From Deuterostichococcus epilithicus (taxonomy: Eukaryota > Chlorophyta > Trebouxiophyceae > Prasiolales > Stichococcaceae): 64,000 bases of DNA. Positions 1-64,000 of the stretch are shown piece after piece. Position numbers and translations under genes: made by a program. The DNA lies in the NCBI GenBank assembly GCA_033439295.1, contig JAVTLE010000007.1, positions 1,736,001 to 1,800,000 on the forward strand. The letters are read 5' to 3'. The notes beneath the pieces were generated by a model that was not told the origin of the DNA, searched no databases, and saw only the letters and a list, made by a program, of their open reading frames with translations. The number at the start of each line of letters is the position of its first letter. Within the stretch, counting starts at the first letter, position 1.

Positions 1-266
1 TCCCTGGCAACATCCCTGGCAAAATTTGCGAGCGCGCCGCTGGCCGACACGCTGCGCATGCTGACACTGGTGGACGCGAACTCGAACGAGGCTAGGCGCA
101 GGCTGTCCTGGCCGCCGGACGGCAGTTGTTCGGCGGCAGGCGATCCCTCCCGTGGATCGTCAGGGGTGACTTCCTCGGCCGTTGCTGCCAAGGGCCCCGC
201 GACGGTGGCTTCGTCGCCTGGCGCTGACTGTTGTCGGTCGGCGCCCGGCTGCTCATCGGGCTGCAT
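1..266 (-). CDS. 5' fragment of an unrecognised protein gene
   Basis: The reverse strand opens with ATG at 266 and stays open to the window edge, so only the first 88 or so residues are visible. The peptide begins MQPDEQPGADRQQ and is rich in Ala, Glu, Gln, Pro and Asp, which suggests a disordered N-terminus. It becomes Ser- and Phe-containing near the edge (LASFEFASTSVSMRSV). No domain is recognisable. A CRE/bZIP-like palindrome lies about 350 bp upstream. The start is chosen as the first in-frame ATG of the open stretch, and an upstream non-coding or coding exon cannot be excluded. The function is unknown. Confidence 0.4.
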   Translation of the reverse strand, partial: MQPDEQPGADRQQSAPGDEATVAGPLAATAEEVTPDDPREGSPAAEQLPSGGQDSLRLASFEFASTSVSMRSVSASGALANFARDVAR

Positions 267-965
267 GTCATTGCCCGTGGCTGCCCGGTGCTGGACAGCG
301 CACCTGGCAGGTTGCAAACATCAGTGGAGTTGTCGGAAAGCTGCTAGAAGCACAGCAGAAATGTATATGATGTGTAGATCGCGGCCAATTGTCAAGGGCT
401 GCGCAGGAAGACGTGATGAGGGCAGCTATTGCACCTGGAAAACTGTCCCGCCCGCAACGCGTTTTGGGGCCGAACGCCCGTCCACGACCAGGCCGGCAGT
501 TGTGCGGTCCTGGCGCAGCCCAGCACGAATAGTCGTCGACTGTGGCGCGATCGCACTCCAGGTACCGGGGCGGATAAGTTTGTTTCACGCGTTCGGCGTA
601 AGTGACAAACGTCACAGATCTGTGACGTCAGTTACTAAGGCTAATTTCGCCATTAAATCGCCATTAAATCGTGGGCAGGGGGGATATTGCGTCTTCACGC
701 ATACATGGTTGCAACCAATTGAAGAAGTGTATTTTCAATAGACACCTTGTGTCAGTACCGTTTCGGGTCCGGCAGCCTGCTGAAAGCCCCTGTGACTTCC
801 CCCGGACCAGCCCTATGGGCATCCACGGCCGCATGTGCCGGTAGCGCTGCGCCGCATGACCAGCTGCGGCAGCTCCTCCGCTCGCGGCCGGACCAGAGAG
901 CCACATGCTTCGGCCGCCGGTGGCAGTGCCGGCACCGCACGGCCTCTGCCAAAGACACTCTGGCG
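267..965. other. Spacer between unknown 5' fragment and sphingosine kinase
   Basis: About 700 bp with no supported coding exon. It should contain the promoter of the gene starting at 266 and the 3' UTR of the sphingosine kinase gene. Apart from the palindromes and direct repeat annotated separately, nothing specific is visible. Confidence 0.4.
602..672. promoter_or_regulatory. CRE/bZIP-like palindromes and short direct repeat
   Basis: The stretch holds GTGAC, GTCAC and the full palindrome TGACGTCA (623-630) within 30 bp. These are followed by a twofold direct repeat of CCATTAAATCG (about 650-671). TGACGTCA is the classical bZIP/CREB site. It lies upstream of the reverse-strand gene starting at 266 and beyond the 3' end of the sphingosine kinase gene, so it more likely serves the former. 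The role is inferred from the motif only. Confidence 0.35.
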
Positions 966-3900
966 TCAGGCGACCAGCACGCGGCACAGCCCCGGGTGCA
1001 CCTGAGCGTACAGCCGCGTGTACGGCACCTTCTCGCCGTCCACCACCATCCACGTATCGCTGCTGACCGGCTCCATGGCCAGCGCCGTCACCTGCACACA
1101 TTCTCAACAAGGTGTGCCTGGCAGATAGAAAGAGGCTGTCACCATCCAGGTGTTGCTGCTGACCGGCTGCGTGGCCAGCGCAGTCCCGTATAACACCGCA
1201 AGAGCATGATCCTGGGGCAACATGAATGGGGGACCGCACATGCTGCGATAATGGCAGAGCGACCTTGTGGCAGTGCAGCCGGCCAGGCCCGACACGAGTG
1301 CTGGCCCCAGGCACAACAGCATTCCTTCCTCAGGGCATGGCACGCTTGCACGCAGGAGTGCCACTCTTGGCCCCGCGCCAGAACAAGCCTTCGATGTTAG
1401 TTGTCGCCCGATGAGCTGCAGACAAAATCATTCGGTTCGAACCAATGCCGGTACCTGGCGGTAGTTTAAAATTGGCAGATCCAGGTGGTCGCCGTTCTCG
1501 CTCTTGATCATGAACTGCAGCCCCTGGAAGCGCGATGCCTTGCCGGTTGAGATGACGTCCAGGCAGCCTGCGGGCACAGCAGTGTTTGAGGTTTTCCCCG
1601 GGGGAAGGGGGGGGGGGTGTGTGGTGTGCTGGTGACGGCCACAGACACAAGCATGCGGCAGCAGTCGTCACGTAATTGCAGCTTTTGAACTGCACCGCAT
1701 GCCCTGCGCTCGGGAAGAAGGCGTGGCTTCTGTTCGAAGAATTGCTTAGAGTTGTTACACACCTGTGGCGAGGCCGGAGCGGGGCGCGATGTGGTAGGTC
1801 ATGTCCAAGAACGGCAGAGCGCACGCGGCAAACAGCGTCACGTCCTCGCTGGGTTGCTGCTGCCAGCCCTGCGGCGCGGGGCAGACACCCAGGCGCCGTG
1901 AGCCGCATGTCGGGAACGCGGCAGGGTGTGCCCCCAGTGGCGGCGACAAAACCCTCAGCAGCGGCAGGTTGCATGCGGCAGGGTGCATGAGGCGTACGCG
2001 GGGGCGGCTTCGCCAAGAAGCAAGCACGCAGGCGAGGCATGCTGCGAGTCAGGAGGTTGCATCCAGGGCAAGGAGAGTTCGGAGGTATACCCTGGAACCT
2101 GCAAGGCCCCACGAGGCTTCCCACCTCTGGCAGCCGGCCCTCCGTCCAGGCGGAGCCTTCGCTGAACAGGTCGTCCAGCAGCGGCGTCGGCGGCCCGCCG
2201 GCTGCGGTGGCGGCNNGTCCCGCCGACGCCGCCGACCCCGAGGACCGCTCCGGCGCGGCGCCGCCTGCATCGCCGGCCCGCGCCGAGCTGCCGCTGCCCT
2301 GCCGCAGGTCGTTGGTGCCGATCGGCTGCGCCTGCTCCTGCGCCTGCACTCGAGCGACTCGAGCCGTCAGCAGGCAGGGGAGCCGAGTGGCGCAGCGAGC
2401 ACAGGGTCGCAGGGCTGCAGTTCACACGACGGGAGGAGAATGGTGCCCTTCTCGAAGGTGGGCGGCGACGGGGCCGCCTGCTGGAGGCAACGACCCCAAT
2501 CAATGGCAGTCGCAATCAGCAGGCGGCACACGGGCTGTGTGGCAGTTTCAAGAGGACACAGGCTGCGACTGCGGCGGTCGCTGCGGCTGCTCCTGGTGGG
2601 GATTGCTGCATGGCCGAGCCGGCAGCTGGATGCACCACCGGCGATGGAAGGGGACAGTCATGCCGTTGACAGGTGCCAGAACAGATTTGTGTAAATCCCT
2701 GACCTGTGCGGCGGTTGCTGCGGTTTGGCCGTGGGCGGGCGGGCGCACCTGAGACTTGCGCGGTGTAAGGAGTTGTGAGGCGCTCGGCTGGTTAGCCTAT
2801 ACGCCCTCATGAACATGCGGGATGCCTTGCTCTGGTGCGACAGCTGCTGTGAAGCGTGCACACAGGAGCGTGGCCAAGCGCATGTGTCACCAACATGATG
2901 GCCTGAGACTCGAACAAGCTTCCAGCCGGTCTGCACCTGCTGCGCAATGCTCGTTGCGGCCTGACTAGCGGGTAGATACGCCATGCGGCAGCGGTGCGAG
3001 TGCTTCGTCAGGATCTCGTAGAGTGCGCCCAGTGTAAAGCGCATCGGCCCCATCCACCTGCAGGTGCAGTGACATGACGAAGCGGCCTGCAGGGGGTGGT
3101 GGCCGACGGACGAGAAGGCTCTGATCGCAAGACACTGGTTGTCGTGTGCCTGCCAAGAGGCCCGCAAGTGCCAAATTGCACGGCCGCCCCAGACTGCGCG
3201 CGCCAAGCTTGCAGCGTACATGTGCCCCACCTGAGGTGCTCTGTGCCGATGTCCAGATTGGCTATGAGGCCGAAGGTGATCGACAGGAAGGCGTAGCGCC
3301 GCGCGTGCGGCGGCTGCAGCACGCTGAAGATGTCCATCGGCGCCTCCCGCCCCTGAGCCGATTTCGCAGGCCTAAGCATGCAGTTCAGGGGTGCTGCTCT
3401 CCTGAGCCCGCCTGGAGGGCAGGCGGCGCCAGCGGCAGCGGCGGAAGTAGCGGCAGACAGCGGCCACCAGCTGACCAGCTCTGAGCTGAGCACTCACAGG
3501 TGTGCGTCGTGCAGGGCGCGCGAGGGCTGATGGAGCTCATGCTGTGGGTGCTGGGCGCATTGGCAGAGACCACCAGCGCCTACGCAACAGTTTTTGGGGG
3601 CACAGCCTCCAGCACTGGGGTCCCAACAACACCAACCTTGATGACAGCGTGCAGCGCGGTTGGCAGGTCCCACATGCCGGTGTTGGCCGCCAGTGCATTT
3701 GCGGAGCCCGCCGGCAGCTGCGCCAGCGGCACCTTGGCTGCCTCCTGCCAGTCCGGCCGCCCCAGCAGCCCCTGCGCATGGGTGAATGTCACGTTCGATG
3801 GTGCTGCGCTGGGGTGTCAAGGACAGGCACGGTGAGTGTCTCGCAAGAGTCCCTGATGCGGGCAAGCGTCTCATATCAGTATTGTTCGCATACGGCCGGG

Positions 3901-5380
3901 CCTACTTTTTCGCCCGACAAGCCGGCTCCAAAGGCCAGCGACAGCAGCTTCGCTGGCCACCTCATCTCTCACCAGCGATCCCTGCCTCTGCTGAGTGCGA
4001 ACAACAGCACATTGTCTGGCGCCAGGCCACACCATCCCGCAGGTATGGCGACCCTAAAGCCAAACCTTGCCTGATTCTCACAGGATCTTCACAGATTCGA
4101 CGAGACAGCCTCATGCACAGTGCCGTCGTCGCCCAGTCATTGCCCGTGAAGAGCAGCGGACAATGATCTAGTTTGTTTTGGTTAGAGTCACAAACTTTCC
4201 TGCAACGCCTCGTGCACGGTGCCGTCGCCGCCCATGAAGAGCAGCGCGTCGCAGGCCGCCAGGTCCAGGCCCGCCACGAAGTCCCCGGCGTCGCCCGCGC
4301 GCTGTGTCACGTGCAGCGTGTGCAGCACGCCCGCCGCGTCGAGCGTGCGCCGCACAGTGGCCTCGTACAGCTTCTTGGCGCTGCGGCAGGCAACAGCGGC
4401 CGTTCCAATCCTGAGCTGCTCTGCCGCTCACGACCCGGCATAGATTGCTGTCCGCACGCAAGGTGGCTGTGTGAACGCACTGTCGTGACATAGCCGTGCG
4501 TCCGTGGTCACTTGCCGTGGTCATAAGAGAAGCTGAGAAGCCCACACAGCATGCACAGCGCCAGCGCTGCCAAGCGCGCCGCAAGGCCGGCCCGCCGACT
4601 GCACGCAGGGCAGCGTCGCTTGCGGTGCCCGGGGCGGAGGAGGCACTCACGTGCCGCGGCCGCTGACGGGGTTGAGGATGATGACCATCCGCCGATGCCG
4701 TTCTGCGGCCCGCGTCACCGCGCGCAGCCGCACCGCATGCACAAAAGCGCGCGCCTCCGTGATGGAGTGGCATCGGTACACGCCTGTCTGGGTCAGTTTC
4801 CGCGTTGGCTTGGCGCTGGCGGCGCCGCGTAGCGGGCAGTACCACACCCGGAAGGCGTCCGAGCCCTCGGCCTGCGCGCCGATGACCTCGCCGCCCGCAA
4901 TCTGCGCGTGCGGCAAGCGCGCGCCTTTGGCCGCGATGGGGCGTCGAGACACAAGCCTCCGCAGCAAAGTGATTCTGCACTGCGCGCGCTGATTCAAAGC
5001 CGGGGCAGGCGAGCGGTTTGCAGTTGCTTACCTGCACATTTGCGGGCTTGCTCCGGGAGCAGCAGGACAGGCACGAGGCAGCGGTCGACTGCCGCTGCAC
5101 CTGCGCCAAACGCATAGCAGCAAGGTCACTCAGACTGGACTCGTCAGTGGCCACGCAGCCTGAGCACCAGACGCAGATTGCCGTTCCAGGACCTCACGTT
5201 GCGGGTCACGAAGCTGAAGGAGCCGTCCGCCTGCACAGAGGCAATGCCGCTGGCGCCACCAGGCCCTTCTACATGCACGCTGTGCTCTCCCAGACTGTGG
5301 TCCCCACCGCTGACTGCCAGCAGCTCTGCGTCTCGCGATGAGTCCTCCGTGAGGTTGAACGGCTCACGGACGTCATTCAT
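966..5380 (-). CDS. Sphingosine kinase (diacylglycerol-kinase-fold lipid kinase)
   Basis: Phosphorylates sphingoid long-chain bases to their 1-phosphates using ATP, normally at membranes. About nine to ten exons were joined. Exon 1 starts at ATG 5380 (MNDVREPFNLTEDSS). Exon 2 (4651-4901) ends in the nucleotide-binding ILNPVSGRGT. Exon 3 (4200-4380) carries the hallmark MGGDGTVHEALQ. Exon 4 (3637-3771) has GLLGRPDW and LPAGSANALAANTGM, the substrate-side motif. Exon 5 (3231-3352) has FGLIANLDIGTEHLR, and the next begins WMGPMRFTLGALYEI. A linker exon near 2090-2340 is Gly/Ala-rich and carries two ambiguous bases without breaking frame. The C-terminal exons read DMTYHIAPRSGLATG, then CLDVISTGKASRFQG, then EPVSSDTWMVVDGE and EVHPGLCRV-like AQVHPGLCRVLVA before TGA at 966-968. 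Length is about 450-500 residues, usual for the family. The splice after exon 3 looks non-canonical, and the last intron holds a copy of the last exon's start. Confidence 0.88.
1137..1186 (-). repeat. Intronic copy of the last sphingosine kinase exon's 5' end
   Basis: About 46 bp match the start of the terminal exon (1042-1091) with six mismatches in my hand alignment. Read in the exon's frame, the copy gives TALATQPVSSNTWMV, against TALAMEPVSSDTWMV in the exon. It lies inside the last intron, about 45 bp before the true acceptor, and has no open path of its own to a donor site. Confidence 0.75.
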
Positions 5381-5670
5381 CGCAGGCTTTTTAGGCCGCG
5401 AGCGTTCCGAGGCTGGGCAAGGGATCGAGGTGTTGGATCCGGGCGTGGCCCTTGCACTGGAGTGTTTCGAACCGCATCGATTGCCTGCAGGCTATCTCCG
5501 CATGCTCTGGAATTGCAGAAAGCTGTAAGAAACCTCCGACTATCGGATTTTTGCACCCAACTTTCTGTCTGACACCGTTGTCTGACAGCGATTTCGGATG
5601 AAAGCTGGTACCAGCTGGTCCGAGTCAAGTGGTGAGTCCGCCTGATCAGCGGGTTCGTAGTCGGCTGCCA

Positions 5671-7898
5671 TCACAGAGAGCGCCCGGCCGGCGCCGCATC
5701 AGGGGCGCTGGTGTCGATCGGCGGGTCATGGAACGCCGAGCGCGCCGGCAGTGCCCCGCTGCTGACCCCCCAGGCGTCCATGGACCTCTGCTGCCCGCCT
5801 GATGAGCCGTTGCCTGCCTGGGCCTGGGTCTGGGTCTGGGTCTGTGACCTAAGGTCCTCTTGCGGCAGAGGTGCTGACGGCTGCTGCCGGAGCGATGCCG
5901 CCTGCGGCGGCTGCAGGCCCGCAGCGAGCTGCAGTTTGATGTGCGGCAACGCTTGCAAGAGCAAGGCGAACTGCTTGGAGGACACCACTGCGAAGACGCA
6001 AAACAGATCCGTGAGCCATTGGCACGAAGTACATGATCACAAGAGTTGGAGGCGAGCCATCAGATGCCATCAATACAGAATTATCACGATACACTCTATT
6101 GTGGTCTCATGTTCTACTGCGTTGACGTGACTGCTCGTAGTGACTTGTTTCGCAACACAGAGAAGTAGTCGAGAAGGAAGCTCGTGTCCGAGTCCCGCTG
6201 TCACCTTGCATGGCCTCCAGCAATGCCTCGAAGTCACGCAGCTGCCCTGCCGCCTGCTCCGCGCCGGCCGCAAGCGCAATGAGTGTCTCTGCCTGCTTAG
6301 CATTGTCCTCCTGCACCTGCGGACGCGTCCACAAGCGGATGTCAGTTCTTTCAGTGTGGTTTTAACACCCTGAAGGTGGCTGGCAGTTGGGGGGACCCCT
6401 TTGCATTGGCATGGATCATGAAGCCGCGACGCCTAGAAGCTTCAACTGTGCTGGTCCGAGCGCCAGGTCTGGTTTGCGAGCGGTGTATTCTTACAGCAGC
6501 AGCCACCGTCTCAACGTTGCGTTGCTGTCCAATCAATCGGTTCCAGCCCCTGTACAACGGTTCGCCACCAAGCGCCTGTGGTGCGCCGACCCGCAGCCCG
6601 CCCCGCAGCCCCTGCGGGCGCCTCCTGCACATCCCGCCGCCGCCGGGTCGGCTGCCCCTGGTCCCAGTCCTTGGTTCGCTATCCGATGCAGATAGCAGCT
6701 GCCCAATGCTATGCAGACAGTCAGCCAGAATATGCAATTGTCGAAGCTCACCTGCCGCAGGGAGGTTCGCAGGTCCCGTGAGGAGACCCGCACGCGCAGC
6801 TGCAGTTTGCTCAGCTCTTTCCGCGCCTGCGCCAGCACCGCTGCCTGCTGCGCAGCCACCAGCTGCGCGGAACTTGCCTGCCCCGCCGCCACCGGCGACG
6901 GCAGCCCCGCTGCCTGGTCCCTGCAGCGTTGGCGGGCACCGTGTCAATAACTGCTTTAGGGTCACCCACGGCAGTGGGAACAGTGGCACAGTCAGCAACA
7001 AGGGGTGGCACATGTTGTGCTTAAGAAAACGTTGACAGCTGAAGAGATTTGCTGTAAATGTGGCTGGTAGACGTATGCAGAAGAACTGCCTGCCTGCCAC
7101 TTTCTAGCGCTTACGAAGCAAGCAGATGCCTTCTGGGAATGGCCCCGGCGGTAGAATTACCTGCGCCTGCGCAGCCAGCTCAACAGCGTGCCGCACAGCA
7201 GCGCCAGCATGACGGCCCACAGGCCGCCGCGCTCCAGGGCATAACTGCCCAGTAATTGCTGTCGGGACGGCGCCGCCGCCGCTGGCGCCGCATCCAGGTG
7301 CTGCACAGGCTTGTGCCGCCCGCGCCACCTGTTCGCCTGCTGCGCTGGCTGCTCCGCTGCGAGCCGGTGTTCGGTCACGAAGGCCGCCGAGGCGGCGGCG
7401 TGTTGCATGTTACGCGTCAGGGACGTGATCTCATGGCCCACTCCGGCGAGCAATGCAGCACCCTGCAGCGGCAGGTTTCAGAGGAGATCAAGAGCCCTCG
7501 TCATGCTGGCTCCAACGCTGCTTGATAGACCTCCTTTCAGTGAATGAATCATTCACCTCTCCAAGCAAGCCACAGCTGGCCTGATCATGGGGTCCTCACT
7601 GTGAGAATTGACCAGCTGCCGTGCTGCCAGCCTCAGGTCGATTCACCTGCAGCAGCTGCAGCAGCGCTTCAGCGCTCTCCCGCGCGCTTTCCTCTCGATC
7701 TAGCAGTGTATGGATTCCCTCCGCGAGGTCGTTGGCTCCGGCGCTGCTGCCTGCCGCTGCTGCGCGTTGACCAGAGCCGCATTGCCGGAGCCGCGCGGCG
7801 CTGCAACTTGGACGCGAACGAAACGATGCTGCCTTTGGAGGGTGAGGAGCTGGTATCAAAGTCGCCAAGCCCTGCCCGAGTTGATGTAGGGCCTGCAT
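5671..7898 (-). CDS. Hypothetical coiled-coil protein with one transmembrane helix
   Basis: Not recognised. Exons read on the reverse strand suggest one protein. A candidate start is ATG 7898 (MQALHQLGQGLATL). Next comes a helical exon with NDLAEGIHTLLDREESARES. An exon with HEITSLTRNMQHAAASAAF follows, containing a hydrophobic helix GGLWAVMLALLCGTLLSWL capped by RRRR. Two further helical exons read QARKELSKLQLRVRVSSRD and AETLIALAAGAEQAAGQL. The C-terminal exon starts SKQFALLLQALPHIKLQL and becomes Gln/Ser-rich before its stop at 5671. The heptad-like Leu/Ala pattern argues for coiled coils on both sides of a single membrane anchor. The start and some splice sites are unresolved. It shares a promoter region of about 250 bp with the divergent kanadaptin-like gene. 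Confidence 0.5.
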
Positions 7899-8152
7899 TC
7901 CAGCCAAGTCTAAGGCGCACTCGTCAAATCGATCTGAAGGGAGATGTGCCGCTCGGCTATAACAGGATGTAGCGCTTCACACAACCGCGCTGATGAAACG
8001 CAGATGTGAATGCGTTGGTGCTTGCTGGGGAATCGAGCCGCATTGGCGATCTTTGACAAATCGCAGATCCCAAAATGTCGACATGCCACATGTATTCTGC
8101 CATTTGCGTCTGCAAAGGCAGCCGCGCAGACTGCGTCTGTCAGTCCGCAACG

Positions 8153-11100
8153 ATGGCAGACACCGAAATGCCTGACGCGGTAGCGCCAGCTCCAAGCGCT
8201 GATACCGGGCCCGCAGATCAAAACGATGGCAGCGGCGCAGCGCAGAAGCCTGCATCTGGTGCTCGGCCTGTGGACCCCGAGCAGCGCTTGACGGCGAAAG
8301 AGAGCAATGGACCGCTTCAGAAGCCACAGCAGAAGGCGATGATGCCGCCAACCATGCGGGCACCGCCCCCTAAGTTCAGGGCGCCGCAGCCAGTGGCGCC
8401 CAAGCCTGCCGCAGACGATGCCGAGGTCGCAGGTGCGGCTGCCCAGCTGCGTCAAGGCCCAGATGTGGCCGCATGCTGTGCATATTCAAGGACAATTAAA
8501 GCAGAAATGGTCCACACGGCAACCACGCTCGTTGTCAGCCGCAGCTCGTGCCAAAGCGCGCACGCTTGCGGTGAAGGCGGCAGCGGCTGCCGCCAAGTCC
8601 TCGCTGCCCGCGCAGCGCGAACGAGCCGTTGCAGAGGCAGCTGCAAAGGTGGGCAACCTGTATCTCCAGCGCTGGCATCCCAAATCAATGCATGACCTGC
8701 CGACTGCTCTGCTGCGCTCTGCTGCGCAGTGTGCCGATGATCTTCGACCGGCCCAGTACTTTGTCAAAACCGTGCTGCCCTATACGTTGCATGCCCAATA
8801 ACCACATCAGTGTCGACTGCATGTGTCGCTGCAGGCATATGCGGCCCATCAGCCAGCGGTAACTGAGCCAATGCAACCCACACCGGAGGTGCCCGCTGGT
8901 GATGAGACCAGTGCCACCGAGGCGCCGCAGCAGCCGCAGCAGCCGCAGCAGGCAAAGCCCGCACTGCAGGAATCCACGCCGCAGAAGCCCCGCGATGCGT
9001 CGACGTACGAGCAGCCCGCCTGGAGCGGCGTCCCGGAGGGGTGAGCGCCTCAGCTCCAGGCGCTGCAACTTGTGCATCCTGCGACCTGCCCACGACAGGG
9101 CGCACAACAGACCTCTTCACGTCATCCGACTCAGACGCATGCGACTCTGACGAGACCAACTGGGGTCTTGTACTCTTGGTTTTCGCTGCAGGGTGGAGTA
9201 CACTCTGGAGGAGATCAAGGGCGGCACAAGCCTGGGCATGCGGGACATCACACAGAAGGCATTCTACACCTTCGGGCGCACTCAAAACAATGGCAAGTTC
9301 GCCTGATGGCATCGTGCAACCTCCGGATGTTCTGAGCTCAATACTGCCCGCGGACACCGCTCATTCCGGCATGGAGCTTCCGATACAAGCCACAGAGTGA
9401 GGTGGCGTGCAGTCGAATGACCAGGACAACGAAGATCCCGAGCGCACAGGCTGCGACCCTCTGCCACGCTTGGTAACTGCGAAATGATGCGATGCCTCTC
9501 AACGAGCTTATCGGTGGCCGAGGGCATGGCGCACGAGTGCACAGAGGACAGGAGTGCGGCATCCATCCGAGCATCAACGCTCCAGCATCTCACTCCCTTT
9601 TTGCGCCGCAGACATCGTGCTGGAGCACCCCTCCAGCTCGCGGCTGCACGCGGTGCTGCAGTTCAACGGGCAGATGCGGCAGGCGTTCCTGTTCGACGCC
9701 AACAGCGCCCATGGCACATTCCTGAACCGCCGCCGCATCAAGTCCGGCGTCCATGTGCCCATCAGGTACAAGCGGTGTTCGCGTTTGCTGGTGCTGCCGC
9801 TTTGCAGGCAACCTCATCTGCGGTTTGCAGGATCTGATTGACTGGGAATCAACAGTCCAGCTCGAACTCACCCTGTGTCATCAAAGAGTTGTGCCAGCGT
9901 GTCGGGCCTCAGCCGAGCAGCAGCAGAGGGTTTAGGTATGCCGCACCAGACAGGCCCTGCCAGCACAGGCAAGGCTTGTGCTCTGCCAGTGCACTTCGGA
10001 AGCTGCCTCCATACCCTGTGCCATGCTACAGGGTGATGGCAACATGATCAACTTCGGGCACAGCACGGACGACGTCCACAACACAACCAGTCGCACTGAG
10101 CCAGTTGCACTGAGAGACGGTGCTCCCGCTGCAGGGTGGGCGACATGATCAAATTTGGACAGAGCACGCGCGACTTCCTGCTGGACGGCCCGGCAGAGCT
10201 GATGCCGGAGGAAGGTCCCTCCAAAGCGCAGCGACTGGAGGCGCGCCTGCTCAAGGTGCACTGTTTGATCGGGTGGTTGAGTCACTGATTGAGTGACTGT
10301 TTAGATTACTGATCGACTCCTTTACATTGTTCAATTGATTGATCATTCGATAGATGGGCTGACTCGTCCATCGCCTGTCTGACTGACACTGTCAGCTGTC
10401 CCCGTTCGTGTGGCAGCCTTCCACGGCCGGCTCCGTCAATCATTGGGAGCTCGCCGGCCGCCTGAGGGGGCCGGGGCCGGGTGCGGCGGCTTCCGCGCCG
10501 GGAGGCTGGCCGCCCTGAGGGGCACCGCCGGCGGCCAGTGCACTCCCCTCGGCTTTCTGCACGACACACTGCGAGGGCAGGTCCGATGCTCCGGGACCTT
10601 CAGACTTCAGCAGAGGGTTTTGCAGCTGTGTTGCAATTTTGCCGCCGCCGCCTCCGCAGGCCAAAGAGGCACGCCGGTCCAAGGATGATGCAGTGGCGGC
10701 GGCGCAGATGGAGGTGGCCCTGGGGCGCGGCGACGGCGCCAGCTGGGGCTTCGGCGAGGACGCCGCCACTGAAGAGGACGGCGCACCCTTCGTCGACTGG
10801 CGCACCTTTGGCGAGACGCGCGGCCTCACGGACAAGCAGGTGGGTTCCACAGTGCGGTTTCGTCATCAACGCGGCCGCACACAGTCTGGAGGGCGCTTCC
10901 AAGCCGCTTTCAGTCATATGGCTCGTGGAGGTTTGCGACGCACAGAGGCAATGCACCGTCTGGCTACCTCGCCCTGGAAATGTTATGGCGGGCGGCTGCC
11001 TGGACTGATTGTTGCCGACCATGCCCTGGGAGTGTCGGGGTCTTGCGCAATTGTGGCTGGTGCGGGTATGCTGACAAGGCGGGCTTCTGCACAGCCAAGC

Positions 11101-14100
11101 TGGAGCCACTGCACATCAAGGGCACCGGGACCTGAACACCAGCGCCTGGCCCTCCCCTGCCTGGTACTGCGATCTGCACTCAACTGCTCGTCATATGACC
11201 ACCCTGTCATGTGACGACAGGAGAAGCTGGCGACCAAGGTGCGCAAGAAGGAGGCGACCATCCGCAACCTGAGCACGGAGTGCGAGCGCATCCGTGCGAA
11301 GGGCGTGCACGAAGAGCTGAGCGCTGGGCAGGCCGCCACATTGTCGCGCAATGAGCGCACGATTGACGTCCTCAAGGAGGAGGTGCGATCCCAGCCCTGC
11401 AGGATCTGGAGGAGACGCTGACCCAGAGCCGAAACCAAAGACGCGTTTCGAGTTGAAATCACGGCTTCTGAATGAAGCTCCTGTTCAACTGCTGTGCGCC
11501 TGGAGGATCTGCAGGAGACGCCAAACAAGAGCCGAGACTCAAGCGTCCTCTTGTGTTGAATGGTCCGGCTGCTGTGCAGCTGGAGGATATGGAGGAGACG
11601 CTGAACGAGAGCGTGCAGGACTCTGTCAGCGGGCGCAAAAAGGCGGCCAAAGACGAGGCCGCCGCCAAGGCGGCCGCCGCCAGACGGCGGCGCCAGCGCC
11701 ACGAGGACGAGGAAGCAGGTGGTTGCTTGTCGGGTGTTTCGTGTGCGCTGGAACCGAACCCGTGCCCACAGCCGTATGCGACAGCCCACGCCGCCGCTGC
11801 GCAAGCGCGCGATGCAGCTCGACAGGGCCGCCCAGCTAGTGAAGATGCATGCTTCACTGGCTCAGTGGAGCAGCAGTGGCTGCGTCTGGTTGCCACTGCG
11901 TGTGCACCATCAAAACCTGATTGCAGGCAGTTCCCGCGGCTTTGCTCGCCAGCGCCGCGCCATGCGGTCGACCTCGAACCTGCGGTGACTCAGCTGCTGC
12001 CACCCCTCCATTTCTGATCCCCTTATGTGCGGCTGCGGCACCACAGGCAGCAGCGACGACGACGAGTTCTACGACCGGACGCGGGCCGGCGGTGCCGTCG
12101 TTGCCGCCGCAACAACAGCAGCAGGCCCGCTGCACAAGAGAGCCAAAAAGGAAGCGGCGCTGGACGCCGGCACCTTGTTCGCTCTGGTGGGACCCTTTCT
12201 CGACAGTGTTATGAGCCTTGTTGTCAGACACTGATGGAGCATTGGGAACACGACGGAATATTGCCAAAAACATTGGTTCTTCGAGCATGCTGCATGCGCC
12301 TGGTCAGGGCATGTGCGGCGGCATCGGCGCAGTCACAAGCGTGTTGTGGTGCGATGCCGGCTGGCCTCGGGGGGCATGGCAGCGTGCCGCCGCCTGAGCA
12401 GCTCCCGCATGCACGTGGGTTTCGCCCCGCATGCTTGTTACTGCACGTTTATGCACACCTGATGGAGAACCCTTGTTCGCTATATCGCGCCAGGTCGAGA
12501 CGCTCACGGCGGAGGCCGAGCAGCTGCAGGCCGCCGTCGCGGCCGAGGAGCGGGCCCAGCCCGGCTGTGGCAGCGCGCCGGCGNCCTCTGTCAGCGCAGA
12601 AGCANCCGTCGGCGCCACGGCCGCCGGCGCCGCAGCCGACAGCGCAGTGGCAAGCGGCGAAGCAGCCGCCGCCGGCGGTGCCGCGGCCGAGGGACGGGCG
12701 GACGCCGCAGCCGGCGGCGCGGCGGCGGCGGAGGCGGGAGCGGACGCTCTGGACGCCTTCATGAGCGACATGGCCAGCCAGCTGGAGGCAGACAAGGTTC
12801 GTTCGTCGATGTTGGAGCGCCCGGGCGCCTGGTGTCCGGTGGCCTGTGCTGAAGCATGTGCATGTGTGGCGCACCGCCTGCGTCATCAGCTGGACGGGCA
12901 AGGAAGGGTGGGTGGGGGTCGCACGCTCCCACCGCTGGGCAGGCTCCGGCTGTGCTGCGCAACCCGAGAGCAAGCGGCAGTGTGGCCGCGTCCGCTGCAC
13001 GATGCCTGTCCCGCCTCGTGCTGCAGGTGGGCTCGCTGCGTAAGCAGCTGGCGGCCGTGCAGCGGCGGGCTGCGGAGGCGCGCACCCTGCTGCGGGTTGC
13101 GGACCCGGACGGGTTCTTCGCGCCCAGCTCGGCGGCGGCGCGGCAGGCGTCGCAGCGCGCCGCGCACGCCGCGAAACTCGAGCGCGAGCGGGGTGAGGCG
13201 CGGGAGCGTCAGCGCGCGGCCAGGCTGGTGAGCAGGAGGCTCATCGTGACAACGACGTACATGTCGAGTCCCAACCCCGCCTCGCTGCAGTGTGGGCCCC
13301 GGGGCCTCGCATCATTCGACAATTGAGGGTCCCGTGTCGCACTGTGTGGCTCTGCATCCTGTGACATTGTGCGGATGCGCTAGATTGCGCCGCTCGCCGT
13401 CAGCAGCATTTGAGCCCCGGGACAAGAACCTCGGGAAGGCTGTTCCCGACCCCAGGCGTATTGCAAGCTGTCCAGAGTCTTTTACTGCACTCACTGCCGT
13501 TTACCGCGGCTTTGTGTTTGGCGCGCAGGCTGAGAAGCAGCGGGAAGCAGAGCTGGCGGCACGTTCGGCCGAGGAAATCGAGGAGGTGGAGGAGGAAGCA
13601 CCACCCACAGATCCTGCAGCGCCGCAGAGCGGCGGGCAGAGCGCGGGCCTGGCGCCAGGACTGACTCTTCGCAGGCAGCCCGGTGCCGCCGTTGCCCCGC
13701 CGGTGCCCGCTGCGGCGGCCGGTGAGCCTCCGGCGCTGGCCACGAGTCCGGCCCCGGCGCCCGCAGCGGCGATGGTCTCAGCAGCGGCGACGGCCAGCGA
13801 CGGCGCAGCGGCGCCCGCGGCGCAGCAGCCGGCGGTGGCTGCACCGGCTGCGGGCCCAGCTGCGAATGTGGCGCAGGCAGCGGCAGCAGCGGCAGCAGCG
13901 CCGGCTGCGCCGCTGTCTGGGCTGGAGATCCGACCGCAGCGGCCAAAGAAGGCCGCCGCTGCGGCCGCCCGCGCTGTTGGCAGCGCTCGCCCAGCAAAGG
14001 GGGCAGCGGGCAGCGGCAGCCATTATGGCGATGGCCGGCTGCTGTCACGCGCAGAGCTGGTGGCCTGGCATAGCGAGCAGCGGCAGGCGGCAGGTCTCGA

Positions 14101-14429
14101 TGCCGACCTGGATGCGCTTGCTCGGGCACGGCGTGGTGCCGCCGCTGCAGCAGAGGTGTGCGTAGTCCCCTTGAAAACGTTTCCGCCCTGGCTGCCAGCC
14201 TGCATGTCGCTGGTTTTGGCAATGCTGCTGCACGAGAGGGCGCTGCATCACAGCGGCGCAGGCAGCAAGGCGAGAAGCAATGCAGATGGACCACAGACCA
14301 CTCGTGGAGCAACGTGGCTGCAAGCTGACTGCGTTTGCCCTGCAGGAGGACGAAGCTGAAGTCTGGCAACCACCAGATCAGCAAAAGGGTGATGGCAAGA
14401 CGTCACTGAACGAAAAGTACGGCTATTGA
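8153..14429 (+). CDS. Kanadaptin-like FHA-domain protein (SLC4A1AP homologue)
   Basis: Homologues are nuclear or cytosolic FHA proteins of poorly defined role (kanadaptin in animals, SMAD/FHA-domain proteins in plants). The start is ATG 8153 (ACG ATG GCA context; MADTEMPDAVAPAPS), giving a Pro/Ala-rich N-terminus. The exon ending near 9041 reads YEQPAWSGVPEG and joins YTLEEIKGGTSLGMRD, the first FHA strands. The next FHA exon has DIVLEHPSSSRLHAVLQ and HGTFLNRRRIKSG, followed by VGDMIKFGQSTRDFLL. Downstream exons carry acidic and coiled-coil stretches (DWRTFGETRGLTDKQ, NLSTECERIRAKGV) and Ala/Pro-rich linkers. The C-terminus, WQPPDQQKGDGKTSLNEKYG, matches the conserved kanadaptin tail and ends at TGA 14427-14429. 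About 15 exons. Two single ambiguous bases fall in an Ala-rich exon. Two introns contain exon copies. Confidence 0.88.
10027..10076 (+). repeat. Intronic copy of a kanadaptin FHA exon start
   Basis: The segment repeats the acceptor and the first 45 bp of the exon at 10135-10180 (CAGGGTG, then ACATGATCAA, then AGCACG). It differs by several substitutions and one extra base. It precedes the real exon by about 100 bp and is out of frame. Confidence 0.75.
11399..11619 (+). repeat. Threefold tandem copy spanning intron and exon start
   Basis: Three successive units share GGAGGAT or AGGATCTGGA followed by GGAGACG and a decayed GAGCCGA or GAGAGCG tract. They start near 11399, 11500 and 11580. Only the third is the real exon (LEDMEETLNESV). 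Units 1 and 2 also share about 40 bp of downstream sequence ending in GCTGTGCG or GCTGTGCAG, so the duplicated unit was about 80-100 bp and included the acceptor. Confidence 0.75.
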
Positions 14430-15315
14430 CATTGAAGGTGCTGCAGTGTTTATAGTCACATGATTGTTTGCTGCCAAAAGCTAAGGGACTTGCATATTTG
14501 TTCGATGCGACGTCTTATATGTAAACACCAGATTCCCAGCAGCAGTGCACATGTGCCTTAGACTTGAGGATATCGCAGGCAATTCGAGCTTACGATTCCA
14601 AAGCAAGGCCAGATGAAGAATGCATGCCAGCTACAGGAGGCAGGACGGTTTGGCGCAAGAACTTGGCGGAGCCACTGCTAGAGCCACAATATAAAAGGTA
14701 GGCATCTAACATGTAAGGATTGGTACGCCAGCGGCCATGCAGGAAGGTCCTAACAACCAGTCCCCCTGCCTGTTGGAGCCTCACTGGCGAGAAACACATC
14801 CCCCGACCGTGCACAGAATTAGCGGCGGCCAAGCAAGTCCATCGAATCGGAGGCTGCCTGACGGACAAAATCGGGTCACGCGCTGGCTAGTGAGTTGCCG
14901 AATGCCCTCGTGCACGCGCCACAGGTATCGAATCAGCCCAACAGGAAAGTGCGCCTGAGTTTGCCCAGGAACAAGGCGACAAAACAGTAGCACATACAAC
15001 CCCACAGTGATGGGGTACATAACACTTGAGACAACTTCGGCAGCTGTGCTGCATGGGTGACACGCAAATCTTGCCGACCGGCCCGGCTGAGTGAGGCTCT
15101 GCGCAGATGCAGGAGATGGACACCTCCTGCGCCCGGCGCGGAAGCAACAGCACCGACGCTGCCGGCACATCGCGACCGCCAGCACACCAGTCTGCGCGCC
15201 GGCGGTTGCAGCAGAGGCGTGCTGACTTACTTCGGGCCCCTCGCCGGGCGGCAGGGCCGGAAGCTGGGTCCGAAGCCACAGCGCGGGCTGCCGCAGGAGC
15301 CACACCGCGATGGCC
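14430..15315. other. Spacer between two convergent genes
   Basis: This 890 bp stretch lies between the stop codons of the kanadaptin-like gene (+) and the low-complexity membrane protein gene (-). It should hold both 3' UTRs. A short extra reverse-strand exon is possible near 15060-15310, but I see no reading frame with family support. Confidence 0.4.
14520..14524 (+). terminator. UGUAA polyadenylation signal
   Basis: TGTAA lies about 90 bp after the kanadaptin-like stop codon. UGUAA is the usual chlorophyte polyadenylation signal. Confidence 0.5.
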
Positions 15316-17244
15316 GCCACTCAGGACTTGTCCACTTTGACAAACCCTATGATCCGCAGACCACGCTGTGCATCCAGGTAGGGCACCTGCGTACAGGGGT
15401 GCCAAACTGTCTCATGTCGAGAGGCAGAAAGCTGTGATGGGGTCCGCTGCTGCGGGAAACATCAACACCACAGGTTCGTAAGCGCGCCCACCCAGGACTG
15501 GCAGGTAGGAATTGCACAGCTCTAGCCACCGTAGCACTGTGGCTGCTCTGCAGCATGACGTTGCACCGAGTAATGGCAGGCCAGGCAGCCACAGCTTCCA
15601 CACACACAATGGACTCACGGCTACCGCACACACGGTGCGAACTGACAAGCCCCACTGCTGGGAGCATGGCTGCAGGCCGCCAGGGGGCTCACCAGGGTGA
15701 TGGCGCAGTGCTGCAGGGAGGAGACGGCGGCCAGGCGCAGCTCCGCAAGCGTGCGTAGCTTGCGCAGCTGTCGGTTGGTCAGGAAGTCCAGGCGGCAGCG
15801 GATGACGGTGTGCTCGCTGCCGATCGCCAGGCTGCAGCGCATGGTAGACACAATCGAGGGCATGCTGCTGGACTTATGGCTAGAGCACCATGAGCGTCAG
15901 GCCCTGGCGCACATTGCAGGCGCACATTGCAGGAAGCAGGTGCAGATGATGGTCAGGTGCACCACCCACTTTGTGCATCTCGAGCATGGGTACTTAGCAA
16001 ATGATGTGGAAAAGGCGGTTCCGGCATATCTGCACCATGCTGTGTAGCACAAAATTGACAACCAATAACAGACCTGTTGCGCTGCACGAGGTCGGTGACG
16101 AACAGCGACGGCGGCATGTGCTCGATGACAGCAGCCGGCAGCAGCGCAGACAGGAAGAACAGCTCCACTGTGGATGTGCCTAGCCGATGCTTCACCTGAA
16201 GGAGCAGAAAAACACCGCCTGGCTCTGATGCTTACTTGCTTTAGAACATTTTTGCAACATGGATGGATTGCTGCAGCCACCACTGGCGGGCATCATGCAG
16301 GCAGGGCTCGAAAATGGAGCACGGAAAAGTCGAGAGCAGATGCAATCATCTCACGCGACTCGCCGAGTCAGAGCAGGCCGCCAATGCCGGCCCCGCCAGG
16401 TGAGCGCCGCCCCAGGCTCCAGCACTTGATGCCATCAACGGAACACAAGTGCAGCAGGAAACCTCACCTTGCCTGCCCAGTAGCTGGTGCTGTCGGCGCC
16501 GCTGTCTGAAGCGTTTTTCGCCTGCCGCAGCTGCACGCCACGATATCGGCAGCCAGTCAGCGGCTGGCCAGACCTTAAACCCTCTTGCAGCAGGGCGCAT
16601 GGCGACATTGCAGCAGCATGGCAGCGGGCACGAGGCCCACGACCAGGAATGTCCAGCCGAACACCAAAGAAATCTTAGCAGAGGGTAAGTGATGACCAGA
16701 CGTCGGCACCTGCACGGCACCTGCTCAGCACCTGCGCCAGCAAGGCCTGCCAGAGCTGGCATGTAAGGAAGCTGGCCAGGCTCACCAGCTTGCCGGCAGG
16801 GTGAACGTCCTCGACGCTGTTGTGCCCAGGGAAGCCCTCGTCGGCGGCTGCTGTGCCCGAAATCGCTGCCGGCACGCCGCCGCCCTGCGACCCCCCGCCG
16901 GCGTCATTCGGACTGGTCATCAATGACGCGGATGCCGAGCGCCGCATGGGGTGCCCCGGGTCGCTGAGGCTGCGCGGCGGCAGCGGGGGCGAGCCCGCAC
17001 GCTGACGCTTGCTGGGCCGCGTATCCTCCTCTGACAGCGACTTCTGGAACGACCTGTTGCGGCCCCGGGCGCTGCCGTCGTCTCTGTGCCCGCTGAACAG
17101 TCCGGCGCCGCCCCGTAGCATTTCTACGCCGCCGCGCAGCATGTCCTTCAGACCACGGTGGTGATGTTCGCCGCTGCTGCTGGCGTCCACTTCCGCAACT
17201 GCATGGGCCGCGGCGTCCTCAATGCCGCTTTCGCTATGCGGCAT

Positions 17245-17284
<40 letters not shown>

Positions 17285-18130
17285 GGGGAGCTGCCAATCG
17301 TGTCCCCCTGCGGGCTGCTGGGGGCGCCTGCGCCAGTGCTGCCACGGGTGTGCAGCGCTTCGGTGGCCAGGCTGCAGGCGTCCCAAGACTGCGACTTGTG
17401 CATTGACGCCTCCTGCTGCTGCTGCTGCTCCTGCTGCGCCCATGGCAAGTCATCGCTGCTCGCCAGGTGCGGGCCTGCGCCTGCAAGTGGGGGGCATGGC
17501 GGCGCAGTGGTCAAAACGCATGATGAGGTTCTATCCTAAGATTGCTTACAAATCAAGAGCTAGTTGCAGAAACGGTGTTAGCAGGCCGTGCATTGCTGCT
17601 CGGTACAGCCTTCGTGTGCTCAAGCGTCCCCAGACTTCCCAGAGCGGGCACAGATATCGCCTGCGTGGTGCGCCGACAGAGGCATTGTGACCAACAAAAC
17701 ACTTCAAAGAAACCGGGTGCGCGCCTGTCCGCAAGGGCGTGGTGCCACCGGCTGCTGAGTGGCCGCCATCGCTGGGGGCGTTGCGCTGGGCTATCGACAC
17801 GAAGTCGGTCAGGCCTAGGGCCGCGGCCTTAGCACCGGAGCAGTCGCCCTGCGAGGCGATGTCCAGTGCGCTCTGCAGGTGCGCGGTGACCCCAGACTCT
17901 GACCATGTAGGGTCCGCTTCCGCCGCTGCGATCGCTGCCCGGATCGTGGAGCAGATGGCCAGATCGGAGTGCGGCCCCTGGGGACGGTCGCTCTGGGGAG
18001 GGCTTGCGACCCGCCGAAGTGACTCCAATACCTCGAACCAACTGCCGGCCTGCCGCCCGTCGGCATGCTGCCGGCGGGCACCAGCGTTGTCTGAATCAAT
18101 GCTGGCAGCTGAATGAGGAATCGCAAACAT
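15316..18130 (-). CDS. Hypothetical low-complexity protein with hydrophobic segments
   Basis: Not recognised. The candidate start is ATG 18130 (MFAIPHSAASIDSDNAG), leading into a helical region (ICSTIRAAIAAAEADPTW; SALDIASQGDCSGAKAA). The next exon (about 17490 to 16740) encodes EQQQQQQE, a run of about 13 Gly encoded by a GCC/GGC microsatellite, LKDMLRGGVEMLRGGAGLF, a basic Ser-rich stretch with SKRQRAGSP resembling a nuclear localisation signal, and HPAGKLVSLASFLTCQL. Later exons add ISLVFGWTFLVVGLVPAAML (a transmembrane helix), STVELFFLSALLPAAVIEHM, FLTNRQLRKLRTLAELRLA, YLPVLGGRAYEPVVLMF and the C-terminus YLDAQRGLRIIGFVKVDKS, with the stop at 15316. That these exons form one gene is inferred from strand, order and open frames. 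Splice sites are only partly resolved. Confidence 0.45.
17245..17280. repeat. (GCC)12 trinucleotide microsatellite
   Basis: Twelve perfect GCC units. On the reverse strand they encode the polyglycine run of the gene at 15316-18130. A CTG/CAG-type run at about 17411-17434 encodes its glutamine run. Both are prone to length polymorphism. Confidence 0.9.
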
Positions 18131-18618
18131 GCCGCGCCGTGCCAGCACTCCGGTAGCTGCCCCGGTGCCCTCGCATCGGTGGGTGACCCCCAAGAACCTG
18201 TCGGGGCGCAGGGTCAAGGATACTGCCGCTCGGCAGCAAACTGATCTCGCTTAATTATGAGAGTACAGTCAATTGAATGCAGCTCATCACCGTGGGCGAG
18301 CAGGCAGCATGCACATCTTGGAAGCTTGAAGCTTCCACGCAGGTACTCCTTGGCACCGACGACTGCGAACGATGACCCAGGGCAAACTTGAAATCTCGCG
18401 CGGCAAGAGTGCTGATGCACAATATGCTGCTCTAAACCTTGCACTTCACACCTCAACGTTTGGCAGCTGGAGGTGCGCAAGGTGCCAGCCACAAGCAGCT
18501 CCAGCCAGCTGCGCCATGCGTTCAGTGAGCTTGAATGAAGCAATTTATGATAGACAGTCGTTTCATGATATATTTTCCAGTTGGCAGCAATCGCCTGATG
18601 AGTCCCAGCCGGGGGGCA
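18131..18618. other. Spacer between SET gene 3' end and upstream of the neighbouring gene
   Basis: Both flanking genes run on the reverse strand. This 490 bp stretch should hold the SET gene's 3' UTR and the promoter of the gene starting at 18130. No coding exon is supported. The reverse frame open upstream of 18130 has no ATG. Confidence 0.35.
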
Positions 18619-21600
18619 TCAAGTTGCGAATGCCGCTGCCAGCAGCACGTTCCACATGAGGAGCTTCTTGCTGACGCGGTATCTGAGCAACGTGCCGTGC
18701 ATGCGGCTGGGGCTTGGAGGCTGCTGAACCAGACAGCTACACCCCATGCCGTCGATGGCCAGCCCGGCAAGCCGCGCCACATGTGCCTGCCAGCCTGCTG
18801 CGACCCTCGCTGTCGCGGTGTCAGGAGTATTGGCAGCGGATGCCACCGCCACAAAATCCCCGCGCTCTGCCATCCGGCTGATGTCCTGCACCAGCACGCA
18901 GCGCCCGGTGAGCAGGCTCCGAGCACAGGAACATTACGACGTGGACATCTGCCCAGCAGGCAAACGGTGCGGGCGCCAGGGCATTCACACAGGCAAGCTG
19001 TCGGCATCCAGCCAGGCCCGCAGCAGCAACAAGTCGTTACCTTGCTGTACTGGCGCAGGAGCAGCTTCCAGTACAGCTGCTCCTCTGGGTCTGCGCCAGC
19101 AAGTTCCCGCAGGTCCTGTGTGGCCGCACGAAACCCTCATGCCTTGCAACTCCTGGCAAACAGCACACGCTGACCCTGCAAAGGCATGACTTCAAGCAAC
19201 GCCTGCGTCACTCCGGACTGATCTCAAGTGCCAAAGCACCTGCAGTGCTGGTGTCATGCCGGCTAGCAGCTCCTCGCAGCGCAGCGCAATGTGCGCCGCC
19301 GCCGCGTCTGGCGCTAGCGCCGAGAACGCCGCGAGCAGCCGCGGGTCCGCACGGCAGTCCGCCCCCAGCTGCACCGCAAGGGGGACAATCCTTGGGGGCA
19401 ATTGTCAACCGTTCCCGGCCGGCGGCTCGGCTGCACATCTGCAGCAGGTCCCCGGCAAGCTCCCCGAAATGGGGGGGGAGGGGGNGACAACACCTGAGGG
19501 GCGGACCTCAGATTCGGAAGCATTTCAGTTGCCGGCCAGAGAGCAGCACAGCATCAAGGTGACGCTGCCCACACAAATGGCGCCTCGGTAGCAGCTGCCA
19601 TCTCGGACACTCACCATGAGCTCTGGCCCCTGCGCTTGGGTGCTGGCGCCGACTTCACAGCCAGCTCGCAGCGCGTCATCGTACAGCTGCCTCGCCTCCA
19701 GTTCCGGCACTTCCCGCTGCGTGCACGCACCCTGGTCGTCGGCCATCACAGGGCGCTGCAGCAGGGAATTTCGCGGGGCAAGCAGACTCGCCATCATCTT
19801 GAACACACATGGGCCGTAGGGACACACCCATCGCATCGTGCCACAACATCAGCTCCAGAGGCCGTCAGTCGCAGTTGACAATGCGCTGGCAGTCGTTGCC
19901 AGGGGGTTTTGTCTAGACAAGGCTGCACCTGCGGCACGGCCCGATCGAAGTACCACTCCAGGGCTGCCTCCAGCGATGGGAACAAGAGCACCTCATCGTG
20001 GGGATTGCCCGGCGGCACGAATCCATAGTGCATCAGGAAGTCGTCATTGTGACGTTCGCCTGCACGACAGCAATGGAAACAGCACTGAAAAGGCAAGCCC
20101 TGCAAGTCTCATGCGTGCTGCACCCTCCAGGGCAGCAGCCGTGACTGCGCCGCAGGGGCCTCACAGGCATGTTCTAGTTCCTCGGCTGGGCGCCGCAGGA
20201 CAGCGCCGCAACAGGTATCATGTCGTTTTCAGCTCCCAGCCGTTTGGAACTGTCCGAAAGCCCACCGTAGGAAAGCAGCACCTCCTCGCCCGCCTCTATG
20301 CTGCGGGTGGACGTGACGCGCATCTCCCATTGCGAGCTGGCCACCTGGTCTGGCGCCGCGAGCGCCCACCTGCAGCGCCGCCGCTCCTCGGCTCTGTCAG
20401 CTGGACGGACCGCCAGTCTGGCCCAGCACTCGCACGAAAGGCGACTGGTGGTGTTGTGAAGGCAGTGTGCAGCAAGACAGAGCGCGCGCCTCCGCAGCGC
20501 ACATCCTTCCGGGCGGCACAGACTCTGCTTGCCACGCTGAGATCACAAGCTAGCAGACACCACAGTCTGTCGTCTTTTGCCGTGTTTCAGCGCATTGCCT
20601 GGCGCTGTCTGTCGCGACGCCCGGTGACCGGGTTCCGCCTTTCTCGTCGCCGCCGTGGTTGAACATGTCGATGAGGGGAAGCAGGAAGCGGACGCCCACG
20701 CCGCCGGCCTGCGCCGCCGATCCAAACGTCCGCGAGTGCACCATCTGCACGCATGGCAACCGACGTGACGGTGTTGAATCTGAGCCAGACATGATCTCCT
20801 GGCAGCAAGCGCCCCTTGGCCACTGCACCGCTGGCCGCGCCGCTCTGTGACTCGTCGAGTCTGCAACGCCTCCCGCCGGGCGACCCTGCGCATGCAGGGC
20901 GCCCAGTCGGAGGCAATCGGGGTTGTGACCCTGCATGAGCAGCGGTCCCGGTCACGCCAAAAGCGTCCAGCCATCCGCTCAGGCCGCACCGAGAGCGCCC
21001 AGTCGAAGGCGGGCCGCGAGGCGCCGCCCGTGGCATCAGGCGGCAGCGCCCCGTACCAGCGTGACGCCGTCTGCCGCTGCGCCGTAACCGCTGCAGCCAA
21101 GGGGGAGTACTCGCTGGCCGCCAGGTCCGCGTCGCTCAGCTGCGGCCCGGCAGCGGGCAGCACCTGTGCAACGGGAGGACATGCGTGACCTGAAGCGCGC
21201 CACCCAGGGAGTCCTCGAGCACAGCCGCAGCCCAGGGACACCATGCCGAACTTCCTCGCCCAAGTAGCTTCGGCCAGACGTGAAGCTCAGTATGACGCAC
21301 ACGGCCAGCAGCTCAACCATGACCAGCAACATCAGCAAGGCATCTTTGCGTGTCGAGAGAAAGCGCATTTTTGCTGCTGGCAGAGCGACCCAGCCCACAG
21401 GGGCGTGCCTGGATGAACGCAGCCCAGGGAGATGCGGCTCCCTTTCCCACCTCCCGCAGCAGCTTGGCTGCCAGCCGCACGCTCCAGGGCGCGTCTGCCA
21501 GCCCGAAGCTGGCAGCTTCCGGATCTTCCGCAAAGTCGTTGATGGCCAGCCGCAGCGGGATGGTCATCAGGCGCTGCCCCGCTGCAAGGTCCTGCGGTTC

Positions 21601-21922
21601 GCTGCCTCATCAGACGTACCATGCGGTACTCAGATATTGAATTGGGCAATTTTGCACGGGCTACTTTGTGTGGCAGAGCAGCCAGCCAGTCACCTGCATG
21701 GCCGCGATGCCACGCTCGCCGGTCTCGTCATCTGAATATACTGCCAGCGGACTGTCCGCCTGCGCAACGCCGCTCACGCCTAAACATTTAAAGAAATCGG
21801 TTCAGGATGTCCCATGCTCCTGTACGCGCAGCTGCATCATGCGAGACTCAGCTAATGGCCGCTTTGTTACCGTTGTTGAGCAGCCACCGGAGATAGTTTT
21901 GCAGCTGCACTTCTGAGCTCAT
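18619..21922 (-). CDS. SET-domain protein, Rubisco-LSMT-like lysine methyltransferase
   Basis: Transfers methyl groups from SAM to protein lysines; the LSMT class acts on plastid or cytosolic non-histone targets. The start is ATG 21922 (MSSEVQLQNYLRWLLNNG); the intron splits the last Gly codon and joins VSGVAQADSPLAVYSDDE. Next come GERGIAAMQ, DLAAGQRLMTIPLRLAIND and WSVRLAAKLLREVGKGA, the usual N-terminal SET half. The insert region reads LSDADLAASEYSPLAAAV and FDWALS. The conserved core is VHSRTFGSAAQAGG, RFLLPLIDMFNHGGDE (the SAM/pseudoknot NH motif), IEAGEEVLLSYG and DDFLMHYGFVPPGNPHDEV. C-terminal helical exons (EEQLYWKLLLRQYSK; ending RYRVSKKLLMWNVL) fit the Rubisco-substrate-binding fold, with the stop at 18619-18621. 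One ambiguous base (19485) falls in a G-rich intron. The substrate cannot be inferred. Confidence 0.85.
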
Positions 21923-22922
21923 TTCCTTCACCACAAATGTGGCTGCAGTAGAGTAGCACCATTGACGGCGGCTGCGAGAAGGCTGCCATGACGCGTGATG
22001 CAGTCGGAACGGAATCTGCGCGGATCAAAGAACCACTGGGTGTAAGGGGCTCTTCATGGCAGCGCCTCAAAGGGAGTCGACGTGCACAGTTGCGCCGCCA
22101 AACCTGGCAATGGTGACCGTGCGTGTTGGATTTGCTTGTTTGTGCTCCTGATCGTGCCGGAAAACATCCCAAAGCCGATGTTACTGGTGCCGTTCTGAAA
22201 TATCCCTTGCAAGCGGCATTGGCTGGTGCCATGCGCTGCCGTGTACCAATTGCAGGTGCAAGAAAGTTGCACGTTCCGACGGCGTGCTGAATGCAAGCCC
22301 ACGAAATTGTTTCTTACGGCTTAGAGTGAAGTGCAATGTCTTCAGTGGACCACGACAGCCCCACCGAAGCCTAGGGGCAGATGCCTTCAAGTCAAAACTT
22401 GTTGATATGCGGCAATTTGGGGGCTGCCGTTACTTTTGAGGTTTGTCAGTGATTGAAATCTTTGCGCAGAGCCTAAACCCCGGTCTGATGCCGTTGCTCG
22501 CTCGCCTTCAGATAAATCACTGGTGTCTGACAAGCGTCTGACAGACTATGGGGCTCCAATTCGGCCCTCCCCACTCTTGCAGACTGAGAGAGAGTTTGCA
22601 ATCTGAGGGAGAAGTATCCCAGACTTGCAGAAGCAACAGAAAGACACGCGACGACGCCTTGCTTCTTGATCAACCTGTCTGAAAGGACTTAGTCTGGTGA
22701 GGCGTTCGACCTAAGCGGTGCCTAGCGGCGGACGAACACAAGTATGCGATGACAAAACGACAGCAATAAGGCGGCGTTCGCGTTGAGAAGGCGACTCAGA
22801 GGCCACGGGCGCACCAGCGGGCCGCGGCACGCCGCCCGGCGCAGGCAGCACGCGCAGCGGGAGGCTTGCTGCGGTGCCGGAACCGACCCCAGCCTCCCGA
22901 ACCGTCGCATCAGAAGAGCATA
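21923..22922. other. Bidirectional promoter region of SET and cupin genes
   Basis: One kilobase between divergent starts with no supported coding exon. A short 5' exon of the forward gene near 22870 is possible, since its frame is open upstream of ATG 22923. Confidence 0.4.
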
Positions 22923-25853
22923 TGGCCGTGCCGGACCGTAAGGGCGTCATGAGCGGCATCGTGCGAGCCGCGCAGCTGCACCCTGGGCGCACCCTAGAGC
23001 ACTGCGCCCTCATCCTGCTGACGCTACACCTGGCCTCCGGCCGTGCCTGCCGGCCCCTTGCCGGCGGCGCCGTGCTGTGTCCAGCGGGTGAAGCCCCCTG
23101 CCGTGTCCCCGTGATCCGCCACGCAAAGCGCCCTGCAGCAGCTGTGCATGCGCTCCGATGCTGCCGTTCCCCCCGTGCAGCGGTGCTGTCGCTGAGACAG
23201 GCCGGAGAAGATCATTGACGCACTGCAGCCTGTGCCTTGCTACGCCTTGGTCGAAAACACTGTTCCCGCGGCTGTGCCCGGGGGTTCACATTCCTCAAAT
23301 CTGGTTGCGGCGGATCCGAGGCCGACCGGCCCACTTCGCCTGAACTGCACAGGGCAGCGGGCCTGCTGCTGCACGTCAGACCAGCCCGGCCCGCTGGAGG
23401 CGCTGTCGGCGGACGGCGTGTCGCCGGCGCCGCTGCCGACAATGTCGCTCGCGGACAAGCGGCAGGGGGAGACGGTGGAACACCACGACTTCCGCGGCGA
23501 CATCTTTCGCTTCCCGGTAGAACATTTCTCCAGCGACCTGTGTTCGCTTGCTTTCCTTTTCGCTTCCTGGTGGGCTGTCTCGGCTGTGCTGCCATCCTCC
23601 GACCCGCGCAAGCCCGCTTGGCGCGTCACGCGGAGACAGGTCCAGGCAGCAGGTGGCAGCCTTGTGTGGCAGCATCTGGTGAAGGGACGGATCGCAGTCA
23701 AAGGGTTCCTGCCGGCCAACTCTTCTCTGCATGTGCAGATGGGCGATGGCATCATCCTGAATCTGATGAAGACCAAGGCAGGTGAGTCCACATGAAATTT
23801 TTGCCCCTCGTGGAGCTGGCCGACATGTACGTGATGCAGCCATGTAGTCCTGCTTGTCACGCGGGCGCGATGGCTTGGATGCCTCCTCAGAGCAGCTGTG
23901 CTGCTGCGTCCCAGGCACCCTGCGCAGCGGCGACCTGCACAACTGCACGCAGTTTGACGTCATCCTGGAGGGCCGTGCGAGGCTGCACACCTTCGTAAGC
24001 CTCCTCAAACCATCGACTAAATCGAGCAACGCTCTGCCACCAGCGAGCGTCAGCCCTGTCACGAGTGATGCACGAGCATCAGGTGCTAGCCTCTGCAGCA
24101 GGCGCTCGCCTATCTGCCGCAGGGGTGGGCGCTTGGCCGACGTCGAAGCCGACGCCTTGACAGCGCCAGCGGAGCGGCCTGCAGTCCAGTGCATGACATT
24201 GGCTGCTGCTGCGCACAGGACACAGTGACGCGCACGGAAACTGCTGTGGTGTATGGCCGCAACGACTTCATCAAGATCCCCGCCAGGTGTCCCCGCTGCG
24301 GCCTCTCTGCTGACCAATGCTTGCGCAGCCTAGCGGGCAGCTCCCCACGTCTTATTGCGCGGCGCGGGACAGACGGTTCCTGGTCCTGCAATACGTCCGC
24401 TACTTTGACACCTGCCCGCTCGTACAAGATGCTGAAGTGAGCGAGGCACCTGACACGCGCACCCCCTGTGGCTGCCGCAGGGTGCCGCACCTGTTCGAGT
24501 TCCTGGAGGACAACTACATGGTGGAGTGGTGGGACTGCGACTTCCGCGCATGGTACTTCCGCCCCTACCGCGACCGCATCTCGCGCGCCTTTGCCGCCTC
24601 TCCGGTGAGGCGATCGAGTGTCTCAAGACTCCCAGTGCATCCTAATAGTAGGCCTGCAATTCCGCCCTGAGGGCTGCGAAACGATGACCGTGAGGGCATC
24701 TACACTGCGAACATTCCAGTCGTTTTGCTTCCTTCCCAGGCGAGACCAACTTTGCCTGCAGTCTGTTTGAGACTGCAACACCTGCAACTCTGCTGCTTGT
24801 GTCAGAGGCTTGTGGGCCAGTTCAGCGACCAAATGCCTACCTGCGGTCCACATCCAGCTTACAGCAGTGCCGAGATACAGTCTTTTCAGAATTGCTCTAC
24901 CCGCTGTGAGTTGTGCTGAAATTCACTGAAGCGGTTCGTCATGGCCACCCTTGATCGCAGAGGAGCCCCCCAAGTGCATTCACCTTGTGCTCAGCTCAGC
25001 AATGCCCACTGCAGGCAGCTGCTGGGCAGCAGCCGGACGCCAAGTCAGCGCCGTCAGAATCAGCGGCGGCCGGCGCCAAGGCCGCACAGCAGGGAGGTCA
25101 GCAGGCGGCTGATGCATCCGCGGCAGCGCGCAACGTGGAGCGGGGCGCAGAGGAGGCGTCGCGGTTGGCGTCGGCGCGGCGGCAGCGCGACAGCAGCGAT
25201 GCCGCGGAGCAGCGCAGCAGCGGCAGCGACGGCGGCGCCTCAGCAGGCAGCGCACGGCACGACAGGGTCAAGGACCCCGTCGCAGATGCCACTACCTTGG
25301 ATGATTCACGGATGGGCGCCGCAGCAGGCGGCAAGGAGGAGACAAGCCAGGCTGCTGGCGGCGTGGGAGTCGATGGCGGGAGCAGCAGCGGCGATGCGGG
25401 CGCCGGTGCTGGTGCGGCTGTTGACGCAGCTGTTGATTCGGGCGGTAGCGGCAGCGCGCCTCAGTTGGAGCAGCAGAGCGAAGGTGCCGCCCAGGCGGAG
25501 GCTGTGCTGCCGGCAGCAGAGGCCTCGCAGGAGCGGCAGTGGCAACACCGGCAGCAGCAGGCAGCCGGCAATGCACAGAGCGGCAAGAACGGCGCCGCAC
25601 AGGCCGGCGGCGGCGCGGCCGCTGCTGGGGAGTTGCCTGCAGGCGCGCTCCGGGTGAACAGCGCCGCTGCGGCTGGTGCAATGCAGCAGGAGCGGCGACA
25701 GCAGGCGCAGCAAGGGGACTTGGACCAGCAGCGGGATGCGGAGCGGCAGGGTGCAGCACAGCAGGAGGCCGTGGCAGGGAGTGACCAGCGCGGCGGGGCT
25801 GCCAAGGCTGCCATCGCAGCAGAAGCTGATCGAGACGACTATACGGAAGAATG
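22923..25853 (+). CDS. Cupin/RmlC-like jelly-roll protein with Ala/Gln-rich tail
   Basis: The forward exons suggest an N-terminal helical part (ATG 22923; MAVPDRKGVMSG, then TLEHCALILLTLHL) and ALSADGVSPAPLPTMSLADK with FRGDIFRFP. A beta-rich cupin domain follows: FLPANSSLHVQMGDGIILNL, then RSGDLHNCTQFDVILEGRAR, then TETAVVYGRNDFIKIPA, then VPHLFEFLEDNYMVEWWDCD and WYFRPYRDRISRAF. The HLFEFLED...EWWD...YRPYR pattern is typical of RmlC/sugar-epimerase-like cupins. Motif 1 has only one His and lacks the usual HxH...E metal set, so catalysis is uncertain. The last exon (about 25012-25853) is about 280 residues of Ala, Gln, Gly and Glu with no fold, ending GGAAKAAIAAEADRDDYTEE and TGA. The junctions of the first two exons, and hence the exact start, are unresolved. 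Confidence 0.6.
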
Positions 25854-26143
25854 ACGCTTCGAGGTGTTCAATTGACTCGCGCTGAAAAGTTGTGAGCGGC
25901 ACTGAACGATGCGGCAGCATTTTTAAATTGAGGCGGCACCGCCTGATGAGTGTGCAGTCCCGAAGATGCTCAGATTGCGTTCCCACAGTACCATGAACTC
26001 AAATTTCGCCTGCCTACACACTAGGAGTACATGCTTGATGCCTGTCAGGGCTGCGAGCAGGCCACATGCTTGTCAACTTTCGACGATGCCGGAAAATTCG
26101 CTGCAACACATTCTCGCGATTCCCCAAGGCCGCAGTGGCCACT

Positions 26144-29142
26144 TCAGTCTGGGGGCCGCGGCACCTGCAGCCGAGGAGGCCTCGGCTGCCGCACCAGCGG
26201 CTGCATTGCACTATTTGGGTCCGCGGCAAAGGACCAGGCGAGACCCCACCGTGACGTGCGCCCTGCACAGGACAATGAAGCGCAGTGGCGCACAGTGCGG
26301 ACACAGCAGACTCTGTGGCGGCGACGGGGCCAACACAGCCGGGCTGGTGGAGCGGCAGATTCAGACAGCCAGCAACCCAGCAGCCGGCTTGCAGTGCCGC
26401 CCAGCCCGACATTTCAATATGCCAGCTTTGTATGAAATCAGTGATGGCAGGCACCCTGGCTGTTTCTTCACCACCCACCTTGCGCAAACTCGGTTGTGCG
26501 CAGCGCCGCCGGGCGGTGCCGGTGCAGCGCGGCTCGCAGCGCCTTGAGGCTGGCCTTGCGCCCCAGCATGGCGGTGTACCAGTGCACCCGTCCTCGAAGC
26601 GCCAGGCTGTCTGCGACCATGGCGCCCACGAAGGCCGCCTCGCCGCCCGGGCACACCATCTCCGCTGCGGTGCCTGCGGCACGGCGCCTCGCACGCAGTC
26701 CGACAATGTGCAATGAGGCTTCTTGGATGAGGCGTCTGAGGTGCCTCTTGGACTGGCATGTCACGATGTTGCATTTGTGCCCCTCTCGAGGCGCAACACA
26801 TCCGGCAACGGCTGCCTTCCCGGCTGGCCCCGTCGCAGTCCAGCAGCTTGGCGGCGGCCCTGACCAGACAGCGAAGCCAGGGGGCAGGCCAGTTGTGCCC
26901 CCGCCGCTGGCATGAGTCCAAAAACGCTCGCCTGCGTGCGCGGTGTGCGGGTTGAGGCCCGCCTGCTGGATGGACTCAAAGAACGGCGGGTTGCACATGC
27001 TGAAGGCGAAGCGCTCGCCGCGCCGCACCGCCGGCTGCAGCACGCCGCGCGGGAAGGCCGGGTCCGGCGGCAGGAGGCCCGTCAGCACAGCCGCCGCGCC
27101 ACCAGCGGCGCCCGCCGCCGTCGGCGTGCCGTCTGTAGCAGCCTTGGCTTCCCGGTCCTCAGCGCCCGGGCCTGCAGCCGCGGCGGGGGGGTCTTGCGCG
27201 GAGTCGACGTCCTCGCGCACGTCCCGGACCTGGGCAGAACAGGAGGGCCAGGGCCGATCAAAGGAAAGGTGAACGGTCGCAACGCTAGAGCCGTGTCCCA
27301 GGCGTCGAGGCTGTTCCCCGGGAAGTTCGGGAGATGGGGAACCTCCACGATGGCATGGCGGCTGCGGCATGGTGCTGTTCAGGAGGCTCAAGAGTACCCT
27401 CCGAACGCATCAGGACGCGGGCGCACATGGCCACTGGCAGTGGAATCAAACGCCATGCAGCACAGCTAAATGCGAGCTGATCAGAGCGCGGCATGTTCCT
27501 CTCTGACCGAGCAAGTCCTGCGTGCCCCACCTCGATGAGGGGCGCCAGATGCGGGTTGGCGGCCACATTGGCGGTCCCGCCGGCAATCGCGACATCCGTA
27601 ACGTCGGCGGCCACAAAGCGCCAGCCGTGCTGCGCCGCGCCCAGCAGCGGGTATATCAGGTTGGCGCCGCAGCCGATGTCCAGGCCCACCACCTCGCCGC
27701 CGCCTGCGGAGGGGCGCCACGACATGAAGGTTTGGCTGCGCCGCTTGCAGCACGCACACGCAAAGCCAGCAACGGGTGTATCAGTTTGGCGCCGCAGCCT
27801 ATGTCCAGGCCCGTCGCCTTGCCGCCGCCTGCGGCGCCGGCAGTGTATTGACTCATCTGTGCGAGGCCTGCAGCGCGGACATGCAACAGCGCCAGTGCCG
27901 GAATGTCTGGCACGGCCATGGTTCGAATTGCAAACAGGACCTGTGGGCGAGGGGCAATCAAGCCAGCAGCGTGAGCTGCTTTGGCAAGGCAGACAGTGTT
28001 TTTGGCCGCACAGCAGACAGCTCAAGTGCTAACGCCTTCAGTAGCTGCAGCCTCGCAGCGTCCAGCTTACCAGGCGGGGACGACAGCGCGAGCAGATCTG
28101 CGATCCAGGCGATATAGTTGGCGCGGCCCGGCACCGGCGGGATGAGCTGCCTGTCGGCGACGTCCCAGGCCACCCCGTAGTGCTCCGCCAGCAGCGCCCG
28201 GGTCACGGCGCGAGACGCTGCCGCGCTTGCAAAATCTACCGCGCCGCTGCGGCCAGCGGCGCGGCCCTCTGAGCGCTGGCAAATGAGGAGGCGGGCAGTG
28301 TGAGCAGATCGCTCGCGGATTTTGGCTGCCGTGCAATTGATCTGGATTGACAGACCCCGCCGACAGACAAGGGTGCTGCTGCAATGCATGGCTATGGAAG
28401 AGCAACACGGACACACAGCATGGCCCAGGACCACTGCATGCCACAAAACGTCACCCTAGCTGGGTACCGGCACAGAGGACAGCAAGCGCGGGTCACCTGC
28501 CGTCGTGGCGCAGGCGCACGTGGCGTGCTAAGTCAGGGTGCCTCGCCGCCAGCGCCACAAAGTCGGGCTCCTCGTCAGCGTAGCAGTTGCCCGGGTGCAT
28601 GCGCGAGTTGCCGCTGCCGGGCGCCGCGACCCGCCGCCGCTTGGCGGCAGGCTGCTGCTGCTCGCCTGCGCCGCCGTCGCCCGCCAGCGCCGGTGCCGAT
28701 GCCGGCTCCACAGCCGAGCTGGCGCCGGCGGCATCTGCCTGTTCCTGCGACCCACGCACGGCCGCGAGGTGCGACGGCATGGCTGGTCCTATGAACTCCT
28801 GCGCTTGTGCAGGGTCCGCAGGAGGAGCAGCGCCCGCTGTTGATACCGTGGCTGGTGGCGCGGTGCTGTCTGATTTGTCACGTGCCGGCAAGCCGTCTGG
28901 AAGGATGGCTTGCAACGCAGAGATTGATTGCAGCAGCTCGTCCCGAATGGCGAGGCACTGCTCGTCATGCGGATCATCCCGCAGCAGCTGCTGTACCTCC
29001 GCCAGGCTGGACCTGTATTCCTCAAGCGCCGTCGCGGCGGCGGCCGGAAACTGCAGGCAATATGCATGCTGGTTTGGAGTGTCAATTCTTATTCAAACAT
29101 GAATCATCCAGTTTTTATGAGCATTGCATTGTTGCTCACCAT
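26144..29142 (-). CDS. METTL16-type RNA m6A methyltransferase with SPF30-like N-terminus
   Basis: METTL16/FIO1 enzymes methylate adenosine in U6 snRNA and some mRNAs, using SAM, in the nucleus. Seen here in order: MHPGNCYADEEPDFVALA, PPVPGRANYIAWIADLL, GLDIGCGANLIYPLLG (SAM motif I), WRFVAADVTDVAIAGG, SMCNPPFFESIQQAGLNP (catalytic NPPF), MVCPGGEAAFVG, WYTAMLGRKASLKAL, TTEFAQG and GRTSRWGLAWSF; stop TGA at 26144-26146. Upstream, in one open frame, lies ALEEYRSSLAEVQQLL with DELLQSISALQAIL. This resembles the N-terminal helix of the splicing factor SPF30/SMNDC1 or of ZGPAT. An Ala/Ser/Pro-rich linker carrying AAKRRRV, a likely nuclear localisation signal, follows. The ATG at 29140-29142 is the last codon of exon 1 and sits directly on the GTGAGC donor. 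No Tudor domain follows the SPF30-like part. Confidence 0.85.
27766..27834 (-). repeat. Intronic copy of the METTL16 SAM-motif exon start
   Basis: About 69 bp match the exon at 27642-27710 with about eight mismatches. The copy includes the acceptor and encodes GGGKATGLDIGCGAKLIHPLL, against GEVVGLDIGCGANLIYPLLG in the true exon. It lies upstream, about 55 bp from the real exon. It lacks the following 100 bp of exon, so it cannot replace it. Confidence 0.8.
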
Positions 29143-29612
29143 TCGGGGTCGTGATGATTGCCACGTTATGACATGGCATTCAGCCTGCCCGCTGCATCAG
29201 CATCATTTCAGATGGTGATCTGCTCCAATTTGATACTGTGCATTTCAGTGTGGTTGCCATTGAAACTTGAGTCAAGTCTTGCTTTCAAGGGCGCTGCTTC
29301 GGTGGAAGCAGAGCATGTCGCGACCATGCTTGCGACTTCCAAAGACAGAGTTGAGACGGACTTTGCCTGATTATACAGCTTACGAAACGTGAATTTGGTG
29401 CAGTTGGCTCCCAGTTGGTCTGCACACCTGCAGCGCAACGGATTGCAAGCTGCAGAAAGACTTGCCAGACCTGATTTTCAGCAGGGCACATATAGCACCC
29501 CACAGCAGATATGAGCGGCTCGCTGCGAAGCATGCGGCCGCTGGCCAGCAGACTTCAAGGAAAGCTTGCCTCAGACTCAGCAGTCGTGCTCGGCCGGCAG
29601 CAGCGTCGGTGC
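29143..29612. other. Bidirectional promoter region of METTL16 and small one-TM gene
   Basis: About 470 bp between two divergent starts. No coding exon or recognised element is visible. Confidence 0.4.
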
Positions 29613-30299
29613 ATGGCAGGTGGGATGCAGGATATGGCAGGGAGTTCCCTCAGCCACGATGACCGTTACTGACATGAAAATGCCACGTCAAAACATGTTG
29701 CACCATCCGCAAGCATGGCAGCTTGGAGAATGGACCACCCCAACCTTGCGACATGTTCCTGCCGGAGCACGCACATGGCAGCGCTCCCTGCGGATGTGCC
29801 CTTCAATGCCTTGTGGCGTTTGCCATGCAGACGAGGCGAAGGTCAACGCATGGGAGGCGCCGACGCAGGTCGCCAAGTGGAAGGAAGAGCATGTAGGTGT
29901 TTCCGCACAGCGGCGATGTCACCCTCGTGCAAATTTCGCAGGAGGCTTGTTGTTGGATGCTTGACTGGGCCATTATGAGCATGTGCATGTCACAGATGTC
30001 AGCTTTCAGAATTCTACTCTCCCCTTGCAGATCGTGTTCGCGGTGCTGGGGGGCTGGGGCATTGGCATCTACACGGCAATGAAGGCATGCAACACCGTCA
30101 CATGAGAATTGCCTTTGTTATTAATGCCTGCGTACACTTGTTAGTCGGGCACACCTATCTCACATTGCTGGCAGCAAACACAACTGAACGTCGGATGTTG
30201 CTCTGTTTGTTGTTGAGTGCTTCTTGCTCAAATTGTTCGACCCAGGTGTTTGGCGGCAAGGAGAAGGAGGCGACTAAGGAGACGATCCAGGAGGCCTGA
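29613..30299 (+). CDS. Conserved-looking 58-residue single-TM protein, function unknown
   Basis: Four exons were joined: 29613-29619 (ATG GCA G), 29831-29892, 30031-30084 and 30246-30299, total 177 nt. The protein begins MADEAKVNAWEAPTQVAKWK, continues EEHIVFAVLGGWGIGIYTAM (one hydrophobic helix) and ends KVFGGKEKEATKETIQEA. A charged N-terminus, a Gly-rich membrane helix and a charged tail are typical of small accessory subunits of mitochondrial respiratory or ATP synthase complexes, but I do not recognise the family. All junctions keep frame. Intron 3 uses a GC donor (AAG|GCATGC) with a normal CAG acceptor. Intron 1 starts GTGGGA after a 7-nt coding exon. The size and splicing suggest a real gene missed by ORF callers. 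Confidence 0.6.
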
Positions 30300-30724
30300 T
30301 CAGAGGGCAGCTGCTGCAGGGTACAGAAAGTTTCAGTGCAAACGGTGCAGTGGCGCTGCCTGACTCGAGCAGCTGATTTCGAGCTTCTACTCGTTGGCAG
30401 ACCTGCCGGGTGCTTTGCCTGTCAGTGGATTGGTGCGATGCCCGGCTGCTGTGAAAGCATCCTGGCACCATGCTACCTAGCAATGGTGCAATCATGAGAG
30501 AGACCCACGGGAAGGAACATCGTCTTTAAACAAAACTCTCATCCGCTGTACCCCTGATCCAGTGTCTCAACTGCCTCCAAAAGCCAAGCGGACCGACTGT
30601 CACAGAGTGCGCTTCCAAAGAGCTTCCAACGGGCGCTGCTGCATGTTCCTGGCGGTGCAGCAAGCATCTCCACTTCTGCTGCCTTGATGCGGGTGCCCAG
30701 GACGAGAGCCTGTCCAGCTCTGGG
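30300..30724. other. Convergent 3' spacer
   Basis: About 425 bp between the stops of the 58-residue gene (+) and the epimerase-like gene (-). No coding exon or clear UGUAA signal seen. Confidence 0.35.
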
Positions 30725-33700
30725 CTATCCATAGGTGCCGGGCCCTGCGAAATTTGGGCGCTGGGACTGGATGTCGGATGCCGGGGGCGGCGCCTCAGTC
30801 GGCTCAGACGCGTTGGTGTCGAAGTCAAACAGCGGCCGCTCCCACATGGTGTTGAAGGACCGTATGACCATCTCCCCCGTCCAGGTCTCCCCCGGCTGCA
30901 GCCTGCGCCAGGAGTGCGCGGTCTTTTCAGGACAGAGCACAGGGGCCAGCCGGAGGGGTGTGCCCGAGGCGCAAACGTCTCCTCAGGCAGGGGCTTTGCG
31001 CCAACGATGGGAACGCCTGGCGCTGCGGCACCTGCTCGTCCTCGTCCAACAACATTTCGTCCCGCACAAGCAGTGCACGAAGGCCTGGCCCTTCGCCGCC
31101 GTTGCCAGGCGAACAAGAAGCAGTGGCTGCTGCCACTGCTGCATACATTTGCCCTGCAAAGCAGCAGTGCAGCAGAGGCCACGCACGTGACGGGCCGCGC
31201 GACGCGCGCGCTGGGCACCGCCACGAAATGGCGGTAGGCGTCGGGCATGCGGGTGTACGGGTTGATGGCCCCTGTGTCCCTGAAGCCGCGCCGCATGTGG
31301 ATCTCGTGGTGCGACCGGTCCCCCGGGCACAGCTTCACGTCCGTGTTGTCCGTGTCCACGAAGATGGAGTTGATTGCGCGGGCTGCGAACAAGGGATTGT
31401 GCAAAGTCAAAGCTCAAAGGCGAGCAGCACGAGGGTCGGTCATTGCAGACCGGGCTGGTGGCCAGGGTGACGATGAGGGAGTGCCGTCGATGAAGAGGGT
31501 CGCTTGCAACAGATGCGGTGAAGGCTGCGAGTGCAGGGCCCCAGCTTGCTGGAAGTATGTGCCAGGGTGGTGGGTGCAGGACCATGCACTTCAGTGGAGG
31601 CAAAACAGCCGAGGGGGCGCGCCGCCAAAGTGCGCGACGCCGTCCAGTTGCTGATCCAGATGCGGGCAGCGTCCCGAGTGCGTACAACGAGTGCGTACAA
31701 CCACAAGGTTCGGGAAGGGCTGATTGGGGTTCAGGGGCGCACCGCCAAAGTGCACATAGTCGTCCTCCTGCTGGTCCAGGCGCGGCCTCGAGGCGTCCCG
31801 TGCGTAGTCCAGGATGTACTTGCCGCCCAGGCCCAGCAGCTTGACGAAGCGGGAGTGGTCCGGCCAGTCGCCCAGCGGCCGCACGGCAAAGTGCGTCTGC
31901 AGCGCGCTCGTGAAGGTGAACTCCGTGTCGTCTGCACGGGGCGCAGACAGGGCCGGGTCAGCAGTGCAAGCCCAGGGCGAGCGACCTGGCAGCCGTCGCC
32001 AGGCAGGCGAATGGCAGCGCTTGTGTGTGCAGGGCGTCAGGGCGTTCTGACAGTATGCAGGGTCGAGCGCTGCTGCATTTTGCCACAATTCGCGGCACTG
32101 CTGCAGACTGCCCACGGGAGGGGGCGGGGGCGGGGGGGACCGAATGCATCACATCACTGTGCTGTGGTCCGCTCAGGGGACTGGACTCTTACGGCCAGCA
32201 AGCCCGCGTGGCGACATGCTTGCACCGGCACGCCGCACCTGTGTTGGCAATCTCCAGCACGCAGCGCAGCTGCAGCGGGTTCGTGTCTAGCGGTTCCGAC
32301 ATGAAGTCGCCTGCGAAGGAGCACTGATGCCGCATCTCGAAGCATGCCCGACAGAGCGGGCTTCCCGTGTCATTGCGCCAGCAAGCTGTCCAAGCGGGCT
32401 GTTGCCATCGTCGTCTGCTGCCGAGCCAGTCCACCAAAGATCCCCGGCCACAACAACACACCATGCAGTCCTCTTGTATTCTGTTTGTCGACTGTGCCAT
32501 GCCTGGGTGTACCATGGAGGCGCAGCCATTCAGAAGCTTATTTGTGAAGGGCTGCACTCTTGGAGGGGCACAGCAAAATGATTACCAGACCCCTCGCCGG
32601 TGTTGAAGGCCGCCTGGCGCGCCTCCGCCTCTGACAGCACCGCCTCCGGCACCGGGTTCGGGATGCTGAAGTCTGGCGGGTCATCGCTCTCCATCAGCGA
32701 GATCTGCAGACAACAAATTACCTTGTTCATCCTCGGCTTGTGTGGGAACCCGTCAGCTCATTGGTGAGCTGCCCATGATGACGACTAAGGTTTTGACGTA
32801 CCGCTGCACCTGTGCCGGCCTTCGTTTGCCGCTGCTGCGGCTGCCTGTGCAGGCGACACAGCTGGCGTCCTCGTTGCCAAAGGCTGTTAAGACGCGGCGG
32901 CTCCGCAGCAGGCGAGCCCCGCCCCAGTCCCAGAGAGGCGGGCGCAGCCGGCGCACGAGCGGAGCACCCGGCTGCGTGCCCCAGTTCCACACCCTGACCC
33001 CTGCCGTCCGGCGCTGAAGGCAATNTGCATGCCCCCCCCCCCCCCCTTTCCCCCGCCATGCTCCTCAGCCAACAGCTGCAGGTCCGTCGGGCAGCAGGGG
33101 CGCTGCACAATTGCAAAAAGGGGCGGCCCGGGAGGCTCACAGTGTACATGGCCTCGAACTTGTGTGGCCACAGCGCCAGGGTGGTATCGTCTGACTCGGC
33201 AAAGAGAGCCACCGAGGGCGCCAGGTCAGTCGCGATGTTCGGGTCCGCGACACCCGTCGCCGCAATGGACCAGTGCATGCGCCGCAGCAAGCCGTTGGTC
33301 GGCAGCGTGCCGCGGCCGTACTGCGGGAACACCACCGGGATGCCGCCCCTGGACAGAGACAGGTGCACAAGCGTGCGTGAGTGTGACTGGGGCGCGCTCC
33401 CGCCCAGGCTGCGGTGCTGAGGAAAAGGTTGTGGTTGGAGCGCTCCACATGAAATCACACGAACTACAGCATCGGTCCGGACATGGGCATGGCGCTCAGG
33501 CAGTCTGCCAGTGGTATGTGCAAGGTGTTTGGGGGAGCCACGCACTGGATGGGGTCCAGGCCATCGAAGGTGTTGTCCGGCCGCACAAACAGGACCTCCG
33601 TGCCGTCCTTTTTCCGCCAGGATGTGATGTTGGCACCATGCAGGTACACCTCCAGCTCCGCGCCGTTTGGGTGGTGCAGGTACACTGCGCAGTTCGAAAG

Positions 33701-34900
33701 GAGCATGTGGGCAGCCTGCCCTGGGAATTGCCCGTGCTCGAGCCTTAACAGTGGCCTTCTCCAGGCCTGCTCGCAGTCCAGGCTTTCTGATGGGTGGTGT
33801 AGGTACACTGTGCGGCAAGCTGCGGCATCAGACTGGTATCAGATGACAGCAATCCCTCTTGTGAAAAACCTGCTCCCCAGCCTTGGAGGGAATGCTCTCC
33901 AGCCCTTCCCAAAGAAGTACTGCCCAGCATGCCAGGCCTTTCGACCTGTCTCTTGTCTGCCAGCTTGCCCGGGCTGCAGAATCCACATGCTGTGTGTGGC
34001 GCGCGTTCGGGGCTCCGAGGCAGCTGCGATGGCGGCGGCGGCGGTCCAGAGAGTCTTTGCCGCTGCTGAGCATGCCATCAGTACGATGCGAGGCATCTCG
34101 CCCAATCAATGCAGAGTAGCCGGCTTGGCATGCTCAAGCGGCAGCCGGCATACAACTCACCTGCTGGCAGGTCATTGGCGCCCAAGCCCACCTCCACGAG
34201 GTTTTCGATCTCAAACCGCTCCCGGCAGTACTGTACATACTCGTAGTTGAGGCCCCTGCGCAAACAGGTGATGCATCAGTGCAACTCCTGACAAGTTGGT
34301 GTGTGACAACCTCTGACATGCGCAGGTCCATGAGGATGCACCCCGATCACAGCTGTGTGAGACCCAGAAGACTGTGTGCTAGTGGACAGCTCTGGACGTG
34401 CGTACTCGATGTCTATGTCAAGGTCGTCTGGTGTCAGCTCCTCTTCGGACTCAGCGGTAGCGCCGTCAGGCTCCTGCTCCGCCTGCATTGTGTCTGAGCT
34501 CTCCGGCGGCTGATCCGCTGCTGTCGCTGCTGCTTGCCTCCATGCCTGACCCTGGGCACCGAGACAGGACCAATGAGTGCAAGACATCCGCAGGTGTTTT
34601 CAATAGCAGATGACGTTTGGTGCATGCCTGGAAAGCTACGCCAGGAATTGACTGGGCAGGGCAGCCAAACATGTCGGCGCACCCTTCGTCCCCAGAAAGC
34701 TCGGTTGCATTGTCCGCTGGTGCTGGCGAGCCCGCAGCTCCTCCGCCGGGCGGCGATACTGTGGACCTCCCCGCACTGAGCTGCTGCCGGTGCTGCCGCA
34801 ACCAAGCCTGCGCCAGACGCACAGTCTCAGTGAGAGCGAAAATGGTTGCGAGTCTGGTGCGAAAGCAGTTTCCGCGTGCACGTCGAGTGGCACGATGCAC
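30725..34900 (-). CDS. Glucose-6-phosphate 1-epimerase-like protein (aldose-1-epimerase fold), probable pseudoenzyme
   Basis: The family interconverts alpha and beta anomers of hexose 6-phosphates. The core exons are NLVEVGLGANDLPA (34160-34260), joined to VYLHHPNGAELEV and YLHGANITSWRKKDGTEVLF, then GIPVVFPQYGRGTLPTNGLL, GDFMSEPLDTNPLQLRCVLE, FTFTSALQTHFAV, LGGKYILDYARDASRPRLDQ, INSIFVDTDNTDVKLCPGDR, FVAVPSARVARPV and the tail QPGETWTGEMVIRS; stop TAG at 30725-30727. The family's LHTYF His is Gln here (SALQTHF), and the Glu of its FVCVE motif is Pro (FVAVP). These positions correspond to the catalytic His and Glu of yeast YMR099c, so catalysis is doubtful. The nearby WNP motif is also altered (INPYTRM). 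The 5' exons (34400-34900) encode an acidic low-complexity extension (ESEEELTPDDLDIDIE). The start codon is unresolved, and the left-most end given is approximate. Confidence 0.75.
31614..31685 (-). repeat. Intronic copy of an epimerase exon's 3' end
   Basis: About 70 bp match the exon 3' end and donor at 31734-31807 (shared CCGCCAAAGTGC, GATCCAG/GGTCCAG, GCGTCCCG), with about 20% differences. The copy lies in the intron that follows the exon on the reverse strand. The junction also contains GTGCGTACAAC twice in succession (about 31678-31702). Confidence 0.75.
33791..33819 (-). repeat. Short intronic copy of an epimerase exon start
   Basis: Twenty-nine bp match 33668-33696 with few changes, including the acceptor-like CGCAG or CACAG followed by TGTACCT. 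It lies upstream of the exon that encodes VYLHHPNGAE. Confidence 0.55.
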
Positions 34901-35699
34901 AGCGTGTGCGGAACACTGTTCGTGAGTCTGGCTGGTGATGCCGCTACGCCGCAGGCGCGACACCAGAGTGTGGATGTCCCATCGACCCGGCGACGCCGTC
35001 TATCAGTAATGTTGCGTCACAAAGAGCTGACCTGGCGCTCGAAGCCGGCACAGGGCTCGTCGTCGTGCTGACGATACGCTTGGGCGGCTGCAGCACGATT
35101 TTCCGACACCCTGCACTCCGGCTGTGGGGCCTGCTGACCCCACAGCCGGCCGCATAGCTCTTTGGAGTCTGTTTCTGATCCCAATGCAGCAGCAGATCAG
35201 TGAAAAGCTCCTGACTGCCTGGCCGGAGCAAGCTTTTGTGATGCGGCGAGCAAACACCTCCCGTCACGCAAACGCAGTTTGGAGCGCACAGCCGATTTGT
35301 GCTTTGACAGGTGATGTACAGCTGCGTAAACGAACCTGCGCCGCGTGTTGGGTGTGCTGTTGCGCCTGGGTGATGCTAAATTGCTAAACGGCACGAACTA
35401 CAAAGGGACTCTCAACCGCCCACCAAAATGCTGCCCGAGTGCCCCGATTGGCCCATCTGCCTGCCATTTGGACTTCGATGCAGTCTGCTAGGCTGTGGTC
35501 GTATGTGCACACGGGCACGACAGTTGGGCCGCACCAGCTACCTGCACTGGTGGCAGACAGTGCACAAGATGAAGGATGCGGCCTGCGAGAGGCATGTACA
35601 CGTATGCGCCGAGACGGCGCAAGATGGCCAGTTGGAAATCTTTTACATGGGATGCCCTTCTGCCAGAGCTGACAGCCTCCAAAAGAGCTGGCAAGACAC
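34901..35699. other. Region between RPL11 3' end and the epimerase-like gene
   Basis: No coding exon is supported. It should contain the promoter and first exon(s) of the epimerase-like gene, whose start I could not fix, and the RPL11 3' UTR with a UGUAA signal at 35643-35647. Confidence 0.35.
35643..35647 (-). terminator. UGUAA polyadenylation signal of RPL11
   Basis: TTACA on the forward strand, 53 bp past the RPL11 stop on the reverse strand. Position and motif fit the chlorophyte polyadenylation signal. Confidence 0.55.
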
Positions 35700-37794
35700 C
35701 TAGTAGGCCGCCTTGTTCAGCACGATGCCCTCGAACTTGGTCTGGAACCTGCGCGCAAAATTTGTTGGTAAACCTCACGGGTTTGCAACATGACCCACAC
35801 CTGTTCCAACCAGGGAGCCGTTGCACAAAACATCAACGGAGGTGCGATACCGTATCGCAAACGTGGATGCTGCTGCAGATGCGTCACCCTAGATGCTGCC
35901 ACGACTCGCACCACTTGATGGCGTCTTCCTTGGTAAGGCGGTGCTGGATGCCGACACGGGAGTGCGCGCGCCGCCGGCGGGACACGCGGTAGCCTGGCCG
36001 GTCCAGCACGACGTAGAAGTCCATGCCTGCACGGTGCACCCGCAACAGCTGTGAGCGCCGACCCTCTCCCGCTGACCCTTCTCCCCGTCCACTGCTTGTC
36101 TCTCCGCTCTCCCAGACACGCCAGCGGCTGAGGTGTTCAGCTGCGGCAGCTTTCATGGGGTGAGCGAGTCGTTACATGAGCTGACGTGTGTCGCAACATG
36201 CTGGTGATCGCCGCCACACACGGTGGCGGCCAGAGCAGCACGGCCGCCGACGGAGTGAACGCACACTTCTGCACGACCCCCCGCCGCGGGCAGCGAGTTG
36301 GTGTTGCACCGGGCTCATACACGCCGCCCTCAGGTGGGGTGTCACGATGTGTAATCAGTATAGCCAGTGCGTACGTGCAGGTGGTGGATCGCTTCTCGAC
36401 AGCCTTCGTTGTGGCACTGACGACCCCAAGAAAACCCCAGGACTCACCGTAGATGCCTGTCGATGGGTCGTACTTGATACCCAGGTCGATGTGCTCGCTG
36501 ATGCCGAAGCCTGCCAAGATGAACGCGACTGCGTCAGCAAGTTTGCGGCAACCCCTGACATTCCTAGTCCAGTGCATTGCCGCACCAACCGCAAGCAAGT
36601 GGGGCCCAGCAGGCTGCCACGACAAGCAAGCCACGAGAGGCTTGGCAAGGGCGATATGCTGCAGCGCGACCCACCGAAGTTGCCGCCGTCAGAGAAGTTC
36701 TTGCGCAGCAGCTCGTACTCCTTGACCTTCAGACCTGCCTCCTGTGATGATTAAACGGTGACAGACTAAGCATGAACACACTGAGCATGAAAACAGCAAA
36801 CAGCATGGATCAGTAATAGTCTCTGTCGCCAGTTGGTGCAACGAGGCAATTCTGCCGATCCCTGACTGCCAATGCATCGAATTGTCGACCTATAAAAGTG
36901 TTGCCTGATGCAGCATGAACCGCCAGGTCAGCTTGCACGTCAGCTGCGGTTCAAGCAGCTGCATCAGTGGAGACAGAAGGCTCACCAGCAGCTGCATCGC
37001 CTTGTCGCCGCGCACTGTGACTGAGCACGAGATCTTCTCATTCCTGCGGATGGCGAACGTGCGCACGGTGTAGCGGGCGCGCCCGAACACCGGCTGCTGC
37101 CCCGTCAGCTGCTCCAGCACCTGCGCGCAGACCAGGGCTGTGCGTCGCCACGCTGCGTCCCGGAGACTGGCATTAGTATTTTCTGCAGCGGCGTCCCACG
37201 GCTTCGGCCTTGTGGCCGCCACTGTACCGACCCGCATCGGCCAGGCCGGCCAAACACCAGCTGAGGACATGCGCCAGCTCCCAAAGTGCAGCCTCCACAG
37301 ATGCTGGAACCGGCTGTCCGGAGGCGTTGTGCCAGTGGCTCTCCACTTGCTCGGGAGCTGTTTGCTCTGCCTGCTGACCGGAGCCGCTCCAGCCACAGTA
37401 AGCGGCGCTGCGTGCCCGGAGCCGCGCATCGCCAAGGCCTACCTTGGTGGCCTTCTGCAGCCTGTCGCCGGACTCGCCCACGCAGCAGTTGAGAATCAGC
37501 TTCTGCACGCGGATCTCCCGCATCGGGTTGTTGAGCTTCTTGTCGGCCTGCAAGTATCGAGGAAGCACTGTAGAGATGTGCAACTCAGCTTTCATGGCCG
37601 CGTCTCACTCATCGGAGAGCACGGCATGGGCGAGTGCCCGCACAAATCGGCCACTGCAGCCCGTCAGATGGACAGCAGCATCTGGCGGCCTGCAGTTTCG
37701 TGTCGGGATGACACTGCCCAAAGTGGCATCCACAGCACTCTTGAGCCCCAACGTGTGCGCCAGACACGGCACCGCCCGCGGCACGCACCACCAT
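35700..37794 (-). CDS. RPL11: 60S ribosomal protein L11 (uL5)
   Basis: Large-subunit protein that binds 5S rRNA in the central protuberance. Exons in order read [17 protein letters not shown] and [36 protein letters not shown] and [80 protein letters not shown] and [15 protein letters not shown]; and [15 protein letters not shown] before TAG at 35700-35702. It is complete across the family length of about 175 residues. The second coding exon starts at Ala2 after a CTTGCAG acceptor. The initiator ATG is therefore in a short upstream exon, best candidate 37792-37794 (ATG directly followed by GTGGTG). A longer alternative start at 37595 would add a non-homologous leader. The gene is divergent from the exchanger gene. 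Confidence 0.93.
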
Positions 37795-37795
37795 G

Positions 37796-38496
37796 ATGGC
37801 GAGTGGTGCCCCTCCAACAGCCGACACGCGGCTCCACCGTCCTGAAGAGGGCCTCTCAGCAACGATTTGCTGCACTTGACGGCTTGGGACTCCTGCGCGC
37901 TATAGAAACCCGGGGGAACCAGGAGCTTCCATCTAGAGCTTCCTGCTTCTCGTAGGGAATTGCGCTTAGGTTGAGACTGCCGTAATCCCCCTGCTTCTCG
38001 AGAGTTTTTAACCTCCAATAATTCCCCGTTGACATCAGTGGTTGATCGCAGTGCTTGGTGCTCAACAGCCATCCCACCGAGCGTTTGCACGCCGGCAAAC
38101 CTTTGCTTTGATCACGTGTCCTTTGCTGCGATACGGAAGAGGCGCTGCCTCCCCTCCACCGTGGGATCAAGCTGGAGGATCAGTGTACCCGTACACCTGC
38201 AGGCAGTTCGTTCGTGCGGCCAAAACTTTGCGATCGGGGTCATCGTTCAGCCTTGTGCAAGGACATGTAGCTTCAGTGCCACATAGACGCAAGACTCGGG
38301 TCCCTCATGTTGGTGACAGTGAGAGCCCGCACAAGGGTTGAAAACTGCAGCCTTGATCGCGGCTGGTCTGGCTGGCCAGTATGCACTAGGCGCACGTATC
38401 GCTCGAGGGCACCCATCTTGTGAGCAGCGATCGCCCCTCGAGGCGGCCGAGGCTTGCACAGCTACTGGTTGCGGCCCCGGCTGCTCCGAAGCCTGC
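37796..38496. other. Bidirectional promoter region of RPL11 and exchanger
   Basis: About 700 bp between divergent starts, with no coding exon supported and no element recognised. It contains the 5' UTR of a highly expressed ribosomal protein gene. Confidence 0.35.
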
Positions 38497-41400
38497 ATGG
38501 CAGAAGTATGCGGCTTCACAAGCACGACGTACAGGCGTCAATGGTGCCTGGCATGCGTCTTGCTGCTGGCTTTCGCTTGCGAGCCGGCCATGGCGGGGCG
38601 GCAGCAGTCCAGGTCCGGCAACAACAGCCTGCCAGTTCACAAGGCGATCGCCGCAGCAGCACACAAGGCGCAACCGCGTGATGCGAAGGCGCCCACCCAC
38701 CACCCGCTGTCAGGTCATGGTGCAGCGCTGCCGCCGCCGCCGCCGCAGGGCCGACGCCAAGCGGTCGCGCACATGTTGGCAAATTCCTTCAAACGGCTCA
38801 AGGGCTCGGCGCGACCGCCACCGCCTCGCAGCAGCCCGCCAGCAGACTGCAGCAAGCACCCGGGGCTGTGCCAGCCGACGGACTGCGAAGTCTGGCGCCC
38901 TGACATCAAAGACAAGTGCACGCTCTTCCATGGCATCCGTCTGCGCATCCTCTTGATACAAGCAGCCTGCAGAGTGCATGCTTGCTGTCGTGTCATTCTT
39001 GCACTTCCTGTTTCAGGTCTGAGATCCAAAAAGTCTGGAGTAACCTGGAATGTAGCCTCCAAACCGCATGGCTGCAGGTGCCGGTATGTACGGATGAAGG
39101 ATGCCTGCGGCGCGGACGACCAATACATTCCGTATCTGGAAATCTTCTACTGCGCCTCAGGCGGCCGGCTGTGGCTGCTGGTGTTCGCCTGGCTGGTCGT
39201 GTGGCTGCTGCTGCTGTTCTACGCGATGTCGGTGGTGGCGGAAGTTTTCCTCTGTCCTGCTGTCCAGGTGCGGCTGCCCCTGCACTGGATGGTGATGCAA
39301 TGTTCAGCAAGCATGAGTCCACACGCTTACTGCTCTACAAGCTCGTGGGAGATGATCGGCATAACCATGTTCACCGGCTTTGGGGCCGGCGAACCTATTG
39401 CCACACATCGATGCACACCAAGCTGTACAATCAACCGTGGAATGTGCCAAGAGTGGAATTCCCAATGCGCAGTTCATCTCCGAGCGGCTGCAGCTGCCGC
39501 CAGACATCGCCGGTGTGACGCTGCTCGCCTTTGCCAGCGGCGCGCCAGACATCTTCACCCAGATTGCCGCCATCGACGGAGGCGCGTTCCCCGCTGCCCT
39601 TCTGGGGCCTCGCTGTGGGGACGCATCACCACACTGTGGGACGCATGCACGGCAGCGACGCCCCCCCGGCATTGCCGGTGGGCAGAAGTGACTGCCCCAG
39701 ATGTGCATGGCTTGTGACCCCAGATATGACCATACTCGGATTCCGCTGCAGGTCATGCTGTGGAGCTGGAACTGGCGGTGTCGAGCGTTATGGGCAGTGG
39801 CCTGTTCATCATCTGCGTGTCGCTGGCCGGCGTGTTGTTCGTCAAGGGCATCGACATCACCGACCGGTGTGTGCAAAGTCAGTGCAGTTCCGTGTGCCTT
39901 TCCAACAAACTGTACTGCAATCGGAGGCTGCTGCGGCCGCGACCTGGTCCATGCTCCGCACCCTGCACACAACCATCTGTAGGGTGTTTTGGGGACGGTC
40001 TTTCGCGTGCTGAGCTGGCATCTGCATTGCCTCGCAGGACCGCATTTGCCCGCGATGTGGCGGCGTACCTCGCCGCGACAGCCGTCACGCTGGTGCTGCT
40101 GTGGGACGGCCAGTTCTCGCGCACGGAGGCGGTCATACTGCTGGTGCTGTACATCGTGTATCTGGGGGTTTGCATCTACACCAGCAGGTGCGGGAACTGT
40201 CAGATGTGACATTGATACTGCCGTGTTTCTCCAATTCCTCCTGTCATGGTGCAAGCTCAGCAAATGTGGCTCAAGTGCTTTGGCAGGTTTCTTGCACAGT
40301 CTCGCAGACGCTCTTGGCGCTCATTGAAGTGTTGCAAACCCAACTCGTTTGCTCGTTCACACCAGGGGTCATGCCCCCGTTACGGCTCAGCACCGGCATA
40401 CGCCGCTGCCGACCGGCAGCCCACGGGCAGGCAGCCGGCAGGCCGATCTGGAGCTGCAGCCCCGGCCGCTGCTGGCGGTCGTCCCAGGCGGGCTGCCAGA
40501 CACGGGCGCCTTCGCCACGTTCACCGTGAGCGGCGAGGGGGCCGCCGCTGCCGGCGGTAGCGGCCTGGCGCCGGCGCGGCCACCCCAAGCCGCCGCCCGC
40601 GGCAAGGGCGGCAGCGGCGCGGATCGCCGGCTGGAGTCTGCGGAGCTGCCGGCCAGCGGCGTGGTGCGCATGCTGCACCAGCCCAAGGGCGTGCCGTCGA
40701 CCAGCGGGCTGGTGCGGACGTCAATGTCCCGGCGGGCGCCGGACGGCGCTGTGCCCAAGGCGCGCCCCCTTGGCGGTGCCGTCTCGGGGTCCTCGCTGCG
40801 GCCCGTCGCCTGCCGCCGCCTGCCTGCGGAGGGGCCACTGCAGCATGGCGGCGAGTGTTCCTTGCCGCTGCCGGTTCCCACAGACCTGGAGTATCCGGCG
40901 GCGGCGGCGGCGGTCGCCGCGGCGCCGTGGACCGCTGACAGCGGGTTGCAGCGTCCGGCGGCGGCGGCGGTGGCGCAGCCGGGCGGGGCGCCGTCGCTGC
41001 TGTGGCCATCCGATGGCGGCGGGGGCTGCGGGCCGCCGTCAGCGGCGCCGCGTGGCGGGTGGCGGCGGGGGCCTGCACCGCCTGCGCAGAGCGCCTGCAC
41101 TTTGGCAGCTCCTGGGCCATGAACTGCGTGGTGGTAGCGACGGCGCCGCTGGTGCTGCTGATGCACGCGACGATGCCCGCCATCGGCCGAGGTGCCCCTC
41201 CGCTGCAGGCTGCACATCTGCTCGTTGTCGCACAGGCGCAGCAGCTGCCCACAGGTTGCACACTGCACTCCTGTTTCAACAATGGGGCATGAGCATGTTG
41301 CAACGCCTCGCTTTGCTCCGTGTTTGCCTTGCTTGCCGGCAGCCAATCAGCAATTGCTGCAACTGGCGTGTGCAGGCCACTGCTCGCGGCGTCACTGCGC

Positions 41401-43128
41401 AGTGCTGGCGGCGGCGGCGCCGGCATACCTTTTGCTGATCGCCGGCGCGTCCCGCCTCGGGCCGCCGCTGTTTGCGCTGCTGTGGGCCGCCTCAGGCGCA
41501 GGACTCTATGCCCTCATGCACCTGGCCTTCCTCAAGGGCGCTGGCGACGCACCCGCCCCAAAGTGAGCATCCGGCATGGTGCATGTTTAGAACATGGTCC
41601 AATGCTGTTTCGGCTCGAGCAGCTGTCTTCTCGACTGGAGCACAATCCAAGCATGATCAAGTGCTTCTGTGGAGATCATCGGTGTGGCAAGTGCGAGCCT
41701 CGCCCTGCTTCGCCGAGGCAAGGCGTCGCGCCTATGAACACTCGGACTGCGCACGGCTCCCCTGAGGCCGCCGCAGCCAGGGCAGCTTGAAGCGGGCCTT
41801 GGTCTCAGCACGTGAGCATTGTCTGCGCAGGGCGAACGTGGTGTTTGCGGCGCTGGCGTTTGTGCTGAGCGCCGCCTGGCTGGGCACCATTGCGGACGAG
41901 GTGCGATCGCCGGCGATTCAGCTTCCCGACGCCACTGCATGCCCTCAGTCGGCTGTCTCCCGGTGCCATGCCTGTTGCATCCGCGCCGTTCCTCCTCACT
42001 TGCGGAGTCCGACTACCGCCAGCACGGCCGCGGCAGCTGCGCGATCAGCCAGAGCCCCCTGCCCTGCCGTTGCCTGGGGCCCACACATTGAACATTGAAA
42101 AGTCACGCCAGCCAGCCAGCCCTTGTCGGCGCAGGTGGTGGCGGTCCTGAACGGCGGCGGCGCGATATTGGGCATGGAGGAGGACCTGCTGGGCGCCACG
42201 GTGCTGGCGTGGGGCGAGACGCTGCCCGACCTCGTCGCCATGATCGCCATCGCCCGCGCGGGTGAGGCTCGCAGCCGCGTGCTTGAGACGTGGACCGTCA
42301 CTGACAGCGGCAGCCCCGGCCCTGGAGTCGAGCCCTCGTCTGCGCGCGGCGTGCAAGCGGCGGCACGCGGCTCAGGCTCTGTTGGCAGCGGCCACGGCTC
42401 ACCGGCGCGGCGCGTCTTTTCCAGAGCCTGGCGTATTGGCATTCCAGCAAACACGCGATGCCAGACCTCGCAAACCCTGGCGGGATGCCTGAGCTCTCGT
42501 TCAGAGCTTTCATCGACCTCTGACGCGCCGCCTGTGTCCTTTGGGTTCTGTGCAGGGCAGGGCACCATGGCGGTGGCGGCCTGCTTCGGCGGCCCGGTGC
42601 TCAATCTATTGGTTGGCACCGGCGCGCCGGTTTTCGGCGCCAGCTTCAAGCACGGCGTGCTGCCCTTCCGCCTGTCGCCCGGCATCACCGCGCTGTTCCT
42701 GGAGACGGTGAGGCGTTGGCAAGGCACACACCACATCACCTGCATGAGGGGCACAGGTGCCTTCGCCCCTCCCAACCGCCGATGCCTGCCAGGGCTCCCG
42801 GTATCTGGAGGACGCACACCTCGAGTGGTATCTGCATGCTGCTGCATGCGGCCATTTCCGGTTGCTTGGCTAATTGTGTGGTAGTGCCGGCCGTCCTCAC
42901 AGCATGTTCTGCGTGTTGATGCTTGGTGGACCCTTGAATCGTTCGCTGCTGGCTGGATCTCGATATTTGTTCCTGGCGTAGATTCTACTGTGCGGAGCGC
43001 TGCTGGCGTTGGTGCCGACGCTCTGCGGCTGGGCGCTGCCGCGCCGCACCGCCTGGCTGCTGCTGGGCGCATATGTCGGGTTTCAAGTCCTTTTCCTGGC
43101 GGCCGCCCAGCACTGGCTGCCCTTTTGA
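38497..43128 (+). CDS. Cation/calcium exchanger (NCLX/CCX, Na_Ca_ex family)
   Basis: An antiporter exchanging Ca2+ for Na+, K+ or H+ across an endomembrane. ATG 38497 starts a signal peptide (RRQWCLACVLLLAFACEPAM, cleavage after AMA) and a Cys-containing luminal region (CSKHPGLCQPTDCEVW). Next come DACGADDQYIPYLEIFYC, TM1 (LWLLVFAWLVVWLLLLFYAM) and the alpha-1 repeat (LQLPPDIAGVTLLAFASGAP with DIFTQIAA). Further helices follow (MGSGLFIICVSLAGVLF; LAATAVTLVLLWDG). The cytosolic loop at about 40400-41000 is long and Pro/Ala/Gly-rich. The second half has WAMNCVVVATAPLVLLMHA, VVFAALAFVLSAAWLGTI, the alpha-2 repeat (LLGATVLAWGETLPDLVAMI with QGTMAVAACFGGPVLNLLVG) and the last helices (WLLLGAYVGFQVLFLAAAQ), with the stop at 43126-43128. 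The acidic ion-binding residues of both repeats are present. Ion selectivity is not predictable. Confidence 0.85.
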
Positions 43129-43714
43129 AGGGCTGAAGGGGGTTCAGCTCTCGTCTGTGGGCGATAAAGACTCAAATGATGATTGCATCCTGAGAGGAAA
43201 CTTCCGTAAACTGCTTCTGGGTGTACCTGTAGCTCCAGCTGCGCTGGAGTCGTTTTTCACATATGTGTTTCCGAAAGTCAGCGTCCAGAGTGTGTGGTAC
43301 ATGTCACCTAGTCGAAATCGGTGTGTAAACTCAACTTCGTGTGCCATCCATGTGAATTCATTGACTGGGCTTCCTCCACTAGCCAAACTAAATGCCATGC
43401 CTCCGCCATGCGGCCTCCCGTCCCCACCCCATGCGGCGACAGCATGGCGACAAACTAAGACGTGCCTTTGCAAAATACAAAAATCAGGACCATTGCCAGT
43501 AGTTCGGTACAACAAATTCACACCGGTGGCTCTCTCAGCGAGCTGGCAGCCTAGATCAGGATGGCAACAGCGGCTGGACGACATCATTCCCGCCGCTATG
43601 GCTGTTCGCGGGGGCAGCTTTGCCGCGCAGCTTCTTCCACACGCCGCTGATGTGGCTGCCGACCTGCGACGGGACTGAGAGCGCAGTGAAAGCCTGCAGG
43701 TGCGCCATCGCACA
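43129..43714. other. Convergent 3' spacer
   Basis: About 585 bp between the exchanger stop (+) and the UPF0014 stop (-). It is AT-richer than the flanking exons, with no supported coding exon. An open reverse-strand frame here shows no family similarity. Confidence 0.4.
43324..43328 (+). terminator. UGUAA polyadenylation signal candidate of exchanger gene
   Basis: TGTAA about 195 bp after the exchanger stop codon, in the convergent spacer before the UPF0014 gene. Confidence 0.35.
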
Positions 43715-46301
43715 TCAGCTGCTCGTCTGGCATGCAAGTGAGGTGCATCCTGGTCTCTCTACCCGCGCACTCCTCTCATGGACCAGGCGGCCCTGAGGCA
43801 GCAGCCGGTGCACTTGGCCGCCCGGCAGCAACCTGCCTGCCATTGCTTGGACGTTTCTAGCCATGCACACACCAGCTCCAGGCCCGATCTCCTTCAGGTC
43901 CGGTGTCTCCCTGCGGTCAGCCGGATGCGGCGCCAGGGGAAGGGGGCTGAGGTATCGAAAACACACCCACAGCAGGGCCGCGTGGATGCGCTGCTCCAGC
44001 TTCTCGCCGTGCGCCTGCCGCACCAGGCGCTCCGGACGCAGCCGGTGCTCCGAGTCCAGGATCGTCGCCGACGCCAGCGTCACAGAGACGACGACGCCCG
44101 TGCCGCTCGTCGCCGCGATAAGGAACATGATGACCATCTGGTACCGCGCCGCCTGCGCCCCGCAGTAGCACCGCTGCTCGTGTGTTGTTGGCAGGCAGAC
44201 ACATGCTGGAAACCACGTGCACCAGGAGCGTTGGGCGCTGATATTACTGTGCATCGAACGCGCTGGGGGTGGCGCGAAGTGGGTGCTGGTCCTGGCGCCA
44301 GCGACTGCGTGATGTTGGCAGTGCACTCAGGTTGCCAGGACGCCGTCAGGGTTTAAACGGCGGCCAACCAGCAGACACAGGCGAGCTCTCACCTGTGAGG
44401 GGTCGGAGCCGCCCAGGATCTGCCCAGTCATCATGCCGGGAATTGACACGATGCCCTGCAAGGGTGGAGGGGCCCACGCGTCTGCAGACAGCCAGACAGG
44501 CCGGTGGTGCGCGTGGGTGTGGGGACAGTCAGCTGACCAGGGACAGGGCGGCCTGACATCGGCAAAACTGAGGGGGCGGAGGTGCAGACAGTCGACCAGC
44601 CAACCAGCAGTCAACGGGGCGTCGGCATGATGCAAGGGAGCCGCACGGCAAGAGCGCACCACCACATTCATCTGGTTGAGGATGGGCGTGAGCGCCAGCC
44701 GCACGCACCGCGCGATGGTCTCCTTGCTGGCCTCCCACCGCGTCGCGCCCAGCGCCAGCAGCAGCTCAATCTTGTCCTTCCCTGCGGCGGGCACAGGTTG
44801 CCTTCTGCGGCTGGGGCAGGGTTCGATTTGGCGCAAGCCTGGCTCGCCGACCAGTGGGAGACGCCGCTCGTTCGTCACCAGGTCCGGACGCGCAACACCA
44901 CGAGAGCAGGTATAAACCAGGGCGTGGCACCGCCTGTGACTGGCATACACATCTAGTTCATCTGAGCCTGTTGCAATATGAAAGGCGCAGGCGCAAGGTT
45001 GCAGAAGGCAGTTTGTGCTTCAGAGTCTTGTCGGAGACAATTTAAAGGAAGTCCCCGAGCAGGACACGCTGAGAAGTTGTTCCCAGGGCGGCCGAGCTCA
45101 GGTGGCGCCGCATTTCCCCGTCGCACCTGTGGTATAGTCCTCCAGCAGCGCGGACAGCCCGACGCTGATGCCGCTGATGCAGTTGCCCAACAGCATGCCC
45201 AGCATGGGGACGAAGTACTGCGCCTCCCACCACGGCTTGGTGCGCACCTGCGTCGCAATCGTCAACGTGTCTGACTCGATCGGAAACCGCAGCTTCATAC
45301 CAACGAGCTGCGTCCTGCATGGGGACGAAGTGCTGCTGCCTGCCACCACTGCGGGTGCCAAAACCGCAAGGGAGAAAAGAGGAGGGAAGAGAGGGCGCAC
45401 CACAACGAGCAGCGCGTACGTCAGGAAGACGCTGCTGGAGAAGATGGTGCAACACAATACCTCCAGGAACATGCCCTGTACACGGCGGACGGATGCCATC
45501 AAGTCCCGGCACTGGCAGTGCGGCTTCAATCCGACAATTGTGGACGCACGACCTGCGGCTTCGCCATCTCCTTTTGCGGAGCAGGTGCACACGGGTGGGG
45601 GCCGCAGCCCACGCAGTCGCTGCAGGGCCTTTGCCCAAGCGCCCGGCACACTCGTGTCCCCGGCTCTCAGACGCGGGCAGCGGTGGACGTCATGTGTTGC
45701 CGCCGCTGCACCTGCTGCCGCTCCGGGAGCCAGCCATCCCAGCGGCCATGGCACGAGCGGACCACAACCACTCTCCAAGCACTCTGACGGCGCACCCGGA
45801 ACTTGTAAGCGGGCCGGGAGGAGGCCTCATAGGCGCCGACGAGGGCCATCACGAAAGCGTACGCGACGACGACGTACCAGCGGTGCGACAGGAATATTGG
45901 TACCAGTATGTAGCCCAGCACGCTCAGCTGCAGCACGCATCTGCGCCGGACATGAGGCGAGGCGCCGCATGAGGTGCAATCATTGCATGCAAGGACCAAC
46001 GGGGGCGTCTTTAGCACTTCGGACCGCCAAGCCGAGCGTGCATCATCGAGCAGTGTGACATGAGGCAGAAACTAGCGGGTCTGGCGAGTCTGCACGACGC
46101 GTGTCGAACGAGGCCGCTACGGCTATGTGGCGACAGGTCCCCATGCCGCATGCGGCAGGCGCTTGCATTGCCAAAGGCACCTGACGGTGGCGATGAGCAG
46201 CTGCAGCTCCAGGCCCAGGGACAGGTACACGGACACGACGGCGTTGACCAAAACCAGGCAGGCGCCCAGGCCCACGGCTCCCGCGCTGATGTAGTTGGGT
46301 C
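43715..46301 (-). CDS. UPF0014 membrane protein (FetB / ALS3-like ABC permease)
   Basis: Bacterial FetB is the permease of an iron-export ABC transporter; plant ALS3/STAR2 are homologues linked to aluminium tolerance. Exons in order read YISAGAVGLGACLVLVNAVV and LSLGLELQLLIATVR; LQLSVLGYILVPIFLSHRWY and YAFVMALVGAYEASSRPAY; GMFLEVLCCTIFSSSVFLTY; KPWWEAQYFVPMLGMLLGNC and GISVGLSALLEDYTT; GKDKIELLLALGATRWEASK and LALTPILNQMN; GIVSIPGMMTGQILGGSDPS; YQMVIMFLIAATSGTGVVVS and a tail ending at TGA 43715. The PGMMTGQILGGSDP signature is diagnostic and about six to seven helices are visible. The first exon(s) upstream of 46301 are unresolved; ATG 46807 is a candidate. The C-terminal 60 residues after VTLAS look non-conserved, so an additional terminal intron is possible. 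A cognate ABC ATPase is not in the window. Confidence 0.82.
45313..45358 (-). repeat. Intronic copy of a UPF0014 exon start
   Basis: About 46 bp match 45198-45243 (15 identical bases GCATGGGGACGAAGT, then CCACCAC or CCACCACT). The segment corresponds to the exon part encoding PWWEAQYFVPM. It lies in the intron just upstream of that exon's CGACGCAG acceptor. Confidence 0.6.
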
Positions 46302-47411
46302 CTGCAAAGGGAGTGACGCGGAATGAAGTGCTGGCAGCAGCGCAGATGCTGGCAGCACGCCGGTTGAGTTGGGCAGGCCAAGACGCCGTGCACGCATGGG
46401 GCTTCAGAAAGGGCAGGCCGGAGCCAGGATGCGCCATCTGCCGCGACGTGGAGCAGGCGCGAGATGGCTCACCGCTGCCGGGCGCTGCGTCGCCGCCGGT
46501 CGATGCGAGCAGAGAGGCCGCCAGGCCGGCTATCGGCTGCATTCTGAACTGCTGCTTGGATTGCTGGAAGCAGTCTTCAGCACGAACGGGCGACGAGTTG
46601 CAGGGAGCCTCCTCAAGGCTGAGCAACCGCTGCAGGCATTCCCCAACCGCGGCAGGCAGAACTCGACCCCTGCAGATCAATGGCGCACACGTGCGGGGCC
46701 GCGACCAGCTGCGTTCGGCAGCTGGAGGCGTAGAAGATGCCCAGTGAAAGCAGAAGTCTGGATGTGGGCGCCCACATTTTGATTGCGTGCTGATGGTTGT
46801 CAGACATGTACGACACAATAGCACAGGGTTGCAGTCATCGTGCATGGGGCACTTTGCACATAGCGTTCGTCAGCCCGCTGGCAACGTGCAGTTCAGCTTA
46901 TAGTTCTTATCCCGTGCAGCGATCGTCCCGATGTCTGCCCCGATCTGCCAGCAATTGCAGCGCACCAATGGTGCGCTTGGCAACGGCGCTTGCACAGGCG
47001 GAGCAGCAGTTGCTCGGCCGCACGGCACTGGAAGTCATTGAAGCAGCAGCCACTTCACATTGGATCAGGCTCTGCGCGTTTATTTCCCTTGTATCCTCTG
47101 AAACAATCGTCACGAAATCTGGCAGCAACTGCAGCGCACACATGATGCGCGTGGCGGCGGCGCTGGTGCTCCGGCCGCACGGCACAGATCCTGCCTCATG
47201 CAGCTGTCATTACAGACCTGCACTCAATCATGCGGCGCGAAAATGGCAGGCTCGGCGGCAACGCTTGCAGGAAGCAGACTGTTTAGTGCCAGGTGTCGTG
47301 ACCTTGCTCTGACGCCAGCTCCATCTGGGCCCCTGTCATCACCTCGAAAGCATCCGACGACCTCTTCAGTGGCTGACTCCACAGCTGTGGCAGATCTGTG
47401 TGGGCTCATGC

Positions 47412-48002
47412 TCAGCTTCCCCAATGCATCCCAGAGTCATGTCCCAAGAGCATGTCATTCAATGCACAATGCCGCAGCAGTAGCGCCGCTAGCAGCACCG
47501 GCACGGGCGCTAAAGCGGCTGCCTGCACGTCCAGTGGGCGCAGCAGCGCCGTCTGCAGGAGCGGCATGGGCGCCAAGGCGTCGCCATCGGTACCGGCGCC
47601 GCCGTGCGCTGCAGACGGCTGCAACAGCGCCGTCAGCTGACGCGGCACTGACGCAGTGGCGGCGACTTCACTGCGCGGTGCTCCCATCGGCGCCGCCAGG
47701 GGATCTAGCGCGCCGTCCTCCAGCATCTGCCTCTTTCTCTCGCCGCGACAGCATGCCCGCCAACGGCAGCAGCACTGCTCTTGCGGCGGCCGATGAGCTC
47801 TGCATGCGGACATTGCCGACCAGCCTTCTGGTTTCAGCAAAACCACACAGCAGGCGCCGTACGAGAGAGAAGGTACAGCAGAGGAGGGTGGGTCCATGCA
47901 GCGTGCAGGAGCACGGAGCATAGAGGGCCCCAAGCGAAGGCATTCTTGCCGCACCGTCCACTGACAGAAGAGCACTACCGAGAATGCAAGCTCGCAAGGC
48001 AA
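47412..48002 (-). pseudogene. Open frame with a homologous frameshifted copy in unit 2
   Basis: On the reverse strand this region reads MLEDGALDPLAAPMGAPRSE, then LLQPSAAHGG and LRPLDVQAAALAPVPVL. The homologous segment at about 50941-51173 reads MLRDGAPDPLAAPLRAPRSE, then LLQPSAAHSG and LRPLDVQAAALAPGPVL. A one-base length difference between them shifts the frame in the middle. Conserved peptide blocks suggest a formerly coding exon, but the forward strand is also open in places. Whether either copy is expressed is unknown, and no family is recognised. Confidence 0.3.
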
Positions 48003-48439
48003 CTAGAGGAAGAGATCCACAGTCAGCGGCTGTGCATCACGTTTCTTGCCACTCAGCCTATGCAGGTGGGAGGACATGCTCATCATCCCCGCAGGTTTTG
48101 TTTGACATTGGACGGCGGCAAAGACACCAGTCAGATGAGCTTAACGCCGGCGCGGCCGCAGTGCGCTGCTCGGCCTCCTGGCGCCTGCGCCGAAATGCCC
48201 TGCCGCTCGCTCGCCTGCTCAACTGTGAGGAGAAGGGGAAACGATCGGCCTCGGGCAGAGACCGGCAAGGCCACCATAGACAGGGTGGTGGGGAGCAGGC
48301 TTGACTGGCAGACAGCCGGTCCTTGGCAAAGTCAGCATATTGAGGCGGAGCGGCTTTTGGCCAGACGACTGGAAAGAGGGGCAGAGGAAGGGGCGGGAGG
48401 AGGAAAGCTTGGTAAAAGTCCGACTTGCATTCGACTTGT

Positions 48440-48444
48440 TTACA
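48440..48444 (-). terminator. UGUAA polyadenylation signal of CsbD-like copy 1
   Basis: TTACA on the forward strand, 110 bp past the stop codon on the reverse strand, at the corresponding place in copy 2 (51752-51756). Confidence 0.5.
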
Positions 48445-48553
48445 ATGGAATCAAGCCTAGCATCGGGTTTGCTCAGAAGAATCGGCTACCGAATCAGCAG
48501 AGTTCAAAACTGAAGAGTTCAAGACAAGTGCAAGAAGCCTGCCGCAGGCAAAT

Positions 48554-49051
48554 CTAGTTGGCGGCGCGCTGTGCGTCACCAGACTTCTGCTGGGCCTTGC
48601 ACTCGCCCTCTGTCTGCGTGTTGCCAGTCACGCTGCCGATGATGTTCTTGGCACCGCCGACCACGGTGTCAACTGCGCCCTGCACGTAGCCCTTGGTCTC
48701 CGCGGTGTTGTGCTTGGCCTGCAGAAAAGGGGGGACGAAGCAGGCTTCAATGTACTGCCAGGCGAAACATCTTCCCAGGGAGGGTGGCATCTGCCATTCG
48801 ATGAACAGGAAGCAGTCATGCGAACTTGAGCTGCCGTCTGTGCTGCAAGCAGCACGCGTTGGAGCGAAAGCCTGCTTGCAAGGGTTGCTGTGCTTGCAAG
48901 GGTCGCTCCAGCGACCCTTGCTCCTGGGACACGCAGGCGGTTGTTCCTGGGATCTGACCGATCGAGCAGGCTCACCTGTCCGCTGGCGTCGCGAGCGGCG
49001 CCCTTCGCCTGCTGCACGTTGCCGGCGGACGACTTGATGGAGCCAGCGGCC
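48554..49051 (-). pseudogene. CsbD-like stress protein, copy 1, 5' truncated
   Basis: Two exons are almost identical to copy 2: 48976-49051 (AAGSIKSSAGNVQQAKGAAR, DASGQ) and 48554-48718 (TAETKGYVQGAVDTVVGGAK, NIIGSVTGNTQTEGECKAQQ, KSGDAQRAAN). Relative to copy 2 it has an in-frame 36-bp deletion (12 residues, KAGELFGSDEQQ) between two CTGCTG repeats, and a Gly-to-Cys change (GEGKAQQ to GECKAQQ). The region matching copy 2's first exon keeps the donor (AAGTGCGG) but not the ATG, because the duplication junction falls there. A run-through start from the former intron (MKSEGVENGFYH) keeps an open frame, so a shorter or altered protein could still be made. CsbD proteins are small hydrophilic stress-response proteins of unclear mechanism. 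Confidence 0.6.
48896..48921. repeat. Perfect 12-bp inverted repeat in CsbD-like intron (copy 1)
   Basis: GCAAGGGTCGCT and its exact complement separated by two bases, preceded by an imperfect direct repeat (TGCTTGCAAGGGT). The same element sits in copy 2 at 52208-52233. It would form a stable hairpin in the pre-mRNA intron. Confidence 0.8.
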
Positions 49052-51751
49052 CTGCGGTAATAAGAGTTACAAGATGTGTGGTAGAATCCATTTTCCACGC
49101 CCTCAGACTTCATGATGATGATGATAGTGCAGGCATGCGGCACAATCTATCCGAGAAATAATAGGGCAACAGACACATGATCAGCAGCCGCCAGGCGCCA
49201 ACAGCAAGCAGTGAGACTGGAGGCTGACGGGGAGTGCCGCACTTGCTTTTCTGGCGGGAATTTCCAGCGAGTAGGGGCAGGCCAGAGCTGGAAGGCGCCA
49301 CCAGCAGGGACCGGGAGCAGGGCGCCGGATGGCTCACCGCTGCCAACATTGCCTCTGGCCGCTGTCACCGGGAGGCCGCCAGGCCGGCTGCTAGCTACAT
49401 GTTGAACGGCTGCTGGGGCCGATAAAATCTAGCCCTGAGCACGACCGAACGACGAGGCGCAAGGGCCGCGTGAAGGCTGAGTGGCTGCGGCGGGTATCGG
49501 ACTCAGTTTCCAATGCAAATCGATGGCACACACGCGTGCGAGGCAGGCCCGCGACCGGCTGCCTTCAGCAGCCGGACGCGTGAAAGATTGCGCAGTGTGA
49601 GCAGGGGTCAGGATGTGGGTGAGCCGGAATCGCTTGTTGATTGGTGTCTCGTGTCTGACAGCAGTACGACACAGCAGCACAGGGTGCAATAAGTTGTGCA
49701 TGGGCCTTGGGGCACCCAGCGTTCGTTAGCCCGCTGACAATGCTGCACATCTGTGGTTGCTTTTCTGTGCAGCGAACCTCACAATAATCTGCCAGCAATT
49801 GAGGCGCACAGGTGGCGCTCTCAGCGGCAGCGCTTGCACAGGTGAGCGGCATGCGCTCCGCTGATGGTAGAAGCATCAGCTCAAGCTCTGCAAATTCGAT
49901 TGTGTGCAGCACCCCTCCAAATAACTGCATGCAGTTGCAGAGCACAAAGGGTGCGCTTTCCGGCAGCGCTTGCACAGGCGGAGCGGCAGTTGCTCGGCTG
50001 CGCAGCGCTGGAAGTGATTGATGTAGCAGCCATTTCACACACACTGGCTCATGCTCTGCGAACTTCCGTTCTCTGCAACGCTCCTCCCAGCAGCGGGCAG
50101 CAATTGCAGCGCACAAATGACGCGCTCGGCGGCGGCGCTTCTGGTCCGGCCGCCAAGCGCTGATCCTGCCTGATGCAGCAGCCATCACACAATTGCACGC
50201 ACAATCATGCGGCGCGCAAATGGCGGGCTCGGCGGCAGCGCTTGCATGAAGCAGACTGTTTGAGCGCCAGATTGGTAACTTTGCTCCAATGCCAGCTGGG
50301 CTCATGTCATCATCTCGAACGTGTCCCCACAACCTGTTCACTGGCTGACTCCACAACGATGATGCTGTTGCAGACCTGTGTGGTTCTAGGGTTTTGCTCA
50401 CGCTCAGCTCCCTCTGCAGGAACGTCCCCCGGTGCTTCTCATATTCACGCGCCTAAAGCAGGTCACTAATTGGCGAGGCTTGCTTCAATATCGACTGCTT
50501 TACCTCTGGCAGGACTGTGCACACAAGGCTGTCCCTTTCCATCTGCTGCGGCAGCGCGTACTGGCGCTGTGTCACGACTACACCGCTGCCACCCGACCTG
50601 CCAGGTGCCTTTTCCATGGCCACCTGCACGAAGATGAGAAGCAACGAGTGCGACGAGTTGAAGGTGGCCCGGCTGCCCGCGAGTGTGCAGTGTCTGACGT
50701 CAGCCATGGCGATTTCATGCCACTGTCAGATGGCACGCCATACCCAGCCGTACGTCAACACCCTCAAGCGCACATCACTCGCCTTTCGATGCAATCGGCC
50801 GTCCGAGCAGCCAAAGCCTGTTGCTGCCTGTAGGAGCGGCTTCACTAGAGAACCAGCAGAGGAAGCCTGAGGCTGCCGGCGCCGGCATAGGCGCCGGGGC
50901 AGCGGCAAGATGGCAATTGTTCGCGCCCGGCCTTACCAGCAGCACCGGCCCAGGTGCTAGGGCGGCAGCCTGCACGTCCAGTGGGCGCAGCATTGCCGCC
51001 TGCGGAAGCGGCATTGGTGCCAAGGTGTTGCCGTAGTTGCCAGCGCCGCTGTGCGCTGCAGATGGCTGCAACAGCGCCGCCAGCAGCGCGGCATGGACGC
51101 AGTGGCGGCGGCTTTCACTGCGCGGCGCCCTCAGTGGCGCCGCCAGGGGGTCTGGCGCGCCATCCCTCAGCATCGGTCGCTGGCTCTGGCCGCGACAGTC
51201 ATCGCCAAAGGCGGCAGTGCGGCTCCGGCGGCGCCAGATGAGGTCTGCACACGGACACAGCCGACCAGACCTCTACAACGAGAGGGGAGGTAGGGCAGAG
51301 GACGGTGGGTTTGTGCAGCATGCACGAACACCAAGCACAGAGGCCCCTAGCAAACAAAAGAGCACCGACGCATGCTCACCATGTCATTATTGGGGAGTCC
51401 CACTAGGATGAGCTGTGAGCGGCTCTTGATACCTTTCTCGCCCTTTCAGCATGCAGGTGGGTCTCATCATGCCCTTAGGCGGCACTCGACAAACCAGGGG
51501 CAACACTCCTTACTCCTTCTCTGGCCAATTGCTCAGGTGCAGCAGAGGAAAGCCAACAGCCTCCCAGCATTCGTGCAGAAGACTTACCAGCCTACAACCT
51601 CAAAGGGCTGAGAGGAGGTGGAGGCGGAAGAGGAGAATGTTCAGCACCAAAAGGTGCTTTAGCAATAATCTCGTGTGACGCAGGCAAGAAACAAGGGCAA
51701 AGACCAAGAGGGAGGAGGCAGACTCTGTAAATTCTGATTTGCACCACTTGA

Positions 51752-51756
51752 TTACA
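51752..51756 (-). terminator. UGUAA polyadenylation signal of CsbD-like copy 2
   Basis: TTACA on the forward strand, 110 bp beyond the stop codon on the reverse strand; conserved with copy 1. Confidence 0.5.
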
Positions 51757-51865
51757 ATGGTATCAAGCCTAGCATCGGGTTTGCTCAGAAGAATCGGCTA
51801 CCGAATCAGCAGAGTTCAAAACTGAAGAGTTCAAGACAAGTGCAAGAAGCCTGCCGCAGGCAAAT

Positions 51866-52634
51866 CTAGTTGGCGGCGCGCTGTGCGTCACCAGACTTCT
51901 GCTGGGCCTTGCCCTCGCCCTCTGTCTGCGTGTTGCCAGTCACGCTGCCGATGATGTTCTTGGCACCGCCGACCACGGTGTCAACTGCGCCCTGCACGTA
52001 GCCCTTGGTCTCCGCGGTGTCGTGCTTGGCCTGCAGAAAAGGGGGGACGAAGCAGGCTTCAATGTACTGCCAGGCGGAACATCTTCCCAGGGAGGGTGGC
52101 ATCTGCCATTCGATGAACAGGAGGCAGTCATGCGAACTTGAGCTGCCGTCTGTGCTGCAAGCAGCACGCGTTGGAGCGAAAGCCTGCTTGCAAGGGTTGC
52201 TGTGCTTGCAAGGGTCGCTCCAGCGACCCTTGCTCCTGGGACACGCAGGCGGTTGTTCCTGGGATCTGACCGATCGAGCAGGCTCACCTGTCCGCTGGCG
52301 TCGCGAGCGGCGCCCTTCGCCTGCTGCTCGTCGCTGCCGAAGAGCTCGCCCGCCTTCTGCTGCACGTTGCCGGCGGCCGACTTGATGGAGCCAGCGGCCC
52401 TGCGGTGAGAAATCACAAAATACGTCAACACCAGTTGGCTCTACCGCGCCGTCGAGACTCATGCGTGTGATAACGATGGTATTGGCAGGCAGCGATCTTC
52501 TGACTGATGATGTGAGCAGCGAACGTGGTCAACAGGAATAGACGCCAGGCGCGAACAGCAGGCGAGATGCTGACGGGGATTTGGAAACGGATAGTGCCGC
52601 ACTTGTCCTTCTGGACCTCAGACTGGTCAACCAT
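51866..52634 (-). CDS. CsbD-like stress-response protein, intact copy 2
   Basis: Three exons were joined: 52603-52634 (ATG GTT GAC CAG), 52288-52399 and 51866-52030, total 309 nt, 102 residues plus stop TAG. The protein begins MVDQSEVQKDKAAGSIKSAA and continues GNVQQKAGELFGSDEQQAK, GAARDASGQ, then TAETKGYVQGAVDTVVGGAK and GNTQTEGEGKAQQKSGD. The alternating Gly-Lys/Ala helical pattern (GNVQQKAGEL; GKAQQKSGDAQ) is that of the CsbD family, small hydrophilic proteins induced by general stress in bacteria and found in algae. All junctions are GT-AG and in phase. Copy 1 in the adjacent duplication unit lacks exon 1. A 12-bp perfect inverted repeat lies in the second intron. Confidence 0.82.
52208..52233. 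repeat. Perfect 12-bp inverted repeat in CsbD-like intron (copy 2)
   Basis: Same hairpin as at 48896-48921, with no change, located in the intron between the second and third coding exons. Confidence 0.8.
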
Positions 52635-52926
52635 GGTTGCTGGGTTGTTGTTTGGAGCTGTTGAGATTTGAAGAAGGAGGTGAAGGTTTGAAGTTTGCAA
52701 GAGAAGGCGTTATGGCGGCCGAACACACGCCCTTGGATACTGTTGAAGCGTGAGGTAGCCAGCACGAAGCTGCTATACAGCTTCTCGCCAAGGGAAGCAA
52801 CGTAATATAGCCAACCATTGATGTCAATGCCCTGTGCTGGAGCCAGTTTAATTCCAGGTGTACATTACCAGTGGTGGCCTAGATATAAGTAGAGTCCAGA
52901 TCAATTCACGGTTGCATGTCATGGTT

Positions 52927-55900
52927 TCATGTCATGTAGGCATCCAGCATCTGCAGCAGCCCGTGCCCAGGCCGGTCTGCGCACATCGCCATCTCGCTGG
53001 GTAGGGCACATGCACGAGCGGCCCCAATCACTGCTCCTCCGTCGCGCGTGTCGCATCGTAGTTCTGCAGATCCAGCGGCTTGCCGGTGATGCGCTGGTAG
53101 ACGCTCAGCACGTCCGTCATGAGCGTCTCGAAGTGCGAGGTCGCGTCAGCGCCTGCCACAACATGGAAGGCGCCTGTTCTGTGAGGGCTTGAAACCACAG
53201 GCTGGCTTGCAGCTTGTGCGCTGTTGAGGTACCAGCACAGGGGCCATGCAGTCTTGACATTGACGACTGTTGCGATTGCGCAGATCGTGAATCAGCCGAT
53301 TGCGCAGGCTGTGAAGCAGAGGGCTTGGGACTGTGACGAACAGCTGTGGTCCGGGAAGCAGTCAGCGACAGAATGATGGACACGTCAGCAAGGAGACGCA
53401 CTGCGGGAGATGAAAGCTTTGTCCTCGGTGCCGTCGGAGATGGGGGCGTAGACATCCGTAACCTCAGTGAACTTCTCGTCTGTTGGCCCCAGCAGCGCCA
53501 GGCCTGTGCCGCCGAGATGTGCAGCGTGTATCAGGGATGTATCACAACCGTAACGATTGTGCGCATAGCACCCACCTCAGCACAAGCGGCTGTGCACTTC
53601 ACATAGGTGCAGGCTGTGCCAAGGTGCGGGCGACCAACGTTTCCGGCAGGACCCAGCCGGCAACCATCGTGCAGGCCGCATGCGACAACTCATTTGTGGT
53701 CGGTGCCTCCGAGGCGCTGCGGGGATGCACGCCCAGAAGAGTGCCTCCGCAAGCACTGATCGCAATCGCAGCCAGTAATCACGAAAGGGCAAGCACCTGC
53801 GGCGAGCTCGGCCTCTGGGTTGGTGGTCTCCACTGTTGTGGACACGAAGGCGATCCACTTGTCCCGCGCACACACGTTGTGCGAGTATGAGCAGCAGAAG
53901 ACGTACATGTCGTTCTTGCGCCTACGAATTCAGGTTCCAAAAGGGGTGAGTCTCGGCTTGCACAGGCTCTCACAGCAAACCTCATGATGGAAACAAAATG
54001 CGAAAAAAAAACGGACACACAGCAGAAGGCTTTGAACCTGACATGAACATGACTTGACTGGACATGACATAAAACCTAACATGACATGAACCTTTGGACC
54101 TCTGCTAAATCCAGGAAATCGGGATGGCCACACTCGGAGTCGAGACCGTACCCGATCTGCTTCTGCGGAAGGATGATCTGCGCCGACTGCGCATTGTCGG
54201 TGCCGGGGATTGGGTGGCTGAGGATCGCGATGGCGCGCACCACTTTGCCCACCTTCATCACCCGGTCCTTGAAGTAGCCTGCAGATCAGCACATTTCCAT
54301 GCATCAGGAGTCCGAAAATCACTACGGGGATGCCGCAGTCAGGCCAGTTGCCAGCGTCAGCAGCATGCCTCCGCTTCGGACCAGGGGCCTGTCGCAGGTT
54401 TGCCTGCCTTGCTGGCGGTGCCGCCTCCTGCCCAAACTCGCAGCGGATCAATCAGCATGCCTTCGGAGCATTGCTGACTGCTGCAACGCCAGCGTGCATC
54501 TCCTGCCCAACTCTCTGATTTGGCGAATCTCTGCCGCAGCAGGCTGGGGGCTCAGACTGCTTGCGACGCTGCCAGCTTTCCAGTGACGCAGGCCGGTGCG
54601 ATCCAGGACAGCACCCCCAGCTTTACGGCTGCCCGCGGCGGATAAACATTGGGCCGAGGCCAAAGTCTAGCCAGAGCGTCCTGACAGCTTGCAGCACAGT
54701 ACTTCGCGACGCACTGGGGTCGCCGACCACGAACTTGGCGCGCGCCGTCTCGCCCTCCGACTTGACGCCGGTGGCAACGCCCTCGGCATCGTACACCACC
54801 TCCACGTCCGGCTTGGACAGCATGTAGGTGCCGCCGTACACCGCGCTGAGCCTCGCAAACGCCTGCAGCAGGTACAGGTTTGGGGGTTCACGCGAGGTGC
54901 AGCAGGGGAGGGGTTGCCTTGCAGCACTGCAGCACACGTCACAGAAAAGCCGTTGCCAGCAATGTTTCGTGGTGCCGCCTTCGTGCGCCGTAGCGGCTGT
55001 GCCCGGCCTCTATGCCCCAGGTTACCAGCAGGACACGACCCGCTCAGGCGCCGCTCCGCTGCTGGAGATGGTCCATGTGCACAAGCCGGCATACAACCGC
55101 TGTCGCCGCAGCGCAACACACTGGCGAATTACGCAATGTCTGCTGCCTGGTGAAGGAGGGCGGCAGACGGAAGACGTCACCCACACACAACCAGGCTGGC
55201 AACTGCACACGTTGCCGCTACGGCAGCTGCCGAAGCCATTCAAGGAGTGGACCTACAGCGAAGCAGACGGGAGTACAATGCATGAGTGATGACTGCCAAA
55301 CTCACACCTGCGGCAGCTCGCCGAGGCCGTACAGGGGGTAGATGTACGGCGACCGGATGCCCTGGTCGTAAAAGCGCATCAGCGACTCGTGGTAGAGCTT
55401 GATCTTCTCCACGGTCGGCTGCGCCACAGGATTAGACAGGGGCACTTTGTCCGCATGTTTCAGCGAAAGACACGAGATGCTGTGGCTGCAGTTGAGCAGG
55501 CGCGCATGACAAGAAGTCGACGGCCTTGCAGATACTACGTCTCAGCCTGCGCTGCAGGCAGCCAATTCACGTCGCATCACATCACATGCTCAAATGCCCC
55601 TGCGAGGGTCGCTGCATCCTGGAGTTTAGCGCCCACAGCGCGTCAGCACTCGCCACATGCCGAGCACCCACCTGCGCCGGCTGCCTGAGGTACTCGTCGG
55701 TGCTGTGCAGCGCGAGCGAATGGCCCACGAATTCGATGGTCATGTCGTCCAGGCCAAAGGCCTTGAACAGCTCCGCCATCGCCATGCGCGTCAGGTCGCG
55801 CCCCTGGTGCGTCGCCGGGTTGGCGGCGTCGTAGTCCTGGCAGTAGCTGCGCGGGCAGGAGGTGAGGGTTCGAGGGCAGCACCGCCGGTGAGAGCAGGCC

Positions 55901-57227
55901 GCAGCGTCCAGATGTAGGGATGCCGAACTTGCGGCAGATGCGGCAGATGGGAAGCTGGCCGTTTGTTGCTGTTCACAAGCTGCGAGCGCGGCACACAATT
56001 CCGCTGATTGACAGGGCTTTTCCCAGACGCTGCCTGTGCCACCACAGCCCACAAGGTATGGGTCAAAGCCCCCAGGAGCCGCACAGTGCAGGAACGAGAG
56101 TCTGTTGCCAAAGGCAGCCCGCGCACCTGAGGAACTTGGCGGCGCGCCGCTTCTCGAAGAAGCCCATGAGCGGCGACTTGAGCGCCTCAAACGAGGTCGC
56201 GGGCACCTTCTCCACCTTTTCCCGGTTCAGCACGAAGCTGCCATCGACCGCCTTGAATTCCAGGTACTTCGTCACGTCCGTCTTCACCAGCACCTGCGAC
56301 AGCGCCGGCGCACACTGCTGAGCAGCTGAGGGGCGTTTTGCTGCTTTAAGCGCGTGCTGCCACTCGAGCCGTCGCAGCATCCATCAGGCACTGCAGCCTA
56401 CTGCTGCTGCTGTATGCAGCCTCCTGCTGCATGCGGGGTTGCAGCTGGTGCACCACCATCGAATGAAGCAACAACAGCAGCTCATTCTAGATGACACGCA
56501 CGCAAATGCAAGCACTCAGGCCTGAAAATTCCTGGTGGTGCAACTGGAGGCAGCACCTTGACCAGGTTGCCATTGGCCATAATGAACTTGGGCACCATGT
56601 CCACATTGAAGTCGCGGCTGGGGCCCAGCGACTCCGACGGCTTCTGCCCTGGCCGGAAGCGCTCCCACAGCTGCGTGCATGCCACGGCACCAGTTGCGGC
56701 AATGGGACGGACATTACGAGCGCTTCCGGATGCATGCATTGCCTGCTGTCAAATCAAAAGGCTCTCGTGCAACCACAGGTCACCAACGGCCGAGCAACCG
56801 GACCTGATTGAGGTTCAGCGACGCCGACTCGCCGCCGTAGTAGTTGTTGCGGTCCATGTGCAGCACCTGTGATGTGGTCCAGTCTGCGGTTAGATCAGTT
56901 GCAAGATGCTTGCTTCCGCGCACCAAAGCTGCAATGAGGGCACCCGGCAATAACTTGGACCTGCTCACTGGCACCAGCAGAGGCAGCTGATCGACAGGGC
57001 GAGTGCATCTCGCGCTTGGGCGAGGCACGCCGGAACAAGCAACACAGCTTTATTTCACCCAGGAAAACACCTTACGACCGGCTGCACTACTTCTACAAGT
57101 ATCAAGTCGTTTCGGTTGGGGGATGTCAGCATAGCTCCACCTTGTATCCGTCCACAGACAGCAATCCGCTGATGATACATTCCGTGAGGCCTGTCCCCAG
57201 CACGATGGCATCGTACTGCTCATCCAT
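52927..57227 (-). CDS. GDI: Rab GDP dissociation inhibitor (GDI)
   Basis: Extracts GDP-bound prenylated Rab GTPases from membranes and recycles them in vesicle traffic; cytosolic. ATG 57225-57227 opens [18 protein letters not shown], the family N-terminus with the GxGxxE dinucleotide-fold loop. Following exons read [19 protein letters not shown] (sequence-conserved region 1), [20 protein letters not shown] with [172 protein letters not shown] and [20 protein letters not shown]. The tail MLDAYMT is followed by TGA at 52927-52929. All conserved blocks are present and in order, so the gene looks complete at about 445-460 residues. Confidence 0.95.
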
Positions 57228-57675
57228 CCTGACACGCCGGCCGCGACACGGACCCTCTCAACACCGAGTGTTGTCAAAAGAGATTTGCAATACCGTGGCG
57301 CTAGACTCTTTGGCAGCTGACACCTGCAGCAGTGGCTAAGTTGGTTGCGCCTAGGCAGACTGCAGATCTGATGCAGGATTCAGGCTGCTTGACTGACATG
57401 GACATGGACAGGAAGGAGCTGCACGTGTTCCACATGAGACGAGCTTCCGGTGCTTCCTGAAATCGCAGCACCCTGCCAAGCCAGCTTGCGAGCTGAGTGC
57501 AGTTTCCATCATCGAGATCAAACCAATTTCTACAAAAGGACCCTACGTGTCGAGGGACACATTTGAATTTGCTCTGCTCAAATTTCCAGCATCAACTTGC
57601 GTGAAATCATCCCCTCGCTTCGCAAGCCCACCAGAACCATCTGAAAGCTTCAAACGTAGGGAACAGAGCTCTGCA
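57228..57675. other. Bidirectional promoter region of GDI and small membrane protein
   Basis: About 450 bp between divergent starts, AT-richer than the exons; no coding exon supported. Confidence 0.4.
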
Positions 57676-58991
57676 ATGCTAGCAAGTGCGCTGAGCGACC
57701 TTCGATGCACTGCCGGGTGCCTGCAGCTGCGGCGCACGGGGCTGCAGTTGCTGATTCCATTCTCAGTAGGGCTGCATCATCGCACAGCGATGCAGAGGCC
57801 TGCCTCGCGTCTCCGCAGCTGCACTAGATGTCGAGCAGGTGAATTGACACACCTGCTTGCTCGAGGTTATAGACATGCTGTGTGGCGCATGCACTCGGCA
57901 TGCATGGACCCTGGCTCCTCAGTGCGTTCAATGCTTCTTACATGGCACACTGCTTCATGCGGCTCATGCTTCGTTGTTCCGTTCTTGCAGCCGCTGAGGA
58001 CGACAGCTGGGAGCAGCAGGCAGAGGTCAGCAGCCAGGTGCCGTCGCAGCGACCGCTGACAGACTCATGGTTGGTCAGAGGCGCTGCAGCTGCATTCCTG
58101 CTGGCCGTCGCACTGTCGGTGCTCCGACGACTGGGGCGCAGGAGGTGTGTGGCGGTCTCCGTGCGGCAAAATCAATGAATTATGTCAACCGCGTGCTTTG
58201 CAAGCCTGTTCAGCAAGTTCGACAACACTGATGCGACAACATGACTCTGTGCCCGCAGCTCGATGTCGGACCTGGAGGATCGAGGATACCTCGATGAGTC
58301 ACGCGACAATGCTGATCCATACCTCGAGGGTGATTGACATGTCGGTACCGTGATCGCTGTGCACGTTGTTCCTCTCTGTGCCATCCGGAGCTGCATCCCA
58401 TGTGCTGCAAGACCAGAACTGATGGGGCACACGCTTGGCGCTGCAGACATCATGAAGAATGTGAACAAGGTTCAATATGAAGAGCTGACGGAGGAGCAGA
58501 TCGCGGCCGCCCGCAAGCGCCGCGCGAGGTGACCATATTGGACCCTTTCTGTTTGGTACCCTGTTCTACTTGTGCCGCTGCTCGTGCGCCACTGTACTCG
58601 TCATGTGGCAGGCTATGATCCTGCCATGTGTTCCTCCTGTACAGGGGCATAGCTGACTTCCGGAAGACGGACGTGGACGTGCCTGACAACCACCCTTTCG
58701 CCACAAAGAAGGAGGTGAGAGTGGACAACCGCCTGGCCAGCTGATGGCACCCTGCGGCTGAAATACTCTGCATCTGACGATAAACGCTCCTATGCAGAGC
58801 TGAAATCCGGATGTGCGGCCCTTCATTCGCAGCTGACGCCAGAGGAGGAGGAGTTGTTGAAGCAGCGGCTCAAGGTGAAGCGGGGGGCCCCGGTCCAGGA
58901 CCTCAGCGGCAGGCGCGGCTACCCGGGGCAGCCCGGCTTCGAGCCCCGCAGTGATGCGCCGAGGGGCGAAGGCAGCGGGCAGAGGGATTGA
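57676..58991 (+). CDS. Predicted organelle-targeted single-TM protein, unknown function
   Basis: Not recognised. ATG 57676 opens a basic, Ser/Leu/Arg-rich leader without acidic residues after the first few positions (LRRTGLQLLIPFSVGLHHRT; RPASRLRSCTRCRA), which looks like a plastid or mitochondrial transit peptide. After an intron comes AAEDDSWEQQAEVSSQ, then a transmembrane helix (RGAAAAFLLAVALSVLRRL) capped by GRRR. A hydrophilic C-terminal part follows: VQYEELTEEQIAAARKRRAR, ADFRKTDVDVPDNHPFATKK, LTPEEEELLKQRLKVKRGA and GYPGQPGFEPRSDAPRGE, with the stop at 58989-58991. The Arg/Glu-rich soluble domain after one helix suggests a membrane-anchored stromal or matrix factor. That the first and second halves form one gene is inferred from compatible splice sites; they could be two genes. 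Confidence 0.5.
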
Positions 58992-59455
58992 GTTGGGTGC
59001 GTCCGGCATGCAGACTTGCAATGCAGGTGGTCTTACAAAGCTCATGCGCAGTGAGCTGGTGCTGGTGGACATCGTCGCAAGCTGTTTCGATGGCCAGCTG
59101 CTGGCTGGGACAAGTACGACATGTGTTGCGAGCAACGGGTGCCAGCCTGTGCCGCAATCTGACTGGAGGTTGAAACTCACTGGAAGTGATGATCAGGTTG
59201 ATGAGTGTGGTGACGTGGTACGGCTTCTTCCGAGAGATCCGTTGCCAAAAGGCGACGGGACCCCCCTCCGTCGTTTCCTAGCGAAGACGCACCAGTGCAT
59301 GTTGTTTGTATCTGACATCCTCGTTGTCTGACTGCAACATCAAGGAGCAGTAACTGAACGAATCTGGACGCCGTGCACCTGCAGTCTCAGACCAAAGGTG
59401 GGCAGGTGCTCTCCGCAATACCATCTTGGTGCACGAGCGCATCGTCAGCTCACCA
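58992..59455. other. Spacer between two forward-strand genes
   Basis: About 460 bp holding a 3' UTR and the promoter of the NTF2-like gene. Nothing else recognised. Confidence 0.35.
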
Positions 59456-61987
59456 ATGATTTCTAGGAGCATCACTCGTTGCTGTGCGGCACGCAATATT
59501 GCATCAGCCGCATTGAGGCCTGCCACTGCCACCCAACCGGTTGCTCGCATCTCAGCGATACCACCTTATGTACACACCAGCGTGCTGCGACGTTATTTGC
59601 TGACTTCCCAGCCCAGCAGCGTCGCGATTGCCGCGTTGCGGTTTTCACGCCACGTCTCCAGTGCCACCGCAGCTGCTGCCATGCCGTCCCCCTCTGCGCA
59701 CGAGTCGAAGCTGCTGGAGGCGAGCAAGACCTTTGACGAGGCCATCAGCAACAAGGATGTGTCTCGGTTACCGCAGCTGCTGGCCAAGGACGTCGTCTTG
59801 CATCACGGTGCAGACCTCAATTTCCCATGCAGAAAATAAGTGCACGGTCGGCGCAGCCTGCATGCACACGCACCTGCGCTGTCTTTGCATTGCCACAGCT
59901 AACATTGCACTGTGTACTTATCAAAGAAATCATGCACGTGCAGATGGCATCACTCTGGGCCAGGACATCACGGGCGCCGACGCGGTGCGTTGTTTGCTGC
60001 ATTATGATTGAACACTTTGGCAACACTTGACGTGCAGTGTCGTGGTGGCAAAAGCAATCGCACCAGTAGCGAGGATGCACCAATAGCGACGATGTGCTGC
60101 TTTCGCAACATGCACCTCTTGAATCCTCTCTGTCGCATCTTCATGAACGGCCATCTGGTTTTGCGCCCCTGCGCATGGCACATTCATCGCAGCCAAGGTA
60201 GCTGGCATCCTTATATGAGATTGTCTGGCTCCCCAGGTGTCTGCGTACATCCAGGAGTACCCCAACAAGTACCACTACGAGTCGCACGAGGTCATCGCTG
60301 GCGCCGTTGACGAGAATGACAACATCGCCTTCTCCTTCTGGCTGGACAAGGTGCAATCTGCTGCTCAGTTGTTCTGGCAGCATTCTGTTGCGCTTGAAGA
60401 AGAGCATTCAGAGCATCAGACAGGTTTGGCACAGCGTGCATTTCCCTTTGCGCACGGGCGAAGCGCACTGAGAACGTCATCTGATTCGTCATGTGCTGGT
60501 ACGTGGTCAGGGCGTGAAGCCAGCGGACGCACAGCAGGGCGCCAAGAGCACCGACACCGTCGGCATCTGGCACCACGTGTTCAACAAAAACGACCAGATC
60601 TCCAACATCTGGTTCCTGCGCCAGCTGTCGCACGACGAGCTGGAGAGCAAGGTGATCTTGATCGTCACTTGGACTAATCATGATGATGTGCTCGACTGCA
60701 ATGCGCGCTGGACTGAGCGGTACTCCGGACCTGGCACCAGCCTGGAATGCTTGTTGAAGTCGTGTGCCAGACTGGCGAAGAACACTGTGGGCAACCCCGT
60801 CAGACGGCTACTTCTTGTTGCCGACGCAGATGAAGGAGGCACCGACGCAGAAGACGCAGTTTGACCCGGCCAAGTATCGCGGCTCCAGCGCGGGGCAGTC
60901 GGAGGACCAGGCGACGCAGTACGACAAGGCAGCACGCGCCTTCAACAACATCTGGGCCACTGGCGACCCGTCGGCCGCCAAAGACATCATGACCGACGAT
61001 GTCTCGATCGTGAGTAGTACCTTTGCATTCGTTGTGCCAAACTCCGGTTCTTCTCACTGGGTTGCTATTGGGCTCCATGTAACCCTGATCCGGCAGCATG
61101 ATCTACGTGCACAAGGTGCGTGATTGCCTGGCAGGAGACATTCAACAAAGCACCTGGTCCGAAGGCTGCCAGACTGAAGCAGCGTGTCAGGAGGCATCGC
61201 AGCACACGTGTCATGCCAGAGCGCTGCGCTGCAAAGGTGGTTGAAAAACATAGTGGTTGAAAACAAACCGACAGCAGCATGTAATGTGGTCTGTGTCTCT
61301 GCTGCAGTATGACCCGGTGATGGGCAGCGAGACGCACGGCCGTGAGAACTTCGAGAAGATGATCCAGGGCTTCGCCAAGGTATGGCCAGTGCCATCCCGC
61401 TTCTGCCTGCTAGTACCTTTTTTGGTAAATTCACCAGAACTCTGTCTATCAAGCTAACCAGCCACCTGTGCGCCATCCATGCGCATCAGGCTAGTGCGCC
61501 ACCCATTACCGAGTTTGCAGACTGCGAATGGTGACCTCCACAAATATGTGTTTCCTGCAGGGCTGGACTACCAAGCAGAACAAGTCTCACGTGGCTGTTA
61601 CCGCCGGAGACAAGGCGTTCATCTCCTGGAGCAACACCGGCGCATCCAAGGACGGCCCTGAGGAGAGTCTCTATGGGTAGGCGCCTGTGGTGGTGCCATT
61701 GCGCAGCCTTCGCAGCCAATGCCGATGCTCATGACGAACCCTGCTGTGGACGACGATTGACGCTCTGCCATGCGGCACAAGGTAATCGACGCTCTGCCAT
61801 GCATCACCAGGCAGAGCATCTCTTGCAGCATGTTCAACTCACACGCCTGTGCGCCTCGTGCCCACGCAGGCTCAACATGCTGACTTTCAACAGCGAAGGG
61901 AAGATCAAAGATGTCGTTGGCTTCCGCCAGCTTACAAAGGGCGAGAGCGAGGCCAAGGTCAAGACCCCGGTGCAGAAGAAGGGCTAA
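59456..61987 (+). CDS. Tandem SnoaL/NTF2-like domain protein, probably mitochondrial
   Basis: ATG 59456 opens a presequence rich in Arg, Ala and Ser (MISRSITRCCAARNIASAAL; IAALRFSRHVSSATAAAAMP). Domain 1 follows: KLLEASKTFDEAISNKDVSR, LPQLLAKDVVLHH, GITLGQDITGADAV, VSAYIQEYPNKYHYESHEVI, NIAFSFWLDK, TDTVGIWHHVFNKNDQISNI. A charged linker (KTQFDPAKYRGSSAGQSED) leads to domain 2: ATQYDKAARAFNNIWATGDP, AAKDIMTDDVSIV, DPVMGSETHGRENFEKMIQ, SHVAVTAGDKAFISWSNTGA, LNMLTFNSEGKIKDVVGFRQ, and the Lys-rich end KVKTPVQKKG with TAA at 61985-61987. The helix-pair-then-sheet pattern with a terminal strand GKI-x-x-V-x-x-R/F is characteristic of SnoaL-like NTF2 folds. Such domains bind small molecules or catalyse varied reactions, so no specific activity is assigned. 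Internal duplication within the protein is inferred. Confidence 0.7.
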
Positions 61988-63273
61988 GTGTTTCCAGCAG
62001 GAATTTATCTCTACGATTTTGGGAATTTGGCAGGGTGCACCGCCACACATTGTGGCGATGTATGATGCAGCAGGATTGGTATGCTGTACTTCCTCGCTGG
62101 TAAGATAATGCTGGCATGCTGCCATCACATGGATGAGGACGCACAGGTGCGTTAGGCTGCATAGTGTTTGCTATGCCATGCGTGTTTCAACAGTTTCTGC
62201 ATCACGGCTAAAAGTTTTTTCCAAGGTGGATCATCACCATGTCATCGGAGCATTTATGGTGATATGGTGTTTATGAAATTTAGAAGTATATGTCGGCAAC
62301 ATTAATGCTACTGTGCCGCTGGAAACCACAAACAGTTTTTTCTCATGTCTGGAGCGGTGTCCATCGTTGCGAGGTCAGCATTACTGTGAGGTCCATACGA
62401 CATACCCTCTCAGAGTATCCTTCTGCAGCCGCCGTCCTTTCTCGTATCAACGGGCGCCTTTCCGGTCGTTAGCTCAGGGCTCAGCCCAGCGCCCCAGATC
62501 AGACGCTTCCTCTGCTTGTGTCATGCTCGACCGACTCTCCTCGAGTATATGCTAGCCGTCTGCGCTCTGGTCGGATTCCCATCGTGGCTGGGAACGTCAG
62601 GACAACAGACCTGTGCAGCCAGTGCCCCCTGCAACCGCCTCTCGGCGCATCGGCGCACACCAGGTACCAGGTGCCCCNNCCGGGTCGGCCAGCTCCTCAG
62701 ACCAGGTGCCCTCTCTATCTGTGTGCACGCTTAACCGAACCGGCCTGCGTGCATTCCACCCGCTCGCACTTCTGGTTTCCATCGCTGCGGGAATAGTAAC
62801 AGCAGACCTGTGCGCCTTTGAATTTCAAAAGTTCGCAAAATTGCACAGACGCGCGAACAATTTCGACACGCGGGGGTAGATGCATCGGCCACGACGACAA
62901 AGGCTTGACAACGTGCATATATGCCTGATTGCACCACCGTGTGAATGCAAATGCATCACTGAACAGGAGCGAATCGTGATGGCCGGCGGCATGCTGCTAA
63001 ATTGCGGGGCGGGGACCTCCCCCCACCTTCTGTGTGACATCCCTCCTGTCCTTCGCTCGCTTGACAGCGCTTCAAGACGTGTGACGCATGAAATCTCAAA
63101 ACCTGGACCGAAACGACGCTCAGACCACGCCAGTACATGCATGCGAGCAGTTGGCCCATCGGCAGGGAGGCATGCAGAAGCTGCGCCAACGCTGGCATCC
63201 AGCTTTCCTGACCAGGTTCGACGTGTTTCTCATGCAACAATCAGCAATGATCCAGTAAGCAACATCTGATCAG
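61988..63273. other. Spacer with decayed direct repeats and a two-base gap
   Basis: About 1.29 kb without a supported exon. Two related stretches (about 62560-62620 and 62755-62820) share CGCTC, CCATCG, GGGAA and the block CAGACCTGTGC. Two copies of CAGGTGCCC flank the nn at 62678-62679. This is consistent with a diverged tandem repeat that complicated assembly. It should also contain the FO synthase promoter and possibly an upstream exon. Confidence 0.45.
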
Positions 63274-64000
63274 ATGAAAACTACCGAAGTTCCACCACCT
63301 GTGCAGGAGCTCCGAAACATGGCTCATGCCGCCAGCTTGTCGGAGCTCATGGCGGAAGCTGCACGGCTTCGGGATGAAGGCCATTCAATTGTCACATTTT
63401 CACCCAAGGTGACCGCGGTCATCCGAGGACGACTCTCATCTCGGTCGACAATTCTCCGTGGAACCCCCTTCTGGAAGCGGCGCAGTCCCGTGATGCCAGG
63501 AGCCGCGGCAGTCCCAGTCCAGCCTATACAGTCGCCAGTTTCCAGACACATGCGATGCGAGCGAAGTTTGGTGTCTCTACCTCGTTCTCGCTCGTGTCTT
63601 GCTCAGGTTTTCCTGCCGCTGACGCGGCTGTGCCGCAACGAGTGTGGCTACTGCACCTTCGCAACGCCGCCGTCCTCGGGCCGCCGCGCCTACATGACGC
63701 TGCCCGAAATCCTGAGCATCGCGCGCGCAGGCGCCGCACAGGGCTGCACTGAGGCCCTGTTCACCCTGGGTGAGAGTCTTGCAGCAAGCCCGCAATGCTG
63801 GGATCCAAAACCGAGCCCAGTGTCTCATTGTCAGGTGTGCAGGTCTTCCTCAAAGGCGTGCTGGCTTGGCTGAGTGTGCACAAAGACAGCGTCGCTGCTG
63901 CAGCCTGATCATGGGACCACTCAGTAGTCGACTCAAGGCGGGCAAGGGAGCTGGCGGTCCCCAGTGGCAACGCCTGACGCCCAGGGTCTCATGCATCAAT
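63274..64000 (+). CDS. FO synthase (CofG domain), 5' part, truncated by window edge
   Basis: FO synthase makes 7,8-didemethyl-8-hydroxy-5-deazariboflavin, the chromophore that some green algae use in photolyase. The CofG half is a radical-SAM enzyme. ATG 63274 (MKTTEVPPPVQELRNMAH) leads into LMAEAARLRDEGHSIVTFSP and K, then GTGACC. The next exon begins at VFLPLTRLCRNECGYCTFA, which carries the CxxxCxxC cluster ligands in the CofG context. It continues GRRAYMTLPEILSIARAGAA and QGCTEALFTLG before a GTGAGA donor near 63770. The rest lies beyond the window. A CTGTGCAG acceptor at about 63300-63307 could replace the 63274 start if an upstream exon exists. Green-algal enzymes usually fuse CofG and CofH; that cannot be checked here. 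Confidence 0.8.

Follow-up and report, generated by a model that had tools for sequence, protein, structure and literature searches.

In tandem exon duplication, including that of mutually exclusive exons, the copied units are whole exons, with a splice site at either end and an open frame; the lengthening of introns appears to be less studied than their origin. In the potato RdRp gene, tandem duplication of the intron-exon structure gave rise to a new intron and an inserted exon, with the duplicate carrying the branch site and polypyrimidine tract, and the same paper describes an 83-bp tandem duplication within an intron (PMC4974935). According to the AGGT tandem genomic duplication model of intron gain (Rogers, Hellsten), the spacing of the copies equals the intron length and the copies lie at the intron ends (PMC3443670). 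Small tandem duplications are also produced by break repair (PMC8355091), and in rad27/FEN1 yeast, insertions flanked by direct repeats reach up to about 100 bp (PMC5677150).

Here, in a green-alga-like genome, approximately one sixteenth of the introns examined held a mutated partial copy of the adjoining exon edge. The data set comprised 304 kb, i.e., the 64-kb stretch of DNA under study (the window) and 24 stretches of 10 kb, and the introns counted were those predicted by a home-made gene finder (GHMM) run without RNA support, in whose models the donor consensus is AG|GT. The initial annotation had proposed that introns be aligned with their flanking exons against controls. When this was done on the 304 kb, the adjacent exon edge was matched in 41 of 662 predicted introns (score of at least 32), compared with a single match among 7,944 permuted comparisons and likewise a single one among 1,324 with reverse complements; for exons of at least 150 nt, none of 408 comparisons gave a match to the far edge. 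At scores of at least 36 and offsets below 600, the 304 kb contained 82 direct and 6 inverted pairs, and each of four dinucleotide shuffles contained no direct pair. The spacing was 80-180 bp in 59 of 83 pairs and the exonic part of the match had a median of 43 nt; pairs lying only in introns were few, with offsets within the same range as those of the exon-edge pairs. The self-scan of the window gave 15 direct pairs with a score of at least 40 at offsets below 500 bp, none with that score at offsets of 500-2500 bp, and no inverted pair at offsets below 500 bp (self-palindromes being excluded from the count).

The exon-edge copies are real, they occur also outside the window, and chance is excluded. 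We give hardly any credence to erroneous gene models, chance, low complexity or a fault of the assembly as their source. The gene models are indeed home-made and lack an RNA check, and the assembly contains isolated N bases (8 in the window), but the shuffled and permuted controls were virtually empty, and in the FHA and METTL16 genes the Pfam and PDB matches run across the functional junction. Moreover, misassembled alleles would be expected to differ chiefly at third positions, a pattern that was not seen.

In the window, the scan and the gene models together revealed nine copies, which are distributed over five genes and eight of their introns (starts of exon and copy: 1044/1140, 4207/4108, 10128/10025, 11580/11397, 11569/11489, 27641/27766, 31734/31614, 33668/33791 and 45199/45314). 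This bears out the initial annotation, which had reported such copies in at least seven introns of five genes. The identities were 73-91% over 23-75 columns, at spacings of 80-183 bp. On the minus strand, the functional head of the last exon of a DAGK/YegS-type lipid kinase gene (1044..1091; GHMM exon 966-1091) has a decayed copy of its positions 1044-1089 at 1140..1185 in intron 1092-1454 (46 nt, 87% identity, offset 96). The protein of this gene matches DAGK_cat (6.5e-23) and YegS_C (4.6e-9), and a further exon tail on the same strand, at 4207..4234, encodes the GGDGT motif according to the gene model and domain match. Its decayed copy lies at 4108..4135 (28 nt, 89%, offset 99), past which there is another exact 12-mer, 11 nt out of register. 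The exact donor near 4209 is uncertain, and the prediction of a 9-nt exon at 3973-3981 is questionable.

On the plus strand, a functional acceptor and exon head lie within the FHA domain at 10128..10178, the domain match (2.9e-13, protein residues 8-69) spanning the junction, which falls after residue 60; the decayed copy of this acceptor and exon head is found at 10025..10077 in intron 9766-10134 (79%, offset 103). Another functional acceptor and exon head of the FHA protein, placed by the gene model at 11569..11612 (+), is accompanied by two decayed copies. The first, identified by the self-scan and the gene model, is a copy of the exon head at 11580 and occupies 11396..11435 (+) in intron 11383-11579, and the second occupies 11489..11532 (+; 44 nt, 84%, offset 80). 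In the alignment, the spacers of both copies in this 11.4-kb array look homologous.

The remaining cases are on the minus strand. In a METTL16-type methyltransferase gene (Methyltransf_10, 9e-76), the functional acceptor and exon head at 27641..27709 are paired with a decayed copy at 27766..27834 (69 nt, 88%, offset 125), and here similarity near register is seen on the intron side as well (27 nt, P 0.0025). This copy is partly overlapped by a gene-finder exon. When the predicted exon that covers the copy is omitted, the alignment of the protein to human METTL16 (6du4) is gap-free across the functional junction, which suggests that in this gene the copy would not be usable as an exon, as had been claimed for the copies in general. 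In an aldose-1-epimerase-type gene, whose protein matches Aldose_epim (2.6e-16) at residues 60-175, outside the exon concerned, the gene model places a functional exon tail and donor at 31734..31806; their decayed copy is at 31614..31684 in intron 31383-31742 (73%, offset 120). The same gene has a modelled functional acceptor and exon head at 33668..33690, with a decayed copy at 33791..33813 in intron 33685-34160 (23 nt, 91%, offset 123). Finally, an exon segment at 45199..45236 of a UPF0014-type membrane protein gene (6.2e-69 on the protein) has a decayed copy at 45314..45352 (39 columns, 87%, offset 115). This case hinges on the exon start, which was placed at 45314 by the gene finder and at 45249 by hand.

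The initial annotation had connected the copies with intron gain by tandem duplication across AGGT. Such gain would place the upstream exon end in the intron end, or the downstream exon start in the intron start, with the two copies exactly one intron length apart. Exon copies do occur in introns and the donor consensus is AG|GT; moreover, among 643 introns the exon tail was found in the intron tail 20 times against 13.6 expected at 14 or more matches, a slight and unclear surplus, and once against 0 at 18 or more. However, there was no clear excess at 16 or more matches (2 against 1.0), and the exon head was found in the intron head of the 643 introns 14 times against 18.8 expected (at least 14 matches) and once against 1.2 (at least 16). 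Since, in addition, most host introns are well longer than the repeat spacing, we did not retain this origin and consider it very improbable.

The copies are about 15% diverged from the exons. The mismatch frequencies by codon position were.159/.128/.215, and codons with a single difference comprised 131 non-synonymous and 98 synonymous changes. This is the pattern of a near-neutral copy beside a constrained exon, with little protein-level constraint on the copies. The one stop codon in 634 codons of the copies, compared with 4.3-7.0 expected, hints at constraint and would agree with the copies being used as alternative or poison exons, or as decoy splice sites under selection, as would the better preservation of the exon part than of the intron part and the location of 7 of 57 copies within a predicted exon of at least 60 nt. 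Nevertheless, mismatches are not concentrated at third positions, and because the codon-position pattern is near neutral, we set the stop deficit aside as proof of function. The splice dinucleotides, too, are kept approximately as under neutrality (AG in 16 of 25 and GT/GC in 12 of 16 copies, about.72 being expected at 15% divergence), and the spacing is divisible by three in just 15 of 57 pairs, which gives no sign of selection as coding repeats. Thus, we regard use of the copies as quite unlikely. The short exonic match, the near-neutral codons and the spacing count also led us to reject tandem or mutually exclusive exon duplication.

The pairs fit a single age (chi2 28.4, df 45), and near-identical, i.e., young, pairs were missing from the repeats found in the 304 kb. 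Consequently, no event of the kind proposed below has been caught fresh. The suggestion that the process has been frequent in this lineage is borne out for the past, whereas an ongoing process is unsupported because of the missing near-identical pairs.

The introns hosting copies had a median length of 317 nt, compared with 202 nt for other introns (P 2.6e-8). A model adding the repeat spacing (about 115) to an ordinary intron predicts a host median of 318, whereas copies pasted into long introns without adding length would, under two alternative weightings, give 273 (P 0.029) or 257 (P 0.003). The control for length bias weakens the argument for lengthening and leaves it standing, as part of the length excess can be such bias. 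Since the extra length of host introns is close to one spacing and exceeds what length bias alone predicts, the duplication was probably added to pre-existing introns, and the growth of introns by local duplication at exon edges, which had also been suggested, is thereby strengthened. It is supported further by two tandem units at 49763..50000 (no strand assigned; offset 137, 75% identical over 104 columns), one of which, of about 127 bp and outside clear exons, is missing from a tandem paralogue at 46.5-47.4 kb of the window.

We therefore favour, with about an even chance of being right, the explanation that the copies are remnants of an old wave of local duplications of about 115 bp rather than of intron birth. 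Short tandem-type duplications would have arisen locally at DNA breaks or during replication. Where such a duplication crossed an exon-intron junction, one copy would remain the working exon edge and the other would be left in the adjacent intron, which would gain about 115 nt. Duplications inside exons would be purged and those inside introns would decay in both copies, so the copies would be seen mainly at exon edges because only there is one of them, the exon copy, held by selection. The direct orientation of the pairs and their short, consistent spacing are traits of whole-unit duplication, and the presence or absence of a unit between related sequences is provided by the tandem paralogues of the window.

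The extent of the homology fits this explanation less well. In 34 of 57 pairs, homology ended 1-9 nt past the splice junction, and it extended more than 15 nt past in only 3. A duplicated unit of such a length should hold tens of intron nucleotides, yet in most pairs the homology ends within a few nucleotides of the junction, and the edge is thus unexplained by duplication of whole units. In the acceptor cases (n=20), the identity per position stood at about.77 within the exon and at.70-.80 for -1 to -3, fell to.35-.55 for -4 to -8 and was about background from -9; in the donor cases (n=11) it dropped after +5. Both kinds of edge behaved alike. In simulations of neutral whole-unit duplication (0.08 indels per substitution, close to the rate measured in the window), 63-97% of pairs, depending on the class of exonic identity, retained intron homology beyond 15 nt, compared with 3 of 50 observed. 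These results would fit copying bounded by splice sites, in which the exon edge (about 20-90 nt) and a splice motif of 3-9 nt would be copied into the neighbouring intron and no intron sequence duplicated. The boundary might conceivably be set by the mechanism itself, e.g., by bound splicing factors that delimit a fragment of RNA or DNA, or by template switching via splice-like motifs; no mechanism producing fragments of this kind is known to us.

However, a sharp edge could be obtained without such copying. Intron decay that is threefold faster reproduced it in simulation, and heavy indels (0.5 per substitution, mean 8 nt) came near it. We rejected heavy indels as the cause, since mostly non-exonic paralogous DNA of the window has 0.067 indels per substitution; a second pair gave 0.176, with only 17 substitutions. 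In addition, a few pairs do show homology on the intron side. A permutation control had overstated this homology, and shuffles keeping the local composition gave 7/40, then 8/49 at P ≤.05. The register-free test detected it in 5 of 41 pairs at P ≤.05, the same as on the far exon side (also 5/41), whereas the register-banded test gave 8/49 on the intron side against 2/49 on the far exon side. It was near register in some pairs, among them METTL16 and an L011 pair at offset 122 (P 0.0025 each) as well as pairs with t = 11, 13, 15, 41, 63 and 64; it was seen also in L013, in L017 and in the 11.4-kb array, but was absent in most. An origin of the spacer from deeper exon sequence was discarded (6/46 at a score of at least 20 against 2.5% permuted), since by our reading its three matches at scores of at least 22 are an indel next to the match, a GC-rich word and a further copy of the same exon within the spacer.

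Moreover, the copy continued into the exon across the intron in 1 of 36 cases at a score of at least 18, against 1.1 expected. This absence of general continuation implies that spliced RNA was not the usual template, and insertion of cDNA was accordingly rejected. The single continuing pair scores at least 24, where none is expected. Taken with both sides of this evidence, splice-bounded copying appears to us a minor but real possibility, and we think it unlikely that it occurred as a past genome-wide wave, which by extrapolation would have reached about 6,000 introns. If this is true, exon boundaries, whether donors or acceptors, would be recognised by a mutational process that makes introns longer. 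Introner elements were rejected as well, as no dispersed copies were found for the introns searched: among the best candidates scored, one window intron searched in part and another searched in full matched only themselves in the genome, and a genome search with the 10-kb stretch L010 gave three matches of 59-89 bases.

Under the favoured explanation of old local duplications, exon-edge copies constitute a record of intron growth that can be dated and that covers dozens of introns per 300 kb; as selection conserves the exon copy, the source of the added piece can still be traced. The sharp edge, if upheld against relatives, would indicate a mutational process tied to splicing; no relative of this genome was found in the viral and genome contig collections scanned. 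The pattern of exon-edge copies in introns was not found among the literature matches listed, which is weak evidence of its absence from print, as subscription journals were mostly uncovered.

As in the potato RdRp gene (PMC4974935), the end of an intron is duplicated together with the head of the following exon, whereas here the copy is apparently unused, most pairs are without intron-side homology, and there are dozens of cases in 304 kb. The AGGT model (PMC3443670) shares the local duplication of exon sequence, but the in-register copies that it predicts were without clear excess here. With tandem exon duplication, our introns share exon-like sequence in the adjacent intron, in this case only a decayed exon edge. 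The events in break repair (PMC8355091) and in rad27 yeast (PMC5677150) are likewise short, local and direct duplications; unlike those described here, they have no tie to splice sites in the passages of these papers that were considered.

In this study we sampled the 46.8-Mb genome (21 contigs) as the window, which spans C6:1736001-1800000, plus 24 stretches of 10 kb at fixed positions on C1, C3, C4 and C5, 304 kb in all. Genes were predicted with a purpose-written hidden Markov model that covers both strands, scores splice sites by matrices and was self-trained on the sample data. A later run of the model gave 104 genes, 766 exons and 662 introns; it learned the donor consensus AG/GTGAG and the acceptor consensus YGCAG/G, and about 11% of the predicted donors in the whole sample carried GC instead of GT. 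These gene models are predictions without RNA support and include errors, for example a 9-nt exon at 3973-3981 and a doubtful exon start near 45.25 kb. The five copy-bearing genes of the window encode proteins matching DAGK_cat/YegS_C, FHA, Methyltransf_10, Aldose_epim and UPF0014. In METTL16 (exon head 27641..27709, copy 27766..27834, both on the minus strand), the protein aligned ungapped with the human enzyme over the functional junction when the predicted exon overlapping the copy was omitted.

The initial annotation had claimed that introns of the window repeatedly contain decayed copies of neighbouring exon ends, and we confirmed that such copies are common to the whole sample. At a score of at least 32, the upstream exon tail was matched in 19 and the downstream exon head in 22 of the 662 introns, so that 41 introns carried an adjacent exon-edge match (6/132 in the window and 35/530 outside it), compared with 1 in 7,944 permuted comparisons (tail 1/3,972, head 0/3,972). 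The reverse-complement controls gave 0/662 and 1/662, respectively. No comparison with the far edge of an exon 150 nt or longer reached the same score (0/199 and 0/209), and lowering the score to at least 26 gave one each. Extrapolating this density from 304 kb puts the genome-wide number of such introns at about 6,300.

An excess over shuffled controls was also observed among local repeats in general. With a score of at least 36 and offsets of 30-600, the 304 kb contained 82 direct and 6 inverted non-redundant pairs, whereas four shuffles of 250-nt blocks gave no direct pair in any shuffle and 0, 0, 1 and 1 inverted pairs. When each copy was classified by majority, 40 direct pairs were exon-intron, 22 exon-exon (a class including low-complexity coding repeats of the L012 stretch and copies predicted as exons by the gene finder), 16 intron-intron, 2 intergenic and 2 exon-intergenic. 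The offsets at a score of at least 34 (n = 83) were 61-72 in 5 pairs, 80-180 in 59 and larger in 19. The window self-scan at a score of at least 40 revealed 15 direct pairs at offsets below 500 bp, none at 500-2500 bp, 5 at 2.5-3.5 kb originating from a tandem duplication, and 2 more distant; inverted pairs below 500 bp were absent from it, self-palindromes set aside. A few inverted local copies occur at L005:6270-6607, L010:2454-2779 and L012:8343-9049, some adjoining direct ones. Exonic tandem repeats at L014:8664-8802 and L023:1409-1564 have spacings divisible by three (72 and 66), as is to be expected of duplications that remain coding. A three-unit array (unit about 118 bp) in a predicted intron at L005:7819-8194 keeps 83% identity across its full length, in which the exon-edge copies differ.

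The diverged tandem paralogues at 46.5-47.4 kb and 49.4-50.4 kb of the window show that local duplication (or loss) of a unit occurs in this genome, since only the latter has an extra unit of about 127 bp, which is 75% like the neighbouring unit over 104 columns and lies outside clear exons. The tandem segmental duplications here pair 46411-47938 with 49275-51354 and 48395-49058 with 51710-52406; their blocks share 68-76% identity, and one reaches 92% (blastn) or 97% (global alignment) with a 36-nt gap. An element of roughly 56 nt occurs five times at 46943-47172 and 49787-50147, 136-174 bp apart per paralogue, in poorly supported gene models.

Introns carrying copies had a median length of 317 nt versus 202 nt in the others (P = 2.6e-8), and the difference of 115 nt is near the median repeat spacing of 119.5 nt. 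Because a longer intron offers more room for a copy, we simulated this bias by pasting copies into non-host introns with no added length; depending on the weighting, the host medians were 257 or 273 nt (P = 0.003 and 0.029). Adding 115 nt to ordinary introns predicted a median of 318 nt. Host intron length minus spacing was 75-400 nt for most. The best-supported reading is that host introns were lengthened, not newly born. Of the two mechanisms proposed initially, growth by local duplication was supported and intron gain by AGGT tandem duplication was not: the pattern specific to the latter (the exon tail repeated in the intron tail, or the intron head in the exon head, with spacing equal to intron length) showed no clear excess in 643 introns, with 2 versus 1.0 and 1 versus 1.2 expected at 16 or more matches, and 20 versus 13.6 and 14 versus 18.8 at 14 or more. 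A single case had at least 18 matches, where zero were expected.

Local duplication that lengthens introns is also the best-supported account of the exon-edge copies, and the sharp edge at the splice junction is its remaining puzzle. Among 57 exon-related pairs (score at least 36, offset up to 350, L012 excluded), homology ended 1-9 nt past the junction in 34. It stopped at -9 to 0 in 9 others and deeper within exon sequence in 8, and in the remaining 6 it reached 10-15 nt (3 pairs) or over 15 nt (3 pairs) beyond the junction. Per-position identity in 20 acceptor cases was.35-.55 between -4 and -8, and from -9 onward it was near background. If a whole unit had been duplicated across the junction, intron-side homology should remain visible. 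We simulated this with 0.08 indels per substitution; in the window's paralogous, mostly non-exonic DNA, 240 substitutions were accompanied by 16 gap events, one of them the 127-nt unit. The share of simulated pairs with homology reaching beyond 15 nt into the intron rose from 63% at an exonic identity of.72-.78 to 97% at.94 and above, versus 3/50 observed after removing 7 pairs with the copy inside a predicted exon of at least 60 nt. The bolder explanation is that an exon edge may be copied with its splice motif into the adjoining intron, bounded by the splice site. Some pairs still keep intron-side homology: it is present in METTL16, in one pair of L011 as an exact 12-mer, in the L013 and L017 arrays and in the intron at 11.4 kb (11383-11579, two copies). 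The general case for such homology is weak, since a register-free test of 41 pairs gave equal counts on both sides (5 intron side, 5 far side; P ≤.05). In one of 36 pairs the copy flank scored at least 24 against the exon across the intron, none being expected by permutation. In the simulations heavier indels approached the edge pattern and 3-fold faster intron decay reproduced it; as a source of the edge, neither seems independently supported.

The mismatch frequencies at codon positions 1, 2 and 3 were.159,.128 and.215 (1,990 aligned exonic columns), as expected of a freely decaying copy next to a conserved exon, and codons with a single difference included 131 non-synonymous and 98 synonymous changes. 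Splice dinucleotides were retained in 16/25 acceptor and 12/16 donor copies, by our arithmetic about the neutral rate. As a counterpoint to free decay, the copies held 1 stop in 634 codons versus 4.3-7.0 expected, the range being set by how changes are divided between exon and copy. A third, less probable reading is that selection acts on the copies. The differences at positions 1 and 2 were compatible with a single age (chi2 28.4, 45 df), the old end being trimmed by detection. An ongoing process was not supported: apart from one 24-mer at 95.8%, no pair in the list exceeded 92.0% identity. As a steady process should yield many near-identical pairs, either duplication has ended or young pairs were lost or collapsed in the assembly.

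The local duplications that we favour as the source of the exon-edge copies have suitable counterparts in known systems, namely break-repair duplications (PMC8355091) and FEN1-type duplications (PMC5677150). By analogy, either may be a candidate source of the repeats in this genome.
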